Assembly: GCF_000526495.1 (NCBI RefSeq) | Contig: NZ_JAGE01000001.1 | Location: 2,538,001 to 2,602,000 of the forward strand | Length of the DNA stretch: 64,000 nucleotides | Direction of reading: 5' to 3' | From: Ruminiclostridium josui JCM 17888 | Lineage (GTDB): Bacteria; Bacillota; Clostridia; Acetivibrionales; DSM-1351 | Shown here: positions 1 to 64,000 of the stretch, one piece after another | Layout: each line of letters opens with the position of its first letter | Position numbering within the stretch: position 1 is the stretch's first letter | Program-made: the position numbers and the translations under genes | The notes under the pieces: model-generated | The model's input: only the letters and a program-made list of their open reading frames with translations | Told to the model about the DNA's origin: nothing | Database searches by the model: none

Positions 1-30
1 CAAAAATTTTTAAGTTTTAAATACAAATAA

Positions 31-80
31 AAGGCATTTCAAAGATGTTCATTTGGACTCTTGAGATGCCTTTTTTTGAT
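31..80 (+). terminator. Rho-independent terminator of an upstream gene outside the window
   Basis: An inverted repeat, AAAGGCAT(T)TCAAAGA against TCTTGAGATGCCTTT with a few G-U pairs, is followed by a T run. It probably ends a + strand gene lying to the left. From here to 441 I see only AT-rich sequence that must hold the promoter of the next gene; no clear -35/-10 pair stood out. Confidence 0.75.
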
Positions 81-426
81 ATGAAAAAAAATTAACAAAA
101 ATAAAAAAAAGTGAACAAATATTTTGAAATACTAGAATAAATTTATTATTTTTACCCAACCATAAAAAATTACAAAATTAATATACCAATTGTCAAAAGT
201 TTTTATATTGATTTGAAAACAGTCTGCAATTTATAATAAAAAACAGATTTACCAATTATTTTCTTTTCGTTTCACTCCTATTCTTTACATCTTCTTATAG
301 ATAATCAATTCACATATGATATTTGAAAACTTCTCCTGTGAAAGTGTGAGGCAGAATATGGTTAGGATATGCTTTTTTAAAATTTCTAATGTGAATTATT
401 TCAAAAATATATTAATCTAAACTTAA

Positions 427-3300
<2,874 letters not shown>

Positions 3301-3439
3301 AAATTAAAAAATAAGTCCCACTAAGTTTACTAATTTGCTATTGTTGGTTTTTATGAAGATACTGGCGGAACGGCATTAGACAAATTTATATATACATCAG
3401 TTGCTACGAAAGCTATAAAACTATAACAGTAGCTAAAAT

Positions 3440-3486
3440 AAGGGTTAATGAGAAAATTAGTTATATATTTCTCTTAACCCTTTTTT
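3440..3486 (+). terminator. Rho-independent terminator after the dockerin enzyme
   Basis: AGGGTTAA-GAGAAA pairs with TTTCTC-TTAACCCT and is followed by TTTTTT. It lies about 140 nt after the stop of the beta-helix enzyme. The rest of 3301-3552 shows no gene. Confidence 0.85.
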
Positions 3487-3552
3487 GTTGCACCAAAGTT
3501 TTTGATGGTTTGGATTAGGAGTGAAAAGTAAACATTTTTCATTAGATTATTA

Positions 3553-3583
3553 TTGACTCTTACATTATGGTACACTTTATACT
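3553..3583 (+). promoter_or_regulatory. MerR-type promoter with 19-bp spacer
   Basis: TTGACT (3553-3558) and TATACT (3578-3583) are separated by exactly 19 bp. This overlong spacer is the hallmark of promoters that MerR-family activators untwist. It lies 44 bp upstream of a MerR-family gene, so autoregulation is the simple reading. Confidence 0.7.
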
Positions 3584-3626
3584 AAAAGTGAGCTCAATAC
3601 AACACACATATATGTGAGGTGTAAAA

Positions 3627-4448
3627 ATGTTAAAAATAGGTGATTTTTCGAGGTTATCAAGGATTAGTATACGAATGCTTCGGCATTATGATGAATTGGG
3701 ATTATTGGTGCCCAAAAGCACAGATTCTTATACAAGTTATCGCTACTACAGTGAAGAACAGCTACTTATTGCATCTAGAATTACGGCACTAAAGGACATG
3801 GGTTTCAGTCTTGCAGCAATTTCAGAGATATTGAAAAACTATGATAATCCTAAAGCACTGTCAGAGTTTTTAACAATAAAACAAGCTGAAGTGCAGGCAC
3901 AAGCAGAAGAAATTAGCCATCGTCTACTCCTCCTTGATACAGCAATAATGAGATTAAGAAAGGACGATAACGCTATGAATTATAATGTAATATTAAAAAC
4001 ATTGCCGGAAAGATATGTTGCAAGTGTAAGAAAAATAATACCGTCATATAATCAAGAGGGGATACTATGGAATATGCTAATGACAGAAACAGCGCCAATA
4101 ATGAATTTTCAGCAGGCTTGTTTCGGTGAAAGTCTTGCAATTTTTCATGATGAAGGGTATAAAGAAAACGATGTAGATATAGAAATACAGATGCCAGTGA
4201 AGGGACATTATGAGGACACTGAAAATGTAGTATTTAAAACGGTTCCGGCAGTAGAGTTTGCCTCTGCCACATATAAAGGCAGCTATGAGCAAATTACGGC
4301 AGTAAATCAGGCTGTTGCCGATTGGGTAAAGGATAATGGTTATGAATTCAATGGTGCAATGTTCTGCATTTACCATGTCAGTCCTGCACAAACAAATAAT
4401 CCTGATGAATTGGTAACCGAGGTTTGCTATCCAGTGAGAAAAAGATAA
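3627..4448 (+). CDS. MerR-family transcriptional regulator with GyrI-like effector-binding domain
   Basis: This 273-residue regulator has an N-terminal MerR winged helix (about 1-70, MLKIGDFSRLSRISIRMLRHYDELGLL, then YRYYSEEQL), a dimerising helix (about 75-115) and a C-terminal GyrI/BltR-like small-molecule-binding domain (about 120-273, with the typical GHYEDTENVVFKTVPA and SYEQI segments). Family members sense cationic or aromatic drugs and activate efflux genes. No efflux gene follows, so the visible target is only its own 19-bp-spacer promoter. The ribosome site GTGAGGTG precedes the ATG. The ligand is unknown. Confidence 0.88.
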   Translation: MLKIGDFSRLSRISIRMLRHYDELGLLVPKSTDSYTSYRYYSEEQLLIASRITALKDMGFSLAAISEILKNYDNPKALSEFLTIKQAEVQAQAEEISHRLLLLDTAIMRLRKDDNAMNYNVILKTLPERYVASVRKIIPSYNQEGILWNMLMTETAPIMNFQQACFGESLAIFHDEGYKENDVDIEIQMPVKGHYEDTENVVFKTVPAVEFASATYKGSYEQITAVNQAVADWVKDNGYEFNGAMFCIYHVSPAQTNNPDELVTEVCYPVRKR

Positions 4449-4464
4449 TCATTTAAAATCCATA

Positions 4465-4497
4465 GTCAGAACCACCAGCTCAGCTGGTGGTTCTGAC
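4465..4497. terminator. Perfect 16-bp hairpin between the MerR gene and the toxin gene
   Basis: GTCAGAACCACCAGCT and its exact complement are separated by one base, which gives a very stable stem. No T run follows on either strand, so it may act as an RNA-stabilising 3' end or a weak bidirectional terminator rather than a classical terminator. Confidence 0.5.
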
Positions 4498-4535
4498 ATA
4501 TTTATATAAATTATATTTATATTTTGGATGTAAAA

Positions 4536-4582
4536 TCTCCTTAAAAATTTACTTAGTAAATAGAAGTTAATTTTTAAGGAGA
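4536..4582 (+). promoter_or_regulatory. Hairpin sequestering the ribosome binding site of the toxin gene
   Basis: TCTCCTTAAAAATT (4536-4549) is the exact reverse complement of AATTTTTAAGGAGA (4569-4582), with a 19-nt loop. The 3' arm contains the whole Shine-Dalgarno sequence AAGGAGA of the ATG at 4589. If the RNA starts upstream of 4536, the ribosome site is locked in a 14-bp stem, so translation should be off unless something opens it. No T run follows, so it is not an ordinary terminator. Confidence 0.65.
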
Positions 4583-4588
4583 GATAAT

Positions 4589-7500
4589 ATGAACACCGGA
4601 AGTGCCGTTGCAAGAAAATCTCAACAGTCCTCGAATTTACTATATAGCAACAGTCAGAAAAAATCTTCTGTGTCAAAGACCGCTAGTAAAAAGCCAAACG
4701 TACGAGTGACAGAATTTTCACAAATAGTTGCACTACTTCTTAATGACCCTGATTCAGTAACACGTGATGAATTTATGTTCTTTCAGTCAAAGTTGGGCTA
4801 CAGTCAAACAGTTAGGCTCATGACAGAAGGTAGAAAACGTAAGCAAATGGTAAAACAGGGTAAGGAGATAGACCAGAAGAAAAGTTCTCTTACCCTTATA
4901 GATAATACTAAGGACACTAAAGAATCAAATAAGGATATCAATAAACCTCAGGAGGAAAAGACATCTTCTACTACTGAGGTTAAGTCTCTTAGCAGTGAAG
5001 AAACAAGTAAGCCTAAAGCAGAGAAAAAGCAGGAAACCCCTGATTCACATTATGTAAATACAACTAAGGATAAAAATAAAGAAAATTCCCATACTGGAAA
5101 ATATTCTCAAGTGAAGCAAACAACACAAAAACAGACAAAGGAAACAGTCAAGCAAAAAACAGATACCAAAAGCTCTGCTCAATTGACAAATGCAAATACT
5201 GCAAAGACTGTGGCTGTGAAAACTCAGGAGAATACACAAATAAAACAGAAAGCTCAGACCAAGGCTGCGACTCCAGACAAAAAGCAATCGGAAAAGAAAC
5301 AGCAGCAGAAGGCACCTGCACCATCCTTTGGAAAGGAAATAGCCGCTATTGCTTCAGCTACAGCACCAGGACAAAAAGCTAAAAAAACTCCTGAGGTAAA
5401 AATAAAGGGTGGAGACCCGGGAAGTTTATTGTCACAGTTGGAAAATGTACCGCCTACACAGGCGCTAAATGCATATTCCCAGGTAACAGCCCTGTCGGGA
5501 GAAGCATTAAAAAACCAAACTCAGAAAACCCAAAACAACGTACCACAAATAAAGGCACCTACAGGGATAACGGCAATATCCAAAAGCAAAAAAACTAAAA
5601 AGCCCTTAAAGACCTTTAACCATGCAGTACCAACAAGTTTTAAAGCTGAAAAGACAGGCAAAGCACAAGACGGAGCTAAAAACTTTGATATAAACATAAA
5701 CAGTGAGGCAGAGCCAGACGAGATAATGGCACAAGCAAAGCTGCAGACTGCAAACACACCGGGAGTTGAATTTACCGGAGAAGCAGACCCATCACAGATG
5801 GAAGGCTACAATGCCGAAATGTCTCAGAACGTACAAGCAGCAAAACAGCAGGAACTTGAACAGATACAAAATGACTTTGGAGAAAACAATATATTCCCCG
5901 ATGAAGATAACACAATCCTCAAAGCCAAAAAAGCATTAAAAGGAACAACAGCAAAGGCATATAAAGCCCCAAAAACACTTGAAATTCCGGTAGAAATGGA
6001 GGCACAGCTGAACAAAACCCTTGGGCCAAAAATGAAAACCAAGCTAACAGAGCAAAAAGAAAAATATCAAACAGGACGAGAAAAATTCGATTCGGATGTA
6101 AAAGCTGCAAGAGCAGAATCAGATAGCCGAATAATGGCAATGAAAGCGGAAACAAGCAAAAAGCAGATGGAGGAACAAAAAGGTGCCCAAGCAGAAGTAG
6201 AACGTCAAAGAAAACAATGGAGACAAGAAATAGATGGGGCAGTGGCAGAATACGACAAGCAGGCAGAAGCTGAAACAAAAAACAAAACCAAAGAAATAAA
6301 CAAAATAAAAGAAGAAAAGAATAAAGAAATTAAAGAAAAAATGGCAAAAGCAGAAAGTGATGCCAATCAGGAATGTAAAACAGCAAAGAAAAAAGCAGAA
6401 GATAAAAAGAAAGAGCATGAAAAGGAAAAAGAAAAAGAAGACAAGCCATGGTATGCAAAAGCCATAGACTGGGTAAAGGACAAAGCACAGAAATTCATAG
6501 AAGGTCTAAAAAAGGCACTGAATTTCATATTTGACGCACTGAGAAAGGCAGTAAAAGTCATATTTGATTTGGCCAAAAAAGCAATAAACGGACTAATAGA
6601 GTTAGGCCGAAGAATGATAGTGGGACTTATCAAAGGGCTGGGAGCCTTCCTGAAAGGACTCGTAAAAATAGTATTTGCCAAATTCCCAGGAATATCGAAA
6701 AAAATATGTGGCTTTATAGATAAAACAGTAGACAAGGCAGTAAACAAAGTAAACGCATTGGCAGATAGCCTGAAAAAAGGAGTAAATTCGGTGCTGGATT
6801 TCCTGTCAGGAACATTGGATAAACTACTGGGAGTTGTACAGAGCATTTACAATGGAATATTGACCTTTACGGGAATGTTAATCTCAGGCCAGTTTGCTGA
6901 AATAATGGAGGGAATAAAAGCATTAGGAGAAGCTGCAAAAGCATCACTGCCTCATATAGAAGGAAAGGTCTGGGAACAGCTGCTAGGAGTAGACCTGACA
7001 CAGCCTATGGAAGACCAGGCAGCAGAAGGAGGACAGCCACAAGGCCAGACAGTAGAAAAATTAACCGAGAACGATATAGTCATAGAACAAGTTGAGAAAG
7101 GTGAAATAACTCCTGAACTTCTGGAAGACATAAACCTAAAAGACGGAGAAACAAGGGAACTACAGGGAAGTTCCAACCCCCATACCACAGAAAGCATAAT
7201 GGAGGAATTTGACACACAAAAAACAGGCAACAGCTTTGGGGACGGACTAAAGACACGAGCCCAAAACGCAGAAAAGATTCTTGACCAGATAAAACAATTT
7301 GTAATAAAATGGTTAAAAGATAACTGGTGGAAGCTGCTGCTGGGAGTACTGGGAGCACTGGCTGGAATAATAGCGGCTGAAATAGTAACAGGGGGAGCAA
7401 TAACCGCAGCACTGCCTGTAATAATAAACGCAATAACCACGGCAATGAATGCGGCCATGGTAGTGTCCATAATAGATACCATAGCAAAAGCGGCAGGCTA

Positions 7501-8479
7501 CATAGAAACATACCTGACACAGGGATGGGCAAGACACATACAACCTGCAGCAATAGCTCTTGCAACAGCCTTGGCAATGGGGTTGGTAGAACTTGCAATG
7601 GCACTGGGCTTCAAATTAGCCGGAAAAGGCATAAAAGCGGCCAAGAGTGGTATCAAAAAAGGAATAAAAACAACTGCCAAAGGTGCAAAGAAGCTGGCTA
7701 CAACAGTAGGAAAAGGCATCAAAAGCCTGCTGAAATCAGGAGCAAAACTGGTATCCAAAACAGGCAGCATGATAATCGAAAACGGAAAGATAATCATAAA
7801 GAGCCTGAAAAAAGGATTCTCAAAGGGAATAAAGAAGCTCAACGGCCTGATAGACAAAATATTAAGCAAATTCAGGTTTAAAAAATTCAAAATAGAGCGA
7901 AAAGGTCGGCATATACGAATATACGGGGAAGTCAACCCGTGGGTACTGCTCTATGATGGAACAATAGAAAAAATAGACCGTAAAAACACCCATGCAGGAG
8001 ACATAATAGAGCACGAAGGAAAACGTGGAATAGTATTAACCCGCAACACTAAACCAACCGCCAAGGTCAACGAACTATATGAAAATGCTTTGAAGAATGG
8101 TGGGAAAGTTGAGGTTAAGGGAGGCTCTAAGACTGATGTATTGGCTAATAATCGTGCACAAGGAAAAGCTTTTGAGCAACAAGAGTTTTCCAATTTCAAT
8201 AGCAACAATACGAATGCAGTAGAGCAAATTACAATTAAAACTTCTAGTGGAACAAAAACACGAGTTGATGCAATTGGGTTAGATGCAAATGGAAATGTTG
8301 TTATAAATGAGTTTAAATCGTCGGCTACAGCGCCATTAACACCTAACCAAAAAATTGCATTTCCAGAGTTGTTTAGTAGTGGAGGAACCGTTGTTGGCAA
8401 AGGAAAGGGAATATTTACTGGAGGCTATCAAATACCTTCTGGAACTGAGGTGAAAATAGTTAGACCTCAAATAAAGTAA
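4589..8479 (+). CDS. Large polymorphic-toxin-like protein with C-terminal PD-(D/E)XK nuclease domain
   Basis: This 1296-residue protein has no signal peptide. A short N-terminal module (about 30-85) leads to a long Lys/Gln/Thr-rich low-complexity stretch (about 90-370), a charged coiled coil (about 475-640), amphipathic helices (about 645-810) and a strongly hydrophobic helical block (about 915-1025), then Lys/Gly-rich repeats. The last ~170 residues form a compact tip. In it RVDAIG (D1227) and INEFKSS (E1241, K1243) give the D-x13-E-x-K pattern of a PD-(D/E)XK nuclease, followed by PLTPNQKIAFPEL and VVGKGKG, a signature I know from toxin C-termini. Two small probable immunity genes follow at once. 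Isoleucine codons are almost all ATA before about 8080 and mixed ATA/ATT after, which fits a swapped-in toxin tip. The delivery route (contractile injection system cargo or other) is unknown. Confidence 0.75.
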   Translation: MNTGSAVARKSQQSSNLLYSNSQKKSSVSKTASKKPNVRVTEFSQIVALLLNDPDSVTRDEFMFFQSKLGYSQTVRLMTEGRKRKQMVKQGKEIDQKKSSLTLIDNTKDTKESNKDINKPQEEKTSSTTEVKSLSSEETSKPKAEKKQETPDSHYVNTTKDKNKENSHTGKYSQVKQTTQKQTKETVKQKTDTKSSAQLTNANTAKTVAVKTQENTQIKQKAQTKAATPDKKQSEKKQQQKAPAPSFGKEIAAIASATAPGQKAKKTPEVKIKGGDPGSLLSQLENVPPTQALNAYSQVTALSGEALKNQTQKTQNNVPQIKAPTGITAISKSKKTKKPLKTFNHAVPTSFKAEKTGKAQDGAKNFDININSEAEPDEIMAQAKLQTANTPGVEFTGEADPSQMEGYNAEMSQNVQAAKQQELEQIQNDFGENNIFPDEDNTILKAKKALKGTTAKAYKAPKTLEIPVEMEAQLNKTLGPKMKTKLTEQKEKYQTGREKFDSDVKAARAESDSRIMAMKAETSKKQMEEQKGAQAEVERQRKQWRQEIDGAVAEYDKQAEAETKNKTKEINKIKEEKNKEIKEKMAKAESDANQECKTAKKKAEDKKKEHEKEKEKEDKPWYAKAIDWVKDKAQKFIEGLKKALNFIFDALRKAVKVIFDLAKKAINGLIELGRRMIVGLIKGLGAFLKGLVKIVFAKFPGISKKICGFIDKTVDKAVNKVNALADSLKKGVNSVLDFLSGTLDKLLGVVQSIYNGILTFTGMLISGQFAEIMEGIKALGEAAKASLPHIEGKVWEQLLGVDLTQPMEDQAAEGGQPQGQTVEKLTENDIVIEQVEKGEITPELLEDINLKDGETRELQGSSNPHTTESIMEEFDTQKTGNSFGDGLKTRAQNAEKILDQIKQFVIKWLKDNWWKLLLGVLGALAGIIAAEIVTGGAITAALPVIINAITTAMNAAMVVSIIDTIAKAAGYIETYLTQGWARHIQPAAIALATALAMGLVELAMALGFKLAGKGIKAAKSGIKKGIKTTAKGAKKLATTVGKGIKSLLKSGAKLVSKTGSMIIENGKIIIKSLKKGFSKGIKKLNGLIDKILSKFRFKKFKIERKGRHIRIYGEVNPWVLLYDGTIEKIDRKNTHAGDIIEHEGKRGIVLTRNTKPTAKVNELYENALKNGGKVEVKGGSKTDVLANNRAQGKAFEQQEFSNFNSNNTNAVEQITIKTSSGTKTRVDAIGLDANGNVVINEFKSSATAPLTPNQKIAFPELFSSGGTVVGKGKGIFTGGYQIPSGTEVKIVRPQIK

Positions 8480-8502
8480 TCTAATTGATGAAAGGAGTAA
8501 CA

Positions 8503-8823
8503 ATGTCAGTAGTTGATGAAAACAAGGTAGATGGTATAGGAATAAGCAAAGATGGAGAAAAACTCATACTACTTATTACAGACCATCTTGATTGGACAAA
8601 TGAATATGAACATTTAATTCATTTGCAAAATAAGATTAACGCTTATATTAATTTTTTGGAAAATGAGCAGTATAAAGAGGTTTATCCTAAAAAACAATTT
8701 GGGCTTTATTGTATTGAAATCCACTTTAAATATGAATTAACTTCGAATTGCTCGAAGTTTATCGATAGAGTTAACGAACAGCTTTGTGAAAACAATATTA
8801 CTATAGAAACAATAATTGTATAA
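8503..8823 (+). CDS. Putative immunity protein (DUF6572-like)
   Basis: This small protein starts MSVVDENKVDGIGISKDG and has LLITDHLDW and NKINAYINFLE blocks that I associate with the DUF6572 family, often found after polymorphic toxins. I chose the ATG at 8503 because AAAGGAG sits 5-6 nt upstream; an in-frame TTG/ATG at 8485/8488 is less well placed. It is soluble and mostly alpha/beta, about 106 residues long, and begins 23 nt after the toxin stop. The inferred role is to neutralise the nuclease tip of the upstream protein. The family name is from memory. Confidence 0.65.
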   Translation: MSVVDENKVDGIGISKDGEKLILLITDHLDWTNEYEHLIHLQNKINAYINFLENEQYKEVYPKKQFGLYCIEIHFKYELTSNCSKFIDRVNEQLCENNITIETIIV

Positions 8824-8841
8824 GTTGTGAGGTGTGATAAG

Positions 8842-9483
8842 ATGACAAAAGGGCAAAAGGAAGTTTTAAAAGAAATCGAGAAGGCCTTAAAAAGTGGAAT
8901 GAAACAAAACATAAGTCGAACAGAATGTAAATTAGTATCAAATTGCATTTATAGAAAGCTAAATGATTATCTTGTAAGTGCGATTTACTTTGCTCGTAAT
9001 AGTGATAATCAGTATAAATTAACTCTTCGGTACAATATTAAGCTATACTACTATGATAATATATTTTGGGAAGTTTTTGATATGAAAGAGAACTGCTTGC
9101 AAAAAGATAGCTTAAGAGCAAATGGTGCATATACTGCTCCTTCCATACAGTGGGATGAAAAAACATATACAATAAAAAATGTAAGTGAAGTGGACCAAGT
9201 GTGTGTCAAAGCAATCAATGAATTTAATACTGAGAGTGAAATGTATATAGATAAAATATTATCCGAGTATGGTAGTTTCGATTCATTTATTCTAAAACAA
9301 GAAGGAATAATGGATGAGATGCTACTTAAAATGCTGGCTAATATTAATATGAAAAAGTATGCCGATGCTGAAAATATCGCTAATACTGAATTAAAACAAG
9401 GTCGAGGTGGAAGATTTCAAAACAATGGAATTGATATTAATGAATATGTTTTAATGTATTGTAGAAGGAAACAGTTTAAGTAA
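8842..9483 (+). CDS. Hypothetical protein, second immunity candidate
   Basis: I do not recognise this protein of about 213 residues. It is soluble, with a helical start (MTKGQKEVLKEIEKALKSG), a beta-rich middle containing two aromatic clusters (YNIKLYYYDNIFWEVF) and a helical C-terminus. The ATG at 8842 is preceded by GAGGTG at 8 nt. It follows the DUF6572-like gene by 18 nt and precedes a strong terminator, so it belongs to the toxin transcription unit. Its position and size suggest an immunity or immunity-accessory protein, but no motif proves this. Confidence 0.5.
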   Translation: MTKGQKEVLKEIEKALKSGMKQNISRTECKLVSNCIYRKLNDYLVSAIYFARNSDNQYKLTLRYNIKLYYYDNIFWEVFDMKENCLQKDSLRANGAYTAPSIQWDEKTYTIKNVSEVDQVCVKAINEFNTESEMYIDKILSEYGSFDSFILKQEGIMDEMLLKMLANINMKKYADAENIANTELKQGRGGRFQNNGIDINEYVLMYCRRKQFK

Positions 9484-9517
9484 TCGCATATCTGAGGTAA
9501 TAATATATAGCATAGAT

Positions 9518-9597
9518 GAAAGTCATAACACCATATAGCGAATGTGGGATAATTATCAATCCCTACATAACCAATAAGGTGTTATGGCTTTCTTTTT
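9518..9597 (+). terminator. Terminator of the toxin-immunity unit, with nested hairpin
   Basis: GAAAGTCATAACACC (9518-9532) pairs with GGTGTTATGGCTTTC (9578-9592) and is followed by TTTTT. The loop contains a second short inverted repeat (GTGGGAT/ATCCCTAC), so the structure may be branched. Confidence 0.75.
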
Positions 9598-9672
9598 GTT
9601 TCATAAATCAAAGCTATAAATGTACACTTAAATATTGAGGAAATCAATGGTGGTTTTGCAATATATTTATAC

Positions 9673-9712
9673 AAAAGCAGTTGATAGACGTAAAAATCTA
9701 TCAGCTGTTTTT
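9673..9712. terminator. Bidirectional terminator-like hairpin
   Basis: AAAAGCAGTTGATAG pairs with CTATCAGCTGTTTTT across a 10-nt loop, with T runs on both strands. It separates the toxin unit from the methylase. The remaining bases of 9598-9930 hold no gene I can support. Confidence 0.65.
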
Positions 9713-9930
9713 GTGATGCACAAAATTAGCTGTACTCAAATCTTTTATTACTTCAAGTGTGTTTTAAGATACTGAGAACTTTCTATCTTCTTTGAAATTT
9801 CGTATATTTCTGCTTATCTTTAAACCTGATGTTTGAAAGGTACCAAGGTAAGCCACAAAATAATAGCAAATGAAAAAAGTGGTTTCAGTTTGGACAATTC
9901 TACAGAAGGGACTCCATCCGTAAAGGAGGA

Positions 9931-10926
9931 GTGATTTTAATTAAGAAGAAGGTAAGTCTAAGACTGGAGACGAGATTATTGAATGCTCTTATGAAGATAT
10001 ATGAGACAGACAACATTTCGGAAACGGTCACTAAGGCAATTGTAGAAATAGTTACAGAAGGAAAATCAAAGAAGAAATTAAAAACATTATTTCCCTATGT
10101 GGGAAAAAAGCCACCGAGGATAGCAAGGGAAGTCGTTGAGGCATTCCATCAGTCTGGAAGCAAGGTGTTTGTAGATTTATTTTGTGGAAGTCTTGCAATA
10201 TTGTGTTACTTGCCAGAAGATACGAGGGTTGTTGTAAATGACATCAATGGAGATTTGACAAATCTATATGTGATTATTAAAACTAAATCGGATGAGTTTA
10301 TTGCAGAATTAGAAGCACTGCCTTATTCCGAAGTACTATTCCAAAAGTACAAAGAGGTACTTAGGTCTGATGATAAAGCATCGGATTTGGAGCAGGCAGT
10401 TGCCTACTATTATGTGCAGTTTGCATCATTTAGGGGTAGGTCAAAGAATGCTAGTTTTAGAATCTCTGCTGATGCAGAAAATAATATGGCATCGACTTTT
10501 AGAAAAAATCTACCTTCAATCGTAGCACTGTCAGACAGATTACAAACGGTAGAAATCCTTAATCGAGATTTTAGAAAAGTACTGAACCAGTTTAATGATA
10601 CAAGTGTATTTGTTTATGCAGATTGTCCGTATTTAGGAACAGAAGATTACTATGAGTGTGAAGTGAATGGTGAGGAATATGTATTTGGGGATAATGAACA
10701 TAGAGATTTGGCACAGATGTTAAAAGAGCATAAAGGCATATTCGTGTTATCTTCTAAGGTAAAGAAGGATTTACGTAAACTCTATCGTTCCAATGGACAT
10801 TATGTTTTAAACTTTGAGGCAACTGGAAGAATGCCAGATAAAAGGCATAGAGAACAACTGATTATGAATTTCAAGATGGAACATGTAAATAAGTACGGAG
10901 AAGATGATATAAAACCGTACAGATGA
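9931..10926 (+). CDS. D12-class (Dam-like) DNA adenine methyltransferase with N-terminal ribbon-helix-helix-like segment
   Basis: The protein transfers methyl from SAM to adenine N6 in DNA. Motif I is VFVDLFCGSLAI (about 84-95) and motif IV is ADCPYLG (about 230-236), the DxPY catalytic motif; VVVNDINGDL is the SAM-binding acidic loop. Residues 1-45 (VSLRLETRLLNALMKIYE, then ISETVTKAIVEIV) look like a ribbon-helix-helix DNA-binding unit. The start is odd: GGAGG lies only 1 nt before the GTG at 9931, while an ATT at 9940, where ATG would be expected, has a 10-nt spacer. The start codon may have mutated, fitting the decayed surroundings. It is an orphan with no partner endonuclease and probably came with a mobile element. 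Confidence 0.8.
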   Translation: MILIKKKVSLRLETRLLNALMKIYETDNISETVTKAIVEIVTEGKSKKKLKTLFPYVGKKPPRIAREVVEAFHQSGSKVFVDLFCGSLAILCYLPEDTRVVVNDINGDLTNLYVIIKTKSDEFIAELEALPYSEVLFQKYKEVLRSDDKASDLEQAVAYYYVQFASFRGRSKNASFRISADAENNMASTFRKNLPSIVALSDRLQTVEILNRDFRKVLNQFNDTSVFVYADCPYLGTEDYYECEVNGEEYVFGDNEHRDLAQMLKEHKGIFVLSSKVKKDLRKLYRSNGHYVLNFEATGRMPDKRHREQLIMNFKMEHVNKYGEDDIKPYR

Positions 10927-10938
10927 TTAGGATGGAGT

Positions 10939-11109
10939 ATGATAGGTGAAAATACGAAAATTCAGTACTTCATTATAAAATTATTCTGCACAATATGTTT
11001 TAATGTCGGACAAGTGGTAAGTGATAATCCTGCAAAGCCTTATAATATGGGCAGTTTAACGATTATACAAAAATCTATTTTACCACAGGACTTTAGTTTG
11101 CAAATATGA
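10939..11109 (+). CDS. Small hypothetical ORF after the methylase
   Basis: This 56-codon ORF starts with ATG 12 nt after the methylase stop, behind a weak GGATGGAG. I do not recognise it. The only support is its close position and a plausible ribosome site. It could be a remnant of a longer mobile-element gene. Confidence 0.2.
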   Translation: MIGENTKIQYFIIKLFCTICFNVGQVVSDNPAKPYNMGSLTIIQKSILPQDFSLQI

Positions 11110-11515
11110 AAGAAAGCCAGTAGTTTCAAGGCTTTAAAGATACGGATGTTAATATTGTATTCAATTTCAGTATGAGAAAAATAGCATAAATATAATAATA
11201 TGATGCTCCTATGAGACGTGATGATTTGCCCAGTTATCATTATATCAACCGTAGTACATAGATTATGAATCGAGTATTTCTAGCTGAATTAACCATCCCT
11301 ATGAATTGGTGTAAGATATCACGTATTATCAAGAAATACTAGATTTCTGACCTTGTATAGTAAGAAGAGTTATGCTTATAGGATACAGTGATTACTGAAG
11401 GTTTGGAATAAAGGAAAAGCGAATTGAATTAAAGATTGGGCAATTAGTTATAGGATATGGAAAGTATGACGGATATAGCCGAAGTGAACAGACAGCTTAA
11501 ATAGTTCTTACAATT
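11110..11515. other. Gene-poor decayed stretch
   Basis: I find no supportable gene on either strand. Reading frames are short and stop-rich, and the stretch leads directly into a deleted insertion sequence, so it is best read as mobile-element debris. Confidence 0.5.
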
Positions 11516-11927
11516 GGGACTGTAAATAATTTTGTGTATGAAGCCTTTCAAACTCAATTATGGGTAAGTATTTCCAAAGTATTAACTCTCAAAAATTTAA
11601 TACTATATTTCAAATGGGTAGATAGCCTCAAGGGGCCTACCTTGCCATTCTTTTATTTCAGGAAGGATTCTTTCAGTTATTTTACTGACCATTTCAGCAG
11701 AAATATCTATTCCATAAAGTTCTTTAATCTGATCGTGAATATCTCTGGTAGACATGCCTCGGGCATAAAGAGAAATCACCTTATCCTCAATTCCTGATAC
11801 ATCCCTTTTGTACTTGGGAACTATTTTAGGCTCAAACTCACCTTTTCTGTTCCTTGGGATATCAATTTGTACAGGGCCGAATTCACTCTTTAGTTTTTTT
11901 GATGAGTAACCGTTTCTACTGTTGTCA
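11516..11927 (-). mobile_element. Internally deleted and truncated IS256-family remnant
   Basis: The left end GGGACTGTAAATAATTTTG and the next ~100 bp match the two full IS copies at 27585 and 61068. At about 11616 the match jumps roughly 880 bp into the transposase gene (GATAGCCTCAAGGGGCC), then ends near 11927 where the full copies continue. About 410 of 1564 bp remain, so it cannot make transposase. After it, 11948-12055 holds a 35-codon ORF (MKNPQINDMKKILE...) that I cannot support as a gene. Confidence 0.85.
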
Positions 11928-12169
11928 GTTCAATAATAAGGGAGTACATGAAGAACCCCCAGATTAATGACATGAAAAAAATATTGGAAACTCCTTTAGA
12001 AGAAATTTATAAGTCGTATGTGAACAACAAGAGTTTACCTATAGCACCAAATTAGTGGGAAAAGACTATAATTTTCCTACTTTTATACTCTACCTAGTTT
12101 ATATAAGCTCCTGCGTTTTTGAATTGTATTACTTGGCGAAGACAATGTGACAGCATATAAATTTGTTCC

Positions 12170-13447
12170 TTATTTCTTGGATGGAATTTTGACTTTCAGA
12201 GTAAATAAACCATCCTCGGCGCTGAAAGTTGCCTGCCCCCCATGGGAATCGGCGATGGCTGAGATGCTGCGTGTTCCGTAGCCATGTCCCTCAAGAGATG
12301 GTTGAGGAAGACCGTCTTTTATTACAATTACGCCCTCATAGTGGTTTTCTATCAAAATCAGCAAATTGTTCTTATGTATTGTGGCTTTGACAGACACTAC
12401 CTTGAACTCCGAACTGAGGGAGGTAGCAGCGGAGATAGCGTTTTCAAGACCATTTGAAAGCAAGGAGCAAAGTTCTGTGTCACTCAAAGGCAATGAAATT
12501 GGCAACTTTGCGTCCACCGTCATGGTAATTCCGGCTTGTTTTGCCTTGGTAAAAAAGGTTGACAAAATCAAATTGACAGTTTCATTTTCGCAAAAGCGAA
12601 TGGGTGTGATTGCATCTATATCGGACTGTGCAGTTTTTAGATATGTTTTAAACTTGTCTATATTGCCTTCGGAGACCATGCCCTGTAAAATGGCAAAATG
12701 ATGGCGCATGTCGTGTCGGTAGGTGGCAGCAACATTCTGCATCTGCCGCAAAGACACAAGCTCCGAATGTGCACTGTGGAGCTGGGCAGCTAGCATATCA
12801 CGTTCCCTGTTAGCACATATTTGCTTTTGCATTTCGACGTAGTAAAGGATAATAAACACGAAATAAACTATAGAAAACACAGAGGGTATGAACTGAACCG
12901 CTCCATTTACGCCTCGGTAAAGCAAATCGGTATAAATCGTGGTTATGTAATCGAATAAATAGTATAACATGGGAACAGTGCCCAGCAGGATGCAGGATTT
13001 GGCAGATTTATCCACCAATTCCCGAAGAGTATCTGCCACATATATTTTAAAGAGATAATATGCCAAAAACACAGCTGCTATATAGCAGATATGCTCGCTG
13101 AGCCTGCTACCGAGGATTGTTCCACCAATGATACCAATCCATCGTGGTACCTGACAGTAAAGATAGGCAAAGAACACGCTGACAATGGAAATCAACCAAG
13201 GGCGTTTAAAATATATGATGAGAAAAAGAATCATCGGCAGATGGGCAATTAATGGATATAATTTTGCCGTAAAGTCTATGCCAAAAAGCCACCAGTAGGA
13301 GGCCTGAACAATAAGGAGGATTAAGCAAAAGAAACCAATAGATTTGTTCTTCCGTGTATACTCTATACCTGCAAAACAAACAGAGAGCGCCACTCCGAAG
13401 AGTAAAGAAAACCCAAATCGTATGAGTTCAATGAGAGTTGTTATCAT
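12170..13447 (-). CDS. Orphan AgrC-like sensor histidine kinase (GHKL type)
   Basis: This 425-residue membrane kinase has six or so hydrophobic segments (about 5-215), a short coiled linker (about 215-245), the H-box YRHDMRHHF (about 250, phosphoacceptor His), an N-box LLSNGLENAI and a G-box GHGYGTRSI typical of GHKL ATPases that sense peptides (AgrC/ComD group). It should phosphorylate a LytTR-type response regulator, but none is next to it. The 5' side faces the Tet(M)-like gene and the 3' side faces mobile debris, so a partner may have been lost. An agrBD-like cassette lies at 55.6-58.3 kb; pairing with it is only a guess. Confidence 0.85.
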   Translation of the reverse strand: MITTLIELIRFGFSLLFGVALSVCFAGIEYTRKNKSIGFFCLILLIVQASYWWLFGIDFTAKLYPLIAHLPMILFLIIYFKRPWLISIVSVFFAYLYCQVPRWIGIIGGTILGSRLSEHICYIAAVFLAYYLFKIYVADTLRELVDKSAKSCILLGTVPMLYYLFDYITTIYTDLLYRGVNGAVQFIPSVFSIVYFVFIILYYVEMQKQICANRERDMLAAQLHSAHSELVSLRQMQNVAATYRHDMRHHFAILQGMVSEGNIDKFKTYLKTAQSDIDAITPIRFCENETVNLILSTFFTKAKQAGITMTVDAKLPISLPLSDTELCSLLSNGLENAISAATSLSSEFKVVSVKATIHKNNLLILIENHYEGVIVIKDGLPQPSLEGHGYGTRSISAIADSHGGQATFSAEDGLFTLKVKIPSKK

Positions 13448-13665
13448 TTAATACCGCCTTTCCTGTTAATGCTTCATCTCTCCCTCAGTTAAATTTATAA
13501 ACATATTACTATACTTTTTAAGTTTCATCAACTTGCCCAATTACCATTTAGACCGAAAATTGCTACTGTTCAGGTTCGAAACAGTTTTTATCAATATTTC
13601 TGATGTTATGTCGACAAATACTGCCCTCTATGGGGCCAATGTCAACGTACTTATCAGTTGAAAAA

Positions 13666-13694
13666 TTGTCAAAACCCAAACATACTGGTATCAT
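13666..13694 (+). promoter_or_regulatory. Probable sigma-A promoter of the ribosomal protection gene
   Basis: TTGTCA (13666-13671), a 17-bp spacer and TATCAT (13689-13694). The predicted RNA start near 13701 leaves a leader of about 80 nt before the ATG at 13779. Between 13448 and 13665 I see no gene; the divergent kinase promoter must also lie there. Confidence 0.55.
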
Positions 13695-13778
13695 ATAATA
13701 AAAGCTTAGACAAACAGGCTAAAAAGAAGCAGTAATTTATATATACAGACAGAAAGACTAAAGGATTTGAATTCAAAC

Positions 13779-16430
13779 ATGAAAAAACTAATCATTGGAA
13801 TATTGGCACATGTTGATGCAGGCAAGACGACACTATCAGAGAGTATCCTTTATCTTAGCGGTAAAATCGGCAAGTTGGGAAGAGTAGACAATAAGGATGC
13901 TTATTTGGATACCTATGAGTTGGAAAGAGCAAGAGGAATTACTATTTTTTCCAAACAAGCTGTGTTTGAAACAGAAGGGGTAAATATTACATTATTGGAT
14001 ACACCGGGGCATGTAGACTTTTCAGCTGAAATGGAGAGAACACTACAGGTGCTGGATTATGCTATTTTGGTTATAAGCGGTGCGGATGGAGTACAGGGAC
14101 ATACAAAAACATTGTGGCGGTTATTGGATATGTACAATATACCTGCCTTTATATTTGTTAATAAAATGGATCAGAATGGTACGGATAGAAGCAAATTAAT
14201 AAAAGACATGAAAAAGCAGTTAGGTGATGGCTGTGTTGAATTTGGGGAAACGGAGACAACAGAATTTTACGAACAACTGTCCATGTGTGATGAATCAATT
14301 CTTGAAACTTATCTGGAAAAAGGTGATATAGAGATTTGGCAGATTAGTAAGGCTGTAAGAGAGAGCAAATTATTTCCCTGCTTTTTTGGTTCAGCTTTGA
14401 AATTGGAAGGTGTTGAGCAATTAATACAAGCAATAGCAAAGTATGCCACCATACCATCCTATCCTGAGGAATTTGGGGCTAAAATTTTTAAAATAACAAG
14501 AGATGAACAAGGAAATCGACTTACCCATTTAAAAATTACGGGAGGAAAGCTAAAGGTAAAAGACCTTTTGACAAACGGAAAATGGGAAGAGAAAGTAAAT
14601 CAAATTCGTATTTATTCCGGAAAAAAATATGAGGCTGTAAGTGAAGTAGAGGCAGGTTCGGTCTGTGCAGTAACAGGACTCAATCAAACCAGACCGGGAG
14701 AGGGCTTGGGAATAGAGTCAGCCACAGGTTCACCGCTGTTGGAACCCGTTTTATTTTACCGGATTATACTTCCGGAAGGCTGCGACCCAAGAATGATGCT
14801 TCCAAAGTTACGGCAGATTGAAGAAGAGGAACCAGAGCTTAATATTGTATGGGATGAGCAGTTACAGGAGATACATGCACAGATTATGGGAGAGGTGCAG
14901 ATAGAGATACTTCAGAGCATAATAAAAAGCCGTTTTGGGGTAGAAGTATCCTTCGATGCAGGAAGGATTGTGTATAAGGAAACAATTAAAAACACTGTTG
15001 AGGGAGTAGGTCATTTTGAACCGCTAAGACATTATGCGGAAGTTCATCTACTATTGGAGCCGGGAGAGCCGGGAAGCGGTCTGGAGTTCGGATTGGAATG
15101 CAGCGAAGATATTCTGGGCAAAAGCTGGCAAAGACTTATTTTAACACATTTGGCAGAAAAAGTGCATAAAGGCGTACTTACAGGCTCAGCCCTTACCGAT
15201 GTTAAAATTACTCTTGTATCAGGAAGAGCACACAATAAGCATACTGAAGGCGGTGATTTTAGAGCTGCAACCTACCGTGCGGTAAGGCAGGGATTAATGG
15301 AAGCAGAATCCATACTTCTTGAGCCCTATTATGCATTTCAACTGGAACTACCTGAAAAGATGGTAGGAAGGGCTATGACTGATATTGAGAAAATGCACGG
15401 CACAAGCCAAATATCACAGACAAATGGAGAAACTGTGGTTTTAGTGGGAAGCGCCCCTGTTGTTACAATGAGGAATTATCAGAAAGAGGTAAATGCATAT
15501 ACCAAAGGTGAAGGCAGACTATTTTGCAGTGTGAAAGGTTATGAACCTTGCCACAATGCACAGGAGGTTATAGAAAGTATCGGGTATGACGCCGAAAGGG
15601 ATATGGAAAATCCCAGCGGGTCTGTATTTTGTGCAAATGGAGCAGGATTTTCTGTGCCTTGGAATGAAGTAAAAAACTACATGCATTTAGAAAGCTACCT
15701 TAAAAATAGAGATAATTCAATAAAAGAAAAGGAAAAAAGACATGGAGTATCTCAAGAAATATCTATAAGTTTAGAGGAGATTGACCAAATTATTAATAGA
15801 ACATATTATGTTAATCAGGGCAAAAAGACTGCATGGAAACGGCGCAAAACAGCCGTGGAAAGTTCTTATGAAAAGGCTACCTATATAAATACGCATAAGG
15901 AAATAAAAGAAGAATATCTTCTTGTGGATGGTTACAACATTTTATTTGCGTGGCCCGAATTAAAAGAACTTTTGGAAAAGAATGCAGATGCTGCGAGAAT
16001 GAAACTTCTTGAGCTGCTCAGCAACTATCAGGGGATTCGCCAATGCCAAATAATAGTTGTTTTTGATGCTTACCGTGTGCAAGGTCATCTTGAGGAAATA
16101 GTAAGTTATCATAACATTCATGTAGTTTATACTAAAGAGGCACAAACTGCGGATCAATATATTGAAAAGTTTGCCCACGACAATCAGAAAAAATATAATA
16201 TAACTGTTGCAACCTCTGATGGTTTGCAGCAGATAATTGTAAGGGGGGCAGGGTGTGCCTTGTTATCTGCCAGAGAGCTAAAAATTGATGTGGAAGAGGC
16301 CAACAGAAGAATAAAAGAGAAGTATCAGGAAATACAGGCAAGAGACCGTAGCTATCTGATGGACGCATTGCCGGAGGAAGCGAGACAGCAAATGGATATA
16401 TTAATTAAAGATAATAAGGACGACAAATAA
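13779..16430 (+). CDS. Tet(M)/Tet(O)-type ribosomal protection GTPase fused to a YacP-like NYN domain
   Basis: The first ~650 residues are an EF-G-like elongation factor: G1 AHVDAGKTT, switch I with RARGITI, G3 DTPGHVDF, G4 NKMDQNG, then EF-G domains II-V. Tet(M)-type proteins dislodge tetracycline from the ribosome. Residues about 710-883 add a YacP/NYN domain (LLVDGYNILFAW, VVFDAYRVQG, TADQYIEKFA, VATSDGLQQ), a PIN-like nuclease fold with conserved acidic residues. Total length is about 883, compared with about 640 for Tet(M). I prefer the ATG at 13779 because MKKLIIGILAHVDAGKTT aligns with Tet(M); a TTG at 13767 is also possible. It is followed by dus after 25 nt. The fusion suggests coupling ribosome rescue or protection to RNA processing. 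Actual tetracycline resistance is unproven. Confidence 0.85.
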   Translation: MKKLIIGILAHVDAGKTTLSESILYLSGKIGKLGRVDNKDAYLDTYELERARGITIFSKQAVFETEGVNITLLDTPGHVDFSAEMERTLQVLDYAILVISGADGVQGHTKTLWRLLDMYNIPAFIFVNKMDQNGTDRSKLIKDMKKQLGDGCVEFGETETTEFYEQLSMCDESILETYLEKGDIEIWQISKAVRESKLFPCFFGSALKLEGVEQLIQAIAKYATIPSYPEEFGAKIFKITRDEQGNRLTHLKITGGKLKVKDLLTNGKWEEKVNQIRIYSGKKYEAVSEVEAGSVCAVTGLNQTRPGEGLGIESATGSPLLEPVLFYRIILPEGCDPRMMLPKLRQIEEEEPELNIVWDEQLQEIHAQIMGEVQIEILQSIIKSRFGVEVSFDAGRIVYKETIKNTVEGVGHFEPLRHYAEVHLLLEPGEPGSGLEFGLECSEDILGKSWQRLILTHLAEKVHKGVLTGSALTDVKITLVSGRAHNKHTEGGDFRAATYRAVRQGLMEAESILLEPYYAFQLELPEKMVGRAMTDIEKMHGTSQISQTNGETVVLVGSAPVVTMRNYQKEVNAYTKGEGRLFCSVKGYEPCHNAQEVIESIGYDAERDMENPSGSVFCANGAGFSVPWNEVKNYMHLESYLKNRDNSIKEKEKRHGVSQEISISLEEIDQIINRTYYVNQGKKTAWKRRKTAVESSYEKATYINTHKEIKEEYLLVDGYNILFAWPELKELLEKNADAARMKLLELLSNYQGIRQCQIIVVFDAYRVQGHLEEIVSYHNIHVVYTKEAQTADQYIEKFAHDNQKKYNITVATSDGLQQIIVRGAGCALLSARELKIDVEEANRRIKEKYQEIQARDRSYLMDALPEEARQQMDILIKDNKDDK

Positions 16431-16455
16431 CTGAATCAAAGGAGCAGTTTGATAT

Positions 16456-17391
16456 ATGAAATTTTATTTTGCACCAATGGAGGGTTTAACAGGCTATATT
16501 TATAGAAATGCACATAAAGCCTTTTTCGATGGTATAGACAAATACTTTTCTCCTTTCATTACTGCAAATCAAATAGATGGTTTTAAAACCAGAGACTTAA
16601 AAGATATTTTACCTGAAAACAATCAAGAGCTGGTTTTGATTCCCCAAGTGCTTACTAATAATGCGAAAGATTTTATTTATACTTCAAAAAAAATAGAGAG
16701 TATGGGTTATACTGAGATAAATCTTAATTTGGGATGTCCCTCCGGAACTGTAGTATCTAAAAACAGAGGCTCCGGATTTCTTGCGAAAAAAGAAGAGCTT
16801 GATGCCTTTTTAGAAGAAATTTTTTCACAATCAATAACCAAAATATCAGTTAAAACCAGGATAGGTAAAGAGCGGCCTGAGGAATTTTATGATTTAATAA
16901 AAATATTCAATAAATACCCTATTGAAGAGCTTATTATACATCCGAGAATACAAAAGGATTTTTATAAAAATAAGCCCAATATGACTATTTTTAAGGATGC
17001 CATGGCACTGAGCAAAAATACTGTCTGCTACAATGGAGATATTTTTACAGTAACTGATTACACAAAATTTTGCGAGGACTTCCCAGGTGTGAATACTGTA
17101 ATGTTAGGAAGAGGATTATTAATGAATCCTGCATTGGTGCAAAATGTTAAGGACAGTATTAAACTGGAAAAGGGTTTATTGAAGGAGTTTCACGACAGGA
17201 TATATAATGATTATAAAAACATACTTTCAGGGGAACGAAATGTTCTGTTCAAAATGAAAGAGCTGTGGTTTTATATGATAAATGTCTTTACCGACAATGA
17301 TAAATATGCAAAGAAAATTAAGAAGTCACAAAGATTATCTGATTATGATGAAGCAGTTTTCAGACTGTTTGAAGAGCAAGAGATTGTTTAA
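16456..17391 (+). CDS. dus: tRNA-dihydrouridine synthase
   Basis: This 311-residue flavoenzyme reduces uridine in tRNA D-loops. It shows the FMN-binding start FYFAPMEGLTG, the TEINLNLGCPSGTVV block with the catalytic Cys (GCPS), RGSGFLAK, KTRIG and the late VMLGRGLLMNP phosphate-binding motif. It lies 25 nt after the Tet(M)-YacP gene with its own GGAGCAG ribosome site, so the two are probably co-transcribed. Together with the upstream gene this makes a translation/RNA-themed pair. Which tRNA position it modifies cannot be told from sequence. Confidence 0.92.
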   Translation: MKFYFAPMEGLTGYIYRNAHKAFFDGIDKYFSPFITANQIDGFKTRDLKDILPENNQELVLIPQVLTNNAKDFIYTSKKIESMGYTEINLNLGCPSGTVVSKNRGSGFLAKKEELDAFLEEIFSQSITKISVKTRIGKERPEEFYDLIKIFNKYPIEELIIHPRIQKDFYKNKPNMTIFKDAMALSKNTVCYNGDIFTVTDYTKFCEDFPGVNTVMLGRGLLMNPALVQNVKDSIKLEKGLLKEFHDRIYNDYKNILSGERNVLFKMKELWFYMINVFTDNDKYAKKIKKSQRLSDYDEAVFRLFEEQEIV

Positions 17392-17410
17392 AAGTAAATA
17401 AATTGATATA

Positions 17411-17444
17411 AACCGTTTGCTTATTCTAAAGCAGACGGTTTTTT
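17411..17444 (+). terminator. Terminator after dus
   Basis: AACCGTTTGC and GCAGACGGTT form a stem with one mismatch, followed by TTTTTT. It ends the Tet(M)-YacP/dus unit. Confidence 0.85.
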
Positions 17445-17485
17445 ATATGTGACGGTTGTATAAGTAAGGAGTTAAATGTAAAATA

Positions 17486-17514
17486 TTGACTATTGTGTTT
17501 ATATATGGTAACAT
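17486..17514 (+). promoter_or_regulatory. Sigma-A promoter of the nine-gene biosynthetic operon
   Basis: TTGACT (17486-17491), a 17-bp spacer and TAACAT (17509-17514). It lies about 100 bp upstream of the decarboxylase ATG and is the only good promoter seen before the operon. Confidence 0.6.
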
Positions 17515-17617
17515 TTTGTAAATGTAATTATTTTCAAATATATTAAAATTATTACAATTATTACAATAAAATTCTGATAAAGAGTTTTTATATTAGAGCT
17601 AGTGAAAGGGGGATAAA

Positions 17618-18853
17618 ATGGTAGAAGAAAAATGGAGTTTTCCCACAAATGGGCTAAGTATGGAGAAAATTAAAGAATATATGGTTCCGGGCAAAAATTA
17701 TGATTGTCTAGACAATGGCAGAGTGTTTCTTGGCTATCCGCAAACCACTCCTCACCCTATTGCTATTGAGACATACAAGAATTATATCCAATATAATGAA
17801 AATCATGTGGGAACCTTCAGCAACAATGATTCTGATTTGAATATAACCCGAAGAATGGAGAAACAGTTCATAGAAATGTTAGGTGATTTGTATGGAGATA
17901 TTGAAGTAGATGGATATGTTACTTCAGGAGGTACAGAGGGGAATATTATGGGTGTTTGGATAGGCAGATATTATCTTGGAGGAGAAACAGATGATATTTG
18001 CCTGATAAAAACATACCTTACACATCAATCCATTGATAAGGCTTGTAGCTTAATTAATATAAAAAATATAGTTGAAATCCCGTATAATCACAATTTTGAG
18101 ATGGATACAAATTTACTTATAAAAGAGATTGATTTTCAGATAAAGTCTGGTAGAAAGAGATTTATAATTATTGCTACAGTAGGCTATACAATGACTGGGA
18201 CAAGTGATTCGATTTTTGAAATTGATAGAATTATACAGGACTATTCAAAAAAAGAGGATGTCAGTTTTTATCTTCATGTTGATGCAGCTATTGGCGGACT
18301 TGTATATCCTTTTTGCAAAAAGGAGTCTTTTGCATTTCAATATGCTAATGTAAAGTCTTTAACTGTTGATCCCCACAAAATGGGATATATACCTTTTTCA
18401 GCTGGCGTTTTTCTCTGTAGACGTAATTTGCAGGATTGTGTTGCAATACCTATAAAGTATGCAAAAACTGTTATGGATAAAACTTTGGTGAGTTCAAGAA
18501 GTGCAGCTGCAGCTGCAGCTTGCTGGACAACATTTAATTATTTAGGTATATCAGGCTTTAAAACAAGATTGAATAAACTTATTTCACTGAAGGAGTATTT
18601 AGTTGAAAATCTTTTGGCTGAAAAATTGGCTGTATTGATTTCTGATCCAAGTACAAACATGGTATGTCTGCATTTTAATTCTATTCCTGAGGGATTACTA
18701 CCAGAATGGATTGAAAAAAAATACACCTTGGATGGATTTAAATTGAAATGTAAAGAAGATATGCTTGTATGCTATAAGGTATATATTATGCCACATGTAA
18801 CAAAAGAAGCTATTCTTCAGTTTATTAATGATATTCGTCTGTTAGTTAACTAA
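17618..18853 (+). CDS. PLP-dependent group II amino acid decarboxylase
   Basis: This 411-residue protein has the full set of group II decarboxylase features: TSGGTEGNIMG (about 107-117) binding the PLP phosphate, LHVDAAIGG (about 220) with the Asp that holds the pyridine N, and VDPHKMGY with the Schiff-base Lys. The family includes histidine, aspartate, glutamate and tyrosine (MfnA-like) decarboxylases; the substrate cannot be read reliably here. It is the first gene of the operon, behind a strong GAAAGGGGG ribosome site, and probably supplies an amine building block to the pathway encoded downstream. Confidence 0.88.
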   Translation: MVEEKWSFPTNGLSMEKIKEYMVPGKNYDCLDNGRVFLGYPQTTPHPIAIETYKNYIQYNENHVGTFSNNDSDLNITRRMEKQFIEMLGDLYGDIEVDGYVTSGGTEGNIMGVWIGRYYLGGETDDICLIKTYLTHQSIDKACSLINIKNIVEIPYNHNFEMDTNLLIKEIDFQIKSGRKRFIIIATVGYTMTGTSDSIFEIDRIIQDYSKKEDVSFYLHVDAAIGGLVYPFCKKESFAFQYANVKSLTVDPHKMGYIPFSAGVFLCRRNLQDCVAIPIKYAKTVMDKTLVSSRSAAAAAACWTTFNYLGISGFKTRLNKLISLKEYLVENLLAEKLAVLISDPSTNMVCLHFNSIPEGLLPEWIEKKYTLDGFKLKCKEDMLVCYKVYIMPHVTKEAILQFINDIRLLVN

Positions 18854-18914
18854 ATATATGTTGGTTTATATTTAGATTTTCAATATATTTTATTTATTAA
18901 AGGAGGAAATTATA

Positions 18915-19997
18915 ATGCCAGAAAAGACAGGATTATCTATACCCTGTCAATGGGATAAAGACAGCCTTATTGAGATTCTAAACTACAGAATGGATAATGG
19001 AATTGATATTAAAGAAGTTTACGGAACTTTATCCTTTGATAGTTTGCCTCATGGAAGAGCATTTGAGGTTACTAAGAAAATTAAGAAAAATGATGCACTG
19101 GAAATTAAGAAAATTATTTCTGAAAAAGGTATTACATTTGCCTACCTAATTAACGCACCTATTGAATTGGACTCATATGAATTTTTAGAAAATGACCTTG
19201 ATTGGATAGTAAACGTTTTTAAAGCAGATTCTATTACAATTAGCTCTCTTAAGCTAATGAAGTTTGTTCGAACAAAATATCCGGACTTAAAAATTAATGT
19301 ATCAACGATTGCTGGGGTTAAAACCGTGGAAGATATGAAACATTATCTTTCCATCAATCCCAGTAAGTTTATAACCCATCATGATGTAAACAGAAACTTC
19401 AAGGACCTAGAAGAAATCATAGAGTTTTTAAAAATACAGAAAATAGATTTTGAGGTAATGGTTAACGAAAGTTGTCTGAGGAGATGCGCTAAGCGGGATG
19501 AGCATTATAGCACACTTGGAAAGGGATGTGGTGATAGCGAATTTCATCTGTGGTGTAATAGCTTAAAGGTAACTTATCCTTATCAATTTTTAATGTCTAA
19601 TTTTATTCGTCCAGAAGATTTGAGATTTTATGAAGAAAAAGGGATTAAGTTGTTTAAGGTAACAGGAAGGTCAAAGCCTTTAGGTTGGCTGCAGGAAGTT
19701 GTAAAAGCATATTTAAACAGAGAATATGATGGAAACCTAATTCGCCTGTTAGGAGTTGATCCTAAGTTGGAGGCAGAACGCTTTGTATATATTTCCAATA
19801 AGGCTCTGGAAAATTTCTTGGAAAAATTTCCTCAGAATGGCGATATAAAAGAGGAAATTAGGTACTGCAATCGCGTAGTTTCTGAATTATTCAAAAAAAA
19901 TCAACTTAAAATAAAGAGTGATTTGGCGAAGCCTGAAATAAAGGACACTCAAATATCTTTTAAAATAGAAAAAGATATTTATTCAAAGAGTTATTAA
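18915..19997 (+). CDS. U32-family (UbiU/RlhA-like) protein with four-Cys cluster
   Basis: This 360-residue TIM-barrel-like protein belongs to peptidase family U32, whose studied members (UbiU/UbiV, RlhA, TrhP) are [4Fe-4S] proteins that hydroxylate rings or RNA using prephenate as oxygen source. The cluster ligands are visible at about 183-218: NESCLRRCAK, then LGKGCGDSE and LWCN. It is not fused to the usual U32 C-terminal domains. It follows the decarboxylase by 61 nt with an AAAGGAGG site. I infer oxygen-independent hydroxylation of the pathway intermediate; true protease activity is unlikely. Confidence 0.75.
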   Translation: MPEKTGLSIPCQWDKDSLIEILNYRMDNGIDIKEVYGTLSFDSLPHGRAFEVTKKIKKNDALEIKKIISEKGITFAYLINAPIELDSYEFLENDLDWIVNVFKADSITISSLKLMKFVRTKYPDLKINVSTIAGVKTVEDMKHYLSINPSKFITHHDVNRNFKDLEEIIEFLKIQKIDFEVMVNESCLRRCAKRDEHYSTLGKGCGDSEFHLWCNSLKVTYPYQFLMSNFIRPEDLRFYEEKGIKLFKVTGRSKPLGWLQEVVKAYLNREYDGNLIRLLGVDPKLEAERFVYISNKALENFLEKFPQNGDIKEEIRYCNRVVSELFKKNQLKIKSDLAKPEIKDTQISFKIEKDIYSKSY

Positions 19998-20019
19998 TAA
20001 AGATAGGGGGGAATTTAAC

Positions 20020-21102
20020 ATGGAAATTAATAATTTTGATTTTTTCAAAGTTGGAACGGTATTTAATCCGGTAAAATGCTGTAAAACACCAGAACTACAG
20101 GGAAGAAGAATTAGTATTCAGTATCCGTCCCGCCTAAATGCAATGGCTATAGACCCTAGCAAAATAGTAGAGAACAAAAATATGAAATATACTCCGGGTG
20201 AAATTGTATTTTCTACCCAGATTTTCTTAGAAATAGAGGTTAAATTGTTAGAAACTGATGAAATTGTTGTTTCTAATTCAGTTTCAGATAGAAAATCAGT
20301 TGTTGAGCATGCCTGCAAAATAATGAAAAAGGCATTAGATTACACTGGGGGATTTGAGGTTAATGTGGAAAGTTACCATAATCTGAAACATTGTGGTTTG
20401 GGTTCTACAGGTTGTTTGCAAGCAGGTGTTGCAGCGGCAATAAATCATTTATTTGGGTCACCTATTGATGCCAATGATCTTATCAGGTATTTGGCTCAGA
20501 ACTATGGAGAGGAAATAGACGGCGAGCCGGATTATCTAAATCCTGTTCAATGTATTGGTGGTTCAGCAGCCTCAGGATTACACCAAGGTGGGGTATTGGT
20601 AATTGCCGGTGAAAATACAGTTATAGCGGCAGATGATATTTCGGAAAGCTATGATGTAATAATAGGAATACCAGAGGACTTTAATTTCGTAGATTCAAAA
20701 GCTCAATTTGAAGAAGAAAAAGAAAATCTGGACAAATTTTTAGAGTGTGGAAAATGCTATAAAGACGAAATAGCATACAATATACTACATTACTTTTTAC
20801 CTGCAATGAAAAGAGAAAACTTAAAAATAATGGGAGATGTCATCTACGATTATCGGTATAAAAAGGGAAGTATACAAAATTGTGAATATACATATCCTGG
20901 GTTAGCCCAACTTATGGATCGATTGTCTTTTCTCAAAACAGAGGGATATGTAGATGTGTTATCTATATCCTCCGTAGGACCTGCTGTAATTGCCATTGCT
21001 AAGGATGTAAGTCGTTGTATTGAAGCATTTAAAGAAAATTCAATGAAAATCATTAAAACTAAAATAAATAACTGTACTTACAGGGTGCAATGTTTGGAGT
21101 GA
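20020..21102 (+). CDS. GHMP-kinase-fold enzyme, beta-RFAP-synthase-like
   Basis: This 360-residue protein has the GHMP phosphate loop HCGLGSTGCLQAGVAAAIN (about 126-144) and a second block, GGSAASGLHQGGVLVIAG, followed by VIIGIPEDFNF. These resemble beta-ribofuranosylaminobenzene 5'-phosphate synthase (MptG) more than small-molecule kinases. MptG joins PRPP to an aromatic amino acid with loss of CO2. A threonine-kinase-like role is the main alternative, given the CobD-like next gene. It begins 22 nt after the U32 gene and ends 4 nt before the next ATG, so translation is tightly coupled. Confidence 0.65.
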   Translation: MEINNFDFFKVGTVFNPVKCCKTPELQGRRISIQYPSRLNAMAIDPSKIVENKNMKYTPGEIVFSTQIFLEIEVKLLETDEIVVSNSVSDRKSVVEHACKIMKKALDYTGGFEVNVESYHNLKHCGLGSTGCLQAGVAAAINHLFGSPIDANDLIRYLAQNYGEEIDGEPDYLNPVQCIGGSAASGLHQGGVLVIAGENTVIAADDISESYDVIIGIPEDFNFVDSKAQFEEEKENLDKFLECGKCYKDEIAYNILHYFLPAMKRENLKIMGDVIYDYRYKKGSIQNCEYTYPGLAQLMDRLSFLKTEGYVDVLSISSVGPAVIAIAKDVSRCIEAFKENSMKIIKTKINNCTYRVQCLE

Positions 21103-21106
21103 TGGC

Positions 21107-22186
21107 ATGAATTATATGAACGCTTATGAAGATTTGAGGAATACCTCAAGTTGCTATGACTATTCACTAAGCTTTAATAGGGATGAGACTATTTTTGAAA
21201 TGCTCAAGGATATCCAAACGCATGAAGTAGCCGAGATGATTAACAGGTATCCTCAGCAGAGCTATTTTGAGTTCAAGGAACTTTTAGGCTTAATATACCC
21301 CGGTATAAGAGTTGTTCTTGGCAGTGGCTCTGAAGATTTGATATGGAGGATTAATAATTTTATTCTAAGAAACAAAAAGGTAGGAGTAGTCTTACCTACA
21401 TTTTATAGAATATATCAGACATTGAAAGAGCCGTGCTTTATAAATATGCCCTATGATATAAATAATGAGGTGTTGGATATTTGCAGTTTGCGTAATGCAA
21501 TAAATGAAGGAAAATATGAGGCTGTTTGGATAACTAATCCTAATCCAATTACTGGAAAAGGGTTTTGCGCACGTGATTTACAGAAAGTAATAGAAGATAA
21601 TAAAGACATATTATTTATTGTTGATGAAGCTTCAGTTGATTCGGTTCTGGATATTGACAGGTTTTCTATACTTAAAAACAGTTATAATCTAAAAAATTTA
21701 GTTGTAATCAGAACTTTTTCAAAGTTTTATGGCGTGCCAGGGATGCGGCTTGGTTATGCATCACTAAATGAAAAACTTGCTGAATGCATTGAGAATTGGG
21801 GACAGGTATTCCCGGTAAGTAGCTTTAGTATCTACGTAGCAAAAAAATTTCTTAATCAAAAAAATTTATTCCAGGAAATTCGAAGAAAAATAAATCATAA
21901 TAAAAACGTGATAACTTCTTTGCTAAATAGTACTTCTAAACTTATTCTTTATAAATCGTTGACTAATACGATAGTTATCGGAGGTCACAACATTCAACAA
22001 AACTTATGGCAAGCATTCAAAGATAAGGGAATATTAGGTTTCTCTCTAGAGGAAGAAAAGGGAATGGTTTCCTCAAACTGTGTAAGGCTAACAATCCACA
22101 GCGGTGAAGAGAGTTTTGGCTATCTTTATAACGGTGTTAAAGATCTGGTGTGTGAGTTAGAGGGTGTTAATAGAGTTTTTCGATGA
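21107..22186 (+). CDS. PLP-dependent class I/II aminotransferase, HisC/CobD-like
   Basis: This 359-residue fold type I enzyme shows LGSGSEDLIWR (phosphate loop), WITNPNPITG (N-P-x-P-x-G), IVDEASVDSV (the Asp; the usual Tyr after DEA is Ser) and IRTFSKFYGVPGMRLGY with the Schiff-base Lys. The closest groups are histidinol-phosphate aminotransferase and threonine-phosphate decarboxylase (CobD). It follows the GHMP gene by 4 nt. If the GHMP protein is a kinase, the pair could mirror PduX-CobD (phosphorylate, then decarboxylate); otherwise it aminates a ketone intermediate. Confidence 0.8.
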   Translation: MNYMNAYEDLRNTSSCYDYSLSFNRDETIFEMLKDIQTHEVAEMINRYPQQSYFEFKELLGLIYPGIRVVLGSGSEDLIWRINNFILRNKKVGVVLPTFYRIYQTLKEPCFINMPYDINNEVLDICSLRNAINEGKYEAVWITNPNPITGKGFCARDLQKVIEDNKDILFIVDEASVDSVLDIDRFSILKNSYNLKNLVVIRTFSKFYGVPGMRLGYASLNEKLAECIENWGQVFPVSSFSIYVAKKFLNQKNLFQEIRRKINHNKNVITSLLNSTSKLILYKSLTNTIVIGGHNIQQNLWQAFKDKGILGFSLEEEKGMVSSNCVRLTIHSGEESFGYLYNGVKDLVCELEGVNRVFR

Positions 22187-22212
22187 ATAAGTAATTTCTA
22201 GGGGGTAGAGCT

Positions 22213-23064
22213 ATTAATAAATATCTGTACATCAGTGATTTGGATGGAACATTGCTAAGCAGTAAAGCATGTTTGCTGGATGAATGTATTAATAGGTTAA
22301 ATCATATGATAAGTGACGGACTTATGTTTACATTTATTACAGCAAGGGATTGGTTAAGTTCAAAAGAAATTATGTCTGGAGTTAAACTTACATTACCTGT
22401 TTCTGTATGTAACGGAAGAGCAATTGTAGATTATCAAACAGGTAAAATGCAAAAGGCCTATTACATAAAGAGTGATATGGTAATGAAAATCATTCAGACA
22501 GCTTATCAATTTTCCTTATTTCCCAATATGCACGTATATTACTTTGATCGTATTCAAGCTTGCTATGTCGCAGTACATCAACGCAATAATAAAGATTATT
22601 ATCTAAAAAGACTAAAAGAAAAGAAAGGTATGGCATTTGAAGTACCATCTATAGAGGAAGCAATGATTGAAAATGTAATTTCCATTGCTTTTGTAGATTC
22701 AAAGGATAAGATAAGACAATTCTGTTCGGCGCTGAATTATATAAATCTAGAATCACTGAGTATTCATGTTTATAATGATCCATTTGATAAAAATATAGAA
22801 ATTGTAGATATATTATCTGATACAGCTTCAAAAGGAGTTGCTGTTTGGGATATAGCTCATTATTGCGGTATTGCATCAAAAGAACAAATTGTTTCCTTTG
22901 GTAATGACGACAATGATATAGAACTTCTAAAGGCTTCAGGTATAGGTGTTGCTGTAGGTGATGAGTCGGATTTATTGAGAGAGCAAGCAACAATTTGCTT
23001 GAAATATCAAGAAGGAGTGTCTGTTTTAGATTTTTTGGAATGGCATTTTTATAAAAAATTATGA
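22213..23064 (+). CDS. HAD-superfamily (Cof-type) phosphatase with probable ATT start
   Basis: Cof/YbiV-type HAD hydrolase of about 284 residues. Motif I YISDLDGTLL (nucleophile Asp), motif II FITARDW, a C2 cap in the middle and motif III/IV VSFGNDDNDIELL are all present. No ATG, GTG or TTG start keeps motif I: the first TTG (22240) is inside it. The only well-placed codon is ATT at 22213, 7 nt after AGGGGG (22200-22205), giving I-N-K-Y-L-Y-I-S-D. ATT starts are rare (infC is the known example). In the pathway it would dephosphorylate an intermediate made by the GHMP or aminotransferase steps. Confidence 0.82.
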   Translation: MNKYLYISDLDGTLLSSKACLLDECINRLNHMISDGLMFTFITARDWLSSKEIMSGVKLTLPVSVCNGRAIVDYQTGKMQKAYYIKSDMVMKIIQTAYQFSLFPNMHVYYFDRIQACYVAVHQRNNKDYYLKRLKEKKGMAFEVPSIEEAMIENVISIAFVDSKDKIRQFCSALNYINLESLSIHVYNDPFDKNIEIVDILSDTASKGVAVWDIAHYCGIASKEQIVSFGNDDNDIELLKASGIGVAVGDESDLLREQATICLKYQEGVSVLDFLEWHFYKKL

Positions 23065-23083
23065 AAGAAAGGTTGTGATTAAA

Positions 23084-23761
23084 ATGGATAATAGCGCAGA
23101 AAGAGCATTGAGGTATTGGAATAATTGTGACATAATTCAGGAATTTGCAAATTTCGAGGCACCTCAATATTGGAAAGATTTCTTTTTAAATATCCCGTCT
23201 CCGCATAAATGTAATGTTTTGGATTTAGGCTGCGGAGGTGGACGAAATACTCAAATGCTAGTATCAATGGGCTTTAATGTAAGGGCATGTGATTTGCATC
23301 AGGGGATGGTGGCTGCCACTCGTCAAAGGATAAAGCCCTTTGTTAATGGACAAGATGTTGATACAATCGTGCGACAAGGCAGTATGCTACAGCTGCCATA
23401 TGAAGATAACTATTTTAATGTTGTATTATCCAATGGTATTTTTCATAATGCTTCTTCTATTGAAGAATTTGAAACAGCAATAAAGGAAACAGACAGAGTA
23501 CTATGCGAAGATGGACAGTTATGTCTGAATGTATTTACTGAAGAATATGTAGAAGATAATTTGAAAAAACAGCAGAAGCCTTTTCTATATCTTACTCCTG
23601 ATAATCTAGATATGGTACTTCTTCCTATAGACAATATACTTGCTATTTTACAAAAGTATTCTATGAAACCGGAGGGTGAATTGGCAAGGTATCGTTCTAA
23701 GGTAGATACAGGAGAGAGAAGCGTGCTAAGAGGCGTTTTTAAGAAAAGCAAAAGGAATTAA
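23084..23761 (+). CDS. Class I SAM-dependent methyltransferase
   Basis: This protein of about 225 residues has motif I VLDLGCGGGRNTQML (about 45-59), an acidic ribose-binding residue in VRACDLHQG, and post-motif segments GSMLQLPYEDNYFNVVLSNG typical of UbiE/Methyltransf_11 small-molecule methyltransferases. I chose the ATG at 23084; an in-frame GTG at 23075 sits only 2 nt from AAAGG. It lies within the operon between the HAD and radical SAM genes and is expected to O-, N- or C-methylate the product. Confidence 0.85.
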   Translation: MDNSAERALRYWNNCDIIQEFANFEAPQYWKDFFLNIPSPHKCNVLDLGCGGGRNTQMLVSMGFNVRACDLHQGMVAATRQRIKPFVNGQDVDTIVRQGSMLQLPYEDNYFNVVLSNGIFHNASSIEEFETAIKETDRVLCEDGQLCLNVFTEEYVEDNLKKQQKPFLYLTPDNLDMVLLPIDNILAILQKYSMKPEGELARYRSKVDTGERSVLRGVFKKSKRN

Positions 23762-23792
23762 ATAATTAATAATTTTGAAAGGGGTTATTTTA

Positions 23793-25043
23793 ATGAGTAA
23801 AAAAGTACGGCTAATATGTAATTTAAACTGTAGTAGAAGACAAATGGACATGGTAAAGCTGGAATCCTATCTATTAGCAAATGGATATGAAATAGTTGAG
23901 GATGAAAATCAAGCAGATCAAATTGTCTATACAACATGTGGGTTTATAAATGAAACGACTCAGGTTGCATTTAATGAAATAGAAAGGCTGAAATCTCTGC
24001 CTGCCGAGCTTATTGTTACAGGCTGCCTGCCAGATACAGATTCGGATTTGTTCAAGAAGGTACATAGTGGCAAAGTAGTTCGAAATACAGAATTGAATAA
24101 ATTTGATGAATATTTTAATAGCGATATTAAATTTAAGGATATTCCTGATGCACATGATATGCCATGGGGGAAGGGAGAATACTTTTGTGTCGAGGTAAGC
24201 AGAGGGTGCCCTGAAAATTGCTCATATTGTGCAACAAAATGGGCTGTTGGAAAAATGAATAGTAAGCCAATACAAAAGTGTGTTGAGGAAATTGAAGAAT
24301 TCAAAAAAAGTACATTTAATAAGGTTGTTATTAATGGAGATAATGTTGGGGCTTACGGGCTTGATATAAAAGAAACCTTTGGTACATTAGTATCAGCTCT
24401 GCCAATTGAGGATGGAAAATACACAGCATATATTGATTCATTGCATCCAAGATGGCTATTACTGTACTATGATGCAGTATTGTCGGCAATAAGTAAAAAT
24501 CGGTTTGGAATGCTTGTATCTGCTATACAGGCGGGGAATGAAAGAATATTGGATTTAATGCGGCGTAAAGTAGACATGAAAAAATTAAAGGAAGCATTTA
24601 TTGAGATAAAAGAGAAGAGTCCGGAGATAGTCTTAGGAACAGAAGTTATTGTGGGATTTCCAACAGAAAGCGAAAGCGACTTTATGGAAAGTGTAGATTT
24701 TATTTTAAGCACAAAAATAGATTGGGGTAATATATTTGCTTTCTCCGCGAAAAGAGGAACCGAGGCTGCAGCGATTGAAGGTCAGATAGATGAAGCTGAA
24801 AAGAGAAGACGGATTAATTATTTGATAGAAAGACTCAAGGAAAATAACTACTTTATCTTTAAGGAAGAAAAATCACAAGCAGTTATTTTTAGCAATGCTA
24901 ATGTATGCATTAATGCAGACAAGAGCTCGAATCCATATTGGCAGACCTGTTTTGACACTGTTTGTCTTGATAGGAAAAAACAGAATCAGATTCGTAATGA
25001 TATAAGAGAAGGAAGAATAAAGGTTAGTGAAGTAAGTTTCTAA
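23793..25043 (+). CDS. MiaB/RimO-like radical SAM methylthiotransferase
   Basis: This protein of about 416 residues has an N-terminal UPF0004-like domain with three auxiliary-cluster Cys (NLNCSRRQMD, YTTCGFINET, VTGCLPD) and the radical SAM motif SRGCPENCSYC (CxxxCxxC, about 135-145). Methylthiotransferases insert sulfur or SCH3 into tRNA or ribosomal protein S12. A clear TRAM RNA-binding domain is missing at the C-terminus, and the gene sits in a small-molecule operon, so a non-RNA substrate is plausible. The ATG at 23793 fits GAAAGGGG 8 nt upstream; the frame is open from 23775. Confidence 0.8.
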   Translation: MSKKVRLICNLNCSRRQMDMVKLESYLLANGYEIVEDENQADQIVYTTCGFINETTQVAFNEIERLKSLPAELIVTGCLPDTDSDLFKKVHSGKVVRNTELNKFDEYFNSDIKFKDIPDAHDMPWGKGEYFCVEVSRGCPENCSYCATKWAVGKMNSKPIQKCVEEIEEFKKSTFNKVVINGDNVGAYGLDIKETFGTLVSALPIEDGKYTAYIDSLHPRWLLLYYDAVLSAISKNRFGMLVSAIQAGNERILDLMRRKVDMKKLKEAFIEIKEKSPEIVLGTEVIVGFPTESESDFMESVDFILSTKIDWGNIFAFSAKRGTEAAAIEGQIDEAEKRRRINYLIERLKENNYFIFKEEKSQAVIFSNANVCINADKSSNPYWQTCFDTVCLDRKKQNQIRNDIREGRIKVSEVSF

Positions 25044-25064
25044 TAATTATAGATATGTTTTATC

Positions 25065-25108
25065 TGCCGGAACCTATACTGCAATTCAATGACAGTTAGT
25101 TTCCGGCA
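25065..25108 (+). promoter_or_regulatory. Intra-operon hairpin
   Basis: TGCCGGAA (25065-25072) and TTCCGGCA (25101-25108) are perfect complements, with a possible inner stem. No strong T run follows. It may lower read-through or stabilise RNA between the two radical SAM genes. Confidence 0.45.
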
Positions 25109-25141
25109 TAAATTCTTTTAAGTTAGGTAGGGGGATAAGTA

Positions 25142-26614
25142 TTGATAGAGAATAAATATGTTTGTCTGATACAACCACATACATCTTATAAGTTGGCAAC
25201 TATTCAACCGGCGCTCTTTGACCAGTTTGACAGTATTGGTTTGCTTGCTTTGGCAGGTTATCTGAGGGAGAAGGGATATACAGTAGACATTCTGCATTTA
25301 GCTAAAGCATATAGAAATGGATATACAAAAAAGCAGGTTGAAGAAAAAATTAAGGAACGTAAACCGATTTTATTTGGTATAGGAAATATGTGGCTTCATC
25401 AAAGTGTAGGTATGCTGGAAACAGCACAAATGATCCGGGATATTTATGGCGACATACCCATTGTAGTCGGGGGTCAGCATGCAAGTTTTTTTGCAAGGGA
25501 TATTGTAGAGGATTATTCTGGCCTGATAAATGGTGTTATTGTGGGAGAAGGGGAGGAAACACTTTACCAACTAGTAAGGTCAGTTGAAGAAGGAGGCACC
25601 ATAGATCCCACTGTTCCGGGCTTTATGTCTAGACAAGAGGACGGAGAAATAATATATATACCAAGAAATGTGACACTGGAAATGGATAGCTTGCCTTTTA
25701 TGTCTCATAAGGGAGTCTGGCCTGAGGTTCGCCCCAAAAAAGGAGATATCATTCCTTCCGTAGCGGCAATAGATACTGTTAGAGGAGGATGTCCAACCGA
25801 TTGTGGTCATTGTCTTGAAGCAAATAGTTTAGGAAAGCATGGAAGAGAAAAAAGGGCTTTTCATTCTCCAGAGTATTTGGTAGAGCAGTTGAAAAGGTAT
25901 CTGAGTGAGGGGAAAACCTACATTGTTATACAGGATTCATTTTATGCAAATGGGGATGGACCTATTGCAGAATTTATAGAAAGAGTATGTAAGGAAAATA
26001 TTAGAACGGATGCGATGCACTTTTTTATTGAACCGGGTTATGTAAGCAGTGATATATTTAAGGTGCTTGAGAAATTTCCTGCCGATAAAGTTGCTATTGA
26101 CTATGGCATAGAGACAGGGTCGGAAAAAGTTGCAAAAAATATGAATAGATTCTTTAAAATGGACAGCATATACAGGGATATTGAGGCATTAGGAAAGACA
26201 AATACACTGGCAACTGCATGGTGGCTTATAAGCCTTCCGGGGGAGACAGAGGAAGATGTAAGGCTGACGGAGGAAGCAATAAAAAATACAATTGACTTGG
26301 GAGTATTTACCGAAAGGGTTTCTCAAATGCTGCTTTTCCCTCAGAGCGAATTGTACAAAAAACGGCATTTGTATGATATTAATGCATACTTTCATAATTA
26401 TAATGATTTTAAAATTTTTTCTACGATTGAACGTAGGGAAAATGGTATTTACCCTGAACTTGTGACACATGATATGCCATATCAGACTAAAGAGGATACA
26501 CTAAGGTTACTAAAAGATTTAAAAAAGACGGTACGCAAAGCTACCGAAAGTTCAAGGCATTTAGAGAAAATGAAAAAACTTGGATACGAGCTAAATGATT
26601 ACGACTTTTTTTAA
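25142..26614 (+). CDS. Cobalamin-binding (B12) radical SAM enzyme
   Basis: This 490-residue protein has an N-terminal B12-binding-like Rossmann domain (about 1-150; FDSIGLLALAGYLREKGY, PIVVGGQHASFF, VIVGEGEETL) followed by a radical SAM core with VRGGCPTDCGHC (CxxxCxxC, about 219-230). Class B radical SAM enzymes methylate unactivated carbon or phosphorus, or rearrange carbon skeletons. The classical DxHxxG cobalamin motif is not evident, so cobalamin may bind loosely or not at all. The start is TTG, 9 nt after GGGGG. It is the last redox enzyme of the operon. Confidence 0.82.
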   Translation: MIENKYVCLIQPHTSYKLATIQPALFDQFDSIGLLALAGYLREKGYTVDILHLAKAYRNGYTKKQVEEKIKERKPILFGIGNMWLHQSVGMLETAQMIRDIYGDIPIVVGGQHASFFARDIVEDYSGLINGVIVGEGEETLYQLVRSVEEGGTIDPTVPGFMSRQEDGEIIYIPRNVTLEMDSLPFMSHKGVWPEVRPKKGDIIPSVAAIDTVRGGCPTDCGHCLEANSLGKHGREKRAFHSPEYLVEQLKRYLSEGKTYIVIQDSFYANGDGPIAEFIERVCKENIRTDAMHFFIEPGYVSSDIFKVLEKFPADKVAIDYGIETGSEKVAKNMNRFFKMDSIYRDIEALGKTNTLATAWWLISLPGETEEDVRLTEEAIKNTIDLGVFTERVSQMLLFPQSELYKKRHLYDINAYFHNYNDFKIFSTIERRENGIYPELVTHDMPYQTKEDTLRLLKDLKKTVRKATESSRHLEKMKKLGYELNDYDFF

Positions 26615-26616
26615 AC

Positions 26617-26814
26617 ATATTTTTTAAACATATATAAAGGGATGAAAAGCACTTACTTCCAGGGGGAATTATTATACTTGTTCCTTGGGGTAATGCAGAT
26701 GTATTAGAAAGATATTCGGGAAAGCGAATTGAAATGGAGGCATATGTTTGCCGTTTATAGAAACATAAGATGACATAGATTTAATGATAAATAGTTTTAG
26801 CGGGAGGATTAAGT
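26617..26814. other. Intergenic stretch with gene-like debris
   Basis: A + strand frame encodes LLPGGIIILVPWGNADVLE and ends in a stop near 26760, but it has no start codon. It could be the tail of a lost operon gene. Otherwise nothing is seen apart from the GGGAGG ribosome site of the next gene. Confidence 0.3.
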
Positions 26815-27453
26815 GTGAAGTATATAGAAATGGATAAAAGTCCGAGGAAAAATATATTTAAACTATTCAAGCAAATGGATTATCCTCATTTTAGTCTATG
26901 TGCAAATGTAGATGTAACAGAATTGTACAATTATGCAAGTAAGTATAGTTTATCTTTCTTTAAAACAATGATGTTCTTTGTGTCAAAAACGGCAAATGAA
27001 ATCAAAGAATTTCGTTATCGTATTCAAGGGGAAAATGTGGTAGAGTATGATGTGGTGCATCCCTCATACATTTTACTGACTAAGGAAGATGCTTTTAATT
27101 TTTGTACGGTTGAATTTAAAGATGATTTTATTGAGTTTTACTCAGAGGCTGTACGCACTGCAAAGGAATTGCAGGGTAATATTGACCTGGAGCATGAACC
27201 TGAACGGGATGATCTTATATTAATTACATGTACTCCATGGTTAACTTTTACAAGTATAATGCATCCTGCACATATGCACCCGGTAGATTGCCTTCCCAGA
27301 ATTGCATGGGGAAAATATTTTGATGAGAGACAAAGAATAAAAATGCCATTGGCGGTACAAGCACATCATTCACTAATTGACGGATTACATGTGGGTAAAT
27401 ACTATAGTCTGCTTCAAAAATATTTGGATAATCCAGAGCCTCATTTAAAATAA
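26815..27453 (+). CDS. Chloramphenicol-acetyltransferase-like acyltransferase
   Basis: This 212-residue protein matches type A CAT in length (about 213-220) and order of motifs. Near the C-terminus it has AHHSLIDGLHVGKYY, with the HHxxxDG motif (catalytic His185, Asp189), and PWLTFTSIMHPAH earlier. CAT enzymes acetylate chloramphenicol hydroxyls, but close homologues acylate other alcohols or amines. Located at the end of a biosynthetic operon, it may be a tailoring acyltransferase rather than a resistance gene. The start is GTG behind GGGAGGATTAA. Confidence 0.8.
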   Translation: MKYIEMDKSPRKNIFKLFKQMDYPHFSLCANVDVTELYNYASKYSLSFFKTMMFFVSKTANEIKEFRYRIQGENVVEYDVVHPSYILLTKEDAFNFCTVEFKDDFIEFYSEAVRTAKELQGNIDLEHEPERDDLILITCTPWLTFTSIMHPAHMHPVDCLPRIAWGKYFDERQRIKMPLAVQAHHSLIDGLHVGKYYSLLQKYLDNPEPHLK

Positions 27454-27548
27454 TAGCAAAATATAGTAAAAGGGGCTGTTGCACAATGAATAAATTTATT
27501 CTGAACCGCTCCCCGTCAAGTAGACAACTAAAAAAATATAAATCTTTT

Positions 27549-27580
27549 CTGCCAGTAGGTATAACCTACTGGCAGTTTTT
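27549..27580 (+). terminator. Terminator of the nine-gene operon
   Basis: CTGCCAGTAGG pairs perfectly with CCTACTGGCAG across TATAA and is followed by TTTTT. The IS element begins five bases later. The preceding stretch (AAGGGGCTGTTGCACAAT at about 27470, GTCAAGTAGACAACT) resembles insertion-sequence ends but has no open frame. Confidence 0.85.
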
Positions 27581-27584
27581 ATGC

Positions 27585-29148
27585 GGGACTGTAAATAATT
27601 TTGTGTATGAAGCCTTTCAAACTCAATGATGGCTAAGTATTTCCAAAGTATTAACTCTCAAAAATTTAATACTATATTTCAAATTATTGCCATATTATTC
27701 TATTTTTATGCATTATTTAGAGTAAATCTGGCAATAATTATTTAATAATGGTATTTCTATGCTTATACCTGTATTTTGAAGGTCTAGCCCGTCCGGCAAT
27801 GAGGACGAGCCCTTCAGGGCGGTGGGGGCTTTGCTCTATGTTTTAAATATAGTTATCCAGTCTCCCATCGTACATAATCATTAATTGACTCATGACCTGA
27901 TCCCAATTCCGGTATCGTTGAGTCCATTTTTTTATTACATTCATTGATGCCAAATAAAGCATCTTTTCAAGAGAAGTATCAGAAGGAAAAACGGATTTTG
28001 TCTTAGTAACTTTTCTGAACTGCCGATGCAATCCTTCAATTATATTGGTTGTATATATTATTTTTCTTATCTGCTCCGGGAACTTGTAATATGGTGATAA
28101 AACTTCCCAATTGTTTTCCCAACTTTTAAATGCATATGGATAATCCTTGCCCCATTTGTTTTTCAGGTCTTCAAACCGGTTTAATGCTATTTCTTCACTG
28201 GGGCTTGTGTAGACAGTTTTAAAATCCTTTGAAAAAGCCTTCAAATCCTTATATGAAACATATTTAAATGAGTTTCTTAGTTGATGAATTATACACCTTT
28301 GAATTTCTGACTTTGGAAAAGCAGCTGCAATAGCTTCTTTGAGCCCTGTAAGTCCGTCCACACAGAATATGAGTACATCTTCTATACCTCTGTTTTTAAG
28401 GTCATTTAACACACCTAACCAGAACTTGGAGGATTCGTTCTCTCCAATCCATATTCCAAGGATATCTTTCTTACCTGAAATATCTACACCCATAACAACA
28501 TAAGCAGCTCTATTTACTATTTGTCCATCAGTTCTTACCTTGTAATGGATAGCATCCATAAATACAAAAGGATAGATAGCCTCAAGGGGCCTACCTTGCC
28601 ATTCTTTTATTTCAGGAAGGATTCTTTCAGTTATTTTACTAACCATTTCAGCAGAAATATCTATTCCATAAAGCTCTTTAACCTGATCGTGAATATCTCT
28701 GGTAGACATGCCTCGGGCATAAAGAGAAATCACCTTATCCTCAATTCCTGATACATCCCTTTTGTACTTGGGAACTATTTTAGGCTCAAATTCACCTTTT
28801 CTGTCCCTTGGAATATCAATCTGTACAGGGCCGAATTCACTCTTTAGTTTTTTTGTTGAGTAACCGTTTCTACTGTTGTCGGTAATTTTATGTCTTGACT
28901 CATCTCGGGAATACCCAAGAGAAACATCCATTTCGGCTTCAAGCATTTCCTGAAGAACATCTTTAAATGCCTCCTTTAAAAAGGAGATTATTTCTCCGGG
29001 ATTTTTAAAATCATTCTCCGCAATTATTTCCTGTACTAGCTCTTTTGATAATACGCTCATAAAAAATATTCCTTTCTGGTTAATACTTAAATTCTTAACC
29101 ATAAAAGAGTATTTCCTATGTTTCATACACAAAATTATTTACAGCGTC
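27585..29148 (-). mobile_element. Intact IS256-family insertion sequence, copy A (1564 bp)
   Basis: The ends are GGGACTGTAAAT on the left and ATTTACAGCGTC on the right, forming imperfect inverted repeats sharing CTGTAAATAATTTTGTGTATG. Length and sequence match copy B (61068-62631) almost base for base. The flanks (TTTTATGC left, AAAGAAGG right) show no target duplication, unlike copy B, so the copy was probably involved in a later rearrangement. Its right end abuts the T-rich tail of the helD terminator. Confidence 0.92.
27843..29060 (-). CDS. IS256-family (mutator-type) transposase, copy A
   Basis: This 405-residue DDE transposase includes ISAEMVSKITERILPE, VFMDAIHYKVRTDG (first catalytic Asp), VLIFCVDGLTGLKEAI (second Asp) and IIYTTNIIEGLHRQFRK (third acidic residue, Glu). 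I start it at ATG 29060 (MSVLSKELVQ) behind AAAGGAA; the frame stays open to 29132 across the inverted repeat. It differs from copy B by only a few bases, so recent movement is likely. Confidence 0.93.
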   Translation of the reverse strand: MSVLSKELVQEIIAENDFKNPGEIISFLKEAFKDVLQEMLEAEMDVSLGYSRDESRHKITDNSRNGYSTKKLKSEFGPVQIDIPRDRKGEFEPKIVPKYKRDVSGIEDKVISLYARGMSTRDIHDQVKELYGIDISAEMVSKITERILPEIKEWQGRPLEAIYPFVFMDAIHYKVRTDGQIVNRAAYVVMGVDISGKKDILGIWIGENESSKFWLGVLNDLKNRGIEDVLIFCVDGLTGLKEAIAAAFPKSEIQRCIIHQLRNSFKYVSYKDLKAFSKDFKTVYTSPSEEIALNRFEDLKNKWGKDYPYAFKSWENNWEVLSPYYKFPEQIRKIIYTTNIIEGLHRQFRKVTKTKSVFPSDTSLEKMLYLASMNVIKKWTQRYRNWDQVMSQLMIMYDGRLDNYI

Positions 29149-29152
29149 AAAG

Positions 29153-29200
29153 AAGGGAGCACAGCTGACTACTTTTTAAGTAGTTTTGCGACACTCCCTT
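29153..29200 (-). terminator. Terminator of helD
   Basis: Read on the minus strand, AAGGGAG pairs with CTCCCTT, with an inner ACTACTT/AAGTAGT stem, and then TTT. The IS starts at once beyond the tail. Confidence 0.7.
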
Positions 29201-29213
29201 TTCATACTTAACT

Positions 29214-31322
29214 TTATTCACCTTTTAGTAATTCAGTTAAACTTCCAGTATATAGAAGTGATAGTTTGTGCATGGCACGGGTACAGGCAATATACAAAAG
29301 CTTACGGTCATAATCAGTGTAATAGGTCTCAATGTTTGCTGAAGGAATAATTACCTCATCAAATTCAAGGCCTTTAGACATTTGAATTGAGGTAATTGTT
29401 ATTCCATTAGCAAACTGTTGGCTATCAGTGGTAATTAAATGGGCATCGTAATCTTTGGATAACTTATCGTATAGCGAAGCTGCCATACTATTTGTCTTAA
29501 GGATAATGCCAAGTGTCACATTACCACTATGCTGAAAGGCATCAATTTTTTCTTTTATTTTTAAAAGTTCATCCTCTGAATCGCTGCAAGAAATAAGTTC
29601 AGGTATATCTCCGTGACGCTCTATTGGTTCTAGCTTTGTAACATTTTGTATCTGTTTGGCAAAATTAATAATTTCGTATGTTGAACGATAGCTTTTATTC
29701 AGTTCGACGTAATTTACACCTTCGTAAACTTTTTTGAGGTCATCAAGAGAATGAAGGTGATTTGGATTGAGAGACTGCCCATAATCTCCAAGTATTGTTT
29801 TTTTGCATTTAAAAAGCTTATTTAAAACAATATATTGGACAGGTGTATAATCTTGCATTTCATCAATAATAACGTGCTTTATTAATTTGTTTTCCTTCAA
29901 ACCCTCAAAGACAGAATGAAAGTACATAAAGGGGTAAACATCAGCCCACTCCAGCGTTTTCTTATCAGGCATTACGAATTTATCCGGTAACTTCATTGTC
30001 TTATAAAAGTCTTTATAAAGAGCTAATGTATTTTTTATCTTAAACATTTCGCTTAATTTCTTTAAAATAGATTTTGGCTTTGGTAATTCATCATCCCTGA
30101 TATTCTCAGTTTGGAGTTTATCGTAAATATCTGATGCTACTTCAGATAGTTTGATTTTTATGGGATAATTTTTATATGCATTATACCGTGATAGAATCCA
30201 TTCCCTATCAACTTTAAAATTACCAAATTCATAATCTGTGGGTTGGAAGTATTCAGTTGTTGCATATTCAAGATAGTCATCCATCATTTTTATAAACTCA
30301 AATCTGGATTTAAATTTTACTCTCTCTGCCCAAGCGGTATCATTTGTTTCAAGAGGGTCCTTGTCGGGTTCGAAGTTAATTATCCCATCTAATTGTATTT
30401 CGGCAACATCGGCAAAACTCATTTCAAAGATTGGTTCTTCACCTAATTCAGGTAATACATTAGAAATATAGTCTGCGAAAACCTTGTTTGGAGAAAGAAT
30501 AACTACATTTTTAGCAGACAAGGTATCCTTAAAACGATATAGTAAATATGCTATTCGATGTAGTGCAATTGACGTTTTACCTGATCCGGCAACCCCCTGA
30601 ATAATAAGAGTTTCTGCTTGCTCGTTTCTGATAATTTGATTTTGCTCTCTTTGTATGGTAGCGATTATTGTCTTCATTTTTTCGTCGGACGTGTGGCTTA
30701 GCTCTCTTTGTAGTACATCATCCTGAATGTTTATTGAACTTTCTAAAACATATTTCATTTCCCCTTGAACTATTTTCAATTGCCGTTTACGGGTCAGATC
30801 TCCATTAATTCTTCCAACTGGTGCGTCATAGCCTGCTTGACCCAGTTCACAGTCATAAAACATACTTGAGATAGGAGTTCGCCAGTCGTAAATCAAAATA
30901 TTTGACTGATTTGCATCAGAAAAAGAAAATCTGCCGATGTAAAAAACAGAGGGAATTTCGCTTTCATCTTCAGTAAAATCAATTCTTGCAAAGTAAGGAG
31001 ATTCTAATAACTTGTTAATTCTATCCCTCATTTTTACCGCATGAGTACCGGCTCTTTCAATTTGCTCCATAGAAATCTCATTTTGAAATATTTCTTTTGG
31101 GTCTATTTCACTACGATAATTGGCAAGGTACCGCTTAGAATCCATATACTGCTCATCATAATGTTTGACTGATTTATTATAGCTTTCTAGAGCATCATTC
31201 AATTTATCCTTGATTTTCTCAAGATGCTCAATTTCATCTGGGAAATTACTAAATATGCTTGAATCATTCACATTATCTTCAATGTGGTTTAAAGATTTTT
31301 CTTGTATTTGTTTACCGTTCAT
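29214..31322 (-). CDS. helD: HelD-like superfamily 1 helicase/RNA polymerase recycling factor
   Basis: This 702-residue protein shows an N-terminal coiled-coil arm (about 15-110), Q-motif and Walker A GVAGSGKTSIALHR (about 245-258), a UvrD-like 1B insertion, Walker B HVIIDEMQDYTP and C-terminal motifs YVELNKSYRST, TSIQMSKGLEFDEV and YIACTRAMHKLSLL. HelD pries RNA polymerase from DNA using ATP. The annotated ATG (31322) lies 17 nt from the GGGAGG at 31340-31345; an in-frame ATT at 31331 has ideal 8-nt spacing and may be the true start. It is transcribed alone. Confidence 0.9.
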   Translation of the reverse strand: MNGKQIQEKSLNHIEDNVNDSSIFSNFPDEIEHLEKIKDKLNDALESYNKSVKHYDEQYMDSKRYLANYRSEIDPKEIFQNEISMEQIERAGTHAVKMRDRINKLLESPYFARIDFTEDESEIPSVFYIGRFSFSDANQSNILIYDWRTPISSMFYDCELGQAGYDAPVGRINGDLTRKRQLKIVQGEMKYVLESSINIQDDVLQRELSHTSDEKMKTIIATIQREQNQIIRNEQAETLIIQGVAGSGKTSIALHRIAYLLYRFKDTLSAKNVVILSPNKVFADYISNVLPELGEEPIFEMSFADVAEIQLDGIINFEPDKDPLETNDTAWAERVKFKSRFEFIKMMDDYLEYATTEYFQPTDYEFGNFKVDREWILSRYNAYKNYPIKIKLSEVASDIYDKLQTENIRDDELPKPKSILKKLSEMFKIKNTLALYKDFYKTMKLPDKFVMPDKKTLEWADVYPFMYFHSVFEGLKENKLIKHVIIDEMQDYTPVQYIVLNKLFKCKKTILGDYGQSLNPNHLHSLDDLKKVYEGVNYVELNKSYRSTYEIINFAKQIQNVTKLEPIERHGDIPELISCSDSEDELLKIKEKIDAFQHSGNVTLGIILKTNSMAASLYDKLSKDYDAHLITTDSQQFANGITITSIQMSKGLEFDEVIIPSANIETYYTDYDRKLLYIACTRAMHKLSLLYTGSLTELLKGE

Positions 31323-31331
31323 AAGTGAAAT

Positions 31332-31787
31332 TGTTTAATCCTCCCTTTCACATAATTAATTAGATATAATTAGTTGTGGCGCACTATATGTAGTCAAGTA
31401 TTGTTGTACTGACTAACGCTGTAAACATAATGTGTAAATTTCTCCTTTCGATAGGCATAAGATTGCTGTTTTTAAAGTGCAAATAATGAGCATTAAACAT
31501 TACAAATATTTACATATATTAAAAAATTATACTATTAATAACTCTCTTTGTAAACATGATTGCTTAAAAAAATTCAAGATATTTACAGTAATGGATATAA
31601 GTAGTATAATAACGGTAATATGCAAAAATATGTATATTATTTTGGGGAACTATTCAAATATTGTAAATTCGTTAAGTTACGCAAGCAGAATACATGGCTG
31701 AATGCCATTCGTTCTAAGATTAAGATAAAGGACAAATGTTAATTTTTATATGATTAAGTAGTAAAAGTGCTAAGAGGGGGAAAACCA
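31332..31787. other. Intergenic region between divergent helD and methyltransferase genes
   Basis: AT-rich; it must carry the helD promoter and that of the methyltransferase. A 74-codon + strand ORF at 31477-31701 has no ribosome site and poor codon use, so I do not call it. No RNA gene was recognised. Confidence 0.4.
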
Positions 31788-32585
31788 GTGTTTACATGCG
31801 AAAGGTTTATAGATAAAATTATTCAAAGATTATATCGGAATAATTCTCTTGAGGGTGAGAATGAATTAGATTATTGGAATAGACTTTGGCAGAAAAGTAT
31901 TGATTATTACAAGGAAAAGGGAGTACCTGAAGAAATTGAAAGCCTTTGGTGGAAGTATTTATACGACGAAATGTTGGACCATTATATAGAGCTTTTAGGA
32001 ACAATAAATAACAAATCAATATGTGAATTAGGAAGCGGTTCAGGGTATTCTAGTTTGATGATGGCAACAAAAGGAGCTAATGTAACACTGGTTGATTATG
32101 CACCTCTTTCATCAGAATATTCAAAGCTGATATGCCAGTATATGAATTTAGATGCTAACAAGATAAATTTTATAACAGATGATGCTTTTTCAAAAGACCT
32201 GAATATAGGGCAATTTGACGTTGTATGGAACTGTGGTGTTATAGAGCATTATGATTGGGATGAGGCTGTAGAGCTTATAAGAATCATGGCAAAGCACGCA
32301 ACTAAAGGTGGAAAAGTTATGGTAACTCTGCCTAATCTGATAGCGCCGGAATTTATATACTTAACAATTACCGTTGGAAAAAGCAGCGAGAAATACTACT
32401 CATACCGAATGCTGAAAAAAATTATGCAGGAGGCGGGATTATTAAATGTACAAGTGAAAGCAATTAATTATTGGTTGCCGTCTAATATATCCGGCGAATT
32501 TGCTAATAAGATGAGGAAATATAAATTTTTTAAACATTTCAAAGGACTGTGTTGGCTGTTTACCGCAATCGGGGAAAAACAATAA
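31788..32585 (+). CDS. Class I SAM-dependent methyltransferase
   Basis: This protein of about 265 residues has motif I ICELGSGSGYSSLMM (about 78-92), the acidic TLVDYAPLS and VWNCGVIEHYDWDEAVELI, like Methyltransf_11/25 enzymes. I start at GTG 31788, 7 nt after AGAGGGGG; an upstream in-frame GTG (31767) lies before that site. It stands alone between helD and a convergent gene, so the substrate is unknown. Confidence 0.8.
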   Translation: MFTCERFIDKIIQRLYRNNSLEGENELDYWNRLWQKSIDYYKEKGVPEEIESLWWKYLYDEMLDHYIELLGTINNKSICELGSGSGYSSLMMATKGANVTLVDYAPLSSEYSKLICQYMNLDANKINFITDDAFSKDLNIGQFDVVWNCGVIEHYDWDEAVELIRIMAKHATKGGKVMVTLPNLIAPEFIYLTITVGKSSEKYYSYRMLKKIMQEAGLLNVQVKAINYWLPSNISGEFANKMRKYKFFKHFKGLCWLFTAIGEKQ

Positions 32586-32630
32586 ATTCATTTGTGAGAA
32601 GTATAAAGTCCTTTTTTTGAATCCAACCCA

Positions 32631-32666
32631 TAGGGCGGTGGATTTGGCCTAAAATCCACCACCCTA
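32631..32666. terminator. Strong hairpin between convergent genes
   Basis: TAGGGCGGTGGATTT pairs with AAATCCACCACCCTA, including one G-U pair, and a short loop. There is no T run, but its place between two convergent stops suggests a shared bidirectional 3' end. Confidence 0.55.
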
Positions 32667-32700
32667 TATGGCGTTGCTGTAAATAGTGCTGCTGTATCAA

Positions 32701-33420
32701 CTAAAATTTTTCTGTCCCAAAGAAAACAGAATTGAAGAATTTCTTTATAGATTCAGCACCCATGGAATTCTTAAATACATTTGTAGATACGCCTCCAATA
32801 TCAATCAGATTATTTACGTAATCTTTTGTAATCTTTAATTTAACCACCTTTTCACTTTCTGAAAGGATATCCATTTCTTGTTCTGCTTCAATAAATCTAT
32901 GTAAATTTTCATTAAAAATTGAGAGTATGATATCATCCTGTGCACTTGAAGTTTTTTTGGCAATGCATACTGTTTTTAATGAATCATACCAACATTCTTT
33001 TAGTTTCATGTCAGGTAAATCTGCATATTTGTCCTTTATAGCTTGGAGCTTATCAAGATATGCATTATATAGTGAATTCTTTTCCTTCACCAAATCATAA
33101 TATTCAACTAAAAAATTTCGTTTTTCCCCAATAAATAAATAGTCACTAGAGAAAAGAGGCAAATTCTTATAGTAAGGTGTAATTACAAAAGTAAGCATCT
33201 GCAGTTCTGATGAATCTTTTGATTCCATCAACAATAGATTACCAACACCAACGATTTCATATTGTTTAATATTATATACTATATTTTGTATTTGAAGATT
33301 GGAAAACTGTCCACAATCTATTTCGTTAATTGTATAACTATGGTTAAGAATATTCAGGCCATCTTCAATTTCTTTTTCAATCATTGTTTTGTTAGACAAA
33401 AAAACAGAATTATCACTCAT
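32701..33420 (-). CDS. Hypothetical protein, weakly ferredoxin-dependent-bilin-reductase-like
   Basis: This soluble 239-residue protein is not firmly recognised. The central block, LQMLTFVITPYYKNLPLFS followed by SDYLFIGEKRNFLVEYYDL, resembles the core of ferredoxin-dependent bilin reductases (lqvltf.ifP...lPifg.D), and the length fits that family (230-250). A Glu in LLMESKD sits where PcyA has its proton-relay Glu, but the His is not seen. It is divergent from a geranylgeranyl-reductase-like flavoprotein gene; both families act on tetrapyrrole-related or isoprenoid substrates in other organisms. The assignment is tentative. Confidence 0.35.
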   Translation of the reverse strand: MSDNSVFLSNKTMIEKEIEDGLNILNHSYTINEIDCGQFSNLQIQNIVYNIKQYEIVGVGNLLLMESKDSSELQMLTFVITPYYKNLPLFSSDYLFIGEKRNFLVEYYDLVKEKNSLYNAYLDKLQAIKDKYADLPDMKLKECWYDSLKTVCIAKKTSSAQDDIILSIFNENLHRFIEAEQEMDILSESEKVVKLKITKDYVNNLIDIGGVSTNVFKNSMGAESIKKFFNSVFFGTEKF

Positions 33421-33709
33421 AGAATCATTCCTTTATGCATAATTTATTTTAAATAGGTTGCTAACCTAATTAATTCACACCTTTTATAATAACAAAATAT
33501 TTTATATAAGGTAAGTTTGATAATTTGACAAATTTAGGCAATAATAACCACAAATGGAAATAGAAACAAAAAATTCTATAAATCTTGAATTATTTCTGTA
33601 ATTATCAAGCTTTACCTTTATTTGTAAATAAAATTTCAAGATGATATAATTCCCATACACAATTTGCCATTTAATACCAATATTAGTGTATGAAGGGAAG
33701 TTTGATTTT
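33421..33709. other. Divergent promoter region
   Basis: AT-rich gap between two divergently transcribed genes. Promoters for both must be here. I saw no clear operator or conserved leader. Confidence 0.4.
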
Positions 33710-34990
33710 ATGAGTAAAACAGTAGACTTAATCATTGTGGGTGCTGGTCCTGCAGGACTTATGGCTGCAAAAACTGCAGCTGAAATGGGGCTTAGGGTTG
33801 TAATAGTTGAGAAAAGTAAGAATTTTGATCACCTGAAACGTGCATGTTCCGCTCAGATAATTTTAGATGACGGATATGAAAATGAGTTCGTTCATGTAAA
33901 TGACGGGAAAATTATTTTTGAGAGGAATAATTTCCAGGTTAAGTACACCGGACAATTAAAGGATGTTACTGACAAATACTATTACTCTCCTCGTGGACAT
34001 AAGATTCATTTTGCACATCCAGACAAGAAGCCCTTTGCCGTCAAGTTTGATAAGAACAAGCTTCTTCAGGACTTATGTAAAGAATGTGAAGATCTAGGAG
34101 TAGACATAAGAATGTCAACTCTAGCCTACGAAGGTTCTGATATGGGGGACTATGTGAAAATAGGTCTCAGAGAAAATGATAAGCGGTATACCATTGAGGC
34201 CAAAAAAGCAATTATTTCTGAAGGTGTTAATGCAAAACTAACAGGGATGTTTGGTCTTAATAAAGGCAGACAGCATTTTGCAACAGCTCATGTTGTAAAG
34301 TATATTATCAAAGGGGTATCGGGATATATTCCAAACAGTTGGAATTTATATTATGGAAAAACATATCATTCCAATGCAGCAGTAATTGTAGGACCAAGCT
34401 TATATGGTGACGACACCGTAGAATTAACACTTTCTGGAAATAAAAGCATAAGACCTAAATCAATCTTTGAAAATGTAATTACTAACAGCCCCCTTAAAGA
34501 CCAGTTTGCTAATACAACTGTATTAGATATTCATGGGTGTGCAGTTAAAGCATTTATGTCTTTGAAGAAGCCGTATACGAAAAATGTCCTCTCTATAGGT
34601 GATAGTGCTGCATTTGTTGAAGTTGAGGTACAGGGTGCTTTAATGTGCGGATATCATGCAGCAAAAGCTATAAATAGTGAGCTTGATGGTAAGAATGGCT
34701 TTGAAAGTTATACTCGTTGGTGGAATGAGGCTTTTGAATTCAACCGTGATGAATATCTTAAAGTTTCTCAGGGTTATGCGCTGGTTCCCACATATACAGA
34801 CGATGAACTGGACTACTTATTCTCATTAATCGAAGGTAAAACCCTGGAAGGTACATATAGTCAATATAAAACACCAAAACTTATCTGGGATTCCATTTTG
34901 CAAAATAAAGATAAAATTCAAATTGAAAGACCTGCTATATTTAACAAAATATTGAATATGAACCAGTTAACACTGGCAGGTACATTTTAA
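33710..34990 (+). CDS. Geranylgeranyl-reductase-family FAD-dependent oxidoreductase
   Basis: This protein of about 426 residues has a Rossmann FAD motif, VDLIIVGAGPAGLMAAKTA (GxGxxG, about 4-22), VVIVEKS (the Glu that binds ribose), and the second FAD block VLSIGDSAAFVEVEVQGAL (GDAA-type, about 300). GGR-family enzymes saturate isoprenoid C=C bonds in archaeal lipids, menaquinone or chlorophyll side chains. In clostridia the substrate is usually unknown. ATG 33710 is preceded by GAAGGG. It is followed directly by a partial tandem copy of itself. Confidence 0.8.
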   Translation: MSKTVDLIIVGAGPAGLMAAKTAAEMGLRVVIVEKSKNFDHLKRACSAQIILDDGYENEFVHVNDGKIIFERNNFQVKYTGQLKDVTDKYYYSPRGHKIHFAHPDKKPFAVKFDKNKLLQDLCKECEDLGVDIRMSTLAYEGSDMGDYVKIGLRENDKRYTIEAKKAIISEGVNAKLTGMFGLNKGRQHFATAHVVKYIIKGVSGYIPNSWNLYYGKTYHSNAAVIVGPSLYGDDTVELTLSGNKSIRPKSIFENVITNSPLKDQFANTTVLDIHGCAVKAFMSLKKPYTKNVLSIGDSAAFVEVEVQGALMCGYHAAKAINSELDGKNGFESYTRWWNEAFEFNRDEYLKVSQGYALVPTYTDDELDYLFSLIEGKTLEGTYSQYKTPKLIWDSILQNKDKIQIERPAIFNKILNMNQLTLAGTF

Positions 34991-35010
34991 AGGGAAAGGA
35001 TAAGTACATA

Positions 35011-36123
35011 TATGAAAATGAATTCTTGCAAATACAAGATAAAAAGTTAGTATTTACAAGAAATAACTTTAGTATACCTTATACAGGACGTTTAAAGAAA
35101 GTTGTAAACAATTACCATTATTCCCCTAGTGGTCATAGAATACATTTTGCTCATCCTGATGGAAGACCATTTGCAATCAAATTTGATAAAGGGCAATTGC
35201 TTCAGGATTTATGGAAAGATTGTGAGAGGCTGGGAGTAGAGTTAAGGTTGGAGACCTTGGCCTATGGCGGTTCGGATACAGGGGATTTTGTTAAGTTAGA
35301 GCTTAAATCTAAAGGACGCACTTCTGAAATTCAGGCTAAAAAATTGGTAATAGCCGAGGGAGCCAACGCAAAGCTTACTGGTGTATTTGGCCTAAATAAT
35401 GATAGAGGCTTGTTTGGTACACCTTTTGTTTTAATATATACAATTGAGAATACTTGTGGTTTTGAACCCGGGAGTTGGAACCAGTATTACGGAAGTGCAT
35501 ATCATCCTTACGGAGAAATAATTGTCGCCCCAAGCCTTGAAGATGATAACACTATAGAATTGACTATTGCAGGAAACAAACAGTTATTGCCAGAAACATT
35601 TTATGATGGCATTACCCAAAATAGCCCACTAAAAGAGAATTTTGCAAATTCACGGATTATTGACAAACAAGGATGCTCACTCAGGTCTTATGCGCCACTT
35701 AAAAAGCCATACTTAAGCAACGTAATTACTATAGGTGACAGTGCAGCACATGTTGAGGTTATTGTCCAAGGGGCTATAATGTGCGGATACCATGCTGCCA
35801 GAGCAATAAATGATGAGCTCCAGGGTAAAAATGGCTTTGAGGAGTATACAGCATGGTGGAATGATGCTTTCGATTTTAATCGTGGTGATTTTAAGGATTT
35901 TATCAGTATGTACGGCAGCCTGACAATGATGCCGAAATATACGGATGATGAGCTTGACTACCTATTTTCATTGCTTGAAGGTAGAGTGCTTAACGGTGAT
36001 TTTAGTCAGTTTGAAACACCAAAGAAATTATGGCGTTCTTTATTAGAGTATAAAGAAAAAATTGAGAGTGAAAGACCCCTTTTATACGAAAAAATAAAGA
36101 AAATTGAGAAATTTAATTTGTAA
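35011..36123 (+). pseudogene. N-terminally truncated tandem copy of the GGR-like flavoprotein
   Basis: From 35011 the frame (YENEFLQIQDKKLVFTRNNF) is clearly homologous to the upstream gene from its residue ~56 onward and stays open for about 370 codons, including TIGDSAAHVEVIVQGAI. The first ~55 residues, with the FAD-binding GxGxxG, are gone. No ATG/GTG with a ribosome site exists; a TTG at 35026 is 27 nt from the only GAAAGGA. So the copy arose by tandem duplication plus deletion. Its intact frame argues that the loss is recent or that the fragment is still made. Confidence 0.65.
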
Positions 36124-36151
36124 ATCATTTTTAACGGAATTTAGTACCTAA

Positions 36152-36188
36152 GCAAGAATGTTCAAATATAGAACATTCTTGCATTTTT
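36152..36188 (+). terminator. Terminator after the GGR-like pair
   Basis: GCAAGAATGTTC and GAACATTCTTGC form a perfect 12-bp stem with loop AAATATA and a T5 tail. Confidence 0.9.
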
Positions 36189-36222
36189 GTAACTTGTATT
36201 TTTTTGTATAACTATAGGTGGA

Positions 36223-36438
36223 ATGAATGAAAAAAAGCTTAGATTTATTGTCAGTTTTGCAAAACCATATAAATATAGATTCCTTATTATACTTCTAGTA
36301 ATATTAACCACTACATATTTAGGAATGACTTACCTGTATTTGTTTGGTAAAATGGTTGATTCATTATATTACAATTATGCTCCAGAACGGTCAAATAGCG
36401 GCCCAAGGTCAAACGCAAAAATTATTAGAGAAAAATGA
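36223..36438 (+). pseudogene. N-terminal fragment of an ABC transporter
   Basis: Seventy-one codons begin MNEKKLRFIVSFAKPYKYRF and one transmembrane helix, then GKMVDSLYY, matching the start of an ABCB-type exporter (ABC membrane domain). After that the frame drifts into unrelated residues and stops. No Walker motifs remain nearby. It is best read as the stump of a deleted exporter gene; 36439-36604 contains no gene. Confidence 0.65.
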
Positions 36439-36604
36439 GATTTGGCTTCTTTATTTCAGCTAAACTAAATTTGGAGGAAACCCTTTGAAAAGCATAATTG
36501 ACTGCTTAGAAATTGTAAGCTTAGTATTGGTTGATACTGCTTACTAAATTAGTTTAAAATTGTAAATATATAGCGCTATTATTTCAAAAAGAAAGGAATT
36601 TACA

Positions 36605-37183
36605 ATGAATAATAAAATGACAACAAGAACTAAGCAGGCAATTGCATCAAAAAATAAAATATATAAGTGCGGAGAAAAGCTAATTCGGAAATATGGATTT
36701 GATTCTGTAACAGTAGAGCAGATTGCAAAAAAAGCCGGTGTATCAGTAGGTACATACTATTATTATTATGAATCTAAAATGGATCTTTTAAGAGAAGCAT
36801 TCAATAAGGCTGATAAGTATTTTCTTGAACAAGTAGAAGGCAAATTAACCGAAAGGGAATGTAAAAAACGAATAGTGGAATTTTTTGACATTTATGCAGA
36901 CTATACTTTGAAAGATGAAATTGATGTGATAAAAAAGTTTTATACGTCAGAAAACAAAATGTTTATTGTTGATGGTAGGGGTATGCAGAATGTTTTAACA
37001 AATATCATTAGAGATGGACAAAAAAATAATGAAATAAGCAAAGATTCAACTCCGGAAACTTTAACAAAGATGCTTTTTGTTGTTGCAAGGGGTATCATTT
37101 TTGATTGGTGTTTATATGATGGAAAAACTGACTTAAAAAAGGAAATGAAAGAAATTATGGAAATGATAACAAAACAAATATAA
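36605..37183 (+). CDS. TetR-family transcriptional regulator
   Basis: This 192-residue protein has an N-terminal helix-turn-helix (about 12-58; FDSVTVEQIAKKAGVSVGT, YYYYESKMDLLREAF) and a helical ligand-binding C-terminus. TetR proteins usually repress neighbouring exporter genes; the adjacent ABC fragment may be the wreck of its target. It also lies 1.4 kb upstream of the hybrid biosynthetic operon, with one dockerin gene between them. The ligand is unknown. Confidence 0.88.
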   Translation: MNNKMTTRTKQAIASKNKIYKCGEKLIRKYGFDSVTVEQIAKKAGVSVGTYYYYYESKMDLLREAFNKADKYFLEQVEGKLTERECKKRIVEFFDIYADYTLKDEIDVIKKFYTSENKMFIVDGRGMQNVLTNIIRDGQKNNEISKDSTPETLTKMLFVVARGIIFDWCLYDGKTDLKKEMKEIMEMITKQI

Positions 37184-37278
37184 GAACATCCAATTACTAA
37201 TACTTATAGTTCTAAACCCCAATTTATACTTTATTTTCCATTGCTATTATGATATTATTTATCTAATGGATTCACCGA

Positions 37279-37356
37279 ATGTATTCAGTGAAGCTTCGAA
37301 AAACATGTTCTGAATACATAGGAGAATTCAAAGTTTACTATCGTACAAAACGATAG
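37279..37356 (+). promoter_or_regulatory. Inverted repeat and 5' leader hairpin before the dockerin esterase
   Basis: ATGTATTCAG (37279-37288) and CTGAATACAT (37310-37319) form a perfect 10-bp inverted repeat that could be an operator. A separate stem CTATCG-TACAAAA-CGATAG (37338-37356) lies just upstream of the AAGGAGGAG ribosome site. Confidence 0.45.
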
Positions 37357-37378
37357 ACATATTAAGGAGGAGATTAAT

Positions 37379-38269
37379 ATGAAGAAATCCAATTTTATCA
37401 CTTTCCTATTGTTGGTAGCATTAATTACTCTTTGTATACCAACAACTTCATTTGCTGCAAGCACAGTTTCAGGAAGTGAAGTCCTAATAATAGGAGATTC
37501 ATTTTTAGCATTGTCTCATGATATTACAAAAAGATTGGAGCAAAATGCAAAGAACGATGGAGTTTTGGCTTCAAACGACCAATTCAGAGATCTCTCTGTA
37601 AGCGGAACTATGTTAAGTGGAGGAATATCACCAAACATTCCTCAACAGTTTCAGAATGGTGTAAATGCAGGTAAAGTAAAATACGTAATAATGGATGGTG
37701 GCGGAAATGACTGCATAGCTGGAAATGTTAATAATGCAGCTGCAGCAGCAAGAACCTTATTTGAACAAATGGGTAAAAGCGGAGTTGTAAAAGTGTTTTA
37801 TATGTTTTACCCAGATGCTCAAGGGGGACTGGCTGGTATGCTAAATCCAAATCTTAACGCTCTCAGACCACAGATCCAGAGTATTGTAACTAATTCAACT
37901 TCACCAAAAGGATATTTCTTTGACTTAAGACCAACTTTTGAAGGAAAATATTCTTCATACATTTTATCTGATGGAATTCATCCTACATTAGCAGGAAGTA
38001 ATGCAGCAGCAGACGCTATATGGGCAGAAATGAAAAAGATTGGTTTCTTTGAAACTAGCACTACACCTACACAAAAAGTCGGAGATTGTAACAATGACGG
38101 AAATATTGATGCTATAGATTTTTCATTATTAAAGCAGTATATAATGAATGGTTCAACTACATATGATAAATATATGGATTTAAATGCTGATAATACAATA
38201 AATGCATTAGATTTTGCAATTATGAAAAAGTATTTGCTGGGAATGGTAAGTACTTTGCCTTCTGTGTAA
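37379..38269 (+). CDS. Secreted SGNH/GDSL esterase with C-terminal type I dockerin
   Basis: This 296-residue cellulosomal protein has a signal peptide (1-26, ending SFAA), an SGNH hydrolase domain (about 30-222) with block I LIIGDSF (nucleophile Ser), block III GGGNDC and block V DGIHPT (Asp/His), and a dockerin (about 233-293) with repeats [13 protein letters not shown] and [13 protein letters not shown]. Such enzymes deacetylate xylan or pectin as part of the cellulosome. Residues A-I/A-L at Ca-loop positions 10/11 match the C. cellulolyticum recognition type as I remember it. It is monocistronic with its own terminator. Confidence 0.88.
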
Positions 38270-38313
38270 TGCAGGGATCTTTGTACAAATATAAATAATT
38301 TGAACAATTTAAG

Positions 38314-38359
38314 CAGAGTGTCGCAAGTTAGAATTTTCTTATAGCGATACTCTGTTTTT
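38314..38359 (+). terminator. Terminator after the SGNH-dockerin gene
   Basis: CAGAGTGTCGC pairs with GCGATACTCTG with one G-U pair, and TTTTT follows. Confidence 0.85.
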
Positions 38360-38402
38360 ATTATGTTTAGAACAATAATTTATAAAATATTGAAAAAAAG
38401 TA

Positions 38403-38435
38403 AATTACATGGTAATGTTAACATATAATGTAATT
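38403..38435 (+). promoter_or_regulatory. Candidate promoter/operator of the hybrid biosynthetic operon
   Basis: AATTACAT (38403-38410) and ATGTAATT (38428-38435) form a perfect 8-bp inverted repeat. Its right arm overlaps a TATAAT -10-like box (38424-38429), as expected for a repressor site. No convincing -35 was seen. A leader of about 140 nt would precede the first ATG. Confidence 0.4.
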
Positions 38436-38574
38436 GAAGGATGAATTATAGAAAATACAAGTATTTTTTTATACTACTTTTCGACCTTACAATTTGAAAT
38501 GTATTTAGAAAATATAAGCAATATATAAATATATTATCTTTATGGATTAAAAATACATCAACCGGGGTGAGAAA

Positions 38575-39888
38575 ATGAAACATTTGTATAAAAACAGTAA
38601 TAAATACTACTTGCTTGATTCCGGGCAAATGCGATTCTATGTAATACCCGATAATTTGTCCTCTCTGTTAGACACTTATAATTCCCAAGAACTGGATAAA
38701 GCTGCGAAACAGTTTAATTTACCCGGTTCTGAGGAACATATTTCAGAAATAATCAAAGAAGACCCTCAAAAATGTAAGCGTTTAATTTTAAACATAAGCG
38801 AAGTCTGTAATTTATCTTGTAAATATTGCTATGCCCACGGAGGGAATTATAAACAAGATTCTTATATGAAGAATATGTCGTTGGATACGCTGAAAAAAGT
38901 TGTGGCACGAACTTGTGAGCTTTATCCCCATGGAATATCTCAAATTCAGTTTTTCGGTGGTGAACCCTTATTAAATAAAGAAGTTCTCTTTTCAGGAGTA
39001 GAATGGATTGAGAACTATTTTAAAAGTTTAGGTCTGGATTGCCCAATATTTACTATGGTTACAAATGGGACATTGATTGACGAAAAGTGCATTGCTATAT
39101 TTAATAAATATTTTGAGTCTGTAACTTTAAGCTTAGATGGTTCGAAGCAGGTTAATGACCAAAAGAGAATTTATAAGGACGATCCTTCTTCTGTATATGA
39201 GCGTGTTGTGGATGTAATTAATCTGATGAATAAGGATAAAAGAGAGTTCTATATCTGTATAGAAGGTACTATTCACGAGGGGCATATCCGGGAATTTGAA
39301 GAGAAGAAGAGCATGGAATCATTTATAGCACTAAAAAACCTCGGGGCAGATATTATACATATTAGTCCTCTAATAGGAGACACGGGTATTAGCTGTGATT
39401 GCGGTAAAGCATATTGCGATTTTTTTGAAGCATGGGTGAAGGAAGAATTTAAGAGTGGAATAGAAAATACAAAAACCAGGACAGTAGCCAGTCTTTTATA
39501 TGCAGCAAAGCAGAGAAAAGCTTATGGAAATGGCTGTGGTGCTACAGAAACTGATCTTGCCACTGATGTGGATGGAAAAATGTATCCTTGCTTTATGTTT
39601 ATTGGTGAGCAGAAATTTTCACTTGGCTATGCTTTTGATGACTTGGCATTACAACAGGAGAAGCTTCTAAGTATAAGAGAATTGTTGCGTCAGGCCAATG
39701 ATAATACGGAGTGTAATAATTGTTGGGTGAAACCCATATGTTCTAAAACCTATGGACACTGTATAGGAGCCCGTTATCTAACAAATGGAGATATATCCAG
39801 ACCTATTAAAGAGGTTTGTGATATTAGTAAATGCGTAATTGAGAATATTTTTGTTGAATCCTACAATATGTATGGAATTAAGAGATAA
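38575..39888 (+). CDS. Radical SAM peptide maturase with SPASM domain
   Basis: This 437-residue enzyme has a short N-terminal region (1-60), possibly leader-binding, then the radical SAM motif SEVCNLSCKYCYAHGG (C78, C82, C85), FFGGEPLL and LSLDGSKQVND. The C-terminal SPASM/twitch region is Cys-rich: GNGCGATETDL, MYPCFMF, ECNNCWVKPICSKTYGHC and EVCDISKC, enough for two auxiliary [4Fe-4S] clusters. Such enzymes install thioether or C-C links, epimerise, or oxidise residues in ribosomal peptides. It opens the operon, 16 kb before three Cys-X-Cys precursor peptides. The likely targets are the core residues of those peptides; the type of link is unknown. Confidence 0.88.
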   Translation: MKHLYKNSNKYYLLDSGQMRFYVIPDNLSSLLDTYNSQELDKAAKQFNLPGSEEHISEIIKEDPQKCKRLILNISEVCNLSCKYCYAHGGNYKQDSYMKNMSLDTLKKVVARTCELYPHGISQIQFFGGEPLLNKEVLFSGVEWIENYFKSLGLDCPIFTMVTNGTLIDEKCIAIFNKYFESVTLSLDGSKQVNDQKRIYKDDPSSVYERVVDVINLMNKDKREFYICIEGTIHEGHIREFEEKKSMESFIALKNLGADIIHISPLIGDTGISCDCGKAYCDFFEAWVKEEFKSGIENTKTRTVASLLYAAKQRKAYGNGCGATETDLATDVDGKMYPCFMFIGEQKFSLGYAFDDLALQQEKLLSIRELLRQANDNTECNNCWVKPICSKTYGHCIGARYLTNGDISRPIKEVCDISKCVIENIFVESYNMYGIKR

Positions 39889-39890
39889 AT

Positions 39891-41081
39891 ATGGAAAATA
39901 TAACTGATCTACCAATAACTGATAAAAATCGAATCAAGCCCAAACTAAAGGGTTCTGTATACACTAATGATATCTTTATCAATAAAAAGGGAGAGGGATA
40001 TTGGGTAATCGGAAACCTTGAGCAAGATACACAGTTTATGTTACCTGCTCATCAAAAGGGCAGTTTTGAGCGGGTTAGTGCCTTGTTGGATGGTAATCAT
40101 ACGATAGCCGATATATCCAGGAAGGCAGGTATTCGGGAAAGTGAGATTGAAAATATTGTCCGAATTTTAAGAGGAAAGGGACTCATCGAAGAGGATGATT
40201 CTGCACCGGTTCGATTTAACGAGGTGGACAATTTTTCAATAAAATTAATTAATTATAACTTTAGGGATATTAAAGACAGAAAAAAATCGCAGAGAACTGC
40301 CAAAATACTGTCAAACATATTGGTTATCGCATTTGCTTTGGCTTTTGTTTTATTTTTTATACTGAATGTTAACAATGGATTTTCAATATTTCGAAAAACA
40401 AGCATTAATCATTGGCTGAACTATGGAAATGGTTCATCAAACAGTTGGTTGGGCTACCTTTTAATTAACGGTGGCATGATATTAATGTTTGTATTTCATG
40501 AAATAGGGCATGTAGTAGCAGGAATACGATGTGGCGTACAACCACAGAATTTTTCCTTAGTACTTTACTTCGGAATCATTCCTATGTTCTATGTTAAAAA
40601 TAAAAATATATACTCTTTAAAAAAGAGGGATATTCTTAGGGTTTTGTTTGCAGGAGTATTTTTAAATTTGTTACTTTGCTTTGTATTCCTTAATTTGTTT
40701 TTGGTAACGGAATATGAATTATATAAAATTTTAGCTTTATCAAATTTAAGAATATTTTTAATTAATCTTAGTCCTTTATCATTGAGTGATGGTTATTTTA
40801 TTTTTACGGTAATACTTCGTCACCCTAATTTAAGATATAAGCTGCATCAGTTTTGGTCAAAACCATCAAGCATATTTAAATATAACCTTATAGAAGTGGT
40901 GTATTCACTGTTATCCACGTTGATTATGATGGGAACTATGGGTATCGAAATAATATGGCTATTAAGTTTGTTCCCGATTTCATCAGGTTTAAGGAATGTT
41001 TTAGTGATATTAGTATTATTTTTATATTATGTAGGGTTGCACCTCTTAGAAAAAAGAAAGTTTAAACATCTTAAAGTATGA
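39891..41081 (+). CDS. PqqD-like domain fused to M50-family membrane zinc protease
   Basis: This 396-residue protein has an N-terminal PqqD-like winged helix (about 20-105: GSFERVSALLDGNHTIADI, IENIVRILRGKGLIE), the RiPP recognition element type that binds leader peptides. It is followed by about eight membrane segments with the metalloprotease motif FHEIGHVVAG (H203, E204, H207) and a later NLSPLSLSDGYF, where an Asp supplies the third ligand. The arrangement resembles YydH, the membrane protease of the B. subtilis yyd peptide system. It starts 2 nt after the radical SAM gene. Probable role: bind the leader and cut it in the membrane during export. Confidence 0.82.
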   Translation: MENITDLPITDKNRIKPKLKGSVYTNDIFINKKGEGYWVIGNLEQDTQFMLPAHQKGSFERVSALLDGNHTIADISRKAGIRESEIENIVRILRGKGLIEEDDSAPVRFNEVDNFSIKLINYNFRDIKDRKKSQRTAKILSNILVIAFALAFVLFFILNVNNGFSIFRKTSINHWLNYGNGSSNSWLGYLLINGGMILMFVFHEIGHVVAGIRCGVQPQNFSLVLYFGIIPMFYVKNKNIYSLKKRDILRVLFAGVFLNLLLCFVFLNLFLVTEYELYKILALSNLRIFLINLSPLSLSDGYFIFTVILRHPNLRYKLHQFWSKPSSIFKYNLIEVVYSLLSTLIMMGTMGIEIIWLLSLFPISSGLRNVLVILVLFLYYVGLHLLEKRKFKHLKV

Positions 41082-41110
41082 ATAAGTATTGAGGAAAGGA
41101 AAATTTAAAA

Positions 41111-43579
41111 TTGAAAAAAATATTACAAGTATTATTAAAGAACAAGAGAGCAAAAGATTATAAGCTTTTATTATGCAGGATAACGGTAGTTGTTACAAGC
41201 TTGACTTTGTTTACAGCATTAAATGCCCTTCCCTTATTAGAAGAATCAATAAAACAGGACTTGAGACAAACAACAGTTGGGGAAGCAAATTATATTGTTA
41301 CACATTCAGCTAATGAATTGTTTAATAAATTTGCAGTAGACAAAGGTAAAAAGCTCGATGTCTTGTCGCTTAATGCAAGTATAGCGGGACAAAAAAATAC
41401 AAAGATTAATGTATGGGGAACTGAATACAGTACTTTCCTTGAGGTGTTTGGTAATACATACACTGAACGAGGAGAGGTTTCTTTCCCAACTGCATTAAAA
41501 GATAATGAAGTGTTAGTATCTCCTAAAATTGGTGAAAGACTCAATATATCTGACGGTAGTAAAATCGACATTGAATTATTTGGCCAAAAGTTGTCAGCTA
41601 CTGCTGTAATCGCCCCAAAAGACAATTACTTTGTTAAGGCCAATGAGAATTTAGTTGTTTGTAATCCCGGTATTTTATACGACACTCTTAAAATAAGCCC
41701 TGAATCAATTACCCTCTGTTTTTTATATGATATTCAAAAGGATAGCAATACAATAAAGAAATTAGAAGAGAATAAAGATACCTTTTACATAAAAGATGCG
41801 ATTGACCCTGAGTATATTTCTTCTAATATGGCAACTTATTATGGCATAGATTTTATGATTTTCATATTTATCCTATTGATAGCAATTGATATCCTTAAAT
41901 CAACCGGGCTGATATATGTTACGGAACGTTCTAAATTTATAGGAACCCTCCGTAGCAATGGTGCAGAGAAAAAGAATATAGTGAGTCTTTTTTCAAGGAT
42001 TGGGTTAAACATTTCTCTGACAGGTTGCATTTTAGGTATGTGTATCGGATTGGCATTGGTAATCTTATTTGCTAAGTTTGGCATAGGAATACCAAATCCA
42101 TTTGTAGTAATTGATATAGTCTTTTTGATAGTTTCTATAATAATAACTTTAGGTGTAACTGTACTTATTTCAAGAATAAGTTTTGTCAAACCGGTTAAAC
42201 AATTGTTGAAAAAATCTGATAGAAGCTTAATTCTTGAAGATGTATCAAAAAGTATGCAGCAAGAAAGTAATAGCAAATATGCTTTAATATATCCTACTCT
42301 TCTTGTATTATTGTTTATTTTGGGATTTTGGATTTCAAATTGGGGAGTGGCAGTGGTTTTACTCTATTCTGTAGCTTTAGTCTTTGTGTTGCTTAAAAGT
42401 GTAAAGGTTATTTTTACAGCTTTTAAGAACAGAATAAAGGAAAAAACAGGTAAAGGGTTATTGCGTATTTCTTCGAAAAATGTGGGAACTAATATTTATT
42501 TGAGAAAAACCCTTAAACTTACTGCAACTATTTCTTTATTTATAACTATAGTTGGCGTATTAATATTTTCAGTACTTTCGGCTATGACAAGTTTTTATAA
42601 AGACTATAGATCTGATGCCTTTGTCAGGTTAGATGATGGAACCTTCAAAAAGGAAGAGCTGGCCGCAATTAGCTCGGCACCTGGTGTTACAGACACATTT
42701 ACATACTACAGCGGGAAAGTAACCATTATTAATTCAGACGAAAAACGCCAGGTAAGTGTAATAGGTATAGATGATCCTGAGACTTATGATAAAAACTTTT
42801 TCAACTTGAAGCTAACATGGTTAGATGGCTTTGAGCCTGCTATGTTTAATAAGAGTGAAAATGTGATTATGAGTAAAATTATTTGTAATCGATTTGGATT
42901 TAAACTTGGTGACAAAGTTAAACTGAACGACGGTAAAATAGATAAAAACTTTACTATTGTTGCTATGACCCCAAGTTTACAGGAACTGGGGGACATGGTG
43001 TACATTTCAAGACATGACAGCGATTTTTGTGAAGGTAGTATACTGAATGGGGTTTACATAAAATGCAAAGATACAGAATCCCTGGAAAAATCCGTCGAAG
43101 ATATTTTTTATAATAGAAACTACAGATATAAAGATGTTTCACAAATGAAAGAAAATGACATAACCAATGGTATGCAGATTATTATCTTCTTTTTATCTTT
43201 TGCAGCATTGGTTGGAATGGCTAGTATAACCGGAATATATAGCAATTATAAATTAAGTTATATAATGAGAAAAAAAGAATTTGCTATTTTTTACTCAAAT
43301 GGGTATAGCAGACAGCATATATTAAGAATGCTTATTTCTGAGATAGCTATCATAAGCACACTTGGATATTTAGCGGGAATACTGATTCTCTGGATAGTCA
43401 AAAAACCATTGGAAAACCTTATGGAGTTAGTGGAGCTGCCAATTAAGCTAAGTATGAAAGCAGAGGTATTTTTAGCAATGCTCCTTGTTGTTATAGCTAT
43501 GATGTTAATTAATATAGTATTAGCATGCAAAACAAGTCGGATATCAAGAGACAAAATTATTGAGGAATTAAAGAAGTAG
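41111..43579 (+). CDS. FtsX/MacB-type ABC transporter permease
   Basis: This 822-residue membrane protein has the duplicated FtsX architecture: an N-terminal helix, an extracytoplasmic domain (about 45-235), three helices (about 245-355), another pair (about 395-430), a second extracytoplasmic domain (about 490-690) and three C-terminal helices. The start is TTG behind GAGGAAAGGA. With the ATPase encoded 18 nt downstream it forms a MacAB/LolCD-like complex that exports or expels peptides, here presumably the mature product, providing export and possibly self-immunity. Confidence 0.85.
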   Translation: MKKILQVLLKNKRAKDYKLLLCRITVVVTSLTLFTALNALPLLEESIKQDLRQTTVGEANYIVTHSANELFNKFAVDKGKKLDVLSLNASIAGQKNTKINVWGTEYSTFLEVFGNTYTERGEVSFPTALKDNEVLVSPKIGERLNISDGSKIDIELFGQKLSATAVIAPKDNYFVKANENLVVCNPGILYDTLKISPESITLCFLYDIQKDSNTIKKLEENKDTFYIKDAIDPEYISSNMATYYGIDFMIFIFILLIAIDILKSTGLIYVTERSKFIGTLRSNGAEKKNIVSLFSRIGLNISLTGCILGMCIGLALVILFAKFGIGIPNPFVVIDIVFLIVSIIITLGVTVLISRISFVKPVKQLLKKSDRSLILEDVSKSMQQESNSKYALIYPTLLVLLFILGFWISNWGVAVVLLYSVALVFVLLKSVKVIFTAFKNRIKEKTGKGLLRISSKNVGTNIYLRKTLKLTATISLFITIVGVLIFSVLSAMTSFYKDYRSDAFVRLDDGTFKKEELAAISSAPGVTDTFTYYSGKVTIINSDEKRQVSVIGIDDPETYDKNFFNLKLTWLDGFEPAMFNKSENVIMSKIICNRFGFKLGDKVKLNDGKIDKNFTIVAMTPSLQELGDMVYISRHDSDFCEGSILNGVYIKCKDTESLEKSVEDIFYNRNYRYKDVSQMKENDITNGMQIIIFFLSFAALVGMASITGIYSNYKLSYIMRKKEFAIFYSNGYSRQHILRMLISEIAIISTLGYLAGILILWIVKKPLENLMELVELPIKLSMKAEVFLAMLLVVIAMMLINIVLACKTSRISRDKIIEELKK

Positions 43580-43597
43580 GAAGAAAGGAAGAGTAAA

Positions 43598-44260
43598 ATG
43601 GAGATAATTAGAGCAGAAGGTTTAAAGAAGATATATAAAGCAGGGGTTGTTGAAACAGAGATAATAAAAGGAATTGACTTATCTATCCAATCAGGTGAAT
43701 TTGTAACTATTACCGGACCTTCAGGTTCAGGGAAAAGTACACTATTGTATTTACTTAGTGGTATGGAACCATTAACAGAGGGAAAAGTACTGTTTAATAA
43801 TGAGGATATATCTGAAATGGATGATGCAAAACTATCATTAATCAGAAGGAAAGATATGGCGTTTGTTTTTCAGTTTTATAATCTTCTGACAGAGATGAGC
43901 GTAACAGATAATGTATTACTGCCTTCATTGATTATGACAAACCCCTTGGATGATTCCCGTTTGCAAAAGATGCTGCAATTAGTAGGTTTGGAACAGTATG
44001 GAAGCAAGTATCCATATGAGCTTTCCGGTGGTCAGCAACAACGTGTTGCAATTGCCAGGGCACTTTATACTAATCCAAAGGTAATATTTGCAGATGAACC
44101 TACAGGTAATTTGGATTCCGTCAACAGTAAAAAAGTTATGGATATTTTTAAGCAAATAAACGAACAGACGGGAATAACCATTGTAATGGTTACACATTCC
44201 CCGAAGTATGCAGATTATGGTACACAAAAAATATATCTGGAGGATGGAAGAATATGCTGA
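43598..44260 (+). CDS. ABC transporter ATP-binding protein (MacB/LolD type)
   Basis: This 220-residue ATPase has Walker A GPSGSGKST (about 40), Q-loop FVFQFYNLL, signature LSGGQQQRVAIARAL and Walker B VIFADEPTGNLDS with the LolD-type tail. It overlaps the next gene by 7 nt and follows the permease directly, so the two make one exporter. Confidence 0.93.
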   Translation: MEIIRAEGLKKIYKAGVVETEIIKGIDLSIQSGEFVTITGPSGSGKSTLLYLLSGMEPLTEGKVLFNNEDISEMDDAKLSLIRRKDMAFVFQFYNLLTEMSVTDNVLLPSLIMTNPLDDSRLQKMLQLVGLEQYGSKYPYELSGGQQQRVAIARALYTNPKVIFADEPTGNLDSVNSKKVMDIFKQINEQTGITIVMVTHSPKYADYGTQKIYLEDGRIC

Positions 44261-45336
44261 CGCATAATATTCCTACAAGGATAGATTTAGAGTTTAGCAA
44301 GATTGTAACACCCCGAGAACTGGGAGATTGCAGAACACAAGCATTCTGTCTCATGCTTAACCACTATGGCTACAAAATTACCACACAGGATATATTTGGT
44401 ATAGGTAACGGGTTAAGTTTCTTGATTCAGAAGGTAAATTACAACGGCTTTGATTTAATGGCCCTCTCAGGCAGGAATTTTGAAGCTGAGATGAAATGTT
44501 GTAGCACTATAGGGGCTTTGTGTGAAGAAAAAACCTTTGAATATAACCCTAATATTGAAATGGAACAGATTCCATTTCATATGGAGATAATTGAAAAAGT
44601 GGCAGAGGGTCATCCAGTTTTACTACAATGCGATGTATACTATATGACTTATCTCACCAATATTAAGAGAAATCATAATGAATATCATATGGTCATCGTT
44701 TTAGGTTATGATTTAGATAAAAAAGAACTGACTGTTTTAGATAGTGTTTCAAATGACATACATAAGATTGATATGCATCAGATGTATAAGGCCATGTTTG
44801 AAAAGCAGTATGATGAAGAAAAGAAGCCCAGATGGTATGTTTTTGAAAAACTCACAAAAAAAGAACAACTAGTAAGAATTAGCTCTGACATATATATAAA
44901 ATCACTATCAGAACAAGGTAAATATATGAATGAAAAGGATGGGCCTTTGGAAAGCATGAAGACAATACATGAATTCTTAATGTCCATCCGCAAAAGAGCA
45001 GAAATGGGTTCTCTAAGCCATGAAAAGTACCTTGCATTTACAATTGAAATGAATAGCATAATGCTACGACGACAGGATGAGCTCAATGGGACATGCTTTA
45101 GAAGTCTTTACATAAAATTTTTGAAAGACATGTTTGAACAGAAAATAATTGAACGGGAAAAGTGGACAAGTCTGGTCAGAATTCTGAATGATTTGGAAGA
45201 CAAATGGAAAATAATAACCTTTAAAATCAGATATTTTAAAGGCTCTGTTATAGAAAAAAGTGATATTTTTCTTAGTGCTTTAGAGCAAATTTATAGTCTG
45301 GAAAAAATATTGACAATGGAACTGATGAATATTTAG
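44254..45336 (+). CDS. BtrH-like Cys-His acyltransferase or papain-fold peptidase
   Basis: This 360-residue protein has LGDCRTQAFCLMLNHYG (C26) near the start, EYHMVIVLGYD (H145) and LTVLDSVSN, the Cys-His-Asp order of C39/papain-fold proteins and of the BtrH N-terminal domain. BtrH moves an aminoacyl chain from an acyl carrier protein onto an aminoglycoside amine. The next gene here is an acyl carrier protein, so acyl transfer from ACP to the peptide is attractive; leader cleavage like a C39 peptidase is the alternative. The C-terminal half (about 215-360) is helical and unrecognised. It overlaps the ABC gene. Confidence 0.65.
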   Translation: MLTHNIPTRIDLEFSKIVTPRELGDCRTQAFCLMLNHYGYKITTQDIFGIGNGLSFLIQKVNYNGFDLMALSGRNFEAEMKCCSTIGALCEEKTFEYNPNIEMEQIPFHMEIIEKVAEGHPVLLQCDVYYMTYLTNIKRNHNEYHMVIVLGYDLDKKELTVLDSVSNDIHKIDMHQMYKAMFEKQYDEEKKPRWYVFEKLTKKEQLVRISSDIYIKSLSEQGKYMNEKDGPLESMKTIHEFLMSIRKRAEMGSLSHEKYLAFTIEMNSIMLRRQDELNGTCFRSLYIKFLKDMFEQKIIEREKWTSLVRILNDLEDKWKIITFKIRYFKGSVIEKSDIFLSALEQIYSLEKILTMELMNI

Positions 45337-45348
45337 GGGGTATTTAAG

Positions 45349-45660
45349 ATGCAAGAAGAATTAGAAAAGATGATGAAAGAAATCAGGGAGATGATACAGG
45401 ATAGATTAATGTTATCCTGTGAGCCGGAGGATATTGATGTAGATGCCCTTATTTTCGAGGTTGAAGGAATAGATGAAGAACATAAAAACCTACCTAACCT
45501 GGGGCTGGACTCTGTTGACGGATTAGAAATTATGGTTGGAATCAAAAACTTATATAATGTAAAACTTGATGCAGAGAAAGAACCGCAAGCGTATAAGTCG
45601 GTAAGGACATTGGCAGAGGCAGTTTATAATCATTTACATGAAAAAGAATGTGAGGGTTAG
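45349..45660 (+). CDS. Acyl carrier protein
   Basis: This acidic 103-residue protein carries LGLDSVDGLEIMVGI, where the Ser (about residue 56) takes the 4'-phosphopantetheine arm. It is slightly longer than FabC-type ACPs because of an N-terminal helix. It precedes the ketosynthase by 1 nt. It should carry the growing acyl chain for the KS/CLF/dehydratase/ketoreductase set and hand it to the BtrH-like protein, the NRPS or a thioesterase. Confidence 0.9.
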   Translation: MQEELEKMMKEIREMIQDRLMLSCEPEDIDVDALIFEVEGIDEEHKNLPNLGLDSVDGLEIMVGIKNLYNVKLDAEKEPQAYKSVRTLAEAVYNHLHEKECEG

Positions 45661-45661
45661 T

Positions 45662-46903
45662 ATGTCAAACAAAAAGGTATCTGTTGTGGTTACTGGAGTG
45701 GGTGCCGTCGCTCCAAATGGTAAAAATGCCAGAGATTTTTATCAAAACTGTATTTCGGGAGTAACCGGCATTCGTGAAAGCTCAGTAATGAAAGATTTTA
45801 ATTACATGACAAAGTATGCGGGTGAAATAGTAACGGATAAGCCTTTGAGATGGGAATCAAAGTTCAGGGAAATCGGGGAACGGGCTTGTGCGGATATGCT
45901 TGAGGATGCTCAAATAAGTAAAGAGTATATTGAAAAACTCAAGGAACGGGCAGTTTTCAGCTTGGCTTCAGCTAATCTTGGAAGTCTGCGGTTAGAGCCA
46001 CTATTGCGAATTAAGTATGGGTTCGATTATACAGGAATTACATACGATCCCGGTGAGTACATAAAAAGTAACTGTAGCATGCTGGATTTTAATTCTGCTG
46101 ATTGCTTTTATCATTTTAGTAATATCCTCGGAATAAGTGGCAACGTAATGGGTGTAAATGCGGCATGTGCCTCAGGAACCCTTGCTATTGGAGAGGCAGT
46201 AAGAATGATTGAGACCGGTCGTGCAGATATGGCAGTTACAGCAGGTATAGATGTACTCAGTGATTTAAGCTTGGCAGGATTTAATTCCTTGGAAAATTTA
46301 AGTACAACACCATGTAAACCTTTTGATATAAACCGTGAGGGCATAACAATTGGCGAGGGCGCTGCTTTTATAATGCTTGAACGTGAAGACTTAGCCCTAC
46401 AAAGGGGTGCAAAGATTTACGGAAGAATATTTGGTTTTGCTTCGATGAATGAGGCTTACCATGTAACTGCCCCTGATCCCAGTGGTAAAGGTGCATTTTT
46501 CTGTATGAATAAAGTTTTGGAAAAAATAAAAGGCTTACAGGGAAAATCTTTATATATCAATGCTCACGGTACCTCTACTTCTGTCAATGATGCCATGGAA
46601 ATCAAAGCAATGGAATTACTCAGCCAAACTCATAAAATAGATCATCTTTGGTTTTCATCAACAAAGTCAATGATTGGACATTGTCTGGGTGCAGCAGGAA
46701 GTTTAGAGTTTGTGTGCTCTGTCATAGGACTTAAAGAGGGTACTATGCCGGTCTCTATTTCGGTGGAAAACCCTATGGAATATGATAATAAAATTATGAC
46801 TCTTGTAACAGATAAATCGAAATCAAGGCAATACGACCTGTTTTTATCTAATTCATTTGCTTTTGCCGGGAATATGGCATGTATCGGAGTTGAACAACTT
46901 TAG
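45662..46903 (+). CDS. Beta-ketoacyl-ACP synthase (KS alpha, FabF-like)
   Basis: This protein of about 413 residues keeps the full condensing triad: Cys169 in VNAACASGTLA, His in INAHGTSTSVND and His in MIGHCLGAAG. I start at ATG 45662 (MSNKKVSVVVTGVGAVAPNG). With the catalytically dead partner encoded two genes later it looks like a KS/CLF pair of a type II PKS. It probably builds a short or polyene acyl chain by decarboxylative condensation. No malonyl-ACP transferase is in the cluster, so FabD from primary metabolism must serve. Confidence 0.92.
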   Translation: MSNKKVSVVVTGVGAVAPNGKNARDFYQNCISGVTGIRESSVMKDFNYMTKYAGEIVTDKPLRWESKFREIGERACADMLEDAQISKEYIEKLKERAVFSLASANLGSLRLEPLLRIKYGFDYTGITYDPGEYIKSNCSMLDFNSADCFYHFSNILGISGNVMGVNAACASGTLAIGEAVRMIETGRADMAVTAGIDVLSDLSLAGFNSLENLSTTPCKPFDINREGITIGEGAAFIMLEREDLALQRGAKIYGRIFGFASMNEAYHVTAPDPSGKGAFFCMNKVLEKIKGLQGKSLYINAHGTSTSVNDAMEIKAMELLSQTHKIDHLWFSSTKSMIGHCLGAAGSLEFVCSVIGLKEGTMPVSISVENPMEYDNKIMTLVTDKSKSRQYDLFLSNSFAFAGNMACIGVEQL

Positions 46904-46930
46904 GCGTATCAGAAGGAGAAAGATAGGAAT

Positions 46931-47371
46931 ATGAAGATTAACATTCTCGAAATTATGAAACACAGATATCCGTTTCTTTTAATAGACAAGGTAATAGACT
47001 TTGAATACCTTAAATCAGCTAAGGTTATTAAAAATGTAAGTTATAATGAACCCTGGGTTCAAGGCCATTATCCAAACCACCCAATAATGCCCGGTGTACT
47101 GCTGATAGAGGCTATGGGGCAGGCTAGTGCTTTTATAACTATAGATTTTAGTAAAGAAGAAACTAAACCTAAATATGGATACCTTATAAAAGTAGATAAT
47201 GTTAAATTTGTCAGGCCTGTTTATCCGGGAGACCAAATAGTGATTTCTTCAAAACTGATAGAAATGGTTGATAATTACATTTGTATTCAGTCAGTTTGTA
47301 GGGTGGACGATAAGGTTGTTGCAAAATGTAAACTTACCTATATTTTAAAGGAGGAGAATGATGAGTTGTAA
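46931..47371 (+). CDS. FabZ-like 3-hydroxyacyl-ACP dehydratase
   Basis: This 146-residue hotdog-fold protein carries MKHRYPFLLIDKV and the active-site helix GHYPNHPIMPGVLLIEAMGQ with the catalytic His and Glu. Length and motifs match FabZ. With the ketoreductase but no enoyl reductase nearby, the chain would be left with trans double bonds, as in polyene-type products. It overlaps the next gene. Confidence 0.92.
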   Translation: MKINILEIMKHRYPFLLIDKVIDFEYLKSAKVIKNVSYNEPWVQGHYPNHPIMPGVLLIEAMGQASAFITIDFSKEETKPKYGYLIKVDNVKFVRPVYPGDQIVISSKLIEMVDNYICIQSVCRVDDKVVAKCKLTYILKEENDEL

Positions 47372-48554
47372 TAAAATCTGGATAAATGATTTTGACATAC
47401 AAAGTCCCGTTATACCAATAGGCCGTGATATAACAGATACATTATTCAATCCAAAAGAGAATTGGGTTTCAAAGAGGCAATTTGATTTTGCAGCATTAAT
47501 AGGCCCCTACAGAAAAGATGTTCGTAGAATGAATAGAACCTCTACCTTAGGATATCTTTCTGCTACTTCGATTATGGAAAAAAGCGGGCTTGCAAAAGAA
47601 TCCTTTGACCCATACGGATTTGGCACAGTTTTTTCTACAACCAATGCAAGCTATGAGAGTGTTCTGGCTGTTTTAAACAGCCTATATCAAAAGAGTATAG
47701 AAGATGTTAGCCCGATAAATTTTACATATTCTGTTGGGAATTCGCTGATTTCAGGAATTACTATGAAGTATGGTCTAAAAGGACCAAGTACAATGCTGCC
47801 CTCTACTGAGCCATTATTGGTTGCATCAATGATTTTGGAGCAAGAGGATGCAGAAAGGATTCTTGTTGGTAATTACAATATTTGTTTAGACGATAACCTG
47901 AATTTCTATAGACAGTTTGACTACCTACAGGGTGATGATCAGCATTTCACCGGTATATTAGAGGCTGCAAAGGGAATGGTAATTCGTGAACAGGCAGTAA
48001 GCTTGGTTTTAGAGAGTGATGCTGTACATACCGGAAAGGAAGGCTGTGTTTTAGCCGGTTTGTCAATAAAACGAAAAAAGAAAATAAATAGTACACTTGC
48101 CCAAGGTCAAATGAAGAATATGACTTCCGCATATGATGTAAATAGTTTTGTTGAACTATCTCACTTCTCACCTGAGGATTTTGAAGAAACAATAAAACTT
48201 GCTTTATCTGAAGCAGGAGTAGCAGCGAGTCAAGTAGATGCAGTAATTATGTGTTCTTGCGGGAATCCCGGTCTGGATAATGCAGAATATAAAGCGGTAT
48301 CTTCATTAATTCCTGATGCCAAAATGGTTTCTGTACATGGTATCTTTGGAAGTAACTTTGGAAGTAGTTTTATGTTAAATTGTGCTGTTGCTGTAGCCAG
48401 CCTCCAAAAACAGATGCTACCTCCGTCTGAGGGAGTTATAGACAGTAAGGGCAGATTTACAACTAAAACAGAGTCACTAAACCTCAAAACAGTTCTTGTA
48501 AATGGGTATAACGATTTGGGGAATATGATAACAGGGGTAATAAAATGGAACTAG
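47361..48554 (+). CDS. Ketosynthase-like chain-length factor (KS beta) lacking the active-site Cys
   Basis: This protein of about 397 residues has the thiolase fold, but the nucleophile position reads GPSTMLPSTEPLLVAS with Ser/Thr and no Cys, and the HGT motif is replaced by CSCGNPGLDNAEY. The C-terminal VHGIFGSNFGSSF replaces GHxxGAAG. This is what KS-beta/CLF partners of type II PKS show: they dimerise with KS-alpha and set chain length. It overlaps FabZ by 11-14 nt and the ketoreductase by 10 nt, implying a fixed stoichiometry. Confidence 0.8.
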   Translation: MSCNKIWINDFDIQSPVIPIGRDITDTLFNPKENWVSKRQFDFAALIGPYRKDVRRMNRTSTLGYLSATSIMEKSGLAKESFDPYGFGTVFSTTNASYESVLAVLNSLYQKSIEDVSPINFTYSVGNSLISGITMKYGLKGPSTMLPSTEPLLVASMILEQEDAERILVGNYNICLDDNLNFYRQFDYLQGDDQHFTGILEAAKGMVIREQAVSLVLESDAVHTGKEGCVLAGLSIKRKKKINSTLAQGQMKNMTSAYDVNSFVELSHFSPEDFEETIKLALSEAGVAASQVDAVIMCSCGNPGLDNAEYKAVSSLIPDAKMVSVHGIFGSNFGSSFMLNCAVAVASLQKQMLPPSEGVIDSKGRFTTKTESLNLKTVLVNGYNDLGNMITGVIKWN

Positions 48555-49294
48555 GATTAAAGGGAAAAGTCGTTTTAATAAGCGGAGGTAGCAGAGGAAT
48601 AGGCGAAGCACTGTGTGAAGCCTTTGCAGGTGAAAATTGCAGAATATATTTTCTCTACAAAAGCAATTCTGATTTAGCAAAACAGGTTGAAAAAAGGATT
48701 AAAGAGACATATGACGGAGTATTTATTCAGGGCATTAAAGCAGATATTACGAATTCCTTGGAGTGTGAGTCTGTAACACAGACAATAGTTGATAAAGAAG
48801 GCTCAATTGATATTTTAATAAATAATGCAGGAATTATACAGGATGGATTATTTTTAATGCAAAGCGCAGAAAAGTGGGAGTCAGTGATAAAGACAAACCT
48901 ATTTGGGAATGCAGCTTTAACCTCAGCAGTAGCACTGTCAATGTTTTCAAACCGAAAGGGTAACATTATTAATATATCATCTACAGCCGGAATTATAGGA
49001 GTTAAAGGGCAAACGAACTATTGCGCTGCAAAGGCTGGAATAATAGGCTTTACTAAAGCTCTATCAAAAGAATTAGGAATGAAAAATATCAGAGTAAACG
49101 CAATTGCTCCTGGATATATAGAAACTGATATGACAAGTAATATCAAGAATTTAAAAGATATAAGTACAAACATTCCACTAAGAAGATTAGGACTTCCGCA
49201 TGAAGTTGCCAAAACAGCAGTATTCCTTTCTTCTGATGCTGCCAGTTATATTAATGGAGCAACTATTGTTGTAGATGGCGGTCTAACTGCTTAA
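48545..49294 (+). CDS. FabG-like 3-oxoacyl-ACP reductase
   Basis: This 249-residue short-chain dehydrogenase carries the NADPH loop SGGSRGIGEAL, ILINNAG, the catalytic Ser-Tyr-Lys in NISSTAG and YCAAKAG, and PGYIETDM. It reduces the beta-keto group made by the KS pair. It overlaps the CLF gene by 10 nt. Confidence 0.93.
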   Translation: MELGLKGKVVLISGGSRGIGEALCEAFAGENCRIYFLYKSNSDLAKQVEKRIKETYDGVFIQGIKADITNSLECESVTQTIVDKEGSIDILINNAGIIQDGLFLMQSAEKWESVIKTNLFGNAALTSAVALSMFSNRKGNIINISSTAGIIGVKGQTNYCAAKAGIIGFTKALSKELGMKNIRVNAIAPGYIETDMTSNIKNLKDISTNIPLRRLGLPHEVAKTAVFLSSDAASYINGATIVVDGGLTA

Positions 49295-49317
49295 TAACCA
49301 AAAGTGGGGGGAAGAAA

Positions 49318-52300
49318 ATGCAGGACGAGGAATATTATGATCTTGGAATATCAGGTACATTCAGAACAGCTGTTGATAAGTACAAGAATAATATTGCTAT
49401 ATCAGACGCTGACGGAACTTTAACTTATCAAGAGATGTATGAAATGTCTTTGAGAATAGCTTCACGTTTATCTAAACTTGAGGGGTGGAATAGGGAGGTA
49501 ATAGTTGCTGTAGACCTTCCTAAAAGTAGAGAATTAATATTATTAATGATGGCTATATATCAAGCAGGAGGCGCATTTTTACCTATTGCCAGAACTTCTC
49601 CAAAAATGCGTATGATAAGTATGCTTCAAGATGGAAGGGCAGAAATATTTATATCTGATTCAAATGACAGAATGGACACGTTAGATTTTAATATTAAAAA
49701 AGTTCCTTTATGTAATTTGATAAGTAATCTTATGGAGGAAACCCCTGTTTCGGAAAATATTTCTGAACAAAGAGGAAATAAGTTGGCTTACGTTATGTTT
49801 ACTTCCGGATCAACGGGTAAACCAAAGGGAATTATGGTTTTACAATCAAGTGTGGTGCATATTGCCCGCGCTTGCTACAGCAGATTTTTTGGACTGCCGG
49901 AAGATGCAAGTATTGAGAAGCTCCAAACAATTACTAAAGAATATATAAAAATAGGTATTCTCTGTGAATTTAGTTTTGACCCAAGTGTGGTACAGATGTA
50001 TATGGCGCTGTTTTTTGGTCATTGTGTTGTATTAGTTCCTGATGAAGTAAAGAGATCCCAATGGCAACTCATAGAGTATTGGAAAAATCAGAAGGTGGAT
50101 ATGTGCGACATAACGCCTACTCACCTAAAACATATATTGTTGTACTTTGAAAATGACAGAGAAAAACTATTCTTACCCGGAAATATTGTATCTGTGGGAG
50201 AACCGCTCTCACTAGCTTTACTAAAAAAGTTGTTATCCAGTGGACAGGTGGATAATGTAATTAATGCATATGGCCCCACAGAGGTGTGTGTGTATTGCAA
50301 TGCAAAGGTATATAACAGTAAGGATATTTCCGGAATAAAGCATGTAAGTGTAGGTAAGCCTCTTGATGAATATAGAATTTACATATTGGACCAATATGGA
50401 AAACCCCTTGACCAAGGTGAGATTGGGGAGATTTACACAGCTAGCCGTTTCTTATCTCTGGGGTATATAGGCAGAGAGGACTTAACCCAAAAATCCTTTT
50501 TTAAGGATACTCTTGAGTCCGGGCATATGATGTATAAAACAAATGATTGTGGTAAATTTGATGACACCGGGGAGCTTATATGTCTTGGCAGAAATGACGA
50601 CCAGATTAAGATAAGAGGTCATAGAATAGAGCTGAGTGAAATAGAAAATGTTTTAGTAAACTGCGGACTATTTGAAGAAGTACATGTTTTGGCCAAAGAG
50701 GATGAAGACAGTCAGAAGCAGATTATAGCATTTTACAGGGGTCAGAGAGTAGATGAAGAAACTATAAACAAAAAGCTTGGCGAGTACCTTCCTGAATATA
50801 TGTTACCTAAACTTTTTGTACAGGTTGAAAGATTTATTACCAATACTAACGGTAAACTTGATAAAGCAGATTTACTGAGCAGAATAGAATTTAAAAAAAG
50901 TGTTTCAAACAGTAAGGATGAGAGAAATATTCTTGAACTTTGCAGAAACGTTTTGAATAACGAGGCTGTTTCTATACAGGATAATTTTTTTGAACAAGGA
51001 GCGACCTCTTTGGAGGTATTCGTTTTAAATACCAGGATTTATCAAGAGTGGGGTGTGGTACTGAATAATAGCCTGCTTTACGAATGTGAAACAATTGAGC
51101 AAATAGGAAATTTAATTCAAAGTGAGTTAAACAAATCACATTCTGATACGAGTAATATAATAAATAAAGAAGAAGCGGTTAAAGCTACAGAATTTCAATG
51201 TAAAATATTACGAAGCGAAAATCAGCTATACAAGAATAAAAGTTTTGATAAATTTTCTAAAAAGTTTCCACCATTTAATGTAGTGTACCGTGTCTCACAT
51301 TCCAATTACCTAGAAAATGAACAATTTAAATCAGCTATAGAGAGTATGAGTGAGAGACATCGTATTTTACGCAGCAGGTTTTATTCAAATAATGGCAATG
51401 TATGGATAAAAAGTGAAAATAAGGCAGTAACTGACTATTCCTATCTTGTAGTAGATGATATAGAGAAAGTAGACTTTTATGACTATATAAGAAGATTTAT
51501 TTGTACAGAGTTGCCATTATTCCAGGTCTTGCTCTTTGAGGACAGAAATAAAAATCAGGAGATTTTATTAAATTTTCATCATGGGATATTTGATTACTTG
51601 TCATTATCTATATTTTTAAATGAAATATTTATGCTGTATTACAATATGCAACTACCACCGTACAATTATGATTTTTATGAATATAGAAAAGAGTTAGTTA
51701 AGTCTGATAATGCATTATTGCAAGAGTTTTGGAATAAGTACCTGCAAAATCGCCCAAAATCCGTTGGATTCCCCGGAGATGGGGAAAATAAGAGGATGAA
51801 AATTAAAAAGGATGAAACATTTTCAGGTATAAAGCATGAACTAAACAATGATGAAATTATAGTTTTGAGAAAAATATGCAAGGAAATGAAAATAAGCTTA
51901 TTTAATCTTACATCTACAGTATTAGCACAGATTCTTTATGAAAGTACGGGGCAGTCGGATATTTGTATTGGAACAATTCAACACGGGCGAATGCAGCAGT
52001 TGTCAGGAGTTAGTAACAGTATTGGTTTATTTGCAGAATTAATACCTCTTCGTTTTATGTTCCACAGTAATCAATCTGTACAAGACAAGTTACTAATTCA
52101 ACAAAAACTACTGGACCAGACATTGAAAAATCAAGGTTTAGGGATGCATGATTTTTATTTAATGCAAGATTTTGAGGAGAGGCTTAAAGGAGACTACTTC
52201 AAAGTTGTAATAAATTACCATACAGACTATAGGAGTGTATTGCCACAAGGAAAAGGTGATTTGTGTGCAGTGGAAATCGGCCAATATGCCGAGTCAATCC

Positions 52301-52491
52301 CTTTGTACATTCAGATTACTGAACATAAAGACAGTATGACACTTTACTTCCTATTTGCCGACTCTATATATTTGGATAGTGATAAAAAGAGAATTTCGGA
52401 AGAGTATTTATCATGCTTAGAAAAATGGCTAAAGTGTTTGACAAACGAGCGGTGGGATAGGAGTAACAATGGAAACCTCACTAGGGGATAA
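49318..52491 (+). CDS. Nonribosomal peptide synthetase, A-T-C module
   Basis: This 1057-residue protein has an adenylation domain (about 10-525) with A3 YVMFTSGSTGKPKG, A5 NAYGPTEVC, A7 YKTNDCGKF, A8 GRNDDQIKIRGHRIEL and A10 NTNGKLDK. A thiolation domain (about 540-620) carries the pantetheine Ser564 in GATSLEVF, and a condensation domain (about 650-1045) has HHGIFDY (H754-D759, HHxxxD). The order A-T-C is unusual for a stand-alone protein: the tethered amino acid acts as donor for an acceptor amine supplied in trans, or the C domain takes acyl from the ACP. The loaded amino acid cannot be read reliably. No thioesterase domain is fused. Confidence 0.9.
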   Translation: MQDEEYYDLGISGTFRTAVDKYKNNIAISDADGTLTYQEMYEMSLRIASRLSKLEGWNREVIVAVDLPKSRELILLMMAIYQAGGAFLPIARTSPKMRMISMLQDGRAEIFISDSNDRMDTLDFNIKKVPLCNLISNLMEETPVSENISEQRGNKLAYVMFTSGSTGKPKGIMVLQSSVVHIARACYSRFFGLPEDASIEKLQTITKEYIKIGILCEFSFDPSVVQMYMALFFGHCVVLVPDEVKRSQWQLIEYWKNQKVDMCDITPTHLKHILLYFENDREKLFLPGNIVSVGEPLSLALLKKLLSSGQVDNVINAYGPTEVCVYCNAKVYNSKDISGIKHVSVGKPLDEYRIYILDQYGKPLDQGEIGEIYTASRFLSLGYIGREDLTQKSFFKDTLESGHMMYKTNDCGKFDDTGELICLGRNDDQIKIRGHRIELSEIENVLVNCGLFEEVHVLAKEDEDSQKQIIAFYRGQRVDEETINKKLGEYLPEYMLPKLFVQVERFITNTNGKLDKADLLSRIEFKKSVSNSKDERNILELCRNVLNNEAVSIQDNFFEQGATSLEVFVLNTRIYQEWGVVLNNSLLYECETIEQIGNLIQSELNKSHSDTSNIINKEEAVKATEFQCKILRSENQLYKNKSFDKFSKKFPPFNVVYRVSHSNYLENEQFKSAIESMSERHRILRSRFYSNNGNVWIKSENKAVTDYSYLVVDDIEKVDFYDYIRRFICTELPLFQVLLFEDRNKNQEILLNFHHGIFDYLSLSIFLNEIFMLYYNMQLPPYNYDFYEYRKELVKSDNALLQEFWNKYLQNRPKSVGFPGDGENKRMKIKKDETFSGIKHELNNDEIIVLRKICKEMKISLFNLTSTVLAQILYESTGQSDICIGTIQHGRMQQLSGVSNSIGLFAELIPLRFMFHSNQSVQDKLLIQQKLLDQTLKNQGLGMHDFYLMQDFEERLKGDYFKVVINYHTDYRSVLPQGKGDLCAVEIGQYAESIPLYIQITEHKDSMTLYFLFADSIYLDSDKKRISEEYLSCLEKWLKCLTNERWDRSNNGNLTRG

Positions 52492-53191
52492 GGTTGTAGT
52501 GTATTTATTGGATGTCAGAGAGTTTAATGATAAAGAGTGGCATTTTTATAAATCAAAAAGCACGTGGCTACCGGGCTCTTGCCGGCAAAAGATAGAAAAA
52601 AACCTGCACAAAACTAATAGGAACCTTAGCTTAATGGGATGGATTCTTTTCCTTATGTTTGTTGGGTACCCATTAGGTATAAAGGAGGATAAAAAAATAC
52701 AATTTGGAAAATATGGCAAGCCCTATATATTAAACAGTAATATTCATTTTAACATAAGCCATAGTTACCCTTGGGTTTGTTTAGCAACTTCTTACACGAG
52801 TGTTGGGGTTGATATTGAATGTAAATCTGTTTCAGACCCATGCCAGGTACTTGATAAATTCTCGGACAAGGAGAAGGCGTGGCTTGTAGGGGAGAGTGCA
52901 GATAATCCGGAGGTAATGAAAGGTCGATTTAGGATGCTGTGGAGTGCAAAGGAGGCTTGGCTGAAATATCTGGGCTGTGGTCTGAAAGGTATAGGTATGG
53001 AATTACCGTTCGCACTTACTGCTTCCGGCGGTTTATATAATAGTGTTGACCAGGATGGAAAAAAGCTTTATCTTAATCAGAATTTATTGTCTGATAAAGA
53101 GGTATTAAGTATATGTTGCGAATCGGAGGCCTGTGAGTTAAAGAATATAACTGCTGTGGAAATAAAGAAGTTCTTTATGAATTGGGAGTGA
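52469..53191 (+). CDS. Sfp-type 4'-phosphopantetheinyl transferase
   Basis: This 240-residue protein carries the Mg/CoA motifs GVDIECK and FRMLWSAKEAWLKYLG (WxxKEA), plus FNISHSYPW. It activates carrier domains, here the stand-alone ACP and the NRPS T domain. The gene overlaps the NRPS end by 23 nt, so the two are translationally coupled. A cluster-borne PPTase supports the view that the operon works as a self-contained carrier-protein pathway. Confidence 0.93.
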   Translation: METSLGDKVVVYLLDVREFNDKEWHFYKSKSTWLPGSCRQKIEKNLHKTNRNLSLMGWILFLMFVGYPLGIKEDKKIQFGKYGKPYILNSNIHFNISHSYPWVCLATSYTSVGVDIECKSVSDPCQVLDKFSDKEKAWLVGESADNPEVMKGRFRMLWSAKEAWLKYLGCGLKGIGMELPFALTASGGLYNSVDQDGKKLYLNQNLLSDKEVLSICCESEACELKNITAVEIKKFFMNWE

Positions 53192-53194
53192 TAT

Positions 53195-53716
53195 ATGATG
53201 CTGATATCTACACATTGTATTGAACATACAGTAACTTTTTCGGAATGTGATTATTTTGGAACGGTCAAGAACTCTAGCTGTTTGTGCTGGTTTGAGGATG
53301 CCCGTTTTCAGATTAGCCTGATAGCCGGAATACAGGGATATTTTTTACCGGAGCATAGGAGTCAGACAACACTCGATAAACAACCAAATGACACTGAAGA
53401 ATACTATACTATGCCTGTTCTTCAAAATAGCTTGGAGTCATATAAAGAGATACGGTTCGGAACAGAGATTCTGGTTCATACATGGTTAGAAATGCCGATA
53501 GCTGCGTATTGTGTGTTTCATCATTATATAACCTCAAAGGATTGTAAGACTGTTTTTTACAAGTGTGATACCACAATTGGTCTTGTAGGACAAAAATCGG
53601 GCTTAATTAAAGATATGCCAAATGATATGTACAATAGAATAATTTATTTTATAAAAGATATTCAAAACGAATTTTCAAAATACAATCTGGAGATAGATGA
53701 AAATGAAGGATTTTGA
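53195..53716 (+). CDS. 4HBT-type hotdog thioesterase (first)
   Basis: This 173-residue protein has the 4-hydroxybenzoyl-CoA-thioesterase-like start, VTFSECDYFGTVKNSSCLCWFEDARFQ; the Asp of CDYFG is the usual catalytic acid. Similar proteins release acyl chains from ACP in aryl-polyene and type II PKS clusters. It overlaps the next thioesterase gene by 20 nt. A non-hydrolytic acyl-transfer role is possible. Confidence 0.8.
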   Translation: MMLISTHCIEHTVTFSECDYFGTVKNSSCLCWFEDARFQISLIAGIQGYFLPEHRSQTTLDKQPNDTEEYYTMPVLQNSLESYKEIRFGTEILVHTWLEMPIAAYCVFHHYITSKDCKTVFYKCDTTIGLVGQKSGLIKDMPNDMYNRIIYFIKDIQNEFSKYNLEIDENEGF

Positions 53717-54062
53717 AGTCGAAATGACTACCGGGATATTTGATTGTGATGCCTATAAAATAGTGCACAATGCCAGATATATTGAATGGTATGAACAGGC
53801 GCTTTATATGTACTGGACGGAAAAACTAGGTGCTGACTGCTGGGAAAATACAAGGTTAAAAATTAAGAAAATACGATGCAGATATATTAGTGCTTTAAAA
53901 TTCAATGATGAATTTAAAATCATAACAACTCTATCAAGCGATAAAACTGATGACAATAAGTACCATTTTAAACAAAAAATAGTTAAATTAATAACCTTAC
54001 AGACTGTTAGTATCAGTCAGGGGATTGTTTGCATAAATTGCAGGAAAGAAGTGCAACTATGA
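53697..54062 (+). CDS. 4HBT-type hotdog thioesterase (second)
   Basis: This 121-residue hotdog protein has MTTGIFDCDAYKIVHNARYIEWYEQAL, with the Asp and the HNARY turn of the 4HBT family. It is slightly short at the C-terminus (usual 130-140). It overlaps both neighbours: 20 nt upstream and an ATGA overlap downstream. The pair of thioesterases may act as a heteromer or on different acyl groups. Confidence 0.78.
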   Translation: MKMKDFEVEMTTGIFDCDAYKIVHNARYIEWYEQALYMYWTEKLGADCWENTRLKIKKIRCRYISALKFNDEFKIITTLSSDKTDDNKYHFKQKIVKLITLQTVSISQGIVCINCRKEVQL

Positions 54063-54796
54063 AAATATTATTATTCAACTGCAGTATAAAAAAGAAAGCC
54101 AGTAGAAGTTTAAAGATTGCAAATTCATTTATTGAGGGGTTAAACCAAAATATAAATATAAGAGAAGAAATACAAGTAAATGAAATAACACTTTATGATA
54201 AGAACATAAATGATTGTAGGTGCTGTTACTACTGCTGGTGCGAAGAAGCATCAGGCAAATGTATACAAAAAGATGATATGCGGGATTTACTTAAAGAGTA
54301 TATAGACAGTGATTTAGTAATTTGGAGTTTTCCACTGCTTTTCTTTAGTTTTCCTGCTGCTATGAAAAAATTTATTGAGAGAACCTTTCCCTTGTACACA
54401 TGGCAAAAACATAGGGAAGGTGATTACTACATTCAGTCTAGTCGATATCCAAAGTTATTAAATCGCAGAGAGGTATTTATATCAACTTGCGGTTACCCTC
54501 ATCGCACAAACAACTATGAACCGGTGGATGAAACATTAAGAATACTTTTTGGAGATAAGGCCGATAGAATTTTTTGTACACAAGGAACTCTTTTTGATGA
54601 AGAAAGATTTGAAAAAATAGTTAAGCGATACTTAGAAGCAGCCAAAAATGCGGGTAAAAACTACTCTCTTAAAGACGGGATAACAAAAAAGGACAATGAC
54701 AGATTGTCTCAACAATTTTTAATAGAAGAATTATATTATGAAGAGTCTAAAAGAAACAACAAGTGGTTAATCAGGAAGGACTACCTTAATTTTTAG
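54059..54796 (+). CDS. Flavodoxin-fold NADPH-dependent FMN reductase
   Basis: This protein of about 245 residues starts at ATG 54059 in an ATGA overlap. It has KILLFNCSIKKKASRSLKIA (FMN phosphate loop) and a Cys-rich patch NDCRCCYYCWCEEASGKC (about 56-74), then SFPLLFFSFPAAMKKFIER. It is related to iron-sulfur flavoprotein and WrbA/NADPH-FMN reductases; the Cys patch may hold an Fe-S cluster. It could reduce the radical SAM enzyme's clusters or act on the peptide thiols. It is the last enzyme before the precursor genes. Confidence 0.78.
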   Translation: MKILLFNCSIKKKASRSLKIANSFIEGLNQNINIREEIQVNEITLYDKNINDCRCCYYCWCEEASGKCIQKDDMRDLLKEYIDSDLVIWSFPLLFFSFPAAMKKFIERTFPLYTWQKHREGDYYIQSSRYPKLLNRREVFISTCGYPHRTNNYEPVDETLRILFGDKADRIFCTQGTLFDEERFEKIVKRYLEAAKNAGKNYSLKDGITKKDNDRLSQQFLIEELYYEESKRNNKWLIRKDYLNF

Positions 54797-54835
54797 GTTT
54801 AAAATATATTCTTTTGCGAAAGGAGGATATAAAAT

Positions 54836-54949
54836 ATGGACATCAAAAAACTCGAAATGGATTTAAATGAAGTTGAATTCAACTTCAATGTAGAGGACCT
54901 TGAGGATGTAGTAACTCCAGGTAGCGGATTTGGTTGTGCGTGCAGCTAA
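54836..54949 (+). CDS. RiPP precursor peptide 1 (tip GCACS)
   Basis: This 37-residue peptide is translated from ATG 54836 behind AAAGGAGGA. The acidic leader (KLEMDLNEVEFNFNVEDLED) is followed by VVTPGSGFGCACS. The L-E-x-V-x-x-P-G/S-G stretch looks like a double-glycine-type cleavage region, so the core may be only SGFGCACS or FGCACS. It begins 39 nt after the reductase. The two Cys are the obvious targets for the radical SAM enzyme or for acylation. I know no described family with this exact core. Confidence 0.85.
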   Translation: MDIKKLEMDLNEVEFNFNVEDLEDVVTPGSGFGCACS

Positions 54950-55008
54950 TCCAAATTGTACGGCTTTAAGAAAATCAAATTATTAATAAACGAAAGGGGG
55001 ATAAGATT

Positions 55009-55125
55009 ATGGAAAACATGAGAAAACTGGAAATGGACTTAAATGAAGTTGAGTTCAATTTCGACGTAGAAGATCTAGAGGACATTGTAACACCAGGTAG
55101 TGGATTTGGTTGTAATTGTAATTAA
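55009..55125 (+). CDS. RiPP precursor peptide 2 (tip GCNCN)
   Basis: This 38-residue peptide has a leader nearly identical to peptide 1 (RKLEMDLNEVEFNFDVEDLE) and the C-terminus IVTPGSGFGCNCN. It has a CGAAAGGGGGATAAG ribosome site shared with peptide 3, showing local duplication. The changes between copies fall in the first few residues and at the X of C-X-C and the last residue, which is how RiPP core variation looks. Confidence 0.85.
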   Translation: MENMRKLEMDLNEVEFNFDVEDLEDIVTPGSGFGCNCN

Positions 55126-55174
55126 TACATATTTAAGAAAACAGGATTATTATAAACGAAAGGGGGATAAGAAT

Positions 55175-55288
55175 ATGAAGGACATCAAAAAACTCGAAAT
55201 GGATTTAAATGAAGTTGAATTCAATTTCAATGTTGAAGACCTGGAGGATGTAGTAACACCAGGAAGCGGTTTTGGTTGTGACTGCTAA
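55175..55288 (+). CDS. RiPP precursor peptide 3 (tip GCDC)
   Basis: This 37-residue peptide has the same leader as the other two (KKLEMDLNEVEFNFNVEDLE) and ends VVTPGSGFGCDC with no residue after the last Cys. It shares with peptide 2 the upstream stretch TATAAACGAAAGGGGGATAAG, apart from the first bases. Three copies in tandem at about 170-nt spacing suggest either a mixed product or a multi-component peptide. An in-frame TTG extension upstream (55100) is not needed. Confidence 0.85.
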   Translation: MKDIKKLEMDLNEVEFNFNVEDLEDVVTPGSGFGCDC

Positions 55289-55372
55289 TTTCTAGTATAT
55301 TAAGGTAGTCCTTATAAATGCAATTTTTAATATATCATCGGAGTGGACTAAAATGAGGTATAGAAAATTAAT

Positions 55373-55483
55373 TTGGAAACTAATAGATTAATTTTACGTC
55401 CATGGGAAGAAGAGGATGCTGAAGAATTATACAAATTTGCAAAAGGCCAAAGAGTAGGGCCAAAACCTATGAGGTTGTACTAA
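55373..55483 (+). pseudogene. GNAT acetyltransferase N-terminal remnant
   Basis: A 36-codon frame from TTG 55373 reads [19 protein letters not shown], the typical start of RimJ/RimL-type GNAT acetyltransferases, then stops. The next ~100 bp give only scraps. The rest of the gene is deleted. It could once have been an N-acetyl tailoring or immunity gene of the cluster. Confidence 0.6.
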
Positions 55484-55608
55484 AAGATAATGAAGTAATG
55501 ACATATATGTTAAAAGCATTACAAAAGTGCAGTGGAAGGAACTTTGCTTGAAAAGGTAGAAATAATACAATATTTGGTATATAATCCTTTAACAGGGGGG
55601 CGAATTTA

Positions 55609-56238
55609 TTGAGATTTATAGATAAATGGTCATATTCTTGTGCAAAGGGTTTGGCAAATGTTCTAGAAGAGAATCACCAGAAAAAGGCAGAATATTATTT
55701 CGGCTTTCAAGTAGCTATCGGAAGTGTTGTAAAAACTGCTTTATTGGTAGCTGTTTCAGCGGTTTTAGGGGTGCTGATTCCTACCTTGATAATATCCATA
55801 TCATTTGCATTACTGCGAAAGGTAGCGGGAGGCTATCATATGGATACATATGGTAAATGCTTATTAGTGTCAATAGGATTTTTTGTTGCAGCAGCACTGA
55901 TTGCAAAACATACATATCCCTATTGGAGCACCACTTGGTTGGTAATCCTAATTACCTTAACATTTACCATAGGGCTTTATATCTTAAAAAAATATGCACC
56001 AAAGGACACTCCAAATAGATTAATCACAGATCCTAAGGAAATAAGAAAATTCAAAACCTTATCCTTTGTATATATTTGCATATGGTTATTGGTAGTTACA
56101 GTATTAACCGTATTCGGATTGAAAATGTATACTCTATTATTATGCTTTAGTGTTATACAGGAAATATTTGCAATTACGCCCACAGGACATAAGTTTTTTG
56201 ACAAAATAAAGTATGGGCTGGAGGCTAAAGGGAGGTAA
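55609..56238 (+). CDS. agrB: AgrB-like membrane peptidase/cyclase
   Basis: This 209-residue membrane protein has the AgrB active-site block RKVAGGYHMDTYGKC (conserved His and Cys) between membrane helices, and KYAPKDTPNRLI further on. AgrB cuts the AgrD C-terminus and forms the thiolactone. The start is TTG, 8 nt after AGGGGGG. The matching AgrD-like peptide gene lies 1.9 kb further on, separated by an opposite-strand gene and a receptor-like gene, an unusual order. Confidence 0.9.
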   Translation: MRFIDKWSYSCAKGLANVLEENHQKKAEYYFGFQVAIGSVVKTALLVAVSAVLGVLIPTLIISISFALLRKVAGGYHMDTYGKCLLVSIGFFVAAALIAKHTYPYWSTTWLVILITLTFTIGLYILKKYAPKDTPNRLITDPKEIRKFKTLSFVYICIWLLVVTVLTVFGLKMYTLLLCFSVIQEIFAITPTGHKFFDKIKYGLEAKGR

Positions 56239-56257
56239 CATTATTCTTTGCCTCCCT
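56229..56257. terminator. Short hairpin at convergent gene ends
   Basis: AGGGAGG and CCTCCCT flank the stop codons of the convergent agrB gene and the minus-strand gene. No T run, so activity is uncertain. Confidence 0.3.
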
Positions 56258-57047
56258 CTGAAGCTAGAACTACATTGCAAGTGTTCAGCGTTGACTTTTT
56301 ATTTATGTCTGTAGCATCAACAAAAACTAAGTCGAAGCATATAGTAGAAAGGTTATTTTTTTTGAAATATTCTTTTGAAATTGTGCAAGTGTATTTGTAT
56401 TTATAGCTATTTAAGTTATCAGAATCGGTTAATTGCAACTTCTGTTGCAAAATATTTAGACCTTTAAGTCTTTCCGGTATATGTAATTCAATTTTAGGTA
56501 GTTTTTTCCCTACAAATTCAAAATTGCCTTCATATGAATTTTCTAAGTCAAAGGTATGATATTTATCGAGTGCCAACTCGTTGTTTGGATTTTGTGGGAT
56601 ACTAATTAAATCAAAGTAGTACTGTCCTACATTGATATCGACCACTTTAGCTGATTTTGTATAGATACGTATTTTATTAAATTCTTTTATATATTCTGAT
56701 AATATGATAGTCATTTTATTGCTGTCAATTTTCTCATCATCTGTTGTGACGTTTTTTGTAACTATTGAGCTGTTTTGAAAAAGCTCAACCTTATCAATAT
56801 TATAATTCTTTATATTCTTTTCAAAAATAAAGGTTATAGGTAAATTTCCAACATCTTTATTATAAAGCAAGTAGTTGACAGAACTTACATTTGAGCCTTC
56901 TAATTGAGAAATGTATTCTTTTGAAAATATATCGCAGTTAATACTTTTGTTTTTATCTAAATGATTAAAATATATTATTCCAGCAATAAATGTAAGTACC
57001 AATAAAATTGCAAATACAAATATAAACTTCTTAATTTTTTTATCCAT
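56241..57047 (-). CDS. Hypothetical membrane-anchored extracytoplasmic protein
   Basis: Not recognised. The 268 residues start with a Lys-rich N-terminus and one transmembrane helix (about 7-27, FIFVFAILLVLTFIAGIIYF), followed by a beta-rich domain outside the membrane with two immunoglobulin-like halves. It sits between agrB and the receptor-like gene on the opposite strand, and starts about 70 nt from the divergent receptor-like gene. A role as surface sensor or immunity protein is possible but unsupported. Confidence 0.6.
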   Translation of the reverse strand: MDKKIKKFIFVFAILLVLTFIAGIIYFNHLDKNKSINCDIFSKEYISQLEGSNVSSVNYLLYNKDVGNLPITFIFEKNIKNYNIDKVELFQNSSIVTKNVTTDDEKIDSNKMTIILSEYIKEFNKIRIYTKSAKVVDINVGQYYFDLISIPQNPNNELALDKYHTFDLENSYEGNFEFVGKKLPKIELHIPERLKGLNILQQKLQLTDSDNLNSYKYKYTCTISKEYFKKNNLSTICFDLVFVDATDINKKSTLNTCNVVLASEGGKE

Positions 57048-57114
57048 ATTAATAGAATACCCCCAAGGTTTATATTATAGTATAAACTGGATTAATATCA
57101 GGATAAAGTAAAAT

Positions 57115-58101
57115 GTGATAGATTTTAATAATATACTGGTAAGTGTGTTTTTTGTTACTTTTGAACTAATACCGGTGTCGAAATATATAACTTTTATAGG
57201 CTTGTTCGGTATTTTTCTGAGTCTATTTACTTCACAAATAACATGTAATAAAATAACAATATTGAATAAATTTGTAGGGGGTGTATCTTGGATGGTAATG
57301 AATTTGTACATTTTACTTTTAGTATCATTGCCCGAAGCATTTCTAAATTTAATAATAGGCTTACTTATTACTGGAAAAAAGGAAAACTTAAAAATAAATA
57401 CTCAAAATGTATTAAAATTTGCTACGGCTATAATACTAATGCTAACATCATCCTGGCTTATACGGCCTATATCCCCTAATATTGTAACAAGTATTACATT
57501 ACATATCATTGCATACGTACTAATAGTAATGCTGATGTATAGGATGAAGCTTATATATGCTTTATTGGGAACATCATTTTTTTTATTGATAATGACTACT
57601 ACAGAAATTTTATATACACCTTATTTAATTACATATGTATTTAAAGGAATGGTGAATTTTCAGAATGCATATCATTGGTATGTACTACTTGTGATTCCAC
57701 AGCGAATTTTTCAGATTATAGTTGCAAATTTTTTATGGAAGCATGAAATTTTGTTAGCCACACAGATTAACCGTCGATTTCATAGATTGTTTTTGACATC
57801 AATTTTGACGTTACTGTTTGGAGAACAATTGTTGTACTTTGTATATGTCACCATTTTTGATAGGATGCAGCTAGTTTATCAAATAACATTCTCTGTATCC
57901 CTGTTGGTAATAGTACTGATACTTAATATTTTGATATTTAAATTAGTTTATACTGTGATAACTGGATTAGTAGTTAAATCGTATAATAAATATTGTGAAT
58001 TTGAGAATGATGTGAAATTTGCATTGGATGAAATACGTTCATTGCTTGCAAATAATAAAGTGGATGAGGCAGTTAAACTCATAGAATACATTAACGAATA
58101 A
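57115..58101 (+). CDS. AgrC-like receptor lacking the kinase domain
   Basis: This 328-residue protein has about seven membrane segments (1-285) like the sensor half of AgrC. It ends with a short helical hairpin, KYCEFENDVKFALDEIRSLL, then NNKVDEAVKLIEYINE. That tail resembles the DHp hairpin of GHKL kinases (RHDxxxH...LLxxGKxDEA), but the phosphoacceptor His is replaced and there is no ATPase domain. It begins with GTG. The agrD-like gene follows after 28 nt. It may be a decoy receptor, an accessory subunit or a signal-binding immunity protein. Confidence 0.7.
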   Translation: MIDFNNILVSVFFVTFELIPVSKYITFIGLFGIFLSLFTSQITCNKITILNKFVGGVSWMVMNLYILLLVSLPEAFLNLIIGLLITGKKENLKINTQNVLKFATAIILMLTSSWLIRPISPNIVTSITLHIIAYVLIVMLMYRMKLIYALLGTSFFLLIMTTTEILYTPYLITYVFKGMVNFQNAYHWYVLLVIPQRIFQIIVANFLWKHEILLATQINRRFHRLFLTSILTLLFGEQLLYFVYVTIFDRMQLVYQITFSVSLLVIVLILNILIFKLVYTVITGLVVKSYNKYCEFENDVKFALDEIRSLLANNKVDEAVKLIEYINE

Positions 58102-58129
58102 GTATTACAGCAGACGGGAGGAGAAGATT

Positions 58130-58273
58130 ATGAAATCTAAAATCAAATTACTGCTTGCACCTTTGTCACTATTAATAACATTTCTTGCGTTATCAGGTGT
58201 CAGCACTGCGTGTTGCTCGAGTTATTATCAGCCAAAAGCACCAAAGCATTTGACTACACGCAAAAGTCATTAA
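58130..58273 (+). CDS. agrD: AgrD-like cyclic autoinducing peptide precursor
   Basis: This 47-residue peptide has an amphipathic/hydrophobic N-terminal helix (KIKLLLAPLSLLITFLALSG), the core STACCSSYY and the charged tail QPKAPKHLTTRKSH. The Y-Q-P-K-x-P-K-x-L tail is the usual recognition tail of clostridial AgrD peptides. A thiolactone between the second Cys and the last Tyr (CSSYY ring) is the expected product, made by the AgrB-like protein. GGGAGGAG lies upstream. Confidence 0.85.
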   Translation: MKSKIKLLLAPLSLLITFLALSGVSTACCSSYYQPKAPKHLTTRKSH

Positions 58274-58299
58274 TGATTTACTAGAATCATGCATTTAGT

Positions 58300-58341
58300 A
58301 AAACAAAAACATCTTAAAGTAATTTAAGATGTTTTTGTTTT
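58300..58341. terminator. Bidirectional terminator after agrD
   Basis: A stem of about 18-19 bp (ACAAAAACATCTTAAA/TTTAAGATGTTTTTGT plus flanking A-T pairs) with loop GTAA and T-rich flanks on both strands. It ends the agr-type unit and could serve transcripts from the right as well. Confidence 0.9.
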
Positions 58342-58430
58342 ATCGACAAATATTCTTAAATGAATGTAATATAATTGAAGTATTTACAAAATAAGGTTGA
58401 CTTATAGGGAACTCGGTAATATAATTAAAT

Positions 58431-58516
58431 GGTACGAAGTGTACCAACTTTAAATAATATAAACGACAAACTATCATAATAAAGCACTGGATTTTAAATT
58501 AAGGCTGGTACACTTC
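58431..58516. promoter_or_regulatory. Palindromic operator (site 1) plus inverted half-copy
   Basis: GGTACGAAGTGTACC (58431-58445) matches the palindrome at 59200-59214. TGGTACACTTC (58506-58516) is the exact reverse complement of 58436-58446. These sites sit just past the 3' end of an XRE repressor gene and probably bind that repressor. The rest of 58342-58596 contains no gene. Confidence 0.5.
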
Positions 58517-58596
58517 TTTATTAATATATGGAAAACTATTGTATACATTACCTGAAGACTAGATAAGTTTAATCAGCAATACAGGAAGCAGGTATA

Positions 58597-58989
58597 TCAT
58601 TTTAGAGGTTTATTTTTAATTATTTTATTTATTAGCTTTTCGAATTGATTTATGTCAATATTAGAATCCTTCATCCTTACTGCAAGTTCTAAATATGGTA
58701 TGAAAGACTCATTATGAAGATATTTTTCAAAGGCGTATAATTCAGGACTGTACGGTTTTCTTTCGTTTATTGTTGTAGTTTCTGCTTGCTCACTAATTCC
58801 CAATAAATAGTCTGTAGAAACATTAAAGTGTTTTGCAAATAGTATAATAGCTTCAGGATCAGGTTCTCTCTCTCCCAGCTCATATTTTGAAACAGTTTCT
58901 CTACTTTTACCTAAAGCTTTACCTACTTCGTTTTGGGATTGTCGTTTAGCATTGCGTAATTTTTTAACTCTTTCTGAAAGAACGGACAT
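58597..58989 (-). CDS. XRE-family transcriptional repressor
   Basis: This protein of about 130 residues has an N-terminal helix-turn-helix (about 3-60; SERVKKLRNAKRQSQNEVGK, SRETVSKYELGEREPDPE, FNVSTDYLLG) like Cro/CI and SinR-type regulators, and a C-terminal helical dimerisation part. I start at ATG 58989 behind GAGGTGATT; an in-frame GTG at 58998 overlaps that site. Two near-identical palindromes flank the gene (58431 and 59200), suggesting it represses a promoter on each side. No autocleavage domain is present. Confidence 0.88.
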   Translation of the reverse strand: MSVLSERVKKLRNAKRQSQNEVGKALGKSRETVSKYELGEREPDPEAIILFAKHFNVSTDYLLGISEQAETTTINERKPYSPELYAFEKYLHNESFIPYLELAVRMKDSNIDINQFEKLINKIIKNKPLK

Positions 58990-59164
58990 CCTAATCACCT
59001 CAATGAATAATTATATGATATTGTAGTTGATAAGTGCAATATTAATTATTGAAGTAAAATGTAGTCAGGAGTATTTTCATTAATCAATTCAAATTGAAAG
59101 GATATAGAATAATACATGCAGAACAAAATAGCTCTATTTAATTACAAAATATTGGAAAAAAATA

Positions 59165-59216
59165 TTGACTATCCAATTTTATTTCTATATAATTTGATTG
59201 GTACTAAATGTACCAA
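59165..59216 (+). promoter_or_regulatory. Strong sigma-A promoter with overlapping palindromic operator (site 2)
   Basis: TTGACT (59165-59170), a 17-bp spacer and TATAAT (59188-59193), with the palindrome TTGGTAC-N5-GTACCAA (59198-59216) placed over the expected RNA start. Its core GGTACNAANTGTACC is shared with 58431-58445. This is a classic repressor-controlled promoter, pointing right. Confidence 0.75.
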
Positions 59217-59268
59217 AAAAATACTATTAATAGAGAGAAAAGGTATTTTTATTGGAGGAACAGCAAAA

Positions 59269-59316
59269 ATGAAAACAGGAGGGAAAAATTTAGATATAGA
59301 ACAACATGCCCCTTAA
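59269..59316 (+). CDS. Possible 15-residue peptide in the repressed transcript
   Basis: ATG 59269 follows TTGGAGGA by a good distance and encodes MKTGGKNLDIEQHAP. The frame is open from 59116 but nothing upstream has a ribosome site, and the promoter lies inside it. It could be a signalling or leader peptide, or just chance; the RNA that carries it may matter more. Confidence 0.3.
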   Translation: MKTGGKNLDIEQHAP

Positions 59317-59344
59317 ATAAGGATTTTAATGCTAATAAGAATAA

Positions 59345-59458
59345 TTAAAAAAATGCCGCCCCTGAGATAAAAACCCGCAAGAATACATATATGGTAACAC
59401 ATGTTATTGTAAGAAGAGAGGTTTTGTTTAAGTAGGTGGCAACTCTATACTTTTCCAT
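59345..59458 (-). CDS. Small hydrophobic peptide ORF with strong ribosome site
   Basis: On the minus strand, AGGAGGTTTGTTAAA precedes ATG 59458, which starts a 37-residue peptide: MEKYRVATYLNKT, then a hydrophobic segment (SLLTITCVTIYVFLRVFISG) and the ending AAFF. One membrane helix is likely. It is fully antisense to the transcript expected from the promoter at 59165, which ends at the terminator at 59481-59510, so the RNA would mask its ribosome site. This is how type I toxin genes look, but the peptide is not one I recognise. Confidence 0.4.
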   Translation of the reverse strand: MEKYRVATYLNKTSLLTITCVTIYVFLRVFISGAAFF

Positions 59459-59480
59459 TTTAACAAACCTCCTGCTTTTT

Positions 59481-59510
59481 GACACTCGACTAATGGGTGT
59501 CTTTTTTTTA
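59481..59510 (+). terminator. Terminator of the short transcript from the repressed promoter
   Basis: GACACT pairs with GGTGTC across a 9-nt loop, followed by eight T. With the promoter at 59165 it defines an RNA of about 310 nt. Confidence 0.75.
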
Positions 59511-59622
59511 TCAAGTGAACTCACCGAGATTAGCTATATACATTCGGAAGTTTACTAGTATTGTAAATATTGATATTATATACTAATAAGCAATATAGTT
59601 TATAGTGTGTCGGAGGTGTTTT

Positions 59623-60027
59623 ATGAAGACAGGACAAAAGAAAGTTTTTATTACATTCGTAACATTAATACTTGTAGGTTTATTTATATTATTTTTCGGA
59701 AGTGTAAATGTTTCAATTTCAAATAATTCTGTTAGTGTAAAAGGTACTTTTGTTGGCGGAACTACTATTCCCTTAAATGAAATTACATCTATTGAGTATG
59801 TTGATAGTTTAGATATTGGAATAAGGAAATTTGGAATGGGAACTTTTAAAATGGCTTGTGGTACATACCGGAATGAAAGGTTTGGCAGTTACAAGCTATA
59901 TTCATATGCTAAAGTAAATGCTTTTGTAATAATACATTACGATGATAAAACACTTGTATTTAATCAGTCTGATGCAGAAAAAACGAAGGAGCTTTATGAC
60001 CGAATCAAGGAGATAAATGCAAAATAA
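59623..60027 (+). CDS. Small membrane protein with bacterial PH-like domain
   Basis: This protein of about 134 residues has one N-terminal transmembrane helix (about 7-27) and a beta-rich domain with TIPLNEITSIEYV, RKFGMGTFKMACGTYRNERFG and FVIIHYDDKTLVFN. That pattern matches bacterial PH-like (bPH_5/DUF2244-like) domains. ATG 59623 follows CGGAGG. Its role is unknown; such proteins often accompany membrane stress or bacteriocin genes. A second membrane protein gene follows about 100 nt later. Confidence 0.65.
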   Translation: MKTGQKKVFITFVTLILVGLFILFFGSVNVSISNNSVSVKGTFVGGTTIPLNEITSIEYVDSLDIGIRKFGMGTFKMACGTYRNERFGSYKLYSYAKVNAFVIIHYDDKTLVFNQSDAEKTKELYDRIKEINAK

Positions 60028-60128
60028 ATAATAGTTATATGTACACCCAAATAGAGGTAAGGAATTTTCATATATAAAGCTAACATATTATTGAATTTAA
60101 TACAAATTATTAAAAAGGTAGAAGCGAG

Positions 60129-60824
60129 ATGAATAGAAGAAAAATGCTGGGTATCATATCTTTTTTAATTATTATATTGTTGTCAGTACTGTTTGGTGAA
60201 AATAAACATAATTTTATACTAGGTGATTTTATTTTGACAAAGATGGGTATAAGTGTGTGGTCCAATGGAAACTCAGGTTTGCATTATACAGGTGTTGTAA
60301 CCACAATACTAATATTACTAGCGATTGTGGGGATAATCCGTTTTAAAGGAGATGTTCACAAAAACTTCGGGAAAATTGTTGTGATGTTTTTTATAGTAGG
60401 GGCTATTATATACCAACCAGCATATGATTTCGTATATGGATTTGTTCGCTCCAATTTGAATGGTTTACAGTCTATTGAATATATAAGAGATGGAAGTAAG
60501 ATTAATTTTACAAATAACAGCGGAAGTATTTCAGTTAAAGGAAAAATCACATTAAAAAATTACAGCAATGATAAGAAAGAATTCTATATTAAAATACCTG
60601 TTAGGGAAGATTTTCTCTCAAAAAAAGCTCAAATTATTCCCGTCGGTAATACAATGAATGAACTTACCAAATTCATTATATTGCCCAAAGAGCAAGTTGA
60701 TTTGGACATTAATTTCTCCATGCAGGATCAAAAGCCAGAGTGGCAAAGTGCAAGCTTAATTCCACCAGAAATAATAATATATAGTGATAACGAGGAAATA
60801 CATGAAGGGAAAAGTAGTTACTAG
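60129..60824 (+). CDS. Hypothetical membrane protein
   Basis: Not recognised. The 231 residues contain an N-terminal helix (about 5-22), a second (about 55-75), a third (about 88-107) and a C-terminal extracytoplasmic beta-sandwich-like region (about 118-225) with a GSISVKGKITLKNYSNDKKEFYIKI-type strand pattern like an Ig-fold. It lies about 100 nt after the PH-like gene and is probably co-transcribed. Confidence 0.55.
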   Translation: MNRRKMLGIISFLIIILLSVLFGENKHNFILGDFILTKMGISVWSNGNSGLHYTGVVTTILILLAIVGIIRFKGDVHKNFGKIVVMFFIVGAIIYQPAYDFVYGFVRSNLNGLQSIEYIRDGSKINFTNNSGSISVKGKITLKNYSNDKKEFYIKIPVREDFLSKKAQIIPVGNTMNELTKFIILPKEQVDLDINFSMQDQKPEWQSASLIPPEIIIYSDNEEIHEGKSSY

Positions 60825-61059
60825 TCCATAAATGAATAATCATAGTATTTGAAAAATATATTTTATAATGAGAGGATTATATGAATTGTAAGAATAATAT
60901 CTGACATAGGGTTGTAAGGAAATTAAAATGAATAAAACAAAATCGTGTCCTAGTTATGCTGCACGTCTTGAGACGGCGTATGAATTATTTAATAAAGTCA
61001 GGGAAGAAATCAGTAAAGGCAAACTAATTAAAAAGAATCTGGTTTGGCTGGAACTGACA

Positions 61060-61067
61060 GGCTGTTC
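61060..61067 (+). repeat. 8-bp target site duplication of copy B (left)
   Basis: GGCTGTTC lies directly before the left IS end and is repeated at 62632-62639 directly after the right end. Confidence 0.95.
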
Positions 61068-62631
61068 GGGACTGTAAATAATTTTGTGTATGAAGCCTTT
61101 CAAACTCAATGATGGCTAAGTATTTCCAAAGTATTAACTCTCAAAAATTTAATACTATATTTCAAATTATTGCCAGATTATTCTATTTTTATGCATTATT
61201 TAGATTAAATCTGGCAATAATTATTTAATAATGGTATTTCTATGCTTATACCTGTATTTTGAAGGTCTAGCCCGTCCGGCAATGAGGACGAGCCCTTCAG
61301 GGCGGTGGGGGCTTTGCTCTATGTTTTAAATATAGTTATCCAGTCTCCCATCGTACATAATCATTAATTGACTCATGACCTGATCCCAATTCCGGTATCG
61401 TTGAGTCCATTTTTTTATTACATTCATTGATGCCAAATAAAGCATCTTTTCAAGAGAAGTATCAGAAGGAAAAACGGATTTTGTCTTAGTAACTTTTCTG
61501 AACTGCCGATGCAATCCTTCAATTATATTGGTTGTATATATTATTTTTCTTATCTGCTCTGGGAACTTGTAATATGGTGATAAAACTTCCCAATTGTTTT
61601 CCCAACTTTTAAATGCATATGGATAATCCTTGCCCCATTTGTTTTTCAGGTCTTCAAACCGGTTTAATGCTATTTCTTCACTGGGGCTTGTGTAGACAGT
61701 TTTAAAATCCTTTGAAAAAGCCTTCAAATCCTTATATGAAACATATTTAAATGAGTTTCTTAGTTGATGAATTATACACCTTTGAATTTCTGACTTTGGA
61801 AAAGCAGCTGCAATAGCTTCTTTGAGCCCTGTAAGTCCGTCCACACAGAATATGAGTACATCTTCTATACCTCTGTTTTTAAGGTCATTTAACACACCTA
61901 ACCAGAACTTGGAGGATTCGTTCTCTCCAATCCATATTCCAAGGATATCTTTCTTACCTGAAATATCTACACCCATAACAACATAAGCAGCTCTATTTAC
62001 TATTTGTCCATCAGTTCTTACCTTGTAATGGATAGCATCCATAAATACAAAAGGATAGATAGCCTCAAGGGGCCTACCTTGCCATTCTTTTATTTCAGGA
62101 AGGATTCTTTCAGTTATTTTACTAACCATTTCAGCAGAAATATCTATTCCATAAAGCTCTTTAACCTGATCGTGAATATCTCTGGTAGACATGCCTCGGG
62201 CATAAAGAGAAATCACCTTATCCTCAATTCCTGATACATCCCTTTTGTACTTGGGAACTATTTTAGGCTCAAACTCACCTTTTCTGTCCCTTGGAATATC
62301 AATCTGTACAGGGCCGAATTCACTCTTTAGTTTTTTTGTTGAGTAACCGTTTCTACTGTTGTCGGTAATTTTATGTCTTGACTCATCTCGGGAATACCCA
62401 AGAGAAACATCCATTTCGGCTTCAAGCATTTCCTGAAGAACATCTTTAAATGCCTCCTTTAAAAAGGAGATTATTTCTCCGGGATTTTTAAAATCATTCT
62501 CCGCAATTATTTCCTGTACTAACTCTTTTGATAATACGCTCATAAAAAATACTCCTTTCTGGTTAATACTTAAATTCTTAACCAGAAAAGAGTATTTCCT
62601 ATGTTTCATACACAAAATTATTTACAGCGTC
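61068..62631 (-). mobile_element. Intact IS256-family insertion sequence, copy B (1564 bp)
   Basis: It has the same ends (GGGACTGTAAAT ... ATTTACAGCGTC), same length and same orientation as copy A, with only a few base changes. The 8-bp direct repeat GGCTGTTC on both sides shows a clean, recent transposition into a hydrogenase-like remnant. Confidence 0.95.
61326..62543 (-). CDS. IS256-family (mutator-type) transposase, copy B
   Basis: This 405-residue DDE transposase is identical to copy A over the main frame as translated; the upstream leader frame differs by two residues (SFLVK for SFMVK and GVFF for GIFF). Start at ATG 62543. It keeps VFMDAIHYK, FCVDGLTGL and NIIEGLHRQF with the catalytic acidic residues, so it should be active. 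Confidence 0.93.
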   Translation of the reverse strand: MSVLSKELVQEIIAENDFKNPGEIISFLKEAFKDVLQEMLEAEMDVSLGYSRDESRHKITDNSRNGYSTKKLKSEFGPVQIDIPRDRKGEFEPKIVPKYKRDVSGIEDKVISLYARGMSTRDIHDQVKELYGIDISAEMVSKITERILPEIKEWQGRPLEAIYPFVFMDAIHYKVRTDGQIVNRAAYVVMGVDISGKKDILGIWIGENESSKFWLGVLNDLKNRGIEDVLIFCVDGLTGLKEAIAAAFPKSEIQRCIIHQLRNSFKYVSYKDLKAFSKDFKTVYTSPSEEIALNRFEDLKNKWGKDYPYAFKSWENNWEVLSPYYKFPEQIRKIIYTTNIIEGLHRQFRKVTKTKSVFPSDTSLEKMLYLASMNVIKKWTQRYRNWDQVMSQLMIMYDGRLDNYI

Positions 62632-62639
62632 GGCTGTTC
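62632..62639 (+). repeat. 8-bp target site duplication of copy B (right)
   Basis: GGCTGTTC, identical to 61060-61067. Confidence 0.95.
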
Positions 62640-62711
62640 AGGGAATATTATATCTCTGTTGGACGGTTCAAACCCTGACTTTAAATATCTGATTTCACAA
62701 ATGACTAAAGC

Positions 62712-62755
62712 AAAAAGACTTCCCTTGAATTGTGACTAATAGGAAGCCTTTTTAT
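62712..62755. terminator. Terminator between the hydrogenase remnant and the cupin gene
   Basis: AAAAAGACTTCC pairs with GGAAGCCTTTTT (one wobble), giving T runs on both strands. It can end both the remnant and the convergent cupin gene. Confidence 0.8.
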
Positions 62756-62762
62756 TATGTTC

Positions 62763-63362
62763 TTAATAGAAGAAACGATTATGCATTTCTTCAGCAGCCT
62801 CTGCATCTGCTTTAGTCTTTTGAACAGTACCAAAAGGATGCTGTGGCGGTGCATAAATTGAATATAATTTAAGAGGCTTGTTCCCAGTGTTAATCAGGTT
62901 GTGCCATTTTCCGGCAGGAATAATGAAAGCATAGCCATCCTGTACATTAGCCTCAAAATCAGGATTGGTTTTGCTTCTTCCCATTTTTACAATGCCTTTA
63001 CCTTCTTCAATCCTAATAAATTGATCAAGGTCAGGGTGTATTTCCAAACCTATATCTTCTCCTACATTAATACACATAAGAGTAACCTGTAAATGCTCTC
63101 CTGTCCATAAAGCCAATCGAAAGTTATCATTTTCTTTAGCAGCCTTCTCAATATCAATAGTAAAGGGTTCAGGACCATAATCTTTTAATATTAAAGGGTT
63201 ACTGCTTTTTGTTTGCTCCATATAAGGAAAATATTGATTTGGAGACTGATTCAAAAAGTCCGGTACATTTTCAAAGTAGGGAATTGGGTTCATGTTACCA
63301 GGATTATTCATTTGATTATTATAATTATATGGCTCTGGATATGGTTTAGATGTATTACGCAC
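62763..63362 (-). CDS. Cupin-domain protein
   Basis: The first ~65 of 199 residues are Asn/Pro-rich and disordered (NYNNQMNNPGNMNPIPYF). A cupin barrel follows (about 75-180) with cupin motif 1 (LEIHPDLDQFIRIEEGKGIVKMG, including a His and Glu metal ligand) and motif 2 (GYAFIIPAGKWHNLIN with His). It may bind a metal and a small molecule, or act as a spore-coat or storage-type protein given the Asn/Pro-rich arm. Monocistronic. Confidence 0.8.
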   Translation of the reverse strand: MRNTSKPYPEPYNYNNQMNNPGNMNPIPYFENVPDFLNQSPNQYFPYMEQTKSSNPLILKDYGPEPFTIDIEKAAKENDNFRLALWTGEHLQVTLMCINVGEDIGLEIHPDLDQFIRIEEGKGIVKMGRSKTNPDFEANVQDGYAFIIPAGKWHNLINTGNKPLKLYSIYAPPQHPFGTVQKTKADAEAAEEMHNRFFY

Positions 63363-63499
63363 TTGATATCATTCCTTTCATAGTATTTATATTACTATCT
63401 TATGCCTTATGTAAACAGTATGTGAGCTAATAAATCATGGTAGTGTATTAGAAATATTTGAGATATTTTATTACACATAAAGCTAAATATAACATAGGT

Positions 63500-63620
63500 T
63501 TACATGCAAAGTAATATATGGTATAAAAGTGTTAGGACAAACATCTGCGCTCCATTTTTTTATAAAACTCTTATCTTGGTATGTAGCGAAAATGAGCTTA
63601 TGAAGGTTACTTTCGCTGTA
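63500..63620 (+). promoter_or_regulatory. Promoter and structured leader of the BMP lipoprotein gene
   Basis: TTACAT (63500-63505), a 16-bp spacer and TATAAA (63522-63527) would give a leader of about 120 nt. Inside it AGCGAAA (63585-63591) pairs with TTTCGCT (63611-63617), extendable by a few pairs. I could not match it to a known riboswitch. Confidence 0.35.
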
Positions 63621-63652
63621 TATAAATACAACATTTCTTTTAGGAGGAAAAA

Positions 63653-64000
63653 ATGAAGAAAGTATTATCAATCATCTTAACCTTGGCATTGATGGTATCA
63701 CTTGTTGCTTGTGGAAGCAGTACAGAAGACAAAAGTAATTCGACTTCCAGCACTTCTACAGGTGATTCAACCACTGAAAGCAGTGCGGCTGCTTCATCCT
63801 TTGGAGTAGGTATGGTAACTGATGTTGGCGGGATTAACGACCAGTCCTTTAACCAGTCTGCATGGGAAGGTCTTCAGCAGTTCAGTAAAGAAACAAATGC
63901 AACTATTTCCTACTTGGAATCAAAGCAGGAAAGCGATTACGGCACAAACCTGGACAAGATGGCTGACCAAAATAACAGTCTAATCTGGGGTATAGGCTAT
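63653..64000 (+). CDS. BMP-family ABC transporter substrate-binding lipoprotein (3' end outside window)
   Basis: The 116 codons present start MKKVLSIILTLALMVSLVACGSS, a lipoprotein signal with lipobox LVAC. A Ser/Thr-rich linker precedes the BMP/PnrA-like domain: FGVGMVTDVGGINDQSFNQSAWEGLQ, then ESKQESDYGTNLDKM. PnrA-like proteins bind nucleosides for an ABC importer. TAGGAGG precedes the ATG. The gene runs off the right edge, so transporter partners cannot be seen. Confidence 0.9.
   Translation, partial: MKKVLSIILTLALMVSLVACGSSTEDKSNSTSSTSTGDSTTESSAAASSFGVGMVTDVGGINDQSFNQSAWEGLQQFSKETNATISYLESKQESDYGTNLDKMADQNNSLIWGIGY

Follow-up and report, generated by a model that had tools for sequence, protein, structure and literature searches.

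An operon on the forward strand (38575-55288) of the window, i.e. the whole stretch of 64,000 nucleotides from Ruminiclostridium josui analysed here, combines the genes of a radical-SAM RiPP with those of a type II PKS and an NRPS, and sequence comparisons support well that the two halves constitute one heritable unit. It is very probable that the RiPP and the PKS/NRPS halves serve one pathway, and we favour, with some reserve, the reading that the operon would make a lipid-capped, radical-SAM-modified ribosomal peptide by BtrH-mediated acyl transfer, all of the chemistry being predicted from sequence.

Architecture and gene content of the operon

Fifteen genes precede three near-identical precursor genes (Table 1), in the order radical SAM enzyme, M50 protease, FtsX permease, ABC ATPase, BtrH-like protein, ACP, KS, FabZ, CLF-like protein, FabG, A-T-C NRPS, PPTase, two 4HBT_2 proteins, flavodoxin-fold protein and precursors, i.e. 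the PKS/NRPS block is nested, with BtrH on one side and the precursors on the other. The open reading frames lie where the original prediction had placed them, on one strand and tightly spaced or overlapping (7 of the 17 junctions overlap and the widest gap is 59 bp), its "about 16" genes being 15 plus the three precursors; its domain labels are backed by Pfam except for SPASM and PqqD, for which the evidence is only indirect. The operon holds 74 sigma-70-like sites, where shuffled sequences lead one to expect 76.0, and 6 terminator-like sites against 8.2, so that these counts are uninformative on internal promoters. An agr-type signalling gene is located downstream.

Table 1. Features of the operon, ordered by position in the window.
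Feature	Position	Strand	Basis
Radical SAM enzyme, 437 aa, SPASM-type, Cys-rich C-terminus	38575..39888	+	PF04055 51 bits; CxxxCxxC at C78/C82/C85
M50 intramembrane metalloprotease, N-terminal winged-helix/RRE-like domain	39891..41081	+	PF02163
FtsX/MacB-type permease, 822 aa	41111..43579	+	PF02687 x2, PF12704
ABC ATPase	43598..44260	+	PF00005
BtrH-like papain-fold protein, proposed carrier-protein:peptide acyltransferase	44254..45336	+	PF14399 69.7 bits, cut-off 29.7
Acyl carrier protein (ACP), LGLDSV motif	45349..45660	+	PF00550
Ketosynthase KS-alpha, Cys177/His310/His348	45638..46903	+	PF00109/PF02801
FabZ-like dehydratase	46931..47371	+	PF07977
Chain-length-factor-like (CLF) KS partner, without catalytic triad	47358..48554	+	PF00109/PF02801 weak
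FabG-like ketoreductase	48545..49294	+	PF13561
NRPS adenylation-thiolation-condensation (A-T-C), 1057 aa	49318..52491	+	PF00501, PF00550, PF00668; HHGIFDY and T-domain serine present
4'-phosphopantetheinyl transferase (PPTase)	52469..53191	+	PF01648
4HBT_2 thioesterase-like protein 1	53195..53716	+	PF13279
4HBT_2 thioesterase-like protein 2	53697..54062	+	PF13279
Flavodoxin-fold oxidoreductase with Cys cluster	54059..54796	+	PF02525/PF03358
Precursor 1, core ...VTPGSGFGCACS	54836..54949	+	ORF and comparison of relatives
Precursor 2, core ...VTPGSGFGCNCN	55009..55125	+	ORF and comparison of relatives
Precursor 3, core ...VTPGSGFGCDC	55175..55288	+	ORF and comparison of relatives

Precursors 2 and 3 are 81% and 97% identical to precursor 1, respectively, and each gene is preceded by a GGAGG- or GGGGG-like site. 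For the third, the mechanical open reading frame from GTG 55100 is too long and ATG 55175 was taken as start. The genes are short, with a conserved leader and a variable core, and because related peptides are found again next to homologous enzymes elsewhere, in other genomes, the three small Cys-X-Cys peptide genes predicted at the operon end can be regarded as RiPP precursors rather than chance open reading frames.

The radical SAM enzyme has no Pfam match to a SPASM domain; the label derives from NCBIfam models of radical SAM/SPASM maturases, matched below their cut-offs, and from the C-terminal cysteines. Its best NCBIfam match is PapB (NF047865; 156.8 bits, cut-off 340), which is also the best match for all seven other radical SAM enzymes scanned (160-221 bits, again below 340), and the SCIFF maturase model TIGR03974 gives 143.9 bits (cut-off 425). 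In the M50 protein H203/E204/H207 and D300 are invariant across 9 aligned homologues. Pfam gave no match to the PqqD model, and the N-terminal domain, used alone as the AlphaFold model is poor overall (whole-model pLDDT 58), weakly resembles the leader-binding domains TbiB1 and lasso B1 (the three best Foldseek rows have a probability of 0.98-1.00 but E 0.24-0.41). Scores against the epipeptide protease YydH/LiaK (NF058609; 40.3 bits, cut-off 225) and the daptide intramembrane protease (NF041824; 58.2 bits, cut-off 300) are likewise low. As the curated cut-offs are all missed, the system is not a plain PapB ranthipeptide, epipeptide or daptide.

The PF14399 cut-off that identifies the BtrH-like protein is also exceeded in seven relatives, including G379 (32.4 bits), and missed in L019, L139 and L140; in the PKS-bearing clusters of G974, G920 and G989 the protein encoded where BtrH would be expected escapes PF14399 and shows only profile-profile similarity (E 1.2e-10). 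A papain-like site (Cys26, His145 and Asp163, positions by alignment) is invariant in 6 aligned homologues, whereas in a seven-protein alignment L019 lacks the catalytic His and L113 (G1017) has Ser in place of the Cys. The DarH model NF053550 gives 71 bits (cut-off 300), matches to Peptidase_C39_2 are weak, a PDB profile search yielded two matches (best E 0.12), and the AlphaFold model (pLDDT 46) is too poor for a fold search. BtrH is described as an ACP:aminoglycoside acyltransferase whose BtrH_N domain is papain-like and near C39 (PMC10318531), and its family as possible transacylases removing acyl groups from ACP (PMC2922099); a BtrH-like gene is also listed for the arcuflavin DAR cluster (PMC3949708).

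The PKS half has the features of a type II system, i.e. a discrete KS with a Cys-His-His triad, a triad-less partner, a discrete ACP, a ketoreductase and a dehydratase, the triad being kept in 7/7 KS and missing in 7/7 CLFs compared. An enoyl reductase was not found in the operon. A polyene is thus allowed but not necessary, given that a reductase of the host could step in. The A, T and C domains of the NRPS exceed the Pfam cut-offs and core motifs are present in five homologues; D or E in 5/5 homologues at the adenylation-pocket position that we take to be 278, assigned via anchor positions, hints at a basic substrate. Homologues of the flavodoxin-fold protein occur in the clusters of G813 (35%) and of G871 and G852 (45%).

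Distribution and co-divergence of the two halves

The co-occurrence of precursors, KS and CLF that the original prediction proposed to search for is found in other genomes. G813 (MAG SIG253), G871 and G852, the last with its cluster split over two contigs, carry these genes in an almost unchanged order, and their cores read GYGFGC[A/N]C or GSGFGC[A/D/N]C, the Ser of GSGFGC being replaced by Tyr in G813. Diverged clusters with KS-CLF are present in G920, G989 and G974, the first two with radical SAM, M50, ABC and Cys-ending precursor genes as well as acetyl-CoA carboxylase genes; according to Pfam, G989 additionally has an A-T-C NRPS and a PPTase. In the stretches seen of G974 and G920 an NRPS was not detected, and annotation of L141 (G974) revealed no further PKS or NRPS gene. 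A PPTase read by eye in G920 (L139:6404-7138) was rejected, having no Pfam match at E 0.001 and no NCBIfam match at 1e-15. The PPTase and the two thioesterases are missing from some clusters. As a further variant of the acyl donor, C. hydrogenum has an ACP and a fused KS-CLF.

A CLF profile gave 49 matches in 225 genomes. Five score above FabF, and all five lie in radical-SAM/M50/precursor clusters, which argues for one hybrid operon, as predicted, rather than two neighbouring clusters; two of the five were part of the profile and first found via the peptide enzymes, whereas G920 and G989 were found by CLF alone. A PKS/NRPS block without radical SAM and precursor genes, which would have spoken for independent clusters, is absent among these top five matches, and the 15 inspected of the 44 lower ones are FabF-like. 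The peptide module, on the other hand, also occurs in other settings: G959 combines the core GSGFGC[N/T]C and BtrH with an AMP-ligase/carrier fusion, no KS being seen, G379 keeps BtrH and nearly the same core, and G004 keeps BtrH; the stretches seen of G379 and G004 contain neither KS nor NRPS nor ligase. Among the 9 places found by an M50 search, KS/CLF is present in 4 (once on a second contig) and absent from the stretch seen in 4, one contig being too short.

Relatives were few in searches that used one protein or one profile at a time. With the window's own genome counted each time, they detect the radical SAM enzyme in at least 2/58 genomes of the order (E<=1e-50) and at least 1/398 of the phylum (1e-45), CLF in at least 1/391 of the class (1e-12) and, by profile, M50 in at least 4/391 genomes (1e-40). 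In 72,556 plasmid records, CLF has 2 weak matches and the radical SAM enzyme 2 matches below 30% identity.

Across six clusters the divergence of the radical SAM enzyme correlates with that of KS (r=0.96), CLF (0.95) and FabG (0.95), values reached in 2, 1 and 4 of 720 permutations, the true order counted. Without G852, a close relative of G871, the coefficients are 0.86, 0.81 and 0.89 (1, 2 and 2 of 120 permutations). As species control gyrB was used instead of rpoB, which had no match in G813 and only a fragment in G852, and here r is 0.36 (114/720), or 0.01 (56/120) without G852. Moreover, gyrB identity is 91.5% for G813-G871 and 66.4% for window-G871, whereas radical SAM, KS, CLF and FabG show the reverse, with 51/54/49/59% for window-G871 versus 45/47/31/50% for G813-G871. 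ACP does not share this discordance (45 versus 50%) and follows the radical SAM enzyme weakly without G852 (r 0.50, 12/120). Divergence thus runs parallel in the RiPP and the PKS genes and does not follow gyrB, so that they appear to travel together; a chance neighbourhood of two clusters was rejected in view of the co-occurrence, the co-divergence and the gyrB discordance common to both halves.

A predicted acylation pathway and its alternatives

In the pathway that we propose, the leader would be bound by the radical SAM enzyme, which then alters the GSGFGCxC core, probably by introducing a cysteine thioether. Judged by their domains, ACP, KS-CLF, FabG and FabZ would build an acyl chain, possibly a polyene, and the A-T-C protein may load an amino acid and link the acyl to the aminoacyl group while they are held by a carrier protein, the carriers presumably being activated by the operon's PPTase. 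In line with its family and the swapping of donors, BtrH would take the acyl or acyl-aminoacyl group off the carrier protein and attach it to the peptide. The simplest acceptor would be the N-terminal Gly exposed once the leader is gone, a site that is favoured because the window's core is devoid of Lys. The M50 protease would cut the leader at or near VTP, the final peptide would comprise 8-9 residues, and the FtsX/ABC pair may export the product or confer immunity.

Since G004, G959 and G379 show the peptide module and BtrH but no KS/CLF in the stretches seen, the PKS gives the impression of an interchangeable supplier of acyl groups that was joined to a RiPP core. The chances are even for the complete model, i.e. 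a three-way hybrid of radical-SAM RiPP, type II PKS and NRPS in which BtrH, acting as a peptide acyltransferase and thus in a role new to this papain-like family, caps a thioether-containing peptide of 8-9 residues with an N-acyl-aminoacyl, possibly polyenoyl, group and the BtrH-peptide core is a platform for varied acyl sources in Clostridia. These sources would be a full PKS-NRPS, KS-CLF-ACP alone, an AMP-ligase-carrier or the host pool. Against the pathway proposed above, the papain-like BtrH could be a peptidase, G004 and G379 keep BtrH without a visible acyl source, G974, G920 and G989 carry the PKS without a BtrH detectable by PF14399, and 4 of the 9 M50-search places have the peptide enzymes without KS/CLF in the stretch seen.

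Alternatively, though this is unlikely, one promoter may serve two separate products, a radical-SAM peptide and a PKS/NRPS metabolite (e.g. an acylated amino acid or a polyene), perhaps as a two-part antimicrobial with no covalent joining. The A-T-C NRPS and the thioesterases could release a free acyl-amino acid, and the peptide modules of G004, G959 and G379, which lack KS/CLF as far as the stretches were seen, agree with such a separation, but the confinement of the five top CLF-type matches to peptide clusters and the divergence that both halves share and gyrB does not argue against it, as does BtrH, which belongs to a transfer enzyme family and stays with the peptide where the acyl source changes.

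A still smaller probability is assigned to BtrH being a leader peptidase or transpeptidase, any acylation then being performed by the NRPS C domain directly on a peptide amine. The papain-like, C39-related nature of BtrH_N, the weak Peptidase_C39_2 matches, the BtrH genes in loci without visible acyl source and the terminal C domain, which has no downstream module and needs an acceptor amine, are in keeping with this, whereas the clusters already have the M50 protease, no NRPS was seen in the PKS-bearing G920 and G974, and the characterised BtrH is described as transferring acyl groups from a carrier protein (PMC10318531).

It is highly improbable that the acyl group is placed on a core cysteine or serine, or on a non-peptide acceptor (lipid, sugar) with the peptide in another role, e.g. 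as signal or regulator: Cys and G[S/Y] abound in the cores, thioester editing could be a task of the 4HBT proteins and the downstream gene is of agr type, but the Ser-to-Tyr exchange in G813 means that this Ser is not essential, and none of the 15 operon proteins was recognised as serving the synthesis of such an acceptor. A polyene pigment alone would leave the precursors, the radical SAM enzyme and the M50 protease unexplained.

Relation to known systems

Lipolanthines and goadvionins are described as ribosomal peptides joined to a PKS/FAS-made acyl chain (PMC10435860) and as products of class III lanthipeptide synthetases and GNAT acyltransferases (PMC10435860, PMC13060382); lipoavitides and selidamides are presented as RiPPs acylated on the N-terminus or a side chain, namely lanthipeptides that are acylated by GNATs (PMC13060382). 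The operon has a radical SAM enzyme, BtrH, a discrete KS-CLF type II system and an NRPS instead, and none of its 15 proteins has a Pfam match to a lanthipeptide synthetase or GNAT, which sets it apart from lipolanthine/GNAT-type lipo-RiPPs. To our knowledge, lipoavitides and selidamides involve neither radical SAM chemistry nor an NRPS module.

PapB-family ranthipeptides resemble the operon in the best NCBIfam match and the Cys-rich short core, but the PapB target is Cys-x3-Asp whereas the operon's core is CxC, and the scores are 157-221 bits versus 340. Epipeptide (Yyd/Epe) operons share radical SAM, M50, ABC transporter and short precursor but differ in the core, and we know of no BtrH, PKS or NRPS in Yyd operons. 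With butirosin BtrH/BtrI and DarH-type acyltransferases the operon shares the BtrH_N domain and an adjacent carrier protein gene, its acceptor presumably being a peptide and not an aminoglycoside as for butirosin BtrH. Aryl-polyene/flexirubin-like type II PKS clusters carry the same set of ACP, KS, CLF, FabG, FabZ and 4HBT but, as far as we know, no peptide precursor, whereas the operon joins the PKS to a RiPP and an A-T-C NRPS. Among the matches listed, the combination of radical SAM, type II PKS, NRPS and BtrH was not found in the open-access literature.

The operon thus unites three biosynthetic logics in Clostridia, which are little-explored for natural products, and the related gene sets suggest a new type of lipid-capped ribosomal peptide. 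They point to a papain-like carrier-protein acyltransferase as RiPP lipidation enzyme, unrelated to the GNATs of known lipo-RiPPs, and since the acyl source differs among related clusters in which the peptide and BtrH are retained, the system lends itself to testing directly how RiPP pathways and carrier-protein pathways become linked and may become a tool for placing chosen acyl groups on ribosomal peptides.

The operon and its near-collinear relatives

The window spans positions 2,538,001-2,602,000 on the plus strand of contig C1 in a two-contig genome totalling 4,465,602 bases. Among its ORFs is an operon of 15 genes followed by 3 precursor genes, which bears out the original prediction that the operon closes with three small precursor genes. 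Its genes are tightly packed, with 7 of 17 junctions overlapping and a largest gap of 59 bp. In the first part Pfam recognizes Radical_SAM, M50, FtsX with MacB_PCD, ABC_tran, BtrH_N and PP-binding, followed by ketoacyl-synt pairs, a FabA-like domain and a short-chain dehydrogenase in the PKS genes, AMP-binding, PP-binding and Condensation in a single protein (the NRPS), and ACPS, two 4HBT_2 and Flavodoxin_2/FMN_red in the 3' part. At their C-termini the precursors read VTPGSGFGCACS, VTPGSGFGCNCN and VTPGSGFGCDC; precursor 1, the one scanned, has no Pfam or NCBIfam match.

Scanning the radical SAM alignment against GTDB species genomes yielded at least 80 loci. Among the 80 loci listed, a KS was matched at E≤1e-3 only in L015, from the MAG Clostridium sp. 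SIG253 (G813), and L019, from C. hydrogenum (G974), and an NRPS only in L015. The L015 radical SAM protein is 43% identical to that of the window (residues 2-437), and the gene order is conserved, i.e. radical SAM, M50, FtsX, ABC, BtrH, ACP, KS, FabZ, CLF (the chain-length-factor-like KS partner), FabG and NRPS, after which come two other genes and a flavodoxin-fold protein. Its two precursors (VTPGYGFGCNCQ, VTPGYGFGCACS) lie upstream, whereas those of the window lie downstream. The G871 cluster is collinear with the window, without the PPTase and with 2 precursors ending in VTPGSGFGCDCN and VTPGSGFGCNC, and G852 has the same gene set, split across two contigs, with the precursor end VTPGSGFGCACN.

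Joint inheritance of the peptide and PKS genes

The original prediction named a PKS/NRPS block without precursor and radical SAM genes as a case against it. Searching 225 genomes from G813's order with a CLF profile based on the window, G813 and G871 gave 49 matches at E≤1e-15, and the top five, G871, G852 and G813 (724-633 bits), G920 (128 bits) and G989 (107 bits), all sit in peptide clusters. The best score below these is 83 bits, and the 15 next-best of the other 44, for which loci were available, are FabF-like, with a KS score above the CLF score and the active-site Cys pattern; the remaining 29, outside this check, score lower. G871 and G813, being part of the profile and previously recognized through their peptide enzymes, are thus uninformative on co-occurrence; G852 did not contribute to the profile, although its M50 had already revealed it. 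G920 and G989 were found from CLF alone, and each contains radical SAM, M50, ABC and tandem Cys-ending precursors (ends ATPVFVGTAGCCA and ATPVFVGTSGCCS in G920, VTANWTGCANCCN and VTASWTGCASCCS in G989). The fused KS-CLF of C. hydrogenum was missed by the profile; its locus holds ACP, KS-CLF, a protein in the BtrH position, 4 precursors, radical SAM, M50, FtsX and ABC.

Pfam further assigns acetyl-CoA carboxylase domains to G920 and G989, suggesting a dedicated malonyl-CoA supply, and an A-T-C NRPS, a PPTase and a biotin carrier to G989. A PPTase assignment in G920 was withdrawn, which has no bearing on the one-unit claim.

Pairwise identities over six clusters, evaluated with all 720 label permutations, correlate between radical SAM and M50 (r 0.99), ABC (0.98), KS (0.96), CLF (0.95), FabG (0.95) and ACP (0.86), values reached in 1 to 5 permutations for all six proteins. 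As the close pair G871-G852 weighs heavily, G852 was left out, giving 0.97, 0.95, 0.86, 0.81, 0.89 and 0.50, respectively; values this high occur in 1-3 of 120 permutations, except for ACP, with 12 of 120 (rounded identities). Common descent might also cause such correlation, so gyrB served as control: against radical SAM it gives r 0.36 (114/720), and 0.01 without G852 (56/120). Moreover, G813 and G871 share 91.5% gyrB identity and the window is at 66-68% from both, yet window-G871 identity exceeds G813-G871 identity on the peptide side (radical SAM 51 v 45, M50 46 v 36, ABC 65 v 60) as well as on the PKS side (KS 54 v 47, CLF 49 v 31, FabG 59 v 50), ACP being the exception (45 v 50). The two sides are thus co-inherited, and horizontal transfer of the whole gene set is the simplest reading. 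The gyrB control strengthens the one-unit claim.

Variable acyl source and a proposed role of BtrH

An M50 profile run on 206 genomes of the family of G813 found 9 places in 8 genomes, 4 with KS/CLF, 4 without in the stretch seen and one, on a 3,390-base contig of G943, too short to tell. G004, from the window's genus, has BtrH, radical SAM (38%), M50, ABC, FtsX and 5 tandem precursors (VTPACGGGCG[A/G]GC), with no PKS or NRPS match in the fetched stretch. G959 combines radical SAM, M50, BtrH, FtsX, ABC and 5 precursors (ends VTPGSGFGC[N/T]C or ...CNCP) with an AMP-binding/PP-binding fusion, FAAL-like by eye, and its fetched stretch shows no KS. G379 has BtrH_N (32.4 bits), radical SAM, M50 and the precursors VPGGSGFGCDCKGAL and VPGGSGAGCNCKTGL, also without a PKS gene in the stretch seen; in G1017, BtrH_N and M50 occur but no radical SAM gene adjoins them. 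G961 and G974:C2 carry radical SAM and M50, no BtrH match, and cores like [A/V]TPSFGFGCPHGWFG[A/G]YC[N/H]. The precursors of loci L109 and L115 are a sister peptide family.

In close relatives, peptide and BtrH are constant and the acyl source is variable, and mainly for this reason we propose that BtrH would join the acyl source to the peptide. The window and seven relatives have BtrH_N matches above cut-off, and all six aligned proteins keep Cys26, His145 and Asp163. In G974, G920 and G989 the BtrH-position protein is detected by profile comparison only, the His is missing in L019 and Cys is replaced by Ser in L113 (G1017), which counts against a uniform mechanism. The catalytic triad is present in 7/7 KS and absent from 7/7 CLF; five homologues share the NRPS motifs, and the adenylation pocket has D or E at what we take to be GrsA position 278. 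All nine M50 homologues compared retain the HExxH motif and a distal Asp. For the radical SAM enzyme, PapB-like thioether formation would be the nearest guess. The analysis establishes which genes are present, how they are conserved and that they are inherited together; each reaction, the sequence of steps, the place where the acyl group is attached and any part in export are what we infer. In the literature, a review lists BtrH as a C39-related ACP:aminoglycoside acyltransferase (PMC10318531), its family is counted among transacylase-like enzymes removing fatty acyl groups from ACP (PMC2922099), and M50 proteases act on other RiPPs, epipeptides included (PMC10885120).

Neighbouring genes and known systems

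Agr-type and kinase genes lie near the clusters, so that quorum control is worth a look. The type I dockerin upstream indicates that the host has cellulosome-type proteins, and the run at 17618-26614 is possibly another pathway.

Coordinates of the operon, its neighbours and features of related loci
Location	Strand	Feature	Basis
4589-8479	+	1296-aa A-rich ORF, AT skew 0.32-0.45	0 Pfam matches
17618-26614	+	PLP decarboxylase, HAD hydrolase, UPF0004-type radical SAM, B12-binding radical SAM protein; three 359-360 aa proteins of similar size	U32 peptidase match in first of the three, sole one scanned
37379-38269	+	GDSL-like hydrolase with type I dockerin	
38575-55288	+	Operon	Window ORFs
55373-55483	+	Broken GNAT acetyltransferase remnant, between precursors and AgrB	By eye
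55609-56238	+	AgrB, just downstream of operon	PF04647
58130-58273	+	AgrD-like 47-aa peptide (...STACCSSYYQPKAPKHL...), 2 kb beyond AgrB	By eye
L013:4764-6823		GHKL histidine kinase and response-regulator-like gene, beside G004 cluster	Pfam; by eye
L109:7527-8022, L115:7857-8006		Related precursors, core VTPSFGFGCPHGWFGGYCH or close, adjoining radical SAM and M50	No BtrH match
L139:3227-3844		AgrB-like protein near G920 cluster	NF002210, 161 bits (cut-off 282)
L139:4211-6253		Acetyl-CoA carboxylase genes, within diverged hybrid cluster (G920)	Pfam
L140:882-4386		Acetyl-CoA carboxylase genes, within diverged hybrid cluster (G989)	Pfam

Polyketide/fatty-acid-RiPP hybrids are already known, with lipolanthines and goadvionins as examples (PMC10435860), and PMC13060382 names GNATs for the acylation of hybrids of this type. 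Among the matches listed from the open-access literature, no title or abstract opening describes type II PKS, NRPS and BtrH together with a radical-SAM peptide. As the search was one of open-access papers, our claim of novelty is a limited one: we place the operon with the polyketide-RiPP hybrids, its new parts being the triple combination and the proposed role of BtrH.
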